Assembly (NCBI GenBank): GCA_964019135.1
Contig: OZ025253.1
Coordinates: 35,948,548-36,012,547, forward strand
Reading direction: 5' to 3'
DNA length: 64,000 bases
Source: Arenicola marina
Lineage: Eukaryota > Annelida > Polychaeta > Arenicolidae
The notes under the pieces are model-generated. The model ran no database searches. It was given only the letters and a program-made list of their open reading frames with translations, and was not told the origin of the DNA. Positions within the stretch are counted from its first letter, which is position 1. Each line of letters begins with the position of its first letter. Position numbers and translations under genes: made by a program. Positions 1 to 64,000 of the stretch are shown here, piece by piece.

Positions 1-274
1 TCTGTGGTTTTCTTCTTTGATGGCATCCATTTTTTTGTTCTATAACGTTTATCCTGTCGTGAGCCCTCTCTGTATCCTTCTTTATCTCCGTAACAGAAAG
101 TTCCATATATTCAATAGCCGTCTGAATTTCTGCTTTGTCTGTGAGTAGAACTTTTATTACTTCGCTGATATCCCCCAACTGGTCTAGTCGAGACTCGATC
201 TTTATCAGTCTTTCGTCCACACGTTTTGGCTCGGCAGCATCTGCTTGACCAGATGAAATGCAGGTTTTATCCAT
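1..274 (-). CDS. Partial coiled-coil ORF, N-terminal part only, running off the window edge
   Basis: Reading the minus strand from an ATG at 274-272 gives 91 codons without a stop, up to the window edge. The protein starts MDKTCISSGQADAAEPKR and continues with a charged, heptad-like stretch (VDERLIKIESRLDQLGDI, then IQTAIEYMELSVTEIKKD and RAHDRINVIEQK), which predicts a coiled coil. The C-terminus lies outside the window. A short, polar, coiled-coil N-terminus is typical of ORF1 proteins of LINE retrotransposons and also of many unrelated proteins. The next recognisable element on the same strand is a LINE reverse transcriptase further upstream in transcription (1.2-3.2 kb), but nothing shows that the two belong to one copy. 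I do not recognise a specific family. A host exon is possible but less likely, because no splice signal was identified. Confidence 0.4.
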   Translation of the reverse strand, partial: MDKTCISSGQADAAEPKRVDERLIKIESRLDQLGDISEVIKVLLTDKAEIQTAIEYMELSVTEIKKDTERAHDRINVIEQKNGCHQRRKPQ

Positions 275-1205
275 ATTAAGCGGTGCGGAGACCGTTTTGT
301 ACCGACATATCACTATCGCGAGTAATCCAAGAAAAGGGAAGGACCCTGGGTGTTACTGCCCGCCGCGCCTGTTGATTACTGGTACCTGCCACGTCAGACT
401 AGTCAATGACACTTGGCAGTGAAGCGTGGCCGTGAAACAAAGCCTACGACCAGGTATACAGTTACTGGCTATGGAACTGGCTTCACCTGTTGGTAACTTG
501 TACCTGTCGTGCAAAGCTGGTCAGTCTCAGTATATGTGTTCAGTGAGCCGTGGCACTGTACCGCAGCTTGTAGCAAGCTTTCAATTGCTGGCTGTGGCAA
601 ATATCGACCGCACAAATTATAAAAATTATAATTTTCCTCTTACTTGTTGATATTTCATCACGTTTGGTATTTCGACATTGAGTGCTGCCACATTTTAAAG
701 ACCGTTTCTCATCTGTCGTCATGTTAAGCTCCCAAAAGACGGGAAAGGTGGAGAGCAGTCTCACTGTGCAACCGTATGCATAGTCATCTTGTTGGTCCAA
801 AATCTAATCAAAATCTAATGTCCTATTTTATTTTAAAAGTGATTAATTGATCTTTGATCTTGATTATCCCTTTTTTTTATTTTGTTGCATACTTATATTG
901 TACGTACTTTTTTTGTTGATGTTCAGATTGACAAGATGATCTGGATGCCGTAGAAAGTTGTCCGGATTCGTCAGGAGTCTTTCGGTTTAGTCTGTTCTAT
1001 TTGTTCATATTGGTTTTTGATCCGTCCTGTATGGTCACTATGGTAACCTAGTTATTTTGTCTGTTATGATTATCAGCTAGCTGGCGATAAAAAGCAATAA
1101 CAGTTTATTGAAGTACTTTAGGCACAAGGCCCATGGTACATATATACAGTTTACAAAATTAAGCGCAAATACGTACGTGCGTCACAGGTTTTCTAACGTT
1201 GCGCG
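275..1205. other. No gene recognised; AT-rich spacer and probable LINE 3' tail
   Basis: Short ORFs of 74-86 codons overlap on both strands around 426-800 but show no recognisable domain and look like chance frames. The last 120 bases (about 1,085-1,205) lie directly downstream of the LINE coding remnant on the minus strand. They contain AGGCACAAGGCCCATGGTAC near 1,119, which resembles a LINE 3' UTR by position. Confidence 0.5.
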
Positions 1206-1882
1206 TCACTGGGCGCTGGCTTCATATACAAATTTGGCTAGGTTTTTAATTACAATTTGATCCAGGTTACACATAAGGTCAATAAAGTTGGTACTCGTGG
1301 GATATCTGATGAGATTTCGCGAATGTAATTTTCCTCTAGAATCTTCTTCTAGACACCGGATGCACCTTGCTAGAGCTTTTCTGTGACTCACATTGGTGAT
1401 ATCCTTTAAATACAGTTCTGGTTATAGCAAGGATTTAAATTGCGTTAACATATCAAGTTTAATGCGCTCGGTTAATTCACTTAGCCACTCTTGTTGGGCC
1501 ACATCATTTAATCTCTGCCTAATTTCACTAATACACATTTTAACAGATCCTACCTCCTGAATTACCCAACTAATACCAAAGCCTAGTCTATAGAGAGTGT
1601 TTTAACGCTGGTAGCCCATGTAATTCTTCCAGCTTTATCAAGGTTATACAATATCTCATTACAAGCTTTCGTTAATCTGGAGTCATCCATTCTTAACCAT
1701 TTACACCTATATTTAATAACTCGTTGAATGCATAATACTTTGATGGGTCTTCTTCCACATTCCCCCATGGAAGCTACATTGGCAGTTTGACTGCGTAACT
1801 GCAGGATGAGCGCGCTTGCAATATCTGGTTTGAACCTGTTCAATACAATCATGAGTACTATTTCCCCATATTTCACTACCAT
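1206..1882 (-). pseudogene. C-terminal region of the LINE ORF2, broken
   Basis: Positions 1,882-1,583 continue the RT protein past the thumb (ANVASMGECGRRPIKVLC, then KACNEILYNLDKAGRITW). Positions 1,391-1,206 encode SHRKALARCIRCLEEDSRGK and later FIDLMCNLDQIVIKNLAKFV. In related LINEs the C-terminus has a small cysteine/histidine motif between an arginine-rich start and a final leucine-rich helix. Here the ends are present, but the Cys-His centre appears deleted, so only about 60 codons remain of a longer tail. The two pieces are in different frames. Assignment rests on position and on the overall pattern, so it is less certain than the RT core. Confidence 0.6.
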
Positions 1883-2907
1883 ATGTTAACACAGGAATAA
1901 CCATTTTATCAAAAACCCTCCAATAGGTCTCCATATCAACTGTCCTATTTGCTTGTAGAGCCAGGGTTTTCTGTGCCATAGTCCAGTTCAATCGACTGGA
2001 ACAATCTAGCCTTAGGTACTTGTAATAAGACACAATTTCAACTACTTTCCCATCCAGGTACCATTTCTCATTAGCTTTAACTACACCCCCATTTCTAAAA
2101 ACCATGAGTTTTGTCTTGGCGAGATTGACTGACAGTTCCCAAATACTACAGAAATTTGATAAACCATTAATACATTTTTGCAGTTTACCTATAGTGTCAC
2201 TCATTTCATTTAAATTGTCTGCATAATGTGGTACATACATTGTCAAATTGTTCATCTATATAAATACCGTTTTTCCCAGCAGATGCACACCTATCAAGTA
2301 CTGAGTTAACATAAATAACAACTGACAATGGGCTGATGAGGCAGCCCAGTCTGGTGCCAACTACCATGTCGAAATAAGCAGACATACCTTCGCTTGTAGC
2401 CACAGCCGAGTTTAGTTTAGAATACATGGATTGTAACACCCGTAGTATATTACCGTGAATAAGTTAATAAGTTTACACCATGTCAATTTATGATTAACAG
2501 AATCAAATGCTTTACTAAAATCACGAAGTATTCAATAGAACCGGCCACCTTTTTTAGATAGATACTTTTGAGTTAGACTTTGTAAAACAAACCTATTATC
2601 TACGGTTTATCTTCCTTTTCTGAAAACTGCTTGCTCTTCACCAAGTAGAGATAACCCTTCTGCCCATTCTGTTAATCTGTCGTGGTCCCTTCCAGTACAG
2701 TGGAATAATAATAGCTTGCGACCAGCTCTCATGAAAGACACCACTTTCTAATATTTTATTGAATAAAGATACCAGTAGTGGGGTAACAAAATACATAGTA
2801 TGTTTGAATAATTCAACAATGAGACCATCAGGACCTGGTGCCTTTCTATTTGGCATGTCCAGAATAGATTTGATAATTTCATCCGCTGAAATCTCACCAT
2901 TTAGCAA
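1713..2907 (-). pseudogene. Reverse transcriptase domain of the LINE, frame-broken
   Basis: This stretch holds the RT core. From the N-terminal side, 2,907-2,638 encodes DEIIKSILDMPNRKAPGPDG and then FHESWSQAIIIPLYWKG, matching the LINE pattern K-A-P-G-P-D-G followed by a W-x-x-A-x-I-x-P-L motif. Box A with its catalytic Asp (FSKAFDSVNH) lies at 2,490-2,522 in a different frame. The piece 2,439-2,206 contains GTRLGCLISPLSVVIYVN, equivalent to the usual R-Q-G-C-x-L-S-P-x-L-F motif. The piece 2,255-1,713 contains HYADNLNEMSD, where the expected second catalytic Asp of Y-A-D-D is Asn. Next come LSVNLAKTKLMVFRNGG and YYKYLRLDCSSRLNW, which match the thumb region of LINE RTs. The lost Asp and the frame changes rule out activity. 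Confidence 0.85.
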
Positions 2908-3165
2908 ATCTGGTCAATTTTCCACACACATGTTACACTGGGCCTCATGTGCTTCCAAGAACCTGGAAGCTGTATCATAAAAGTGATTGCAACAATTGGT
3001 TTCTTTGTTTAGTAAATTTGCAAAATACAGCTTTCAATCATCCAGTGAAATATTCACAACCTTGTTCTTGCCATGCATGGATCTTAATGCCTTCCAGCAG
3101 GGGTTTGCATCGTAGAAGTTCTGTTTGAGTTCTAATCGTTTCTGATAAAAAGCAGTAAGGTAGGC

Positions 3166-4991
3166 ACAAGCCCCAGGGTATTGTCAATATCAGTCAGTCA
3201 ATCAATTGATCTTTATGAAGTTGCTGTGTCGATGTCAGTGTCACACAAATGAAAGTCTTCACTTAATTACAAGTGTATTAAATAATTACAGGCGCCTTAA
3301 ATAATTCCTCTTGCCTAGATTCCTTCTTCACTCTCTTTCTCTTGTCTCATAATCCTTTCCTTATCGCCCACCCTTCCGGAGACTTACTCACGCACATTTT
3401 TCCAGGTGCTTGGTTATGTCTCATTTCGTCATCCAATATCAGCGGACATTTCGTAACAATATATTTTATGTTTATGCTGGTTAAATAAAAATGTATCTAT
3501 GCATAAACCAGCCACAATTTCATAATATTACTAAATTCCTTATGCATTATTTGTTATCAATATTGTTAATAGTTTGTTGCTCTCTTGTTTCGTTATTATA
3601 TTTCGCATGTATAGACATCAGAACAAACGCACCTATGAGAGGTGTAATTTGAATTGAACTGATGTATGACTGAAGGCAACCGTTTACATGTATATGCTAC
3701 TTGGATAGTAAGTTTGCCGCACCAGTTTAATTTAGACATGCTACACAATTTCATCCTAAACATTACACGCCGATAAGTACATGTAAGCTTGCTGACTCTG
3801 TGGAAATGGAAAAGTGACAGTACTGGTCTAGTTTGTGGGGCGCAGCCAGCCATACGCACGTATGCACGTACATGCACATTGGGTTGTGCCGGTACATGCA
3901 ATCCTGTTTTCGAGATTAATTTGTTTCATTCAATATGAATCAGGTGCGTGCACTTGCTGAAGTCCTGGCTACGGCCCTTGTTCTCCTGCAACTGTTTGTC
4001 CAAATACCCATAGCAAGTATGAATTTAACAAAACTGAAGCAAATTTAGAAAGCTAATGTTAACACAATATATCTACCAAGTTGTTCTTTTGAAACTTGCC
4101 TATTTGAATGTTAGTTGCATTCAGGATTGAAAAAAACTGTAAAGGTAGAGGTCCACACTTTTAACCGTTCGGTTAGGACGTAAACATCGTTACCGCAGAC
4201 CTTTAAGCCCAGTCTGTGCGATAAATACAACGGTAAGAGCGGCCGGCAAACTACGCCTCTACACACGTAAGCAAGCTCACTAATAAATCGTCAGGCTGTG
4301 CCCACGTCTGCTTGAATTTTTCTGGGCCATAAATATGCCAACATATACCTTGCGTGTAAACACATTCCTAATTAAGGATGCTCAACATACATCTACCCCA
4401 CCTACTCAAAACTAGGACAGCGGCGCAGGAAATGAAATGTTGGTGTCTCAGGCAACCGTTGCGAACATTGAAGTTAAATTGGATCAAGAACTCTTCTTGG
4501 ACAACCAAAGGGGGATAGATCAAACTGAAACGGCCTTTTATTGATGTCTTCGACTATGTGTGTATCTTGTAGACGTATTAGAGTTAAGTGTTACCCGAAT
4601 GGAAGGTATGGAGGGGTTCATGCAGTAAATGATGCAGTAAACCCTTAGTGATATATTGCTCAATGTTTCCTGAGTAAAAGGCGATATCGTATTTTCTCCG
4701 TTAATTGGGATTACGGTTTAATTATCCTCGTGAAGCGATAATGAATTGTTTTTAAATCCGCCCCCCCGTCACCTTTACCATACCCTTTACGATCATGCCA
4801 TACAACATGTTCATATCACGTGGTAAACCATCTCACCCTCATGAAAAACCATGCCTTCATAGCGTCTAACATACCCTCTCATGACCATGACAAGCAAAGC
4901 GTTTACGTCGTCTGCCCCACCCTCTCACGGTCATATTAAGCCAAGCATTCACAACGACAAAGCAAGCATTCAGTCGCAGTAGCCCCCCACG
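3166..4991. other. No gene recognised; unique intergenic DNA
   Basis: This stretch contains no domain that I recognise. A 101-codon minus-strand frame at 3,596-3,901 starts with ATG but has no motif, signal peptide or repeat that would support it, so it is left out. The first 30 bases hold AGGCACAAGCCCCAGGGTA (about 3,163), which resembles a motif near 1,119 at the other end of the LINE remnant. Composition is mostly AT-rich up to about 4,750 and becomes CT-rich after that. Confidence 0.5.
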
Positions 4992-5009
4992 CCCCCCCCC
5001 CCCCCCCCC
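4992..5009 (+). repeat. Poly-C homopolymer, 18 bases
   Basis: A run of 18 C follows a CCCCCCACG stretch. Exact length in assemblies is unreliable for such runs. Confidence 0.9.
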
Positions 5010-5099
5010 AACTGGATTCAGACATTCCTAACTATAAAATCACTTTACGTAAAGACGGCCGGACACCAGCACGTCTTGCAACTCTCCTGCGTTGAGGTA

Positions 5100-5480
5100 A
5101 ATTGACGTTCGGGCGGCGGACAGAACTGTGGGTGTTAGTGGCCGGGGGGGGGGGGCGCAAAGGTAGAGGAATGTTGTGGGTGTCGGCGGACGCGGGTAGC
5201 GGGCAGGGGTGCAGGTGTGAAGGGTTTCGGTGGGCTTGGGGGCTGCAGGAGTCCGGTGGGTGGGTGTGGAGGGTGGGCAGAAGGAAGTGCATTAACCCTG
5301 GTTAGTGCGGGTGGGCGAGGGGGTGAGGGGGCTAGGAGTCCATGAATTTTATGCCTCTAGGGCGTGTGCAGGAAACACCGGGCACAGATATACCTTATGG
5401 TCTGAGATGAGTGTGTGTGTGGGGGGGGGGGGGGGGGGGGGGGGGCATGCACGGTTTGTGTGGATGAGCGGCGGAGGGAG
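5100..5480 (+). repeat. G-rich low-complexity region with a 25-base poly-G run
   Basis: The plus strand is strongly G-rich, with 12 G at 5,144-5,155, many GGGTGGG-type tracts, a short GT repeat at 5,411-5,420, and 25 G at 5,421-5,445. Overlapping short ORFs on both strands here (for example 5,032-5,292 minus and 5,305-5,556 plus) are poly-Gly or poly-Pro artefacts of the composition. The tract spacing could allow G-quadruplex structures; this is inferred from base runs only. Confidence 0.85.
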
Positions 5481-6139
5481 GGGCAGGAGTCTGGCGAGAC
5501 ATTTCTTTTTTCGGTTGCTTACCAAGGCGCGAATGCACTCTTCAAGTCTCAATTGACCCTGCATTCATATAGCCATGGCGAGTGACGCCATACACCGGGT
5601 ATTGCATGGAGGTGCTGCCTTTGGTCCGGGTACAGAGGTAATAAGGTATATCTCTGTTGGTGCCCTGTATAGTACCTTTGTTGTGTATATGAAGTAGAAC
5701 AGCTATTCGTTATCTGGTTTATTGGGTTGCCGCGTGTTTATAGGGCTAATCCGCGGCTCCATGCCATCGATGCCATCGCGTGGTCGATATATTAGAAGGG
5801 AGCGGTCGCCAAACAAGCGACGATCGTTCACGTAATATATCGTGGGGAAGCCCGTTGTTGCCGATGATATTTCTTTATTAACATATTACTGTGATATTTT
5901 GGCGCCGGCTACTTCCAAAAATGTTCCGGTTGCCCTGACGGAGGGGCGAACCTGCGATCAGTCGATCACCGGGCCGACACGCAGCTGTAGGGCTGCAAAG
6001 GAATAATCCCACAGGCCGGTCACTATAACAGGTCCACTTATATCACCGGCAAGCCGAGGCTGATATGCTACATACCGCCCTTTCACGCAATAACGATGGT
6101 CACACATACAAGGGCTGATGGACTCGTAGCTTGCTAGAC
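5481..6139. other. No gene recognised; unique DNA
   Basis: Nothing recognisable as a gene or known repeat. An 82-codon minus frame at 5,958-6,206 has no recognisable domain and overlaps the palindromic segment described next. Confidence 0.45.
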
Positions 6140-6206
6140 AATGGGGAACTCGAGCACGGGCCTTTTTCGCACTAGCGTGGTGGCGCCACTGCGCTAGCGG
6201 TCCCAC
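6140..6206 (-). mobile_element. Possible tRNA-derived SINE head (weak)
   Basis: Read on the minus strand, this segment has a sequence resembling a Pol III box A (TAGCGCAGTGG, 6,186-6,196). About 30 bases downstream is a box-B-like GCTCGAGTTCCCC near 6,143-6,155. That order and spacing are usual for tRNA-derived SINEs. The box B match is imperfect, no second copy or poly-A end was found, and a 26-bp imperfect palindrome (6,172-6,197) overlaps box A and could explain part of the resemblance. Confidence 0.28.
6172..6197. repeat. 26-bp imperfect palindrome next to the satellite
   Basis: The arms CTAGCG and CGCTAG flank a perfect central GTGGCGCCAC; 22 of 26 positions are symmetrical. It lies about 130 bases before the satellite begins. 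Confidence 0.75.
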
Positions 6207-6325
6207 CAGTGCTCTTCTGTCATGCTACCGGCGCAACGGATACATGTATTTTTCGTCTCTACATCTTCTAGCATTCAGAGTTTGCTCCGAATAGGGCATG
6301 CACGTGAATCTCGTTTTATGTGTGC

Positions 6326-7106
6326 GATAACTCCTTTTCGACACGAGATCCCTCCTTTATTGACACGAGATCCCCTATTTATCGACACGAGATCTCCTCC
6401 GCGTCCACACAAGATCCCTTCTTTATTGACACGAGATCCCCTCCTTATCGACACGAGATCCCCTTCTCATCTACACGAGCTACCTTCTTTACTGACACGA
6501 GATCCCCTCCTTATCGACACGAGATCCCCACCTCATCCACAGGAGATCCCTACTTTATTGACGGGAGATCCCCTCCTTATCGACACGAGATGCCATCCTC
6601 ATTCACACGAGATCCCTTCTTTATTGACGCGAGATCCCCTTCTTATCGACACGAGATTCCTTCTTTATTGACACGATATCCCCTCCTAATCGACACGAGA
6701 TCCCTTCCTCATCGACACGAGATTATCTCCTTATCGACACGAGATCCTCTCCTTATCCACACGAGATCCCCTTCTAATCCACACGAGATCATTTCTTTAT
6801 TGACGCGAGATCCCCTCCTTATCGACACGAGATTTCCTCCTCATCCACACCAGATCCTTCTTTATTGACGCGAGATCCCCTCCTTATCGACACGATATCC
6901 CCTCCTCATCGACACGAGATCCCCTGCTTATCGACCCGAGATCCTCTCCTCACCCACACGAGATTCCTTCTTTATTGACACGAAATCCCATCCGCATCCA
7001 TACGAGATCCCTTCTTTATTAACACGAGATCGCCTCCTCATCCACACGAGATCCCTTCTTTATTGATGCGTGATCCCCTCCTTATCGACACGAGAACCTT
7101 TCTTTA
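6326..7106 (+). repeat. Left-edge, founder-like segment of the satellite with regular A-B-C triads
   Basis: The first 4-5 triads (about 6,345-6,650) keep strict A-B-C order and carry distinctive variants such as CTCCGCGTCCACACAAG (about 6,396), CCACCTCATCCACAGGAG and TGCCATCCTCATTCACACG. These variants recur in the last 6 kb of the array but are rare in the centre. Two overlapping plus frames stay open here (6,222-6,671 and 6,320-6,868). The first begins with ATG in unique DNA, encodes 39 non-repeat residues and then runs into satellite translation. Confidence 0.8.
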
Positions 7107-8602
7107 GTGACACGAGATTATCTCCTTATCGACACAAGATTCCCTCCTCATCGACACGAGATCCTCTCTTTATTGACGTGGGATCCCCTTCTTATTGACG
7201 CGAGATCCCTTCTTTACCGACACGAGATCCCATCCGCATCCGCGCGAGATCTCTTCTTTATTGACGCGATACCCCCTCCTTATCGACACCAGATCCCCTT
7301 CTTATCCACACGAGATCCTTTCTTTATTGACGCGAGATCCCCTCCTTATCGACACGAGATCCCCTCCTTATCTACGCGGGATCATTTCTTTATTGACGCA
7401 AGATCCCTTCCTTATCGACACGAGATTTTCTCCTCATCCACACGAGATCCTTTCTTTATTGACACGATATCCCCTCCTTATCGACACGATATCCCCTCCT
7501 CATCGACACGAGATCCCCTGCTTATCGACGCGAGATCCTCTCCTCACCCACACGAGATTCCTTCTTTATTGACACGAGATCCCATCCACATCCATACGAG
7601 ATCCATTCTTTATCAACACGAAATCGCCTCCTCATCCACACGAGATCCCTTCTTTATTGACGCGAGATCCCCTCCTTATCGACACGAGATCCCTTCTTTA
7701 TTGACAAGATATCCCCTCCTTATCGACACGAGATCCCCTCCTCATCCACAGGAGATCCCCTGCTCATCCACACGAGATCCCTTCTTTATTTACGCGAGAT
7801 CCCCTCCTTATCGACACGATATCCCCTCCTCATCGACACGAGATCCCCTGCTTATCGACGGGAGATCCTCTCCTCATCCACACGATATTCCTTCTTTATT
7901 GACACGAGATTCCATTAACATCCATACGAGATCCCTTCTTTATCGACACGAGACCCCCTCCTCATCCACACGAGATCCGTTCTTTATTGACGCGAGATCC
8001 CCTCCTTATCGACACGATATCCCCTCCTCATCGGCACGAGATCCCCTGCTTATCGACGCGAGATCTTCTCCTCATCCTCACAAGATTCCCTCTTTATTGA
8101 CACGAGATCCACTCGTCATCCACACGAGATCCCCTCTTCATCCATACAAGATCCCTTCTTTATTGACACGAGATCCCCTCCATATCGATACGAGATCCCC
8201 TCCTCATCCATACGAGATCCCTTCTTTATTGACACGAGATCCACTCGTCATCCATACGAGATCCCTTCTTTATTGACAGGAAACCCCCTCCTCATCCACA
8301 CGAGATCCTTTCTTTATTGACGCGAGATCCCCTCCTTATCGACACGATATCCCCTCCTCATTGACACGAGATCCCTTGCTTATCGACGCGAGATCCTCTC
8401 CTCATCCACACAAGATTCCTTCTTTATTGACACGAGATCCACTCGTCATCCACACGAGATCCCCTCTTCATCCACACGAGATCCCTTCTTTTTTGACACG
8501 AGATCCCCTCCATATCGATACGAGATCCCCTCCTCATCCACACGAGATCCCTTCTTTATTGACGCGTGATCCCCTCCTTATCGACACGAGAACCTTTCTT
8601 TT

Positions 8603-11600
8603 GTGACACGAGATTTCCTCCTTATCGACACAAGATCCCCTCCTTATCGACACGAGACCCTTTCTTTAGTGACACGAGATTCTCTCCTTATCGACACAAG
8701 ATTCCCTCCTCATCGACACGAGATCCTCTCTTTATTAACGCGAGATCCCCTTCTTATTGACGCGAGATCCCTTCTTTACCGACACGAGATCCCATCCGCA
8801 TCCACGCGAGATCCCTTCTTTATTGACGCGATATCCCCTCCTTATCGACACCAGATCCCCTTCTTATTCACACGAGATCCTTTCTTTATTGACGCGAGAT
8901 CCCCTCCTTATCGACACGAGATCCCTTCTTTATTGACACGAGATCCCCGCCTTATCGACACGAGATCCCCTCCTTATCTACGCGGGATCATTTCTTTATT
9001 GACGCAAGATCCCTTCCTTATCGACACGAGATTTTCTCCTCATCCACACGAGATCCTTTCTTTATTGACACGAGATCCCCTCCTTATCGACACGATATCC
9101 CCTCCTCATCGACACGAGATCCCCTGCTTATCGACGCGAGATCCTCTCCTCACCCACACGAGATTCCTTCTTTATTGACACGAGATCCCATCCACATCCA
9201 TACGAGATCCCTTCTTCATCAACACGAGATCGCCTCCTCATCCACACGAGATCCCTTCTTTATTGACGCGAGATCCCCTCCTTATCGACACGAGATCCCT
9301 TCTTTATTGACAAGAGATCCGCTCCTTATCGACACGAGATCCCTCCTCATCCACAGGAGATCCCCTGCTCATCCACACGAGATCCCTTCTTTATTTACGC
9401 GAGATCCCCTCCTTATCGACACGATATCCCCTCCTCATCGACACGAGATCCCCTGCTAATCGACGGGAGATCCTCTCCTCATCCACACGATATTCCTTCT
9501 TTATTGACACGAGATCCCATCCACATCCATACGAGATCCCTTCTTTATTGACACGAGACCCCCTCCTCATCCACACGAGATCCTTTCTTTATTGACGCGA
9601 GATCCCCTCCTTATCGACACGATATCCCCTCCTCATTGACACGAGATCCCTTGCTTATCGACGCGAGATCCTCTCCTCATCCACAAAAGATTCCTTCTTT
9701 ATTAACACGAGATCCACTCGTCATCCACACGAGATCCCCTCTTCATCCACACGAGATCCCTTCTTTATTGACACGAGATCCCCTCCATATCGATACGAGA
9801 TCCCCTCCTCATCCACACGAGATCCCTTCTTTATTGACGCGTGATCCCCTCCTTATCGACACGAGAACCTCTCTTTAGTGACACGAGATTATCTCCTTAT
9901 CGACACAAGATTCCCTCCTCATCGACACGAGATCCTCTCTTTATTGACGCGGGATCCCCTTCTTATTGACGCGAGATCCCTTCTTTACCGACACGAGTTC
10001 CCATCCGCATCCACGCGAGATCCCTTCTTTATTGACGCGATATCCCCTCCTTATCGACACCAGATCCCCTTCTTATCCACACGAGATCCTTTCTTTATTG
10101 ACGCGAGATCCCCTCCTTATCGACACGAGATCCCTTCTTTATTGACACGAGATCCCCGCCTTATCGACACGAGATCCCCTCCTTATCTACGCGGGATCAT
10201 TTCTTTATTGACGCAAGATCCCTTCCTTATCGACACGAGATTTTCTCCTCATCCACACGAGATCCTTTCTTTATTGACACGAGATCCCCTCCTTATCGAC
10301 ACGATATCCCCTCCTCATCGACACGAGATCCCCTGCTTATCGACGCGAGATTCTCTCCTCACCCACACGAGATTCCTCCTTTATTGACACGAGATCCCAT
10401 CCACATCCATACGAGATCCCTTCTTTATCAACACGAAATCGCCTCCTCATCCACACGAGATCCCTTCTTTATTGACGCGAGATCCCCTCCTTTTCGACAC
10501 GAGATCCCTTCTTTATTGACAAGAGATCCGCTCCTTATCGACACGAGATCCCCTCCTCATCCACAGGAGATCCCCTGCTCATCCACACGAGATCCCTTCT
10601 TTATTTACGTGAGATCCCCTCCTTATCGACACGATATCCCCTCCTCATCGACACGAGATCCTCTGCTTATCGACGGGAGATCCTCTCCTCATCCACACAA
10701 GATTCCTTCTTTATTGACACGAGATCCACTCGTCATCCACACGAGATCCCCTCTTCATCCACACGAGATCCCTTCTTTTTTGACACGAGATCCCCTCCAT
10801 ATCGATACGAGATCCCCTCCTCATCCACACGAGATCCCTTCTTTATTGACGCGTGATCCCCTCCTTATCGACACGAGAACCTTTCTTTTGTGACACGAGA
10901 TTCCCTCCTTATCGACACAAGATCCCCTCCTTATCGACACGAGACCCTTTCTTTAGTGACACGAGATTCTCTCCTTATCGACACAAGATTCCCTCCTCAT
11001 CGACACGAGATCCTCTCTTTATTAACGCGAGATCCCCTTCTTATTGACGCGAGATCCCTTCTTTACCGACACGAGATCCCATCCGCATCCACGCGAGATC
11101 CCTTCTTTATTGACGCGATATCCCCTCCTTATCGACACCAGATCCCCTTCTTATTCACACGAGATCCTTTCTTTATTGACGCGAGATCCCCTCCTTATCG
11201 ACACGAGATCCCTTCTTTATTGACACGAGATCCCCGCCTTATCGACACGAGATCCCCTCCTTATCTACGCGGGATCATTTCTTTATTGACGCAAGATCCC
11301 TTCCTTATCGACACGAGATTTTCTCCTCATCCACACGAGATCCTTTCTTTATTGACACGAGATCCCCTCCTTATCGACACGATATCCCCTCCTCATCGAC
11401 ACGAGATCCCCTGCTTATCGACGCGAGATCCTCTCCTCACCCACACGAGATTCCTTCTTTATTGACACGAGATCCCATCCACATCCATACGAGATCCCTT
11501 CTTCATCAACACGAGATCGCCTCCTCATCCACACGAGATCCCTTCTTTATTGACGCGAGATCCCCTCCTTATCGACACGAGATCCCTTCTTTATTGACAA

Positions 11601-11904
11601 GAGATCCGCTCCTTATCGACACGAGATTCCCTCCTCATCCACAGGAGATCCCCTGCTCATCCACACGAGATCCCTTCTTTATTTACGCGAGATCCCCTCC
11701 TTATCGACACGATATCCCCTCCTCATCGACACGAGATCCCCTGCTAATCGACGGGAGATCCTCTCCTCATCCACACGATATTCCTTCTTTATTGACACGA
11801 GATCCCCTCCTTATCGACACGATATCCCCTCCTCATCGACACGAGATCCCCTGCTTATCGACGCGAGATCCTCTCCTCACCCACACGAGATTCCTTCTTT
11901 ATTG
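8603..11904 (+). repeat. Duplicated satellite block, offset 2,287 bp, later 2,398 bp
   Basis: The sequence from 8,603 reappears from 10,890 (offset 2,287) with the same series of variant monomers. From 9,636 on, the matching copy starts at 12,034 (offset 2,398). The 111-bp change in offset is accounted for by five extra monomers near 11,790-11,905 and a 1-bp difference near 9,345 versus 11,625. This is a segmental duplication inside the array, with later small edits. Confidence 0.8.
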
Positions 11905-12781
11905 ACACGAGATCCCATCCACATCCATACGAGATCCCTTCTTTATTGACACGAGACCCCCTCCTCATCCACACGAGATCCTTTCTTTATTGACGCGAGA
12001 TCCCCTCCTTATCGACACGATATCCCCTCCTCATTGACACGAGATCCCTTGCTTATCGACGCGAGATCCTCTCCTCATCCACAAAAGATTCCTTCTTTAT
12101 TAACACGAGATCCACTCGTCATCCACACGAGATCCCCTCTTCATCCACACGAGATCCCTTCTTTATTGACACGAGATCCCCTCCATATCGATACGAGATC
12201 CCCTCCTCATCCACACGAGATCCCTTCTTTATTGACGCGTGATCCCCTCCTTATCGACACGAGAACCTCTCTTTAGTGACACGAGATTATCTCCTTATCG
12301 ACACAAGATTCCCTCCTCATCGACACGAGATCCTCTCTTTATTGACGCGGGATCCCCTTCTTATTGACGCGAGATCCCTTCTTTACCGACACGAGTTCCC
12401 ATCCGCATCCACGCGAGATCCCTTCTTTATTGACGCGATATCCCCTCCTTATCGACACCAGATCCCCTTCTTATCCACACAAGATCCATTCTTTATTGAC
12501 GCGAGATCCCCTCCTTATCGACACGAGATCCCTTCTTTATTGACACGAGATCCCCGCCTTATCGACACGAGATCCCCTCCTTATCTACGCGGGATCATTT
12601 CTTTATTGACGCAAGATCCCTTCCTTATCGACACGAGATTTTCTCCTCATCCACACGAGATCCTTTCTTTATTGACACGAGATCCCCTCCTTATCGACAC
12701 GATATCCCCTCCTCATCGACACGAGATCCCCTGCTTATCGACGCGAGATTCTCTCCTCACCCACACGAGATTCCTCCTTTA

Positions 12782-15700
12782 TTGACACGAGATCCCATCC
12801 ACATCCATACGAGATCCCTTCTTTATGAACACGAAATCGCCTCCTCATCCACACGAGATCCCTTCTTTATTGACGCGAGATCCCCTCCTTTTCGACACGA
12901 GATCCCTTCTTTATTGACAAGAGATCCGCTCCTTATCGACACGAGATCCCCTCCTCATCCACAGGAGATCCCCTGCTCATCCACACGAGATCCCTTCTTT
13001 ATTTACGTGAGATCCCCTCCTTATCGACACGATATCCCCTCCTCATCGACACGAGATCCTCTGCTTATCGACGGGAGATCCTCTCCTCATCTACACGATA
13101 TTCCTTCTTTATTGACACGAGATTCCATCCACATCCATACGAGATCCCTTCTTTATCGACACGAGACCCCCTCCTCATCCACACGAGATCCCTTCTTTAT
13201 TTATGTGAGATCCCCTCCTTATCGACACGATATCCCCTCCTCATCGACACGAGATCCCCTGCTTATCGACGCGAGATCTTCTCCTCATCCACACAAGATT
13301 CCTTCTTTATTGACACGAGATCCACTCGTCATCCACACGAGATCCCCTCTTCATCCATACGAGATCCCTTCTTTATTGACACGAGAACCCCTCCATATCG
13401 ATAGGAGATCCCCTCCTCATCCACACGAAATCCCTTCTTTATTGACACGAGATCCACTCGTCATCCACACGAGATCCCTTCTTTATTGACGCGTGATCCC
13501 CTCTTTATCGACACGAGATCTATTCTTTAGTGACACGAGATTCTCTCCTTATCGGCACAAGATCCCCTCCTCATCGACACGAGATCCCCTCTTTATTGAC
13601 GCGAGATCCCTTCTTTATTGACGCAAGATCCCCTCCTTATCGACACAAGATCCCTTCTTTATTGACACAAGATCCCCTATTTATCGACACGACATCTCCT
13701 CCGCGTCCACACAAGATCCCCTCCCTCATCGACACGAGATTCTCTCCTGATCGAGACGACATCCCCTCCTTATGGACACGAGATACCCTCCTCATCCACA
13801 CGCGATCCCTTCTTTATTGACACGAGATCCCCTCATTATCGACACGAGATCTCCTTATCTACACGAGATACCTTCTTTATTGACACGAGATCCCCTCCTT
13901 ATCCACACGAGATCCTTTCTTTATTGACGCAAGATCCGCTCCTTATCGACACGAGATCCCTTCTTTATTGACCCGATATCCCCTCCTAATCGACACGAGA
14001 AACCTTCCTCATCGACACGAGATTATCTCCTTATCGACACGAGATTTCCTCCTTATCGACACGAGATCCTCTCCTTATCTACACGAGATCATTTCTTTAT
14101 TGACGCAAGATCCCTTCCTTATCGACATGAGATTTTCTCCTCATCCACACGAGTTCCTTTCTTTATTGACACGAGATCCCCTCCTTATCGACACGATATC
14201 CCCTCCTCATCGACACGAGATCCCCTGCTTATCGACGCAGGATCCTCTCCTCACCCACACGAGATTCCTTCTTTATTGACACGAGATCCCATCCACATCC
14301 ATACGAGATCCCTTCTTTATCGACACGAGACCCCCTCCTCATCCACACGAGATCCTTTCTTTATTGACGCGAGATCCCCTCCTTATCGACACGATATCCC
14401 CTCCTCATCGACACGAGATCCCCTGCTTATCGACGCAAGATCCTCTCCTCATCCACACAAGATTCCTTCTTTATTGACACGAGACCCACTCGTCATCCAC
14501 ACGAGATCCCTTCTTCATCCATACGAGATCCCTTCTTTATTGACACGAGATCCCCTCCATATCGATAAGAGATCCCCTCCTCATCCACACGAGATCCCTT
14601 CTTTATTGACACGAGATCCCCTCCATATCGATACGAGATCCCCTCCTCATCCACACGAGATCCCTTCTTTATTGACGCGTGATCCCCTCCTTATCGACAC
14701 GAGCACCTTTCTTTAGTGACACGAGATTATCTCCTTATCGACACAAGATCCCCTCCTGATCGACACGAGATACTTTCTTTAGTGACACGAGATTCTCTCC
14801 TTATCGACACAAGATTCCCTGCTGATCGACACGAGATCCTCTCTTTATTGACGCGAGATCCCCTTCTTATTGACGCGAGATCCCTTCTTTTCCGACACGA
14901 GATCCCATCCGCATCCACGCGAGATCCCTTCTTTATTGACGCGATATCCCCTGCTTATCGACGCGAGGTCCTCTCCTCACCCACACGGGATCCCTTCTTT
15001 ATTGACGCGAGATCCCCTCCTTATTGACACGAGATCCCTTCTTTATTGACGCGAGATCCCCTCCTTATCGACACGAGATCCCCTCCTCATCCACATGAGA
15101 TCCCCTGCTCATCCACACGAGATCCCTTCTTTATTTACGCGAGATCCCCTCCTTATCGACACGATATCCCCTCCTCATCGACACGAGATCCCCTGCTAAT
15201 CGACGGGAGATCCTCTCCTCATCCACACGATATTCCTTCTTTATTGACACGAGATCCCATCCACATCCATACGAGATCCCTTCTTTATCGACACGAGACC
15301 CCCTCCTCATCCACACGAGATCCTTTCTTTATTGACGCGAGATCCCCTCCTTATCGACAGGATATCCCCTCCTCATTGACACGAGATCCCCTGCTTATCG
15401 ACGCGAGATCCTCTCCTCATCCACACAAGATTCCTTCTTTATTGACACGAGATCCACTCGTCATCCACACGAGATCGCCTCTTCATCCATACGAGATCCC
15501 TTCTTTATTGACATGAGATCCACTCGTCATCCACACGAGATCCCCTCTTCATCCATACGAGATCCCTTCTTTATTGACACGAGATCCCCTCCATATCGAT
15601 ACGAGATCCCCTCCTCATCCACACGAGATCCCTTCTTTATTGACGCGTGATCCCCTCCTTATCGACACGAGAACATTTCTTTAGTGACACGAGATTATCT

Positions 15701-16280
15701 CCTTATCGACACAAGATTCCCTCCTCATCGACACGAGATCCTCTCTTTATTGACGTGGGATCCCCTTCTTATTGACGCGAGATCCCTTCTTTACCGACAC
15801 GAGATCCCATCCGCATCCACGCAAGATCCCTTCTTTATTGACGCGATATCCCCTCCTTATCGACACCAGATCCCCTTCTTATCCACACGAGATCCTTTCT
15901 TTATTGACGCGAGATCCCCTCCTTATCGACACGAGATCCCTTCTTTATTGACACGAGATCCCCGCCTTATCGACACGAGATCCCCTCCTTATCTACGCGG
16001 GATCATTTCTTTATTGACGCAAAATCCCTTCCTTATCGACACGAGATTTTCTCCTCATCCACACGAGATCTTTTCTGTATTGACACGAGATCCCCTCCTT
16101 ATCGACACGATATCCCCTCCTCATCGACACGAGATCCCCTGCTTATCGACGCGAGATCCCCTCCTCACCCACACGAGATTACTTCTTTATTGACACGAGA
16201 TCCCATCCACATCCATACGAGATCCCTTCTTTATCAACACGAAATCGCCTCCTCATCCACACGAGATCCCTTCTTCATTG
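12782..16280 (+). repeat. Copy 1 of a 3.5-kb satellite block repeated about 9.13 kb further on
   Basis: The variant series from about 12,782 to 16,280 matches 21,910 to about 25,540. The offset is 9,128 up to about 13,840 and 9,131 after it. This copy lacks 3 bp near 13,846 (ATCTCCTTATCTACACG against ATCTCCTCCTTATCTACACG at 22,979), which explains the step. Near 15,500 the other copy has six extra monomers (132 bp), giving an offset of 9,263 at the end. Confidence 0.8.
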
Positions 16281-19200
16281 ACGCGTGATCCCCTCCTTAT
16301 CGACACGAGAACCTTTCTTTAGTGACACGAGATTATCTCCTTATCGACACAAGATTCCCTCCTCATCGACACGAGATCCTCTCTTTATTGACGTGGGATC
16401 CCCTTCTTATCGACGCGAGATCTTCTCCTCATCCTCACAAGATTCCCTCTTTATTGACACGAGATCCACTCGTCATCCACACGAGATCCCCTCTTCATCC
16501 ATACAAGATCCCTTCTTTATTGACACGAGATCCCCTCCATATCGATACGAGATCCCCTCCTCATCCATACGAGATCCCTTCTTTATTGACACGAGATCCA
16601 CTCGTCATCCATACGAGATCCCTTCTTTATTGACACGAAACCCCCTCCTCATCCACACGAGATCCTTTCTTTATTGACGCGAGATCCCCTCCTTATCGAC
16701 ACGATATCCCCTCCTCATTGACACGAGATCCCTTGCTTATCGACGCGAGATCCTCTCCTCATCCACACAAGATTCCTTCTTTATTGACACGAGATCCACT
16801 CGTCATCCACACGAGATCCCCTCTTCATCCACACGAGATCCCTTCTTTATTGACACGAGATCCCCTCCATATCGATACGAGATCCCCTCCTCATCCACAC
16901 GAGATCCCTTCTTTATTGACGCGTGATCCCCTCCTTATCGACACGAGAACCTTTCTTTTGTGACACGAGATTCTCTCCTTATCGACACAAGATCCACTCC
17001 TTATCGACACGAGATCCTTTCTTTAGTGACACGAGATTCTCTCCTTATCGACACAAGATTCCCTCCTCATCGACACGAGATCCTCTCTTTATTAACGCGA
17101 GATCCCCTTCTTATTGACGCGAGATCCCTTCTTTACCGACACGAGATCCCATCCACATCCACGCGAGATCCCTTCTTTATTGACGCGATATCCCCTCCTT
17201 ATCGACACCAGATCCCCTTCTTATTCACACGAGATCCTTTCTTTATTGACGCGAGATCCCCTCCTTATCGACACGAGATCCCTTCTTTATTGACACGAGA
17301 TCCCCGCCTTATCGACACGAGATTCCCTCCTTATCTACGCGGGATCATTTCTTTATTGACGCAAGATCCCTTCCTTATCGACACGAGATTTTCTCCTCAT
17401 CCACACGAGATGCTTTCTTTATTGACACGAGATCCCCTCCTTATCGACACGATATCCCCTCCTCATCGACACGAGATCCCCTGCTTATCCACGCGAGATC
17501 CTCTCCTCACCCACACGAGATTCCTTCTTTATTGACACGAGATCCCATCCACATCCATACGAGATCCCTTCTTTATCAACACGAGATCGCCTCCTCATCC
17601 ACACGAGATCCCTTCTTTATTGACGCGAGATCCCCTCCTTATCGACACGAGATCCCTTCTTTATTGACAAGAGATCCGCTCCTTATCGACACGAGATCCC
17701 CTCCTCATCCACAGGAGATCCCCTGCTCATCCACACGAGATCCCTTCTTTATTTACGCGAGATCCCCTCCTTATCGACACGATATCCCCTCCTCATCGAC
17801 ACGAGATCCCCTGCTAATCGACGGGAGATCCTCTCCTCATCCACACGACATTCCTTCTTTATTGACACGAGATCCCATCCACATCCATACGAGATCCCTT
17901 CTTTATTGACACGAGACCCCCTCCTCATCCACACGAGATCCTTTCTTTATTGACGCGAGATCCCCTCCTTATCGACACGATATCCCCTCCTCATTGACAC
18001 GAGATCCCTTGCTTATCGACGCGAGATCCTCTCCTCATCCACACAAGATTCCTTCTTTATTGACACGAGATCCACTCGTCATCCACACGAGATCCCCTCT
18101 TCATCCACACGAGATCCCTTCTTTATTGACACGAGATCCCCTCCATATCGATACGAGATCCCCTCCTCATCCACACGAGATCCCTTCTTTATTGACGCGT
18201 GATCCCCTCCTTATCGACACGAGAACCTCTCTTTAGTGACACGAGATTATCTCCTTATCGACACAAGATTCCCTCCTCATCGACACGAGATCATCTCTTT
18301 ATTGACGCGGGATCCCCTTCTTATTGACGCGAGATCCCTTCTTTACCGACACGAGTTCCCATCCGCATCCACGCGAGATCCCTTCTTTATTGACGCGATA
18401 TCCCCTCCTTATCGACACCAGATCCCCTTCTTATCCACACGAGATCCTTTCTTTATTGACGCGAGATCCCCTCCTTATCGACACGAGATCCCTTCTTTAT
18501 TGACACGAGATCCGCGCCTTATCGACACGAGATCCCCTCCTTATCTACGCGGGATCATTTCTTTATTGACGCAAGATCCCTTCCTTATCGACACGAGATT
18601 TTCTCCTCATCCACACGAGATCCTTTCTTTATTGACACGAGATCCCCTCCTTATCGACACGATATCCCCTCCTCATCGACACGAGATCCCCTGCTTATCG
18701 ACGCGAGATTCTCTCCTCACCCACACGAGATTCCTCCTTTATTGACACGAGATCCCATCCACATCCATACGAGATCCCTTCTTTATCAACACGAAATCGC
18801 CTCCTCATCCACACGAGATCCCTTCTTTATTGACGCGAGATCCCCTCCTTATCGACACGAGATCCCTTCTTTATTGACAAGAGATCCGCTCCTTATCGAC
18901 ACGAGATCCCCTCCTCATCCACAGGAGATCCCCTGCTCATCCACACGAGATCCCTTCTTTATTTACGTGAGATCCCCTCCTTATCGACACGATATCCCCT
19001 CCTCATCGACACGAGATCCTCTGCTTATCCACGCGAGATCCTCTCCTCACCCACACGAGATTCCTTCTTTATTGACACGAGATCCCATCCACATCCATAC
19101 GAGATCCCTTCTTTATCAACACGAGATCGCCTCCTCATCCACACGAGATCCCTTCTTTATTGACGCGAGATCCCCTCCTTATCGACACGAGATCCCTTCT

Positions 19201-21909
19201 TTATTGACAAGAGATCCGCTCCTTATCGACACGAGATCCCCTCCTCATCCACAGGAGATCCCCTGCTCATCCACACGAGATCCCTTCTTTATTTACGCGA
19301 GATCCCCTCCTTATCGACACGATATCCCCTCCTCATCGACACGAGATCCCCTGCTAATCGACGGGAGATCCTCTCCTCATCCACACGATATTCCTTCTTT
19401 ATTGACACGAGATCCCATCCACATCCATACGAGATCCCTTCTTTATTGACACGAGACCCCCTCCTCATCCACACGAGATCCTTTCTTTATTTACGCGAGA
19501 TCCCCTCCTTATCGACACGATATCCCCTCCTCATCGACACGAGATCCCCTGCTAATCGACGGGAGATCCTCTCCTCATCCACACGATATTCCTTCTTTAT
19601 TGACACGAGATCCCATCCACATCCATACGAGATCCCTTCTTTATTGACACGAGACCCCCTCCTCATCCACACGAGATCCTTTCTTTATTGACGCGAGATC
19701 CCCTCCTTATCGACACGATATCCCCTTCTTATTGACGCGAGATCCCTTCTTTACCGACACGAGTTCCCATCCGCATCCACGCGAGATCCCTTCTTTATTG
19801 ACACGATATCCCCTCCTTATCGACACCAGATCCCCTTCTTATCCACACGAGATCCTTTCTTTATTGACGCGAGATCCCCTCCTTATCGACACGAGATCCC
19901 TTCTTTATTGACACGAGATCCGCGCCTTATCGACACGAGATCCCCTCCTTATCTACGCGGGATCATTTCTTTATTGACGCAAGATCCCTTCCTTATCGAC
20001 ACGAGATTTTCTCCTCATCCACACGAGATCCTTTCTTTATTGACACGAGATCCCCTCCTTATCGACACGATATCCCCTCCTCATCGACACGAGATCCCCT
20101 GCTTATCGACGCGAGATTCTCTCCTCACCCACACGAGATTCCTCCTTTATTGACACGAGATCCCATCCACATCCATACGAGATCCCTTCTTTATCAACAC
20201 GAAATCGCCTCCTCATCCACACGAGATCCCTTCTTTATTGACGCGAGATCCCCTCCTTATCGACACGAGATCCCTTCTTTATTGACAAGAGATCCGCTCC
20301 TTATCGACACGAGATCCCCTCCTCATCCACAGGAGATCCCCTGCTCATCCACACGAGATCCCTTCTTTATTTACGTGAGATCCCCTCCTTATCGACACGA
20401 TATCCCCTCCTCATCGACACGAGATCCTCTGCTTATCCACGCGAGATCCTCTCCTCACCCACACGAGATTCCTTCTTTATTGACACGAGATCCCATCCAC
20501 ATCCATACGAGATCCCTTCTTTATCAACACGAGATCGCCTCCTCATCCACACGAGATCCCTTCTTTATTGACGCGAGATCCCCTCCTTATCGACACGAGA
20601 TCCCTTCTTTATTGACAAGAGATCCGCTCCTTATCGACACGAGATCCCCTCCTCATCCACAGGAGATCCCCTGCTCATCCACACGAGATCCCTTCTTTAT
20701 TTACGCGAGATCCCCTCCTTATCGACACGATATCCCCTCCTCATCGACACGAGATCCCCTGCTAATCGACGGGAGATCCTCTCCTCATCCACACGATATT
20801 CCTTCTTTATTGACACGAGATCCCATCCACATCCATACGAGATCCCTTCTTTATTGACACGAGACCCCCTCCTCATCCACACGAGATCCTTTCTTTATTG
20901 ACGCGAGATCCCCTCCTTATCGACACGATATCCCCTCCTCATTGACACGAGATCCCTTGCTTATCGACGCGAGATCCTCTCCTCATCCACACAAGATTCC
21001 TTCTTTATTGACACGAGATCCACTCGTCATCCACACGAGATCCCCTCTTCATCCACACGAGATCCCTTCTTTATTGACACGAGATCCCCTCCATATCGAT
21101 AGGAGATCCCCTCCTCATCCACACGAGATCCCTTCTTTATTGACGCGTGATCCCCTCCTTATCGACACGAGAACCTCTCTTTAGTGACACGAGATTATCT
21201 CCTTATCGACAAAAGATTCCCTCCTCATCGACACGAGATCCTCTCTTTATTGACGCGGGATCCCCTTCTTATTGACGCGAGATCCCTTCTTTACCGACAC
21301 GAGTTCCCATCCGCATCCACGCGAGATCCCTTCTTTATTGACGCGATATCCCCTCCTTATCGACACCAGATCCCCTTCTTATCCACACGAGATCCTTTCT
21401 TTATTGACGCGAGATCCCCTCCTTATCGACACGAGATTTATTCCTCATCCACACGAGATCCTTTCTTTATTGACACGAGATCCCCTCCTTATCAACACGA
21501 TATCCCCTCCTCATCGACACGAGATCCCCTGCTTATCGACGCGAGATTCTCTCCTCACCCACACGAGATTCCTCCTTTATTGACACGAGATCCCATCCAC
21601 ATCCATACGAGATCCCTTCTTTATCAACACGAAATCGCCTCCTCATCCACACGAGATCCCTTCTTTATTGACGCGAGATCCCCTCCTTATCGACACGAGA
21701 TCCCTTCTTTATTGACAAGAGATCCGCTCCTTATCGACACGAGATCCCCTCCTCATCCACAGGAGATCCCCTGCTCATCCACACGAGATCCTTTCTTTAT
21801 TGACACGAGATCCCCTCCTTATCGACACGATATCCCCTCCTCATCGACACGAGATCCCCTGCTTATCGACGCGAGATTCTCTCCTCACCCACACGAGATT
21901 CCTCCTTTA

Positions 21910-24900
21910 TTGACACGAGATCCCATCCACATCCATACGAGATCCCTTCTTTATCAACACGAAATCGCCTCCTCATCCACACGAGATCCCTTCTTTATTG
22001 ACGCGAGATCCCCTCCTTATCGACACGAGATCCCTTCTTTATTGACAAGAGATCCGCTCCTTATCGACACGAGATCCCCTCCTCATCCACAGGAGATCCC
22101 CTGCTCATCCACACGAGATCCCTTCTTTATTTACGTGAGATCCCCTCCTTATCGACACGATATCCCCTCCTCATCGACACGAGATCCTCTGCTTATCGCC
22201 GGGAGATCCTCTCCTCATCTACACGATATTCCTTCTTTATTGACACGAGATTCCATCCACATCCATACGAGATCCCTTCTTTATCGACACGAGACCCCCT
22301 CCTCATCCACACGAGATCCCTTCTTTATTTATGTAAGATCCCCTCCTTATCGACACGATATCCCCTCCTCATCGACACGAGATCCCCTGCTTATCAACGC
22401 GAGATCTTCTCCTCATCCGCACAAGATTCCTTCTTTATTGACACGAGATCCACTCGTCATCCACACGAGATCCCCTCTTCATCCATACGAGATCCCTTCT
22501 TTATTGACACGAGAACCCCTCCATATCGATAGGAGATCCCCTCCTCATCCACACGAGATCCCTTCTTTATTGACACGAGATCCACTCGTCATCCACACGA
22601 GATCCCTTCTTTATTGACGCGTGATCCCCTCCTTATCGACACGAGATCTATTCTTTAGTGACACGAGATTCTCTCCTTATCGGCACAAGATCCCCTCCTC
22701 ATCGACACGAGATCCCCTCTTTATTGACGCGAGATCCCTTCTTTATTGACGCAAGATCCCCTCCTTATCGACACAAGATCCCTTCTTTATTGACCCAAGA
22801 TCCCCTATTTATCGACACGACATCTCCTCCGCGTCCACACAAGATCCCCTCCCTCATCGACACGAGATTCTCTCCTGATCGAGACGACATCCCCTCCTTA
22901 TGGACACGAGTCACCCTCCTCATCCACACGAGATCCCTTCTTTATTGACACGAGATCCCCTCATTATCGACACGAGATCTCCTCCTTATCTACACGAGAT
23001 ACCTTCTTTATTGACACGAGATCCCCTCCTTATCCACACGAGATCCTTTCTTTATTGACGCGAGATCCGCTCCTTATCGACACGAGATCCCTTCTTTATT
23101 GACACGATATCCCCTCCTAATCGACACGAGAAACCTTCCTCATCGACACGAGATTATCTCCTTATCGACACGAGATTTCCTCCTTATCGACACGAGATCC
23201 TCTCCTTATCTACACGAGATCATTTCTTTATTGACGCAAGATCCCTTCCTTATCGACATGAGATTTTCTCCTCATCCACACGAGATCCTTTGTTTATTGA
23301 CACGAGATCCCCTCCTTATCGACACGATATCCCCTCCTCGTCGACACGAGATCCCCTGCTTATCGACGCAGGATCCTCTCCTCACCCACACGAGATTCCT
23401 TCTTTATTGACACGAGATCCCATCCACATCCATACGAGATCCCTTCTTTATCGACACGAGACCCCCTCCTCATCCACACGAGATCCTTTCTTTATTGACG
23501 CGAGATCCCCTCCTTATCGACACGATATCCCCTCCTCATCGACACGAGATCCCCTGCTTATCGACGCAAGATCCTCTCCTCATCCACACAAGATTCCTTC
23601 TTTATTGACACGAGACCCACTCGTCATCCACACGAGATCCCTTCTTCATCCATACGAGATCCCTTCTTTATTGACACGAGATCCCCTCCATATCGATACG
23701 AGATCCCCTCCTCATCCACACGAGAGCCCTTCTTTATTGACACGAGATCCCCTCCATATCGATACGAGATCCCCTCCTCATATACACGAGATCCCTTCTT
23801 TATTGACGCGTGATCCCCTCCTTATCGACACGAGCACGTTTCTTTAGTGACACGAGATTATCTCCTTATCGACACAAGATCCCCTCCTTATCGGCACGAG
23901 ATACTTTCTTTAGTGACACGAGATTCTCTCCTTATCGACACAAGATTCCCTGCTGATCGACACGAGATCCTCTCTTTATTGACGCGAGATCCCCTTATTA
24001 TTGACGCGAGATCCCTTCTTTTCCGACACGAGATCCCATCCGCATCCACGCGAGATCCCTTCTTTATTGACGCGATATCCCCTGCTTATCGACGCGAGGT
24101 CCTCTCCTCACCCACGCCGGATCCCTTCTTTATTGACGCGAGATCCCCTCCTTATTGACACGAGATCCCTTCTTTATTGACAAGAGATCCCCTCCTTATC
24201 GACACGAGATCCCCTCCTCATCCACATGAGATCCCCTGCTCATCCACACGAGATCCCTTCTTTATTTACGCGAGATCCCCTCCTTATCGACACGATATCC
24301 CCTCCTCATCGACACGAGATCCCCTGCTAATCGACGGGAGATCCTCTCCTCATCCACACGATATTCCTTCTTTATTGACACGAGATCCCATCCACATCCA
24401 TACGAGATCCCTTCTTTATCGACACGAGACCCCCTCCTCATCCACACGAGATCCTTTCTTTATTGACGCGAGATCCCCTCCTTATCGACAGGATATCCCC
24501 TCCTCATTGACACGAGATCCCCTGCTTATCGACGCGAGATCCTCTCCTCATCCACACAAGATTCCTTCTTTATTGATACGAGATCCACTCGTCATCCACA
24601 CGAGATCCCCTCTTCATCCATACGAGATCCCTTCTTTATTGACATGAGATCCACTCGTCATCCACACGAGATCCCCTCTTCATCCATACGAGATCCCTTC
24701 TTTATTGACACGAGATCCCCTCCATATCGATACGAGATCCCCTCCTCATCCACACGAGATCCCTTCTTTATTGACACGAGATCCACTCGTCATCCACACG
24801 AGATCCCCTCTTCATCCACACGAGATCCCTTCTTTATTGACACGAGATCCCCTCCATATCGATACGAGATCCCCTCCTCATCCACACGAGATCCCTTCTT

Positions 24901-25540
24901 TATTGACGCGTGATCCCCTCCTTATCGACACGAGAACATTTCTTTAGTGACACGAGATTATCTCCTTATCGACACAAGATTCCCTCCTCATCGACACGAG
25001 ATCCTCTCTTTATTGACGTGGGATCCCCTTCTTATTGACGCGAGATCCCTTCTTTACCGACACGAGATCCCATCCGCATCCACGCAAGATCCCTTCTTTA
25101 TTGACGCGATATCCCCTCCTTATCGACACCAGATCCCCTTCTTATCCACACGAGATCCTTTCTTTATTGACGCGAGATCCCCTCCTTATCGACACGAGAT
25201 CCCTTCTTTATTGACACGAGATCCCCGCCTTATCGACACGAGATCCCCTCCTTATCTACGCGGGATCATTTCTTTATTGACGCAAAATCCCTTCCTTATC
25301 GACACGAGATTTTCTGTTCATCCACACGAGATCTTTTCTGTATTGACACGAGATCCCCTCCTTATCGACACGATATCCCCTCCTCATCGACACGAGATCC
25401 CCTGCTTATCGACGCGAGATCCCCTCCTCACCCACACGAGATTCCTTCTTTATTGACACGAGATCCCATCCACATCCATACGAGATCCCTTCTTGATCAA
25501 CACGAAATCGCCTCCTCATCCACACGAGATCCCTTCTTCA
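21910..25540 (+). repeat. Copy 2 of the 3.5-kb satellite block
   Basis: This matches 12,782-16,280 and includes rare markers such as the Asp-rich frame over CTCCTGATCGAGACGAC (22,874) and the CTCCGCGTCCACACAAG monomer (22,827). An expansion by two triads at about 24,640-24,790 distinguishes it from copy 1. Confidence 0.8.
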
Positions 25541-25584
25541 TTGACGCGTGATCCCCTCCTGATCGACACGAGAACCTTTCTTTA

Positions 25585-28500
25585 GTGACACGAGATTATC
25601 TCCTTATCGACACAAGATTCCCTCCTCATCGACACGAGATCCTCTCTTTATTGACGTGGGATCCCCTTCTTATTGACGCGAGATCCCTTCTTTACCGACA
25701 CGAGATCCCATCCGCATCCGCGCGAGATCCCTTCTTTATTGACGCGATATCCCCTCCTTATCGACACCAGATCCCCTTCTTATCCACACGAGATCCTTTC
25801 TTTATTGACGCGAGATCCCCTCCTTATCGATACGAGATCCCTTCTTTATTGACACGAGATCCCCGCCTTATCAACACGAGATCCCCTCCTTATCTACGCG
25901 GGATCATTTCTTTATTGACGCAAGATCCCTTCCTTATCGACACGAGATTTTCTCCTCATCCACACGAGATCCTTTCTTTATTGACACGAGATCCCCTCCT
26001 TATCGACACGATATCCCCTCCTCATCGACACGAGATCCCCTGCTTATCGACGCAAGATCCTCTCCTCACCCACACGAGATTCCTTCTTTATTGACACGAG
26101 ATCCCATCCACATCCATACGAGATCCCTTCTTTATCAACACGAAATCGCCTCCTCATCCACACGAGATCCCTTCTTTATTGACGCGAGATCCCCTCCTTA
26201 TCGACACGAGATCCCTTCTTTATTGACAAGATATCCCCTCCTTATCGACACGAGATCCCCTCCTCATCCACAGGAGATCCCCGGCTCATCCACACGAGAT
26301 CCCTTCTTTATTTACGCGAGATCCCCTCCTTATCGACACGATATCCCCTCCTCATCGACACGAGATCCCCTGCTTATCGACGGGAGATCCTCTCCTCATC
26401 CACACGATATTCCTTCTTTATTGACACGAGATTCCATTAACATCCATACGAGATCCCTTCTTTATCGACACGAGACCCCCTCCTCATCCACACGAGATCC
26501 GTTCTTTATTGACGCGAGATCCCCTCCTTATCGACACGATATCCCCTCCTCATCGGCACGAGATCCCCTGCTTATCGACGCGAGATCTTCTCCTCATCCT
26601 CACAAGATTCCCTCTTTATTGACACGAGATCCACTCGTCATCCACACGAGATCCCCTCTTCATCCATACAAGATCCCTTCTTTATTGACACGAGATCCCC
26701 TCCATATCGATACGAGATCCCCTCCTCATCCATACGAGATCCCTTCTTTATTGACACGAGATCCACTCGTCATCCATACGAGATCCCTTCTTTATTGACA
26801 CGAAACCCCCTCCTCATCCACACGAGATCCCCTGCTTATCGACGCGAGATCCCCTCCTCACCCACACGAGATTCCTTCTTTATTGACACGAGATCCCATC
26901 CACATCCATACGAGATCCCTTCTTTATCAACACGAAATCGCTTCCTCATCCACACGAGATCCCTTCTTCATTGACGCGTGATCCCCTCCTTATCGACACG
27001 AGAACCTTTCTTTAGTGACACGAGATTATCTCCTTATCGACACAAGATTCCCTCCTCATGGACACGAGATCCTCTCTTTATTGACGTGGGATCCCCTTCT
27101 TATTGACGCGAGATCCTTTTTTACCGACACGAGATCCCATCCGCATCCGCGCGAGATCCCTTCTTTATTGACGCGATATCCCCTCCTTATCGACACCAGA
27201 TCCCCTTCTTATCCACACGAGATCCTTTCTTTTTTCTGACGCGAGATCCCCTCCTTATCGACACCAGATCCCTTCTTTATTGACACGAGATCCCCGCCTT
27301 ATCGACACGAGATCCCCTCCTTATCTACGCGGGATCATTTCTTTATTGACGCAAGGTCCCTTCCTTATCGACACGAGATTTTCTCCTCATCCACACGAGA
27401 TCCTTTCTTTATTGACACGAGATCCCCTCCTTATCGACACGATATCCCCTCCTCATCGACACGAGATCCCCTGCTTATCGACGCGAGATCCTCTCCTCAC
27501 CCACACGAGATTCCTTCTTTATTGACACGAGATTCCATCCACATCCATACGAGATCCCTTCTTTATCAACACGAAATCGCCTCCTCATCCACACGAGATC
27601 CCTTCTTTATTGACGCGAGATCCCCTCCTTATCGACACGAGATCCCTTCTTTATTGACAAGATATCCCCTCCTTATCGACACGAGATCCCCTCCTCATCC
27701 ACAGGAGATCCCCTGCTCATCCACACGAGATCCCTTCTCTATTTACGCGAGATCCCCTCCTTATCGACACGATATCCCCTCCTCATCGACACGAGATCCC
27801 CTGCTTATCGACGGGAGATCCTCTCCTCATCCACACGATATTCCTTCTTTATTGACACGAGATTCCATTAACATCCATACGAGATCCCTTCTTTATCGAC
27901 ACGAGACCCCCTCCTCATCCACACGAGATCCGTTCTTTATTGACGCGAGATCCCCTCCTTATCGACACGATATCCCCTCCTCATCGGCACGAGATCCCCT
28001 GCTTATCGACGCGAGATCTTCTCCTCATCCTCACAAGATTCCCTCTTTATTGACACGAGATCCACTCGTCATCCACACGAGATCCCCTCTTCATCCATAC
28101 AAGATCCCTTCTTTATTGACACGAGATCCCCTCCATATCGATACGAGATCCCCTCCTCATCCATACGAGATCCCTTCTTTATTGACACGAGATCCACTCG
28201 TCATCCATACGAGATCCCTTCTTTATTGACACGAAACCCCCTCCTCATCCACACGAGATCCCCTGCTTATCGACGCGAGATCCCCTCCTCACCCACACGA
28301 GATTCCTTCTTTATTGACACGAGATCCCATCCACATCCATACGAGATCCCTTCTTTATCAACACGAAATCGCTTCCTCATCCACACGAGATCCCTTCTTC
28401 ATTGACGCGTGATCCCCTCCTTATCGACACGAGAACCTTTCTTTAGTGACACGAGATTATCTCCTTATCGACACAAGATTCCCTCCTCATGGACACGAGA

Positions 28501-31416
28501 TCCTCTCTTTATTGACGTGGGATCCCCTTCTTATTGACGCGAGATCCTTTTTTACCGACACGAGATCCCATCCGCATCCGCGCGAGATCCCTTCTTTATT
28601 GACGCGATATCCCCTCCTTATCGACACCAGATCCCCTTCTTATCCACACGAGATCCTTTCTTTTTTCTGACGCGAGATCCCCTCCTTATCGACACCAGAT
28701 CCCTTCTTTATTGACACGAGATCCCCGCCTTATCGACACGAGATCCCCTCCTTATCTACGCGGGATCATTTCTTTATTGACGCAAGGTCCCTTCCTTATC
28801 GACACGAGATTTTCTCCTCATCCACACGAGATCCTTTCTTTATTGACACGAGATCCCCTCCTTATCGACACGATATCCCCTCCTCATCGACACGAGATCC
28901 CCTGCTTATCGACGCGAGATCCTCTCCTCACCCACACGAGATTCCTTCTTTATTGACACGAGATTCCATCCACATCCATACGAGATCCCTTCTTTATCAA
29001 CACGAAATCGCCTCCTCATCCACACGAGATCCCTTCTTTATTGACGCGAGATCCCCTCCTTATCGACACGAGATCCCTTCTTTATTGACAAGATATCCCC
29101 TCCTTATCGACACGAGATCCCCTCCTCATCCACAGGAGATCCCCTGCTCATCCACACGAGATCCCTTCTCTATTTACGCGAGATCCCCTCCTTATCGACA
29201 CGATATCCCCTCCTCATCGACACGAGATCCCCTGCTTATCGACGGGAGATCCTCTCCTCATCCACACGATATTCCTTCTTTATTGACACGAGATTCCATT
29301 AACATCCATACGAGATCCCTTCTTTATCGACACGAGACCCCCTCCTCATCCACACGAGATCCGTTCTTTATTGACGCGAGATCCCCTCCTTATCGACACG
29401 ATATCCCCTCCTCATCGGCACGAGATCCCCTGCTTATCGACGCGAGATCTTCTCCTCATCCTCACAAGATTCCCTCTTTATTGACACGAGATCCACTCGT
29501 CATCCACACGAGATCCCCTCTTCATCCATACAAGATCCCTTCTTTATTGACACGAAATCCCCTCCATATCGATACGAGATCCCCTCCTCATCCATACGAG
29601 ATCCCTTCTTTATTGACACGAGATCCACTCGTCATCCATACGAGATCCCTTCTTTATTGACACGAAACCCCCTCCTCATCCACACGAGATCCCCTGCTTA
29701 TCGACGCGAGATCCCCTCCTCACCCACACGAGATTCCTTCTTTATTGACACGAGATCCCATCCACATCCATACGAGATCCCTTCTTTATCAACACGAAAT
29801 CGCCTCCTCATCCACACGAGATCCCTTCTTCATTGACGCGTGATCCCCTCCTTATCGACACGAGAACCTTTCTTTAGTGACACGAGATTATCTCCTTATC
29901 GACACAAGATTCCCTCCTCATCGACACGAGATCCTCTCTTTATTGACGTGGGATCCCCTTCTTATTGACGCGAGATCCCTTCTTTACCGACACGAGATCC
30001 CATCCGCATCCGCGCGAGATCCCTTCTTTATTGACGCGATATCCCCTCCTTATCGACACCAGATCCCCTTCTTATCCACACGAGATCCTTTCTTTATTGA
30101 CGCGAGATCCCCTCCTTATCGACACGAGATCCCTTCTTTATTGACACGAGATCCCCGCCTTATCGACACGAGATCCCCTCCTTATCTACGCGGGATCATT
30201 TCTTTATTGACGCAAGATCCCTTCCTTATCGACACGAGATTTTCTCCTCATCCACACGAGATATTTTCTTTATTGACACGAGATCCCCTCCTTATCGACA
30301 CGATATCCCCTCCTCATCGACACGAGATCCCCCTCTTATCGACGCGAGATCCTCTCCTCACCCACACGAGATTCCTTCTTTATTGACACGAGATCCCATC
30401 CACATCCATACGAGATCCCTTCTTTATCAACACGAAATCGCCTCCTCATCCACACGAGATCCCTTCTTTATTGACGCGAGATCCCCTCCTTATCGACACG
30501 AGATCCCTTCTTTATTGACAAGATATCCCCTCCTTATCGACACGAGATCCCCTCCTCATCCACAGGAGATCCCCTGCTCATCCACACGAGATCCCTTCTT
30601 TATTTACGCGAGATCCCCTCCTTATCGACACGATATCCCCTCCTCATCGACACGAGATCCCCTGCTTATCGACGGGAGATCCTCTCCTCATCCACACGAT
30701 ATTCCTTCTTTATTGACACGAGATTCCATTAACATCCATACGAGATCCCTTCTTTATCGACACGAGACCCCCTCCTCATCCACACGAGATCCGTTCTTTA
30801 TTGACGCGAGATCCCCTCCTTATCGACACGATATCCCCTCCTCATCGGCACGAGATCCCCTGCTTATCGACGCGAGATCTTCTCCTCATCCTCACAAGAT
30901 TCCCTCTTTATTGACAGGAGATCCACTCGTCATCCACACGAGATCCCCTCTTCATCCATACAAGACCCCTTCTTTATTGACACGAGATCCCCTCCATATC
31001 GATACGAGATCCCCTCCTCATCCATACGAGATCCCTTCTTTATTGACACGAGATCCACTCGTCATCCATACGAGATCCCTTCTTTATTGACACGAAACCC
31101 CCTCCTCATCCACACGAGATCCTTTCTTTATTGACGCGAGATCCCCTCCTTATCGACACGATATCCCCTCCTCATTGACACGAGATCCCTTGCTTATCGA
31201 CGCGAGATCCTCTCCTCATCCACACAAGATTCCTTCTTTATTGACACGAGATCCACTCGTCATCCACACGAGATCCCCTCTTCATCCACACGAGATCCCT
31301 TCTTTATTGACACAAGATCCCCTCCATATCGATACGAGATCCCCTCGTCATCCACACGAGATCCCTTCTTTATTGACGCGTGATCCCCTCCTTATCGACA
31401 CGAGAAACTTTCTTTT
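25585..31416 (+). repeat. Tandem higher-order repeat, 65 monomers (about 1.43 kb), four units
   Basis: Units begin at 25,585, 27,015, 28,446 and 29,877, with spacings of 1,430, 1,431 and 1,431 bp (65 x 22 = 1,430). The fourth unit runs into a 70-monomer variant (to 31,417, 1,540 bp). The second and third units share a private +2 insertion (CTTTTTTCTGACGCG near 27,230 and 28,660) and a private -1 (GATCCTTTTTTACCGAC near 27,113 and 28,543), which together give the extra base. By eye they differ at only one or two positions. A single unit is also present in diverged form near 7,107-8,276. Confidence 0.85.
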
Positions 31417-34400
31417 GTGACACGTGATTATCTCCTTATCGACACAAGATTCCCTCCTCATCGACACGAGATCCTCTCTTTATTAACGCGAGTTCCCCTT
31501 CTTATTGACGCGAGATCCCTTCTTTACCGACACGAGATCCCATCCGCATCCACGCGAGATCCCTTCTTTATTGACGCGATATCCCCTCCTTATCGACACC
31601 AGATCCCCTTCTTATTCACAGGAGATCCTTTCTTTATTGACGCGAGATCCCCTCCTTATCGACACGAGATCCCTTCTTTATTGACACGAGATCCCCGCCT
31701 TATCGACACGAGATCCCCTCCTTATCTACGCGGGATCATTTCTTTATTGACGCAAGATCCCTTCCTTATCGACACGAGATTTTCTCCTCATCCACACGAG
31801 ATCCTTTCTTTATTGACACGAGATCCCCTCCTTATCGACACGATATCCCCTCCTCATCGACACGAGATCCCCTGCTTATCGACGCGAGATCCTCTCCTCA
31901 CCCACACGAGATTCCTTCTTTATTGACACGAGATCCCATCCACATCCATACGAGATCCCTTCTTTATTGACACGAGACCCCCTCCTCATCCACACGAGAT
32001 CCTTTCTTTATTGACGCGAGATCCCCTCCTTATCGACACGATATCCCCTCCTCATTGACACGAGATCCCTTGCTTATCGACGCGAGATCCTCTCCTCAAC
32101 CACACAAGATTCCTTCTTTATTGACACGAGATCCACTCGTCATCCACACGAGATCCCCTCTTCATCCACACGAGATCCCTTCTTTATTGACACGAGATCC
32201 CCTCCATATCGATACGAGATCCCCTCCTCATCCACACGAGATCCCGTCTTTATTGACGCGTGATCCCCTCCTTATCGACACGAGAACCTCTCTTTAGTGA
32301 CACGAGATTATCTCCTTATCGACACAAGATTCCCTCCTCATCGACACGAGATCCTCTCTTTATTGACGCGGGATCCCCTTCTTATTGACGCGAGATCCCT
32401 TCTTTACCGACGCGAGTTCCCATCCGCATCCACGCGAGAACCCTTCTTTATTGACGCGATATCCCCTCCTTATCGACACCAGATCCCCTTCTTATCCACA
32501 CGAGATCCGTTCTTTATTGACGCGAGATCCCCTCCTTATCGACACGAGATCCCTTCTTTATTGACACGAGATCCCCGCCTTATCGACACGAGATCCCCTC
32601 CTTATCTACGCGGGATCATTTCTTTATTGACGCAAGATCCCTTCCTGATCGACACGAGATTTTCTCCTCATCCACACGAGATCCTTTCTTTATTGACACG
32701 AGATCCCCTCCTTATCGACACGATATCCCCTCCTCATCGACACGAGATCCCCTGCTTATCGACGCGAGTTTCACTCCTCACCCACACGAGATTCCTTCTT
32801 TATTGACACGAGATCCCATCCACATCCATACGAGATCCCTTCTTTATCAACACGAAATCGCCTCCTCATCCACACGAGATCCCTTCTTTATTGACGCGAG
32901 ATCCCCTCCTTATCGACACGAGATCCCTTCTTTATTGACAAGAGATCCGCTCCTTATCGACACGAGATCCCCTCCTCATCCACAGGAGATCCCCTGCTCA
33001 TCCACACGAGATCCCTTCTTTATTTACGTGAGATCCCCTCCTTATCGACACGATATCCCCTCCTCATCGACACGAGATCCTCTGCTTACCGACGGGAGAT
33101 CCTCTCCTCATCTACACGATATTCCTTCTTTATTGACACGAGATTCCATCCACATCCATACGAGATCCCTTCTTTATCGACACGAGACCCCCTCCTCATC
33201 CACACGAGATCCCTTCTTTATTTATGTGAGATCCCCTGCTTATCGACGCGAGATCTTCTCCTCATCCACACAAGATTCCTTCTTTATTGACACGAGATCC
33301 ACTCGTCATCCACACGAGATCCCCTCTTCATCCATACCAGATCCCTTCTTTATTGACACGAGATCCCTTCTTTATTGACACGAGATCCCCTCCATATCGA
33401 TACGAGATCCCCTCCTCATCCACACGAGATCCCTTCTTTATTGACACGAGATCCCCTCTTCATCCACACGAGATCCCTTCTTTATTGACACGAGATCCCC
33501 TCCATATCGATACGAGATCTCCTCCTCATCCACACGAGATCCCTTCTTTATTGACGCATGATCCCCTCCTTATCGACACGAGAACCTTTCTTTTGTGACA
33601 CGAGATTCTCTCCTTATCGACACAAGATCTCCTCCTTATCGACACGAGATCCTTTCTTTAGTGACACGAGATTCTCTCCTTATCGACACAAGATTCCCTC
33701 CTCATCGACACGAGATCCTCTCTTTATTGACGCGAGATCCCCTTCTTATTGACGCGAGATCCCTTCTTTACCGACACGAGATCCCATCCGCATCCACGCG
33801 AGATCCCTTCTTTATTGACGCGATATCCCCTCCTTATCGACACGAGATCCCCTCCTTATCCACACGCGATCCTTTCTTTATTGACGCGAGATCCCCTCCT
33901 CATCGACACGAGATCCCCTGCTTATCGACGCGAGATCCTCTCCTCATCTACACAAGATTCCTTCTTTATTGACACGAGATCCACTCGTCATCCACACGAG
34001 ATCCCCTCTTCATCCACACGAGATCCCTTCTTTATTGACACGAGAACCCCTCCATATCGATACGAGATCCCCTCCTCATCCACACGAGATTCCTTCTTTA
34101 TTGACACGAGATCCACTCGTCATCCACACGAGATCCCTTCTTTATTGACGCGTGATCCCCTCCTTATCGACACGAGAAACTTTCTTTTGTGACACGTGAT
34201 TATCTCCTTATCGACACAAGATTCCCTCCTCATCGACACGAGATCCTCTCTTTATTAACGCGAGTTCCCCTTCTTATTGACGCGAGATCCCTTCTTTACC
34301 GACACGAGATCCCATCCGCATCCACGCGAGATCCCTTCTTTATTGACGCGATATCCCCTCCTTATCGACACCAGATCCCCTTCTTATTCACAGGAGATCC

Positions 34401-37400
34401 TTTCTTTATTGACGCGAGATCCCCTCCTTATCGACACGAGATCCCTTCTTTATTGACACGAGATCCCTGCCTTATCGACACGAGATCCCCTCCTTATCTA
34501 CGCGGGATCATTTCTTTATTGACGCAAGATCCCTTCCTTATCGACACGAGATTTTCTCCTCATCCACACGAGATCCTCTCTTTATTGACACGAGATCCCC
34601 TCCTTATCGACACGATATCCCCTCCTCATCGACACGAGATCCCCTGCTTATCGACGCGAGATCCTCTCCTCACCCACACGAGATTCCTTCTTTATTGACA
34701 CGAGATCCCATCCACATCCATACGAGATCCCTTCTTTATTGACACGAGACCCCCTCCTCATCCACACGAGATCCTTTCTTTATTGACGCGAGATCCCCTC
34801 CTTATCGACACGATATCCCCTCCTCATTGACACGAGATCCCTTGCTTATCGACGCGAGATCCTCTCCTCAACCACACAAGATTCCTTCTTTATTGACACG
34901 AGATCCACTCGTCATCCACACGAGATCCCCTCTTCATCCACACGAGATCCCTTCTTTATTGACACGAGATCCCCTCCATATCGATACGAGATCCCCTCCT
35001 CATCCACACGAGATCCCGTCTTTATTGACGCGTGATCCCCTCCTTATCGACACGAGAACCTCTCTTTAGTGACACGAGATTATCTCCTTATCGACACAAG
35101 ATTCCCTCCTCATCGACACGAGATCCTCTCTTTATTGACGCGGGATCCCCTTCTTATTGACGCGAGATCCCTTCTTTACCGACGCGAGTTCCCATCCGCA
35201 TCCACGCGAGAACCCTTCTTTATTGACGCGATATCCCCTCCTTATCGACACCAGATCCCCTTCTTATCCACACGAGATCCGTTCTTTATTGACGCGAGAT
35301 CCCCTCCTTATCGACACGAGATCCCTTCTTTATTGACACGAGATCCCCGCCTTATCGACACGAGATCCCCTCCTTATCTACGCGGGATCATTTCTTTATT
35401 GACGCAAGATCCCTTCCTGATCGACACGAGATTTTCTCCTCATCCACACGAGATCCTTTCTTTATTGACACGAGATCCCCTCCTTATCGACACGATATCC
35501 CCTCCTCATCGACACGAGATCCCCTGCTTATCGACGCGAGTTTCACTCCTCACCCACACGAGATTCCTTCTTTATTGACACGAGATCCCATCCACATCCA
35601 TACGAGATCCCTTCTTTATCAACACGAAATCGCCTCCTCATCCCTTCTTTATTGACGCGAGATCCCCTCCTTATCGACACGAGATCCCTTCTTTATTGAC
35701 AAGAGATCCGCTCCTTATCGACACGAGATCCCCTCCTCATCCACAGGAGATCCCCTGCTCATCCACACGAGATCCCTTCTTTATTTACGTGAGATCCCCT
35801 CCTTATCGACACGATATCCCCTCCTCATCGACACGAGATCCTCTGCTTACCGACGGGAGATCCTCTCCTCATCTACACGATATTCCTTCTTTATTGACAC
35901 GAGATTCCATCCACATCCATACGAGATCCCTTCTTTATCGACACGAGACCCCCTCCTCATCCACACGAGATCCCTTCTTTATTTATGTGAGATCCCCTCC
36001 TTATCGACACGATATCCCCTCCTCATCGACACGAGATCCCCTGCTTATCGACGCGAGATCTTCTCCTCATCCACACAAGATTCCTTCTTTATTGACACGA
36101 GATCCACTCGTCATCCACACGAGATCCCCTCTTCATCCATACCAGATCCCTTCTTTATTGACACGAGATCCCTTCTTTATTGACACGAGATCCCCTCCAT
36201 ATCGATACGAGATCCCCTCCTCATCCACACGAGATCCCTTCTTTATTGACACGAGATCCCCTCTTCATCCACACGAGATCCCTTCTTTATTGACACGAGA
36301 TCCCCTCCATATCGATACGAGATCTCCTCCTCATCCACACGAGATCCCTTCTTTATTGACGCATGATCCCCTCCTTATCGACACGAGAACCTTTCTTTTG
36401 TGACACGAGATTCTCTCCTTATCGACACAAGATCTCCTCCTTATCGACACGAGATCCTTTCTTTAGTGACACGAGATTCTCTCCTTATCGACACAAGATT
36501 CCCTCCTCATCGACACGAGATCCTCTCTTTATTGACGCGAGATCCCCTTCTTATTGACGCGAGATCCCTTCTTTACCGACACGAGATCCCATCCGCATCC
36601 ACGCGAGATCCCTTCTTTATTGACGCGATATCCCCTCCTTATCGACACGAGATCCCCTCCTTATCCACACGCGATCCTTTCTTTATTGACGCGAGATCCC
36701 CTCCTCATCGACACGAGATCCCCTGCTTATCGACGCGAGATCCTCTCCTCATCTACACAAGATTCCTTCTTTATTGACACGAGATCCACTCGTCATCCAC
36801 ACGAGATCCCCTCTTCATCCACACGAGATCCCTTCTTTATTGACACGAGAACCCCTCCATATCGATACGAGATCCCCTCCTCATCCACACGAGATTCCTT
36901 CTTTATTGACACGAGATCCACTCGTCATCCACACGAGATCCCTTCTTTATTGACGCGAGATCCCCTCCTTATCGACACGAGATCCCTTCTTTATTGACAA
37001 GAGATCCGCTCCTTATCGACACGAGATCCCCTCCTCATCCACAGGAGATCCCCTGCTCATCCACACGAGATCCCTTCTTTATTTACGTGAGATCCCCTCC
37101 TTATCGACACGATATCCCCTCCTCATCGACACGAGATCCTCTGCTTACCGACGGGAGATCCTCTCCTCATCTACACGATATTCCTTCTTTATTGACACGA
37201 GATTCCATCCACATCCATAAGAGATCCCTTCTTTATCGACACGAGACCCCCTCCTCATCCACACGAGATCCCTTCTTTATTCATGTGAGATCCCCTCCTT
37301 ATCGACACGATATCCCCTCCTCATCGACACGAGATCCCCTGCTTATCGACACGATATCCCCTCCTCATCGACACGAGATCCCCTGCTTATCGACGCGAGA

Positions 37401-40400
37401 TCTTCTCCTCATCCACACAAGATTCCTTCTTTATTGACACGAGATCCACTCGTCATCCACACGAGATCCCCTCTTCATCCATACCAGATCCCTTCTTTAT
37501 TGACACGAGATCCCTTCTTTATTGACACGAGATCCCCTCCATATCGATACGAGATCCCCTCCTCATCCACACGAGATCCCTTCTTTATTGACACGAGATC
37601 CCCTCTTCATCCACACGAGATCCCTTCTTTATTGACACGAGATCCCCTCCATATCGATACGAGATCTCCTCCTCATCCACACGAGATCCCTTCTTTATTG
37701 ACGCATGATCCCCTCCTTATCGACACGAGAACCTTTCTTTTGTGACACGAGATTCTCTCCTTATCGACACAAGATCTCCTCCTTATCGACACGAGATCCT
37801 TTCTTTAGTGACACGAGATTCTCTCCTTATCGACACAAGATTCCCTCCTCATCGACACGAGATCCTCTCTTTATTGACGCGAGATCCCCTTCTTATTGAC
37901 GCGAGATCCCTTCTTTACCGACACGAGATCCCATCCGCATCCACGCGAGATCCCTTCTTTATTGACGCGATATCCCCTCCTTATCGACACGAGATCCCCT
38001 CCTTATCCACACGCGATCCTTTCTTTATTGACGCGAGATCCCCTCCTCATCGACACGAGATCCCCTGCTTATCGACGCGAGATCCTCTCCTCATCTACAC
38101 AAGATTCCTTCTTTATTGACATGAGATCCACTCGTCATCCACACGAGATCCCCTCTTCATCCACACGAGATCCCTTCTTTATTGACACGAGAACCCCTCC
38201 ATATCGATACGAGATCCCCTCCTCATCCACACGAGATTCCTTCTTTATTGACACGAGATCCACTCGTCATCCACACGAGATCCCTTCTTTATTGACGCGT
38301 GATCCCCTCCTTATCGACACGAGAAACTTTCTTTTGTGACACGTGATTATCTCCTTATCGACACAAGATTCCCTCCTCATCGACACGAGATCCTCTCTTT
38401 ATTAACGCGAGTTCCCCTTCTTATTGACGCGAGATCCCTTCTTTACCGACACGAGATCCCATCCGCATCCACGCGAGATCCCTTCTTTATTGACGCGATA
38501 TCCCCTCCTTATCGACACCAGATCCCCTTCTTATTCACAGGAGATCCTTTCTTTATTGACGCGAGATCCCCTCCTTATCGACACGAGATCCCTTCTTTAT
38601 TGACACGAGATCCCCGCCTTATCGACACGAGATCCCCTCCTTATCTACGCGGGATCATTTCTTTATTGACGCAAGATCCCTTCCTTATCGACACGAGATT
38701 TTCTCCTCATCCACACGAGATCCTTTCTTTATTGACACGAGATCCCCTCCTTATCGACACGATATCCCCTCCTCATCGACACGAGATCCCCTGCTTATCG
38801 ACGCGAGATCCTCTCCTCACCCACACGAGATTCCTTCTTTATTGACACGAGATCCCATCCACATCCATACGAGATCCCTTCTTTATTGACACGAGACCCC
38901 CTCCTCATCCACACGAGATCCTTTCTTTATTGACGCGAGATCCCCTCCTTATCGACACGATATCCCCTCCTCATTGACACGAGATCCCTTGCTTATCGAC
39001 GCGAGATCCTCTCCTCAACCACACAAGATTCCTTCTTTATTGACACGAGATCCACTCGTCATCCACACGAGATCCCCTCTTCATCCACACGAGATCCCTT
39101 CTTTATTGACACGAGATCCCCTCCATATCGATACGAGATCCCCTCCTCATCCACACGAGATCCCGTCTTTATTGACGCGTGATCCCCTCCTTATCGACAC
39201 GAGAACCTCTCTTTAGTGACACGAGATTATCTCCTTATCGACACAAGATTCCCTCCTCATCGACACGAGATCCTCTCTTTATTGACGCGGGATCCCCTTC
39301 TTATTGACGCGAGATCCCTTCTTTACCGACGCGAGTTCCCATCCGCATCCACGCGAGAACCCTTCTTTATTGACGCGATATCCCCTCCTTATCGACACCA
39401 GATCCCCTTCTTATCCACACGAGATCCGTTCTTTATTGACGCGAGATCCCCTCCTTATCGACACGAGATCCCTTCTTTATTGACACGAGATCCCCGCCTT
39501 ATCGACACGAGATCCCCTCCTTATCTACGCGGGATCATTTCTTTATTGACGCAAGATCCCTTCCTGATCGACACGAGATTTTCTCCTCATCCACACGAGA
39601 TCCTTTCTTTATTGACACGAGATCCCCTCCTTATCGACACGATATCCCCTCCTCATCGACACGAGATCCCCTGCTTATCGACGCGAGTTTCACTCCTCAC
39701 CCACACGAGATTCCTTCTTTATTGACACGAGATCCCATCCACATCCATACGAGATCCCTTCTTTATCAACACGAAATCGCCTCCTCATCCACACGAGATC
39801 CCTTCTTTATTGACGCGAGATCCCCTCCTTATCGACAGGAGATCCCTTCTTTATTGACAAGAGATCCGCTCCTTATCGACACGAGATCCCCTCCTCATCC
39901 ACAGGAGATCCCCTGCTCATCCACACGAGATCCCTTCTTTATTTACGTGAGATCCCCTCCTTATCGACACGATATCCCCTCCTCATCGACACGAGATCCT
40001 CTGCTTACCGACGGGAGATCCTCTCCTCATCTACACGATATTCCTTCTTTATTGACACGAGATTCCATCCACATCCATACGAGATCCCTTCTTTATCGAC
40101 ACGAGACCCCCTCCTCATCCACACGAGATCCCTTCTTTATTTATGTGAGATCCCCTCCTTATCGACACGATATCCCCTCCTCATCGACACGAGATCCCCT
40201 GCTTATCGACGCGAGATCTTCTCCTCATCCACACAAGATTCCTTCTTTATTGACACGAGATCCACTCGTCATCCACACGAGATCCCCTCTTCATCCATAC
40301 CAGATCCCTTCTTTATTGACACGAGATCCCTTCTTTATTGACACGAGATCCCCTCCATATCGATACGAGATCCCCTCCTCATCCACACGAGATCCCTTCT

Positions 40401-41110
40401 TTATTGACACGAGATCCCCTCTTCATCCACACGAGATCCCTTCTTTATTGACACGAGATCCCCTCCATATCGATACGAGATCTCCTCCTCATCCACACGA
40501 GATCCCTTCTTTATTGACGCATGATCCCCTCCTTATCGACACGAGAACCTTTCTTTTGTGACACGAGATTCTCTCCTTATCGACACAAGATCTCCTCCTT
40601 ATCGACACGAGCTCCTTTCTTTAGTGACACGAGATTCTCTCCTTATCGACACAAGATTCCCTCCTCATCGACACGAGATCCTCTCTTTATTGACGCGAGA
40701 TCCCCTTCTTATTGACGCGAGATCCCTTCTTTACCGACACGAGATCCCATCCGCATCCACGCGAGATCCCTTCTTTATTGACGCGATATCCCCTCCTTAT
40801 CGACACGAGATCCCCTCCTTATCCACACGCGATCCTTTCTTTATTGACGCGAGATCCCCTCCTCATCGACACGAGATCCCCTGCTTATCGACGCGAGATC
40901 CTCTCCTCATCTACACAAGATTCCTTCTTTATTGACACGAGATCCACTCGTCATCCACACGAGATCCCTCTTCATCCACACGAGATCCCTTCTTTATTGA
41001 CACGAGAACCCCTCCATATCGATACGAGATCCCCTCCTCATCCACACGAGATTCCTTCTTTATTGACACGAGATCCACTCGTCATCCACACGAGATCCCT
41101 TCTTTATTGA
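31417..41110 (+). repeat. Modular higher-order region, P-Q-R modules of 40, about 60 and 27 monomers
   Basis: Three modules can be followed by their variant monomers. P (880 bp, 40 monomers) starts at 31,417, 34,189 and 38,336. Q starts at 32,297 (1,298 bp, 59 monomers), 35,069 (1,331 bp) and 39,216 (1,342 bp, 61 monomers). R (594 bp, 27 monomers) starts at 33,595, 36,400, 37,742 and 40,558. The order is P-Q-R-P-Q-R-q-R-P-Q-R, where q is a partial Q of 748 bp (36,994-37,741). The first Q lacks two monomers near 33,238 and the second lacks 11 bp near 35,650, which accounts for the length differences. Confidence 0.82.
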
Positions 41111-42140
41111 CGCGTGATCCCCTCCTTATCGACACGAGATCCTTTCTTTAGTGACACGAGATTCTCTTCTTATCGGCACAAGATCCCCTCCTCATCGACA
41201 CGAGATCCCCTCTTTATTGACACGAGATCCCTTCTTTATTGACGCGAGATCCCCTCCTTATCGACACGAGATCCCTTCTTTATTGACACAAGATCCCCTA
41301 TTTATCGACACGAGATCCTTTCTTTATTGACGCGAGATCCCCTCCTTATCGACGCGATATCCCCTCCTCATCGACACGAGATCCCCTGCTTATCGACGCG
41401 AGATCCTCTCCTCACCTACACAAGATTCCTTCTTTATTGACACGAGATCCACTCGTCATCCACACGAGATCCCCTCTTCATCCATACGAGATCCCTTCTT
41501 TATTGACACGAGAACCCCTCCATATCGATAGGAGATCCCCTCCTCATCCACACGCGATCCCTTCTTTATTGACACGAGATCCACTCGTCATCCACACGAG
41601 ATCCCTTCTTTATTGACGCGTGATCCCCTCCTTATCGACACGAGATCTATTCTTTAGTGACACGAGATCCCCTCCTTATCGACACGATATCCCCTCCTCA
41701 TCGACACGAGATCCCCTGCTTATCGACGCGAGATCCTCTCCTCACCCACACGAGATTCCTTCTTTATTGACACGAGATCCCATCCACATCCATACGAGAT
41801 CCCTTCTTTATCAACACGAGATCGCCTCCTCATCCACACGAGATCCTTTCTTTATTGACGCGAGATCCCCTCCTTATCGACACGATATCCCCTCCTCATT
41901 GACACGAGATCCCTTGCTTATCGACGCGAGATCCTCTCCTCATCCACACAAGATTCCTTCTTTATTGACACGAGATCCACTCGTCATCCACACGAGATCC
42001 CCTCTTCATCCACACGAGATCCCTTCTTTATTGACACGAGATCCCCTCCATATCGATACGAGATCCCCTCCTCATCCACACGAGATCCCTTCTTTATTGA
42101 CGCGTGATCCCCTCCTTATCGACACGAGAACCTCTCTTTA

Positions 42141-44454
42141 GTGACACGAGATTATCTCCTTATCGACACAAGATTCCCTCCTCATCGACACGAGATCCTC
42201 TCTTTATTGACGCGGGATCCCCTTCTTATTGACGCGAGATCCCTTCTTTACCGACACGAGTTCCCATCCGCATCCACGCGAGAACCCTTCTTTATTGACG
42301 CGATATCCCCTCCTTATCGACACCAGATCCCCTTCTTATCCACACGAGATCCGTTCTTTATTGACGCGAGATCCCCTCGTTATCGACACGAGATCCCTTC
42401 TTTATTGACACGAGATCCCCGCCTTATCGACACGAGATCCCCTCCTTATCTACGCGGGATCGTTTCTTTATTGACGCAAGATCCCTTCCTTATCGACACG
42501 AGATTTTCTCCTCATCCACACGAGATCCTTTCTTTATTGACACGAGATCCCCTCCTTATCGACACGATATCCCCTCCTCATCGACACGAGATCCCCTGCT
42601 TATCGACGCGAGATTCTCTCCTCATCCACACGAGATTCCTTCTTTATTGACACGAGATCCCATCCACATCCATACGAGATCCCTTCTTTATCAACACGAA
42701 ATCGCCTCCTCATCCACACGAGATCCCTTCTTTATTGACGCGAGATCCCCTCCTTATCGACACGAGATCCCTTCTTTATTGACAAGAGATCCGCTCCTTA
42801 TCGACACGAGATCCCCTCCTCATCCACAGGAGATCCCCTGCTCACCCACACGAGATTCCTTCTTTATTGACACGAGATCCCATCCACATCCATACGAGAT
42901 CCCTTCTTTATCAACACGAGATCGCCTCCTCATCCACACGAGATCCTTTCTTTATTGACGCGAGATCCCCTCCTTATCGACACGATATCCCCTCCTCATT
43001 GACACTAGATCCCTTGCTTATCGACGCGAGATCCTCTCCTCATCCACACAAGATTCCTTCTTTATTGACACGAGATCCACTCGTCATCCACACGAGATCC
43101 CCTCTTCATCCACACGAGATCCCTTCTTTATTGACACGAGATCCCCTCCATATCGATACGAGATCCCCTCCTCATCCACACGAGATCCCTTCTTTATTGA
43201 CGCGTGATCCCCTCCTTATCGACACGAGAACCTCTCTTTAGTGACACGAGATTATCTCCTTATCGACACAAGATTCCCTCCTCATCGACACGAGATCCTC
43301 TCTTTATTGACGCGGGATCCCCTTCTTATTGACGCGAGATCCCTTCTTTACCGACACGAGTTCCCATCCGCATCCACGCGAGAACCCTTCTTTATTGACG
43401 CGATATCCCCTCCTTATCGACACCAGATCCCCTTCTTATCCACACGAGATCCGTTCTTTATTGACGCGAGATCCCCTCGTTATCGACACGAGATCCCTTC
43501 TTTATTGACACGAGATCCCCGCCTTATCGACACGAGATCCCCTCCTTATCTACGCGGGATCGTTTCTTTATTGACGCAAGATCCCTTCCTTATCGACACG
43601 AGATTTTCTCCTCATCCACACGAGATCCTTTCTTTATTGACACGAGATCCCCTCCTTATCGACACGATATCCCCTCCTCATCGACACGAGATCCCCTGCT
43701 TATCGACGCGAGATTCTCTCCTCATCCACACGAGATTCCTTCTTTATTGACACGAGATCCCATCCACATCCATACGAGATCCCTTCTTTATCAACACGAA
43801 ATCGCCTCCTCATCCACACGAGATCCCTTCTTTATTGACGCGAGATCCCCTCCTTATCGACACGAGATCCCTTCTTTATTGACAAGAGATCCGCTCCTTA
43901 TCGACACGAGATCCCCTCCTCATCCACAGGAGATCCCCTGCTCATCCACACGAGATCCCTTCTTTATTTACGTGAGATCCCCTCCTTATCGACACGATAT
44001 CCCCTCCTCATCGACACGAGATCCTCTGCTTACCGACGGGAGATCCTCTCCTCATCTACACGATATTCCTTCTTTATTGACACGAGATTCCATCCACATC
44101 CATACGAGATCCCTTCTTTATCGACACGAGACCCCCTCCTCATCCACACGAGATCCCTTCTTTATTTATGTGAGATCCCCTCCTTATCGACACGATATCC
44201 CCTCCTCATCGACACGAGATCCCCTGCTTATCGACGCGAGATCTTCTCCTCATCCACACAAGATTCCTTCTTTATTGACACGAGATCCACTCGTCATCCA
44301 CACGAGATCCCCTCTTCATCCATACGAGATCCCTTCTTTATTGACACGAGATCCCCTCCATATCGATACGAGATCCCCTCCTCATCCACACGAGATCCCT
44401 TCTTTATTGAAACGAGATCCCCTCTTCATCCACACGAGATCCCTTCTTTATTGA
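42141..44454 (+). repeat. Satellite block duplicated at 1,100 bp (50 monomers)
   Basis: The series starting at 42,141 recurs at 43,241. Both copies share private changes, including CCCCTCGTTATCGACACG and GGGATCGTTTCTTTATTGAC. The 50-monomer offset keeps both the 22-bp register and the variant order. Confidence 0.8.
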
Positions 44455-47400
44455 CACGAGATCCCCTCCATATCGATACGAGATCCCCTCCTCATCCACA
44501 CGAGATCCCTTCTTTATTGACGCGTGATCCCCTCCTTATCGACACGAGAACCTTTCTTTTGTGACACGAGATTCTCTCCTTATCGACACAAGATCTCCTC
44601 CTTATCGACACGAGATCCTTTCTTTAGTGACACGAGATTCTCTCCTTATCGACACAAGATTCCCTCCTCATCGACACGAGATCCTCTCTTTATTGACGCG
44701 AGATCCCCTTCTTATTGACGCGAGATCCCTTCTTTGCCGACACGAGATCCCATCCGCATCCACGCGAGATCCCTTCTTTATTGACGCGATATCCCCTCCT
44801 TATCGACACGAGATCCCCTCCTTATCCACACGCGATCCTTTCTTTATTGACGCGAGATCCCCTCCTCATCGACACGAGATCCCCTTCTTATCGACGCGAG
44901 ATCCTCTCCTCATCTACACAAGATTCCTTCTTTATTGACACGAGATCCACTCGTCATCCACACGAGATCCCCTCTTCATCCACACGAGATCCCTTCTTTA
45001 CTGACACGAGAACCCCTCCATATCGATACGAGATCCCCTCCTCATCCACACGAGATTCCTTCTTTATTGACACGAGATCCACTCGTCATCCTCACGAGAT
45101 CCCCTCCTTATCGACACGATATCCCCTCCTCATCGACACGAGACCCCCTGCTTATCGACGCGAGATCCTCTCCTCACCCACACGAGATTCCTTCTTTATT
45201 GACACGAGATCCCATCCACATCCATACGAGATCCCTTCTTTATCAACACGAGATCGCCTCCTCATCCACACGAGATCCCTTCTTTATTGACGCGAGATCC
45301 CCTCCTTATCGACACGAGATCCCTTCTTTATTGACAAGAGATCCGCTCCTTATCGACACGAGATCCCCTCCTCATCCACAGGAGATCCCCTGCTCATCCA
45401 CACGAGATCCCTTCTTTATTTACGCGAGATCCCCTCCTTATCGACACGATATCCCCTCCTCATCGACACGAGATCCCCTGCTAATCGACGGGAGATCCTC
45501 TCCTCATCCACACGATAGTCCTTCTTTATTGACACGAGATCCCATCCACATCCATACGATATCACTTCTTTATTGACACGAGACCCCCTCCTCATCCACA
45601 CGAGATCCTTTCTTTATTGACGCGAGATCCCCTCCTTATCGACACGATATCCCCTCTTCATTGACACGAGATCCCTTGCTTATCGACGCGAGATCCTCTC
45701 CTCATCCACACAAGATTCCTTCTTTATTGACACGAGATCCACTCGTCATCCACACGAGATCCCCTCTTCATCCACACGAGATCCCTTCTTCATTGACACG
45801 AGATCCCCTCCATATCGATACGAGATCCCCTCCTCATCCACACGAGATCCCTTCTTTATTGACGCGTGATCCCCTCCTTATCGACACGAGAACCTCTCTT
45901 TAGTGACACGAGATTATCTCCTTATCGACACAAGATTCCCTCCTCATCGACACGAGATCCTCTCTTTATTGACGCGGGATCCCCTTCTTATTGACGCGAG
46001 ATCCCTTCTTTACCGACAAGAGTTCCCATCCGCATCCACGCGAGATCCCTTCTTTATTGACGCGATATCCCCTCCTTATCGACACCAGATCCCCTTCTTA
46101 TCCACACGAGATCCTTTCTTTATTGACGCGAGATCCCCTCCTTATCGACACGAGATCCCTTCTTTATTGACACGAGATCCCCGCCTTATCGACACGAGAT
46201 CCCCTCCTTATCTACGCGGGATCATTTCTTTATTGACGCAAGATCCCTTCCTTATCGACACGAGATTTTCTCCTCATCCACACGAGATCCTTTCTTTATT
46301 GACACGAGATCCCCTCCTTATCGACACGATATCCCCTCCTCATCGACACGAGATCCCCTGCTTATCGACGCGAGATTCTCTCCTCACCCACACGAGATTC
46401 CTTCTTTATTGACACGAGATCCCATCCACATCCATACGAGATCCCTTCTTTATCAACACGAAATCGCCTCCTCATCCACACGAGATCCCTTCTTTATTGA
46501 CGCGAGATCCCCTCCTTATCGACACGAAATCCCTTCTTTATTGACAAGAGATCCGCTCCTTATCGACACGAGATCCCCTCCTCATCCACAGGAGATCCCC
46601 TGCTCATCCACACGAGATCCCTTCTTTATTTACGTGAGATCCCCTCCTTATCGACACGAGATCCCTTCTTTATTGACGCGTGATCCCCTCCTTATCGACA
46701 CGAGAACCTCTCTTTAGTGACACGAGATTATCTCCTTATCGACACAAGATTCCCTCCTCATCGACACGAGATCCCCTCCTCATCCACAGGAGATCCCCTG
46801 CTCATCCACACGAGATCCCTTCTTTATTTACGTGAGATCCCCTCCTTATCGACACGATATCCCCTCCTCATCGACACGAGATCCCCTGCTTATCGACGGG
46901 AGATCCTCTCCTCATCTACACGATATTCCTTCTTTATTGACACGAGATTCCATCCACATCCTTACGAGATCCCTTCTTTATCGACACGAGACCCCCTCCT
47001 CATCCACACGAGATCCTTTCTTTATTGACGCGAGATCCCCTCCTTATCGACACGATATCCCCTCCTCATTGACACGAGATCCCTTGCTTATCGACGCGAG
47101 ATCCTCTCCTCATCCACACAAGATTTCTTCTTTATTGACACGAGATCCACTCGTCATCCACACGAGATCCCCTCTTCATCCATACGAGATCCCTTCTTTA
47201 TTGACACGAGATCCCCTCCATATCGATACGAGATCCCCTCCTCATCCACACGAGATCCCTTCTTTATTGACGCGTGATCCCCTCCTTATCGACACGAGAA
47301 CCTCTCTTTAGTGACACGAGATTATCTCCTTATCGACACAAGATTCCCTCCTCATCGACACGAGATCCTCTCTTTATTGACGCGAGATCCCCTTCTTATT

Positions 47401-48590
47401 GACGCGAGATCCCTTCTTTACCGACACGAGTTCCCATCCGCATCCACGCGAGATCCCTTCTTTATTGACGCGATATCCCCTCCTTATCGACACCAGATCC
47501 CCTTCTTATCCACACGAGATCCTTTCTTTATTGACGCGAGATCCCCTCCTTATCGACACGAGATCCCTTCTTTATTGACACGAGATCCCCGCCTTATCGA
47601 CACGAGATCCCCTCCTTATCTACGCGGGATCATTTCTTTATTGACGCAAGATCCCTTCCTTATCGACACGAGATTTTCTCCTCATCCACACGAGATCCTT
47701 TCTTTATTGACACGAGATCCCCTCCTTATCGACACGATATCCCCTCCTCATCGACACGAGATCCCCTGCTTATCGACGCGAGATTCTCTCCTCACCCACA
47801 CGAGATTCCTTCTTTATTGACACGAGATCCCATCCACATCCATACGAGATCCCTTCTTTATCAACACGAAATCGCCTCCTCATCCACACGAGATCCCTTC
47901 TTTATTGACGCGAGATCCCCTCCTTATCGACACGAGATCCCTTCTTTATTGACAAGAGATCCGCTCCTTATCGACACGAGATCCCCTCCTCATCCACAGG
48001 AGATCCCCTGCTCATCCACACGAGATCCCTTCTTTACTTACGTGAGATCCCCTCCTTATCGACACGATATCCCCTCCTCATCGACACGAGATCCTCTGCT
48101 TATCGACGGGAGATCCTCTCCTCATCTACACGATATTCCTTCTTTATTGACACGAGATTCCATCCACATCCAAACGAGATCCCTTCTTTATCGACACGAG
48201 ACCCCCTCCTCATCCACACGAGATCCATTCTTTATTTATGTGAGATCCCCTCCTTATCGACACGATATCCCCTCCTCATCGACACGAGATCCCCTGCTTA
48301 TCGACGCGAGATCTTCTCATCCACACAAGATTCCTTCTTTATTGACAGGAGATCCACTCGTCATCCACACGAGATCCCCTCTTCATCCATACGAGATCCC
48401 TTCTTTATTGACACGAGATCCCCTCCATATCGATACGAGATCCCCTCCTCATCCACACGAGATCCCTTCTTTATTGACACGAGATCCCCTCTTCATCCAC
48501 ACGAGATCCCTTCTTTATTGACACGAGATCCCCTCCATATCGATACGAGATCCCCTCCTCATCCACACGAGATCCCTTCTCTATTGACGC

Positions 48591-51500
48591 GTGATCCCCT
48601 CTTTATCGACACGAGAACCTTTCTTTTGTGACACGAGATTCTCTCCTTATCGACACAAGATCCCCTCCTTATCGACACGAGATCCTTTCTTTAGTGAAAC
48701 GAGATTCTCTCCTTATCGACACAAGTTTCCCTCCTCATCGACACGAGATCCTCTCTTTATTGACGCGAGATCCCCTTCTTATTGACGCGAGATCCCTTCT
48801 TTACCGACACGAGATCCCATCCGCATCCACGCGAGATCCCTTCTTTATTGACGCGATATCCCCTCCTTATCGACACGAGATCCCCTCCTTATCCACACGC
48901 GATCCTTTCTTTATTGACGCGAGATCCCCTCCTTATCGACACGAGATCCCTTCTTTATTGACACGAGATCCCCTATTTATCGACACGAGATACCCTCCTT
49001 ATCTACACGAGATACCTACTTTATTGACACGATATCCCCTCCTTATCGACACGAAATCCCCACCTCATCCACAGGAGATCCCTACTTTATTGACGGGAGA
49101 TCCCCTCCTTATCGACACGAGATGCCATCCTCATTCACACGAGATCCCTTCTTTATTGACGCGAGATCCCTTCTTATCGACACGAGATTCCTTCTTTATT
49201 GACACGATATCCCCTCCTAATCGACACGAGATCCCTTCCTCATCGACACGAGATCATATCTTTATCGACACGACATCCTCTCCTTATCCACACGAGATCC
49301 CCTTCTAATCTACACGAGATCATTTCTTTATTGACGCGAGATCCCCTCCTTATCGACACGAGATTTCCCCCTCATCCACACGAGATCCTTCTTTATTGAC
49401 GCGAGATCCCCTCCTTATCGACACGATATCCCCTCCTCATCGACACGAGACCCCCTCCTTATCGACACGAGACCCCCTCCTTATCGACACGAGATCCCCT
49501 CCTTATCTACACGAGATACCTTCTTTATTGACACGAGATCCCCTTCTAATCTACACGAGATCATTTCTTTATTGACGCGAGATCCCCTCCTCATCCACAG
49601 GAGATCCCCTGCTCATCCACACGAGATCCCTTCTTTATTTACGCGAGATCCCCTCCTTATCGACACGATATCCCCTCCTCATCGACACGAGATCCCCTGC
49701 TAATCGACGGGAGATCCTCTCCTCATCCACACGATATTCCTTCTTTATTGACACGAGATCCCATCCACATCCATACGAGATCCCTTCTTTATTGACACGA
49801 GACCCCCTCCTCATCCACACGAGATCCTTTCTTTATTGACGCGAGATCCCCTCCTTATCGACACGATATCCCCTCCTCATTGACACGAGATCCCTTGCTT
49901 ATCGACGCGAGATCCTCTCCTCATCCACACAAGATTCCTTCTTTATTGACACGAGATCCACTCGTCATCCACACGAGATCCCCTCTTCATCCACACGAGA
50001 TCCCTTCTTTATTGACACGAGATCCCCTCCATATCGATACGAGATCCCCTCCTCATCCACACGAGATCCCTTCTTTATTGACGCGTGATCCCCTCCTTAT
50101 CGACACGAGAACCTCTCTTTAGTGACACGAGATTATCTCCTTATCGACACAAGATTCCCTCCTCATCGACACGAGATCCTCTCTTTATTGACGCGGGATC
50201 CCCTTCTTATTGACGCGAGATCCCTTCTTTACCGACACGAGTTCCCATCCGCATCCACGCGAGATCCCTTCTTTATTGACGCGATATCCCCTCCTTATCG
50301 ACACCAGATCCCCTTCTTATCCACACGAGATCCTTTCTTTATTGACGCGAGATCCCCTCCTTATCGACACGAGATCCCTTCTTTATTGACACGAGATCCC
50401 CGCCTTATCGACACGAGATCCCCTCCTTATCTACGCGGGATCATTTCTTTATTGACGCAAGATCCCTTCCTTATCGATACGAGATTTTCTCCTCATCCAC
50501 ACGAGATCCTTTCTTTATTGACACGAGATCCCCTCCTTATCGACACGATATTCCCTCCTCATCGACACGAGATCCCCTGCTTATCGACGCGAGATTCTCG
50601 CCTCACCCACACGAGATTCCTTCTTTATTGACACGAGATCCCATCCACATCCATACGAGATACCTTCTTTATCAACACGAAATCGCCTCCTCATCCACAC
50701 GAGATCCCTTCTTTATTGACGCGAGATCCCTTCCTTATCGACACGAGATCCCTTCTTTGTTGACAAGAGATCCGCTCCTTATCGACACGAGATCCCCTCC
50801 TCATCCACAGGAGATCCCCTGCTCATCCACACGAGATCCCTTCTTTATTTACGTGAGATCCCCTCCTTATCGACACGATATCCCCTCCTCATCGACACGA
50901 GATCCTCTGCTTATCGACGGGAGATCCTCTCCTCATCTACACGATATTCCTTCTTTATTGACACGAGATTCCATCCACATCCATACGAGATCCCTTCTTT
51001 ATCGACACGAGACCCCCTCCTCATCCACACGAGATCCCTTCTTTATTTATGTGAGATCCCCTCCTTATCGACACGATATCCCCTCCTCATCGACACGAGA
51101 TCCCCTGCTTATCGACGCGAGATCTTCTCCTCATCCACACAAGATTCCTTCTTTATTGACACGAGATCCACTCGTCATCCACACGAGATCCCCTCCTCAT
51201 CCACACGAGATCCCTTCTTTATTGACACGAGATCCCCTCTTCATCCACACGAGATCCCTTCTTTATTGACACGAGATCCCCTCCATATCGATACGAGATC
51301 CCCTCCTCATCCACACGAGATCCCTTCTCTATTGACGCGTGATCCCCTCCTTATCGACACGAGAACCTTTCTTTTGTGACACGAGATTCTCTCCTTATCG
51401 ACACAAGATCCCCTCCTCATCGACACGAGATCCTTTCTTTAGTGACACGAGATTCTCTCCTTATCGACACAAGTTTCCCTCCTCATCGACACGAGATCCT

Positions 51501-54500
51501 CTCTTTATTGACGCGAGATCCCCTTCTTATTGACGCGAGATCCCTTCTTTACCGACACGAGATCCCATCCGCATCCACGCGAGATCCCTTCTTTATTGAC
51601 GCGATATCCCCTCCTTATCGACACGAGATCCCCTCCTTATCCACACGCGATCCTTTCTTTATTGACGCGAGATCCCCTCCTTATCGACACGAGATCCCTT
51701 CCTTATTGACACGAGATCCCCTATTTATCGACACGAGATCTCCTCCGCGTCCACACAAGATCCCTTCTTTATTGACACGAGATCCCCTCCTTATCGACAC
51801 GAGATACCCTCCTTATCTACACGAGATACCTTCTTTATTGACACGATATCCCCTCCTTATCGACACGAAATCCCCACCTCATCCACAGGAGATCCCTACT
51901 TTATTGACGGGAGATCCCCTCCTTATCGACACGAGATGCCATCCTCATTCACACGAGATCCCTTCTTTATTGACGCGAGATCCCTTCTTATCGACACGAG
52001 ATTCCTTCTTTATTGACACGATATCCCCTCCTAATCGACACGAGATCCCTTCCTCATCGACACGAGATCATAACTTTATCGACACGACATCCTCTCCTTA
52101 TCCACACGAGATCCCCTTCTAATCTACACGAGATCATTTCTTTATTGACGCGAGATCCCCTCCTTATCGACACGAGATTTCCTCCTCATCCACACGAGAT
52201 CCTTCCTTATTGACGCGAGATCCCCTCCTTATCGACACGATATCCCCTCCTCATCGACACGAGACCCCCTCCTTATCGACACGAGATCCCCTCCTTATCT
52301 ACACGAGATACCTTCTTTATTGACACGAGATCCCCTCGTTATCGACACGAGATCCCCACCTCATCCACAGGAGATCCCTACTTTATTGACGGGAGATCCC
52401 CTCCTTATCGACAGGAGAGCTCCTGCTCATCCACACGAGATCCCTTCTTTATTTACGCGAGATCCCCTCCTTATCGACACGATATCCCCTCCTCATCGAC
52501 ACGAGATCCCCTGCTTATCGACGGGAGATCCTCTCCTCATCCACACGATATTCCTTCTTTATTGACACGAGATTCCATCCATATCCATACGAGATCCCTT
52601 CATTATCGACACGAGACCCCCTCCTCATCCACACGAGATCCGTTCTTTATTGACGCGAGATCCCCTCTTTATCGACACGATATCCCCTCCTCATCGACAC
52701 GAGATCCCCTGCTTATCGACGCGAGATCTTCTCCTCATCCACACAAGATTCCTTCTTTATTGACACGAGATCCACTCGTCATCCACACGAGATCCCCTCT
52801 TCTTCCATGCGAGATCCCTTCTTTATTGACACGAGATCCCCTCCATATCGATACGAGATCCCCTCCTCATCCACACGAGATCCCTTCTTTATTGACACGA
52901 GATCCACTCGTCATCCACACGAGATCCCCTCTTCATCCACACGAGATCCCTTCTTTATTGACACGAGATCCCCTCCATATCGATACGAGATCCCCTCCTC
53001 ATCCACACGAGATCCCTTCTTTATTGACGCGTGATCCCCTCCTTATCGACACGAGAACCTTTCTTTTGTGACACGAGATTCTCTCCTTATCGACACAAGA
53101 TCCCCTCCTTATCGACACGAGATCCTTTCTTTAGTGACGCGAGATCCTCTCCTTATCGACACGAGATCCCTTCTTTATTGACACGAGATCCCCTATTTAT
53201 CGACACGAGATCTCCTCCGCGTCCACACAAGATCCCTTCTTTATTGACACGCGATCCCCTCCTTATCGACACGAGATCCCCTCCTTATCTACACGAGATA
53301 CCTTCTTTATTGACACGAGATCCCCTCCTTATCGACACGAGATGCCATCCTCATTCATACGAGATCCCTTCTTTATTGACGCGAGATCCCTTCTTATCGA
53401 CACGAAATTCCTTCTTTATTGACACGATATCCCCTCCTAATCGACACGAGATCCCTTCCTCATCGACACGAGATTATATCCTTATCGACACGACATCCTC
53501 TCCTTATCCACACGAGATCCCCTTCTAATCTACACGAGATCATTTCTTTATTGACGCGAGATCCACTCCTTATCGACACGAGATTTCCTCCTCATCCACA
53601 CGAGATCCTTCTTTATTGACGCGAGATCCCCTCCTTATCGACACGATATCCCCTCCTCATCGACAAGAGGTCCCCTGCTTATCGACGCGAGATCCTCTCC
53701 TCACCCACACGAGATTCCTTCTTTATTGACACGAGATCCCATCCACATCCATACGAGATCCCTTCTTTATCAACACTAGATCGCCTCCTCATCCACACGA
53801 GATCCCTTCTTTATTGACGCGAGATCCCCTCCTTATCGACACGAGATCCCTTCTTTATTGACAGGAGATCCCCTCCTTATCGACACAAGATCCCCTCCTC
53901 ATCCACAGGAGATCCCCTGCTCATCCACACGAGATCCCTTCTTTATTGACACGAGATCCACTCGTCATCCACACGAGATCCCCTCTTCATCCTCACGAGA
54001 TCCCTTCTTTATTGACACGAGAACCCCTCCATATCGATAGGAGATCCCCTCCTCATCCACACGAGATCCCTTCTTTATTGACAAGAGATCCACTCGTCAT
54101 CCACACGAGATCCCTTCTTTATTGACGCGTGATCCCCTCCTTATCGACACGAGATCTTTTCTTTAGTGACACGAGATTCTCTCCTTATCGGCACAAGATC
54201 CCCTCCTCATCGGCACAAGATCCCCTCTTTATTGACGCGAGATCCCTTCTGTATTGGCGCGAGATCCCCTCCTTATCGACACGAGATCCCCTCCTTATCC
54301 ACACGAGATCCTTTCTTTATTGACGCGAGATCCCCTCCTTATCGACACGAGATCCCTTTTTTATTGACACAAGATCCCCTATTTATCGACACGGTATCTC
54401 CTCCGCGTCCAGACAAGATCCCCTCCCTCATCGACACGAGATTCTCTCCTGATCGAGACGAGATCCCTTCCTTATGGACACGAGATTCCCTCCTCATCCA

Positions 54501-54865
54501 CACGAGATCCCTTCTTTATTGACACGAGATCCTCTCATTATCGACACGAGATCTCCTCCTTATCTACAAGAGATACCTTCGTTATTGACGCGAGATCCCC
54601 TCCTTATCCACACGAGAGCCTTTCTTTATTGACGCGAGATCCCCTCCTTATCGACACGAGATCCCTTCTTTATTGACACGATATCCCCTCCTAATCGACA
54701 CGAGATCCCTTCCTCGTCGACACCAGATTATCTCCTTATCGACACGAGATCCTCTCCTGATCGACACGAGATCCCCACCTTATCTACACGAGATCATTTC
54801 TTTATTGACGCAAGATCCCTTCCTTATCGACACGAGATTTCCTCCTCATCCACACGAGATCCTTT
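48591..54865 (+). repeat. Right-hand diverged part of the satellite with founder-like segments
   Basis: The block from 48,628 recurs at 51,376 (offset 2,748). Segments at about 48,950-49,400, 51,715-52,210, 53,190-53,620 and 54,360-54,840 carry the same rare variants as the left edge (CTCCGCGTCCACAC, CATCCTCATTCACACG or CTCCTAATCGACACGAG). These segments show more single-base losses than the centre, which is typical of satellite edges. Confidence 0.75.
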
Positions 54866-54890
54866 CTTTATTGACGCGAGATCAATAAAG
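54866..54890. repeat. Small fold-back junction inside the satellite
   Basis: CTTTATTG (54,866-54,873) and its exact inverse CAATAAAG (54,883-54,890) flank ACGCGAGAT. The second arm is the only inverted satellite fragment I noticed. It separates the mixed-subtype array from the B-rich tail. Confidence 0.8.
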
Positions 54891-55455
54891 GAGATCCCCT
54901 CCTTATCGACACGAGATCCCCTCCTTATCGACACCAGATCCCCTCCTTATCGACACGAGATCCCCCCCTCATTGACACGTGATCCCTCCTGATCGACACC
55001 AGATCCCCTCCTTATCGACACAAGATCCCCTCCTTATCGACACGAGATCCCCTACTTATCGACACGAGATCCCCTCCTTATCGACACGAGATCCCCTCCT
55101 CATCGACACCAGATCCCCTCCTTATCGACACGAGATCCCCTCCTTATCGACACGAGATCCCCTCCTCATCGACACGAGATCCCCTCCTTATCGACACGAG
55201 ATCCCCTCCTTATCGACACCAGATCCCCTCCTCATCGACACAAGATCCCCTCCTTATCGACACGAGATCCCCCCTCATCGACACGTGATCCCTCCTGATC
55301 GACACCAGATCCCCTCCTCATCGACACGAGATTCCCTCCTTATCGACACAAGATCCCCTCCTTATCGACTCGAGATCCCTTCCTTATCAACAAAATATCC
55401 TCTTTTCAGACGCGATATCCCTTCCTTATCGACACGAGCTGCCATCCTTATCGAT
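54891..55455 (+). repeat. B-rich tail of the satellite
   Basis: About 26 monomers here are almost all of the TTATCGACAC or TCATCGACAC kind, without the TTTATTGAC subtype A seen elsewhere. An ACACGTGATCCCTCCTGATC segment occurs at 54,975 and 55,281, 306 bp apart, close to 14 monomers. Because subtype A supplies the stop codon, all plus frames are open here, producing a 170-codon frame (54,979-55,491) that runs into flanking DNA. The last monomers decay and end in TTATCGATGG. Confidence 0.85.
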
Positions 55456-55645
55456 GGCCAATGTCACAGCTTTGTTACATGCGAATCATAATTCTTCATT
55501 TTAGTGTAATATGCATCATTTTGTTAATTGGTTGGAAACTGTTCACATAGCCTTAGTATTGCGACCGATATGAGACAAAACGAGGCAGAATGTTTTAAAA
55601 CGAAGATCCCTGTAAAAGTGCTTTGCTGTTGAAAGGGCTGCTTCC
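55456..55645. other. Short unique spacer
   Basis: Unique AT-rich DNA between the satellite and the next minisatellite; nothing recognised. Confidence 0.6.
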
Positions 55646-55866
55646 CTAACCGTGTCGCTTCTCGCTACCGCGTCGCCGCACTGCTAACCGTGTCACTGGC
55701 TAACCGTGACGCCGCTCGCTACCGGGTCGCCGCTTGCCAACCGTGTCAGCTCTAGCTAACCGCGTCGCGGCTCTGCTAACCGTACCGTCGCTGGCTAACG
55801 GTGTAGCCGCTCCGCAAACCTCTCTTCGCTCTCTACCCGAGTCGCCACTGCACTAACCCGTGAGAG
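55646..55866 (+). repeat. Degenerate minisatellite, unit about 19 bp, about 12 copies
   Basis: Units resemble CTAACCGTGTCGCCGCTCG with lengths of 16-20 bp. Successive copies begin CTAACCGTG, CTACCGCG, CTAACCGTG, CTAACCGTGA, CTACCGGG, CCAACCGTG, CTAACCGCG, CTAACCGTA, CTAACGGTG and then decay. High divergence suggests an older array. It shares no clear sequence with the 22-bp satellite. Confidence 0.8.
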
Positions 55867-58246
55867 ACATACAATCGCTCGCAATATCACAGACTGGGTC
55901 AATTTTTCACTCATTCTATTTTCAAGGATGTCCTATTTGTTGCGAGAGTATAATCAGATTTAATGGGTGTTTCCGATGATGTTTTATGTGTGAGCTGGCG
56001 GGTGTGATTGTACGGCCAACTTTAATGGGTGTTTTCGGTGATGTCCGGTGTGCTGACGGTTGTGGTGGCGTCATGAGCCAAAGACAAACATTGGGCCAAT
56101 AGCAGTGCGTGGTCAAGTCAGGAAAGACCATAGAGTGACAATGAGAGTTCGGCGATTTATTTAACTTGTATACAGTACGGAATAAGTGTGGACTAGTCAA
56201 TTATCTGATCTCCCTATATCCCCATAACCAGTTGAATAAGTTAGCCGAGTCATCGCAAAGTTGCATTCTGACAATCAGATGTAAACAGGTTTAAGTGAAC
56301 ACGCACTTTGTCGATAGTACGATCAATATGTAAAGAGAGTGAAAAACAAATGTGGTCCGCGGTAGAATTATGCAGAAACAGCCTTTATCAAGGCTGCTCG
56401 AGCCTGGCCGTAGGATGCAAGAAGAGGGGCGGTCGCAATCCCAGGTTCTTAATTTTAAAAGGAGAACTGCCCGCATACAAAAGAAGGGGGATACATGATA
56501 TACATTTACATAAATTGGCGATTGCAGGATTGACGGCTACCTACTAATTAATGAAAATCCTTGGTCACTATCGTCGGATAATACCCAATACCTAGTTCAC
56601 GAAGAATTGTTTCCCTCGTTCCCAGTTCTCGGTGAAAGAAAAGCCCGTTTCCGAGGAACGGAAATACCCCTTGCCATCCCACCCCCCTCATGGCGGAGGC
56701 CTCCATTCCTCCTCGGAATATATCCACCATGACAACCCCCCCCCCTCCACCGGATATCAATCATGGTTTGATTTAATTTTTTTAAATGTCATTTGCAAAA
56801 TATAATCAATGTACCTACCGTCGATGGGAGAATATTTTTTTGGATTTCTTTATTAAACTTATATTTAAAGGCAACAAATATTAGCCATCATGTCAACAAC
56901 ATCACATTGACAGGTGATCTTAATTGTCTTAGACGATATATAGAAAGAGGCAAAACCCCTTCACTTAAAAGATGAAAGTAAAAAGGTTGTTAAATACTCT
57001 GATGAGCAATCTAAGTAGGTCAGATGACTTGGATAATTTCTACCCAGAAACACCATGGCATAAGTGTGTAGATAAAAAGAGGCACAAGAAACAGGTTCGA
57101 CTATTGTTTAATATGCGACATATGCAAAGATAAAATAGACCAATATTAAATTAACAAAAGCCATACAGTGTAATCACATGTAATCACAAGATTAAGTATT
57201 ATATATAGGGGTTTTCCTACCATTAACAATCGCTAAACCAGATGTAGAGATGTTTACGTTCGCACATGCATTATGGTTGCAATAGGCTTGATGATGATAT
57301 GCCAGATTGAATTGATTTAGTACATTGAATTGAAATGATTTAGTAGATTGCCGGATCAATAAGCCCTGTGGTGGTGACTAATTGCCAGCGTGACCGGGTG
57401 TGATCGGGCCTCACCCTGCTAGCGGGCCGGGACAGAGAGGGTGGGGGAGGGTAACGTAGGCAGCTCCGGTATTCAGTCTCGTTGTTAAGTGTTAGTTCAT
57501 CAAAAACTGCGCCACCGCCCGTCTCGAGCGGTTAGCCAGCACGGAACACTTAATTTTTTTTCAGTAGTTGCACACGTCGCTTAAGATATTTATGTTGCAC
57601 TCGAGAATAATGGTTCCGCCCAAGTTAACAAATGCACAGCAGAGAGCGAACATACTAAAACAAAACTATTTACACTTGGTCGAGTGTCCCGGTGGGGTCG
57701 CTTTTATGGGACCCAAAACACATTTTTTGCTCTTCTAAAAGGGCCATTCGGCTTAATGCACGTACATGGATTAATATTACAAATCAAGAGTATCAAGAGC
57801 TTTGGAAAAACCTAGGTAAAAACATCCACGAAAACCAAAACTGCCCCCCCCCCCCCAACCTATCCAGCATATCTCGATCCCAACCTGAAACCGGCCCCCT
57901 GTCTAGATTTTCTGGATCCGACCCTGCCCCCCCCCCTCCCCCTCCGGTTTCGGCGCAGGAATTCTGCCGCACCCCAAATATAAGTGAGGTCGGTTATCAT
58001 TAAAGTACCCCGTGGCGTAAAATGCGTTGATGCCTGTCTTCTCCATTTCTTTTACTAGCCCAATTGTCACTGACTGACATAGTCGTGGACAAGTGATTTT
58101 CAAGAGGTGACAAATAAGAGGTCTTTGGCGAGGACGACTGTAAGAGGCTTTGACAGTCTTAACTGAGGTGGGTGGGGGGATCGGGCGGTTTAAAAGGGTC
58201 GTCTCTATTTCAGCTGCTAAATATGTGCCTTGGTCGTTGGCAACAG
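55867..58246. other. No gene recognised; intergenic DNA with C-rich runs
   Basis: Several frames of 60-103 codons exist (for example 56,308-56,547 plus, 57,692-58,003 plus, 57,903-58,103 minus), but none contains a motif I recognise. The region around 57,840-57,960 is C-rich and gives poly-Pro or poly-Gly translations. Another C-rich run lies near 56,738-56,752. Confidence 0.45.
57844..57858 (+). repeat. Poly-C run, 15 bases
   Basis: Fifteen consecutive C, followed about 70 bases later by a second C-rich run (about 57,927-57,946). Confidence 0.9.
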
Positions 58247-59322
58247 CTTTGCTACAACCTGTGAGGACACTGCTACGACCTGTTTGGACACTGCCACGAC
58301 CTGGGGGGACACTGCTATGACCTGCGACGTCACTGCTGCGAACAGTGAGGGCAATGCTATGACCCGTAGGGACGCTGCTACGACCTGTAGGGACACTGCC
58401 ACGACCTATAGAGACAAAACTACGACCTGTGGGGACACAGCTACGGCCAATGAGGACACTGTTACGACCTGTGGGGACACTGCTATGACCTGTTGGGACA
58501 CTGCTACGACTTGTAGGGACACTGCTGCTATGACCTGTAGGGACACTGCTACGACCTGTGGGGACACTGCTACGACCTGTGGGGACACTGCTTTAACCTG
58601 TAGTGACACGGCTACGACATGTGGGGACACTGCTGCGACCTGTGGGAACACCGATACGACCTATGCGGACACAGCTACGACCTGTAGGGACACTGCTACG
58701 ACCTACAGGGACACTGTTACGACCTGTAAGAACACTGTTACGACTTGTGGGGACACTGCTATGGCATGTTGGGAACACTGCTACGACCTGCGGGGACACT
58801 GCTGCGACCTGTAGGCACACTGCTACGACCTGTAGGGACACTACTACGACCTACAAGGATAATGCTATGACCTATAGAGACACTGCTACGGCCAGTAAGG
58901 ACAGTGTTACGACTTGTGCGGACACTGCTATGACCTGTTGGGACACTGCTACGACCTGTAGGGACACTGCTGCCATGTCTTGTGGGGACACAGCTACGGC
59001 CAATGAGGACACTGTTACGACCTGTGGGGACACTGCTATGAACTGTTGGGACACTGCTACGACTTGTAGGGACACTGCTGCTATGACGTGTAGGGCCACT
59101 GCTACGACCTGTGGGGACACTGCTACGACCTGTAGGGACACTGCTACGACCTTTGGGGACACTGCTATGACCTGTATGGAAACTCATAGGGCCAGCGAGG
59201 ACACTTTTACGACCTGTAGGGACACTGCTACGACTTGTGGGGACACTGCTGTGCTGCTACGACCTGTTTGGACACTGCTACGACCTGTGAGGACACTGCT
59301 ACGATATGTACGGGCACTGCCA
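58247..59322 (+). repeat. Minisatellite, unit 21 bp, about 51 copies
   Basis: The unit is close to GGGGACACTGCTACGACCTG plus one base. Because 21 is divisible by three, frames stay in register, giving a 7-residue repeat (TTCGDTA) on the plus strand and a VAVSPQV-type repeat on the minus strand. The plus frame is 58,230-58,814 and then, after a 1-bp shift near 58,770, 58,603-59,355. The starts are not ATG, and both strands are open across the same DNA, so coding is not supported. Some units are 24 bp (an extra GCT). A longer block, from GACACAGCTACGGCCAATG at 58,434, recurs at 58,987. Confidence 0.92.
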
Positions 59323-59727
59323 TCTCAATTCTTGCTTCTGTGTTATCGAGAGTGATTGTTTACGCGTGTTGGATGCTCCTTAGCAAATGCATGTGTAACG
59401 GTGCGAAGAAGGCGAGTTAACCTATAACATTTAGCAGCAAGTTCTCTCTCCAGTTTGATTTCTATTTCATTTAAAAAGTACAACTTGCAGACACGAAATT
59501 GAGGCGTTCTTGCTGCTGAGTTAATTCAGAATGTATGTCCTCTTCCTTGTCCCCTTACATTTAAACTACATATAGTAATGTGACTCATTGTGACACGGTT
59601 TACTTTCCATGGTATTCCTTCTAGAACGAATGTGTGTAGCATTATTACGATGTTTGAGGTTACTAACGCATTGGCCGAATATATCATGCGAGTAGATACA
59701 TACAACGCAAGGATGAAATATTTCATC

Positions 59728-59736
<9 letters not shown>
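59323..59736. other. No gene recognised
   Basis: Unique DNA between the 21-bp minisatellite and a TA repeat. Small frames on both strands show no recognisable domain. Confidence 0.5.

Positions 59737-59763
<27 letters not shown>
59737..59763. repeat. (TA)n microsatellite, about 13 units
   Basis: Uninterrupted alternating T and A. It produces Tyr-Ile repeats in short minus-strand frames, which are artefacts. Confidence 0.95.
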
Positions 59764-60041
59764 TGCAATATGTCCGGTTGGAGTAAACAGGCAGTATCCT
59801 CGAGTATGGCCACATGGCGAAAAGCCAGGCGAATTTAGACCACCTGGCTTGTAAGCCCAAGTCACAGGTATCCACAAAAGGTCGAGGGCAAGCTGGCCTT
59901 ATCGCTGGTGAGTGTAACTGACATGGATGCTCACAGGGAAAACAGGGCCCACATCGAAACCGGCACCGTATCGGTACAGGCATGAAAACAAAACACCACA
60001 ATCGCATCACCATAACAACACCACATCGCGCTCACGCAGAC

Positions 60042-60649
60042 GTGAAATCTGAGTGATGGGTGACCAAGGCGTGAGGTCTGAGTGATGGGTGACCAAGGTG
60101 TGAGGTCTGAGTGATGGGTGACCAAGGCGTGAGGTCTGAGTGATGGGTGACCAAGGTGTGAGGTCTGAGTGATGGGTTACCAAGGTGTGAGGTCTGAGTG
60201 ATGGGTGACCAAGGCGTGAGGTATGAGTGATGGGTTACCAAGCTGTGAGGTCTGAGTGATGGGTGACCAATGTGTGAGGTCTGAGTAATGGGTGGCCAAG
60301 GTGTGAGGTCTGAGTAATGGGTGGCCAAGATGTGAGGTCTGAGTGATGGGTGACCAAGGCGTGAGGTCTGAGTGATGGGTTACCAAGGTGTGAGGTCTGA
60401 GTGATGGGTGACCAATGTGTGAGGTCTGAGTAATGGGTGGCCAAGGTGTGAGGTCTGAGTAATGGGTGGCCAGGATGTGAGATCTGAGTGATGGGTGACC
60501 AAGGTGTGAGGTCTGAGTAATGGGTGGCCAAGGTGTGAGGTCTGAGTGTTGGGTGGCCAAGATGTTAGGTCTGAGTGAATGGGTGACCAAGGTGTGAGGT
60601 TTGATTGATGGGTGACCAAGGTGTGAGGTCTGAGTGATGTGTGACCCAG
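60042..60649 (+). repeat. Minisatellite, unit 29 bp, about 21 copies
   Basis: The unit reads GTGAGGTCTGAGTGATGGGT followed by GACCAAGGC or a close variant. The span of 608 bp fits 21 copies of 29 bp. Variants alternate between GTGACCAAGG and GTGGCCAAGG, and a longer pattern of several units seems to recur. 29 bp is not divisible by three, so the minus-strand frames seen here (up to 137 codons, His/Ser/Pro-rich) repeat every 29 residues. They are repeat artefacts, without a supported start. Confidence 0.93.
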
Positions 60650-61409
60650 TTTACGAGGTCTCGCCTCGACCTTAAAATTCAAGTTGGCGCTGCACTGGGT
60701 GTACCAGGTGAACCAGTGACGTCATCGGGTTCGGGCCCTCCGGATCCCCGCGGGAGGTTCAAATATCGCTCACAGCTTGCTGCTTCGTAGACGTTGTTTA
60801 TTCCCCCAAACAGACTCTCGATCGGTAAAGAAAACGAAGCGTGACAATGGTTGACCCTTTTAATTTTAATGTGCAACTGCCCATAATAAGTTGACATCGC
60901 ATCCAAACCCCGGGGGGGGGGGGGAGGGCAGTATTATACAAATCTGGTCGTGGTGCTGGGGAGGGGAGGGGGGGGTGTGGGGGTCCGCGGGGGCCTTGAT
61001 GCCGGAGAAAGCCGACGTTTGTGTGAAGTGAAAAAGATACCCTAATAGAGCAAATATTTTAAAACCTGCGACAGAAGGCGATGGTGGGGCGCTCTAAAAA
61101 TGTCCTTTTATAGAGAGAGTTGCCGTCAAACGCCCCGGCCGAGAGGTTTGTGGCGTTAAAAAAAAGTGGGGGGGGGGTTACCCCGGAACCCTATTAAGCA
61201 TCTACAGTTCTGTCACCATTATATCTTTCTCGAAATGGTACAAGATATTTTTTGCTGTATTAAATACACAAAGCTTGTAATTTTTATGTTTTATTCCTGA
61301 AAATTATAATGTTGCAAGAAATTACAGCTGATTTTACCGTTTTTCAAGAATCTTGAAATATGCCCCCGGCTGGCAGCAGCGGTAAAAGCTGGCTTGGGTG
61401 GCGCCAGCG
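60650..61409. other. No gene recognised; G-rich low-complexity runs
   Basis: Contains 13 G at 60,912-60,924 and further G-rich runs near 60,958-60,990 and 61,166-61,177. A 75-codon minus frame at 60,679-60,906 has no recognisable domain. Confidence 0.5.
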
Positions 61410-61662
61410 TGCGAGGAGCTTGGGGGCATGGCGGTAAATACGAACAAAACCAAAGTAATGGTGTTTAGGAATGGAGACCCACTGCGAGATAATGAAAGGT
61501 GGACTTTATCTAGACAACCTATACAAAGTGTCTCGTTTTATAATTACCTGGAAATTATAGTGACGCCGAAAATGATATGGACTGCCACACAGAAGCGCAG
61601 AGCAGACCAAGCAGTGAAGGTGGCGGCATTGATTAACGCAATATACTTACATGCGGCATCTT
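61410..61662 (+). mobile_element. LINE reverse transcriptase fragment (thumb region)
   Basis: The plus strand encodes MAVNTNKTKVMVFRNG, then NERWTLSRQPIQSVSFYNYL and later IWTATQKRRADQAVKVAAL. This is the segment just after the catalytic box of a LINE RT: the K-T-K-x-M-V-F motif, then a Y-x-Y-L motif and an aromatic-T-A motif. The left-flank LINE has the same region (KTKLMVFRNGG, YYKYLRLD), so both come from related families, but they are clearly different copies and lie on opposite strands. About 80 codons remain, with no catalytic residues and no ATG that would make sense for a protein, so it is a dead fragment truncated at both ends. Confidence 0.8.
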
Positions 61663-62343
61663 AATTTTTTTGCATTTTAGAATCAAGACTAAAAGTATCT
61701 CAACAATTATGATGCATATGTTTTATATCTCTTTGAGTCTGTAAAACAAACATTTCAACATAAAACTGCGCGGTTTATTTATATCGCGCGCGGGCGTGAT
61801 AGCGAGCCGCGGTCGACATCACACACAAAATACCGAACGGCGAATAGGTGCGCAGGGATATAAAGTCGGCCACCAACTTCTGCTCCGGGGACCAAGATGC
61901 TTCTCTCCGGATAGCCCACAGGCTTTCAGGATTTAAATTGAAGACATAATGTACTTATTTGACATGGAGAAGAGGTTGGTAATACAAAAAAATACGGTAT
62001 ATATTGCTTTAAAAGCCTAGATTATCAATGTGGTGCTTGATTTTAAACCTCTTCAGTGGAATGTGATATTGGTGCAGATGACACGCTGTTTTAACTAATC
62101 ATATTATGGAATGTCATATTGTTTCACTGCAAGGGCCTGCCTACGATTTGTATATTCGCGCCTCTATAACGAAACGGTTACTTCCAATGGGTGTTAGGAC
62201 TGTTCCGTCAGTGCACCTACTGTATGAGCTGTCATGTTTATACATGTAACCCTGAAGTGAAATTGAATAGATTAAGCACCAAAGTTTAACCTTCCCGAAT
62301 TCATCGGTGCATGCTGGTGAAATACCCACAACCGTCACCGGGA
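61663..62343. other. No gene recognised
   Basis: Unique AT-rich DNA with a short CG-rich patch near 61,780-61,820 (CGCGCGCGGGCG). No recognisable gene or repeat. Confidence 0.5.
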
Positions 62344-62410
62344 TGTGTGCGTATGTGTGTATGTGTGTATGTGGGGATGGGGTGGGGGTTGGGGAGGGGG
62401 GGTAGGTAGG
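62344..62410 (+). repeat. GT-rich then G-rich simple repeat
   Basis: GTGTGTATGTGTGTATGTGG-type sequence passes into GGGGTGGGGGTTGGGGAGG-type sequence. Four or more G-tracts are close together, so quadruplex formation is conceivable. Confidence 0.85.
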
Positions 62411-62946
62411 TTGTGTAGTCTCGCTAACCAAAGTCAGATTGCTGAGTGTTATCACGTCGACCCGGCGTCACCGTCTGTCTCAAGTGGTGTTGCCAGTATA
62501 ATAATGCATCACATAGTTAAAAAGAACACATTTCAGAGTGTCTGAAGGTGTTTCTCAATTTAGTGATCTAGGATGGGCGGTAGTAATACTGATATATGGA
62601 TGCCACTTCAGACATATACGTAAGTGTAGACCAGATGTTTTATTAAGGGAAAAGACATGCGGTGTACCCAGCATTTTAATGAGGGTTTAACCTCTCAGAG
62701 CCTGTACCGCTATTGGTTTATTATACAGAGCTCCTCCATGCCACACGTGGCATTATGCGCGTGACGCACTGCCATCCATCGCGATTGACGAATTGCTAAC
62801 CTCAGGACTTTAAAAGTAAATAAGAACATATGGCCATATAAGTAGGAAAACTCTCTTTCTGCTCATGGTGGCTAAGTGATTTGTACGATATTGCCCCTAT
62901 ATTGTTCGGAGAGAATGTTGGAGAGGACCATGAAAGGCCGGACACG
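62411..62946. other. No gene recognised
   Basis: Unique DNA; nothing seen beyond short chance frames. Confidence 0.5.
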
Positions 62947-63590
62947 GGGTACGGTGAACGTTGTGGGATGGAGTGATTGGTGGAAAAGGTATTGTGACTG
63001 ATGTGATGTGGGGTGGAGTGATGGGTAAAAAGGGTATGGTGAGTGATGTGGTGTGGGGTTGTGTGATGGGTGGAGAGGGTATGGTGAGTGATGTGGGGTG
63101 GCGTGATGGGTGGAGAGGGTATGGTGAGTGATGTGGCGTGGAGTGGAGTGATGGGTGGAGAGGGTATGGTGAGAGATGTGAGGTGGAGTGATGGGTAGAA
63201 AGGGTATGGGGAGTGATGTGGTGTGGGGGGCAGCGATTGGTGGAGAGGGTATGGTGAGTGATGCAAGGTGAGTGGAGTGATGGGTGGAGAGAGTATGGTG
63301 AGTGATGTGAGGTGGAGTGATGGGTGGAGAGGGTATGGTGAGTGATGTGGGGTGGAGGAGAGTGATGGGTGGAGAGGGTATTGTGAGCGGTGTGGGGTGG
63401 CGTGATGGGTGGAGAGGCTATGGTGAGCGGGGGTGGGGTGATGTGATGGGTGGAGAGGGTATGGTGATCGGGTTGGGGGTGGCATGATGGGTGGAGAGGG
63501 CTTGGTGAGCGGGGTGGGTGATGTGATGGGTGTAGAGGGCATGAAGATAGCGGTGGGGTGGCGTGATGGGTGAGGAGGGTATGGTGTACT
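62947..63590 (+). repeat. G-rich minisatellite, unit about 40 bp, about 16 copies
   Basis: The unit contains GTGATGGGTGGAGAGGGTAT followed by GGTGAGTGATGTGGGGTGGA, with length variation of about 38-46 bp. Divergence is moderate and increases toward the right end. Long Pro/His/Ser/Thr-rich frames on the minus strand (62,802-63,542 and 62,897-63,601) come purely from this composition. Confidence 0.9.
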
Positions 63591-64000
63591 CCAACATACA
63601 CCTTTTTACCAGGGAACCAGCCAGGCGAAAGGTATGAGGCCCTACGTTGGGTTCACTAACATCGGGTGGAACGTGTGCAATATGTACGGAGTGAATCAGC
63701 GGTTACATCATTACGGACAGGAACGTTCTGGATACTGGGTTTCAGCACGTGCTGTTATATCACGGTTCAAGAATATTCAGCGTTCCTTGAGCGCATATTA
63801 ATCCTGATACAGATAAAAACCGGTGGAATATATTTCCCAACTATTGATAGACCAAGGAACCAAAGGTGAAAGTACAAAAGTGAGTACAACGATGGTGTTG
63901 AACAGTGTGCAACAGTTGACATAGTCAGCACACGTGATATATGGGGAAGAAGTGGGGGAAACCTGCTCTGAATCGCGAATCCCCAAGAATTAGGGAAAGC
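63591..64000. other. No gene recognised
   Basis: Unique DNA to the window end; frames of 62-67 codons have no recognisable domain. Confidence 0.5.

What the first reader, a model, noticed from the sequence alone, without database searches (positions are those of the whole stretch)
6326..55455. A 49-kb, single-orientation satellite with a 22-bp monomer
The sequence shows about 2,200 head-to-tail copies with no inserted mobile element, which is large and clean for such a short monomer. The core is CCTTATCGACACGAGATC. I do not recognise it as a described satellite. It could be centromeric, subtelomeric, sex-chromosome linked or germline-restricted; the sequence alone does not choose.
Basis: partly seen in the sequence, partly recalled or inferred. 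Interest (0 to 1): 0.7.

Follow-up and report, generated by a model that had tools for sequence, protein, structure and literature searches.

The report
One-chromosome cluster of 22-base repeats
A 49,000-base stretch of a worm chromosome is a real run of a 22-base repeat, one of about a dozen such runs in a 1.3-million-base duplicated region of that chromosome, and it looks like ordinary, rapidly reshuffling, non-coding repeat DNA.

Summary
The array is real: window 6331-55454, about 2,230 monomers of 22 bp, one orientation. It is not an isolated, clean block. Neighbouring monomers are about 74% identical; homogenisation is at multi-monomer blocks, with top self-offsets 1431, 4147 and 1408 bp. 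All 45 exact matches of two dimers lie on one contig (C6, 46.5 Mb) at 35.50-36.61 Mb, all forward. Twelve arrays of about 4-60 kb were identified there, all in one orientation and all ending at the same right flank. Five also share the left flank, four of them at 99-100%. So the cluster grew by same-orientation segmental duplication. Sibling arrays differ by whole monomers: the four length shifts seen are all multiples of 22. The right edge begins with the 3' end of a dispersed piggyBac-like MITE, but the monomer does not resemble it, and MITE copies are not enriched for nearby tandem repeats. One of ten control positions fell inside a 38-bp array, a 32-mer of which also recurs locally in one orientation. 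Verdict: a new, locus-specific minisatellite/satellite family, probably in an annelid, evolving by unequal exchange plus segmental duplication. No function is indicated.

The parts
6331..55454 (+). 22-bp tandem array (about 2,233 monomers; main forms CCCTCCTTATCGACACGAGATC, CCTTCTTTATTGAC[A/G]CGAGATC and CCCTCCTCATCCACACGAGATC), organised as a mosaic of multi-monomer blocks with top self-offsets 1431, 4147 and 1408 bp
5450..6325 (+). left flank, present 5 times over its full length, all on C6 and in one orientation, each followed by an array (ending at 35698914 with 92%; window; 36116093, 36452411 and 36738704 with 99%)
   Evidence: arrays:
55455..55660 (+). right flank shared by the 12 identified arrays on C6
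55456..55555 (+). 3' end of a dispersed, about 375-bp MITE-like element with inverted termini (TTAAAGCTATT...AATAGCTTTAA, TTAA at the ends); its 5' part, about three quarters, is missing and the array abuts the break
55646..55820 (+). about 19-bp minisatellite (CTAACCGTGTCGCC...), also seen in the right flanks of the sibling arrays at 35.781 and 35.808 Mb
58250..59320 (+). 21-bp minisatellite (TGCTACGACCTGTGGGGACAC), also right of the sibling array at 35.808 Mb
60048..60646 (+). 29-bp minisatellite, also right of the sibling array at 35.808 Mb
62947..63586 (+). 40/85-bp minisatellite, also right of the sibling array at 35.808 Mb

Best explanation
A locus-specific, non-coding minisatellite/satellite family. 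SHOWN: a 22-bp repeat stands next to the broken end of a piggyBac-like MITE on contig C6. The unit 'array plus right flank' is present in 12 identified copies over 1.3 Mb, all in one orientation; five also share the left flank. In the two sibling pairs that are collinear where read, lengths differ by whole monomers. Other siblings with about 99% identical flanks have scrambled block order. Six of the 16 least homogenised blocks of the window array lie at its ends. INFERRED: the array first grew by replication slippage and unequal exchange within one ancestral locus; the locus then spread by unequal crossing-over or other tandem segmental duplication, which keeps orientation; unequal exchange and conversion inside each array keep reshuffling multi-monomer blocks. 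No selected function is needed or indicated.
For: Period and orientation. Block mosaic: 92.5% of the array is covered by 66-mers that recur exactly; the median best identity of a 440-bp block to another place in the array is 99.3%, and 6 of the 16 blocks (of 222) below 90% lie in the first 0.7 or last 1.4 kb. Single locus: 32 of 32 exact 40-mers and 13 of 13 exact 41-mers on C6 between 35.50 and 36.61 Mb, all forward; 4,114 forward and 1 reverse at up to 2 mismatches (only part is listed, and of the listed places one, the reverse one, is on C4, the others on C6). Shared flanks: the right flank has 26 matches; 15 on C6 over at least 156 bp, all forward, of which 12 belong to an array; left flank 5 full copies, and the same 5 for window 4030-4720. 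Whole-monomer length changes: -44, +110 and -22 between the arrays at 36.116 and 36.452 Mb and +88 between those at 35.500 and 35.808 Mb. Scrambled order: the stretches read of the arrays at 36.452, 36.739 and 36.116 Mb match the window array only in pieces of about 76-628 bp at 93-100% identity. No RNA family in the window; stop codons in all six frames of the array.
Against: The + strand carries fewer stops (290, 284 and 288 per frame) than the - strand (768, 762 and 763) and has open stretches of up to 488 codons; this follows from the monomer, but no test of translation was made. Of sibling arrays, I read two in full (35.781 and 35.808 Mb), the first 1.9 kb of that at 35.500 Mb, the first 3-8 kb of three and about the last kilobase of four; other lengths rest on the distance between flank matches or on core hits. 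CpG is not depleted in the array (observed/expected 1.44), so there is no sign of methylation-driven decay, as might be expected in methylated heterochromatin. The pattern searches are exact or allow 2 mismatches, so diverged copies elsewhere would be missed.
Confidence: 0.82

Rival explanations
1. The array is a satellite born from the MITE: the monomer was an internal repeat of the element, or the element's insertion seeded the expansion.
For: The arrays end at a MITE remnant; composite MITE-plus-array structures are described for Xstir and miDNA4 in Xenopus (review passages in PMC12628747).
Against: Three monomer variants match 17 MITE copies no better than shuffled monomers (58, 54 and 45 of 60 shuffles reach the best score). 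Tandem repeats covering at least 100 bp lie in 5 of 17 MITE loci and in 3 of 10 control positions. The C6 arrays can share the junction by descent from one event.
Confidence: 0.07
2. The cluster is the (peri)centromere of this one chromosome, with a chromosome-specific satellite under centromere drive.
For: Chromosome-specific, one-orientation, block-structured arrays over 1.3 Mb, with LINE and other repeat sequence between the arrays that were read.
Against: The arrays are separated by tens of kb of other sequence and total only about 0.28 Mb by the lengths found, with one array (36.285 Mb) of unknown length. A similar local cluster was met at 1 of 10 control positions, which suggests, on few data, that such clusters are too common to mark centromeres.
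Confidence: 0.06
3. The array or its multiplicity is an assembly artefact (false duplication of haplotypes, or mis-sized arrays).
For: Some right flanks are 100% identical over 206 bp (36.004, 36.176 and 36.502 Mb); no raw reads could be examined.
Against: The siblings differ in length (flank to flank 49.1, 60.2, 49.7, 49.5 and 4.0 kb; others about 20.1, 13.8 and 7.7 kb), in left junction and in the presence of a 1.8-kb insertion, and the right flanks of the 12 range from 89 to 100% identity to the window's; two haplotypes cannot give 12 copies in series on one contig.
Confidence: 0.05

Closest known systems
Large minisatellites / locus-specific satellites with multi-monomer (higher-order) homogenisation (general class; recalled)
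   Same: short monomer, head-to-tail, whole-monomer length changes, block-wise homogenisation, diverged array edges
   Different: no known family with this monomer was found (text search only); here the array locus itself is duplicated at least 12 times in one orientation
[quoted passage not shown]
   Same: class of repeat by unit length (10-99 bp); same phylum by inference from mitochondrial gene order
   Different: that paper, in the passages seen, gives totals and no such family; the species here is not identified
MITE-associated satellites Xstir and miDNA4 of Xenopus (passages of the review PMC12628747)
   Same: tandem array joined to a miniature inverted-repeat element
   Different: the monomer here does not resemble the element and the element is only a truncated flank
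Satellites derived from arrays inside LTR retrotransposons in Lathyrus (PMC7004042, abstract and outline seen)
   Same: arrays that expanded at particular places
   Different: no retrotransposon that contains the 22-bp array was seen here; it was not searched for as such

Membership tests
satellite / minisatellite DNA | head-to-tail tandem repetition of a short unit | tested here: met
   2,107 of 2,181 anchor gaps equal 22; TRF 6331-55454
satellite / minisatellite DNA | non-coding | tested here: met
   stops in all six frames, 284-768 each; no Rfam match in the window; no protein family was sought in the array's open frames
satellite / minisatellite DNA | length change by whole units | tested here: met
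   4 of 4 register shifts inside the arrays of two sibling pairs are multiples of 22
higher-order-repeat satellite | multi-monomer blocks far more alike than neighbouring monomers | tested here: met
   74% between neighbours against a median of 99.3% for best-matching 440-bp blocks; block length is variable, so there is no single HOR unit
centromeric satellite | present on most chromosomes | tested here: not met
   45 of 45 exact dimer matches on one contig
centromeric satellite | bound by CENP-A | not testable with these tools
   no chromatin data
subtelomeric satellite | near a chromosome end | tested here: not met
   36 Mb into a 46.49-Mb contig; that the contig is a whole chromosome is assumed
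MITE-derived satellite | monomer derived from the element | tested here: not met
   no better than shuffles against 17 copies
sex-linked or germline-restricted satellite | sex- or tissue-limited coverage | not testable with these tools
   no reads and no second genome
piggyBac-like MITE (the flank element) | short element with terminal inverted repeats and TTAA at the ends | tested here: met
   alignment of 17 loci, the better kept ones ending in TTAA or near it; inverted matches of 28-34 bp between ends; no autonomous partner was sought; the family's features are recalled

The most novel reading that the evidence does not exclude
The 1.3-Mb block of one-orientation 22-bp arrays is a chromosome-specific functional chromatin domain (a centromere of this chromosome alone, or a germline-specific domain) whose satellite is renewed by segmental duplication.
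Probability: 0.06. Interest if true: 0.55.

Novelty: new member of a known kind. Interest (0 to 1): 0.2.

Why it matters
Mostly as a clean natural experiment. Several sibling arrays with near-identical flanks let one count, per unit of flank divergence, how often a 22-bp array gains, loses and reshuffles monomers. It also hints, on few data, that minisatellite clusters which duplicate together with their flanks are common in this genome. It does not reveal a new kind of element.

Tried and rejected
Coding sequence: rejected on stop codons. Structured RNA: no Rfam match in the window at gathering score. Another element that carries the array: not pursued beyond the MITE, since left junctions differ between arrays. 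MITE as seed: rejected. For one search, 18 MITE loci had been fetched; L030 was dropped as a near-duplicate of L029 (98% over its length), leaving 17. The first seven had been found through the C6 flank and are 1.48-1.60 kb long against 1.34 kb for controls; the controls are ten round coordinates on the same contigs, not random draws. Faster substitution inside the array than in the flank: a first count (25 of 3,077 against 2 of 1,846; Fisher p 0.0005) is not claimed, because 13 of the 25 sit at joins of my alignment segments; away from the joins it is 12 of 2,930, p 0.10. Species: contig C762 holds a COX1 (Pfam) open in invertebrate code 5; by eye I read ND3, ND2, COX1, COX2, ATP8 and COX3 on one strand with tRNAs between (ARAGORN with the bacterial code found none), which I recall as the annelid ground pattern. 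None of the annelid genome abstracts listed gives 867.4 Mb (listing and starts of abstracts), nor does PMC12917360 (outline). Other literature searches, listings only.
Full report
OBSERVATION. TRF places the array at 6331-55454. Anchoring on ACACGAGATC with up to 2 mismatches gave 2,182 hits; 2,107 of 2,181 gaps are 22 bp, 50 are 44 and 14 are 21. The stretch lies on one strand: GC skew is between -0.43 and -0.47 in the 2-kb steps of the interior, and in the 264 kb around the window the anchor with up to one mismatch matched 2,831 times forward and once in reverse.

INTERNAL STRUCTURE. Neighbouring monomers agree at 74% (lag 22, ungapped), with 77% at lag 44 and 76% at lag 66, because three main variants alternate: CCCTCCTTATCGAC, CCTTCTTTATTGAC and CCCTCCTCATCCAC, each followed by ACGAGATC or a near form (313 distinct monomers among the 2,142 that were cut out). 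Long-range identity is far higher: 92.5% of the array is covered by 66-mers that recur exactly, and the strongest offsets are 1431, 4147 and 1408 bp. Of 222 overlapping 440-bp blocks the median best match elsewhere in the array is 99.3% without gaps; 53 have an exact copy; 16 are below 90%, six of them in the first 0.7 or last 1.4 kb (some of the other ten may reflect small indels). This is block-wise homogenisation of variable block length, with diverged edges.

GENOMIC CONTEXT. The window is G000:C6:35948548-36012547 of an 867-Mb, 762-contig genome; C6 has 46.49 Mb. The exact core occurs 886 times forward and 0 in reverse (only the first places are listed, all on C6). Two exact dimers, whose matches are all listed, occur 32 and 13 times, all on C6 between 35.50 and 36.61 Mb and all forward. 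With up to 2 mismatches a 22-mer occurs 4,114 times forward and once in reverse (the listing is partial: all listed places are on C6 except the reverse one, on C4). As a contrast, a dimer of a 21-bp minisatellite from C20 occurs 12 times forward and 8 in reverse on seven contigs. The 22-bp family is therefore, as far as these searches reach, local and oriented. Copies more diverged than 2 mismatches were not sought.

SIBLING ARRAYS. The right flank (window 55455-55660) has 26 matches: 15 on C6 over at least 156 bp, all forward; three of 57 bp on C6, not read; and eight on other contigs, which were read and are MITE copies. Twelve of the 15 belong to an array. For seven of these the sequence directly upstream was read: the window, 35.789 and 35.828 Mb, and 36.176, 36.285, 36.318 and 36.621 Mb (16-45 monomers in 1.0-1.1 kb). 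For 35.514, 35.630, 35.703 and 36.502 Mb core or dimer hits lie 0.3-0.7 kb upstream. For 36.788 Mb only the left end of the array was read. Three copies of the flank have no array: 36.201 Mb and the second copy at 36.621 Mb (0 monomers) and 35.790 Mb (no cluster). The left flank (5450-6325) has five full-length matches, all on C6 and forward; the same five recur for window 4030-4720. Other matches of these two queries are partial, most of them dispersed over other contigs. Pairing left with right flanks gives distances of 4.0, 49.1 (window), 60.2, 49.7 and 49.5 kb; the last three include the 1.8-kb insertion described below. Other arrays have other left edges: that at 35.781 Mb starts at other sequence, and those at 35.500 and 35.808 Mb share a minisatellite edge. 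Further right, window 61400-62300 has one other full copy, at 36.682 Mb, which does not stand at the same distance from a right flank (only 40 of 3,071 candidates were scored), so the duplicated blocks are themselves mosaic.

HOW SIBLINGS DIFFER. The arrays at 36.116, 36.452 and 36.739 Mb carry a 1.8-kb non-satellite insertion at their left edge, bounded by GCGAGATC on both sides where this was read out (36.452 Mb), that the window lacks. The first two are collinear over the 5 kb read, at 98.9-99.8%, with a 58-bp difference inside the insertion and then shifts in register of -44, +110 and -22. The stretch read of the array at 35.500 Mb is collinear with that at 35.808 Mb at 99.0-99.8% with a shift of +88. 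All four shifts inside the arrays are multiples of 22. The array at 36.739 Mb, although 99.5% identical to that at 36.452 Mb through the first 2.2 kb, is not collinear beyond, and none of the three is collinear with the window array, where only pieces of about 76-628 bp match at 93-100%. So the internal order is remade faster than the flanks diverge. Whether single bases also change faster inside is not shown (12 of 2,930 against 2 of 1,846, p 0.10).

THE RIGHT EDGE. The first 100 bases of the right flank are the 3' end of a dispersed element. Seventeen loci aligned show an element of about 375 bp with matching termini of about 30 bp and, in the better kept copies, TTAA at its ends; I read this as a piggyBac-like MITE (name by recalled features). 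One copy used as a query gave 746 first-look candidates, of which 40 were scored and listed. In C6 about three quarters of the element, the 5' part, are missing and the array stands there. The monomer does not resemble the element more than shuffled monomers do. Tandem repeats covering at least 100 bp lie in 5 of 17 MITE loci and in 3 of 10 control positions at round coordinates, so the neighbourhood is not special. The controls are few and not strictly random.

HOW ORDINARY IT IS. One control position, C2:20,000,001, lay wholly in a 38-bp array; an exact 32-mer of it recurs five times within 107 kb, all forward, at intervals of about 22-38 kb, and nowhere else (those places were not read). 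That resembles the C6 pattern. In an earthworm genome minisatellites make up 2.65% of the sequence (PMC12130307, passages). The likely host is an annelid, from mitochondrial gene order read by eye (the ground pattern is recalled).

MECHANISM. Shown: local, oriented, block-homogenised arrays that differ by whole monomers and share flanks. Inferred: slippage and unequal exchange made and remake the arrays; tandem segmental duplication spread the locus, which explains one orientation. Not shown: transcription, chromatin state, read depth, polymorphism. A function is neither needed nor excluded. Membership: it meets the tests of satellite/minisatellite DNA with higher-order structure; it fails those of a general centromeric, a subtelomeric and a MITE-derived satellite.

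NOVELTY. The monomer string, in four forms, is in none of the 5.39 million papers of the library, which says little, since most repeat families live in databases and supplements. It is a new member of a known kind.

Noticed in passing
L009-L010 (C6:35758549-35772500): A 1,631-bp unit repeated 8.6 times at about 95%, with open frames that by eye look like a carbohydrate sulfotransferase (AGTSNLYKLM); the one such frame scanned had no Pfam match at E 0.01.
   Followed up: partly
L020-L022 (C6:35877305-35895308): Large tandem array with a step of about 525 bp (TRF period 1,574) over about 18 kb, between two 22-bp arrays.
   Followed up: no
L037:109-1921 (C6:36452420-36454232) and the matching place in L038 and L039: 1.8-kb AT-rich insertion bounded by GCGAGATC on both sides, present in three sibling arrays and absent from the window.
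   Followed up: partly
L042 (C6:36283895-36284894): Two SINE-like insertions (tRNA-type by eye) inside a decayed sibling array.
   Followed up: no
C20:18332175-18506893: Seven copies of the MITE within 175 kb, about 15-42 kb apart, six in one orientation and one reversed; the one read (L032) lies between 21-bp tandem arrays: perhaps another duplicated cluster.
   Followed up: partly
C2:20001900-20108795: 38-bp minisatellite with five local copies of one 32-mer, all forward, at intervals of about 22-38 kb.
   Followed up: partly
window 1716-2255 (-): Fragment of a reverse transcriptase (Pfam RVT_1, E 0.0005, below the curated cut-off), a decayed LINE.
   Followed up: partly
window 61633-62013: A common dispersed repeat of about 380 bp, with 93-94% identical copies on many contigs (3,071 first-look candidates, 40 scored).
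   Followed up: no
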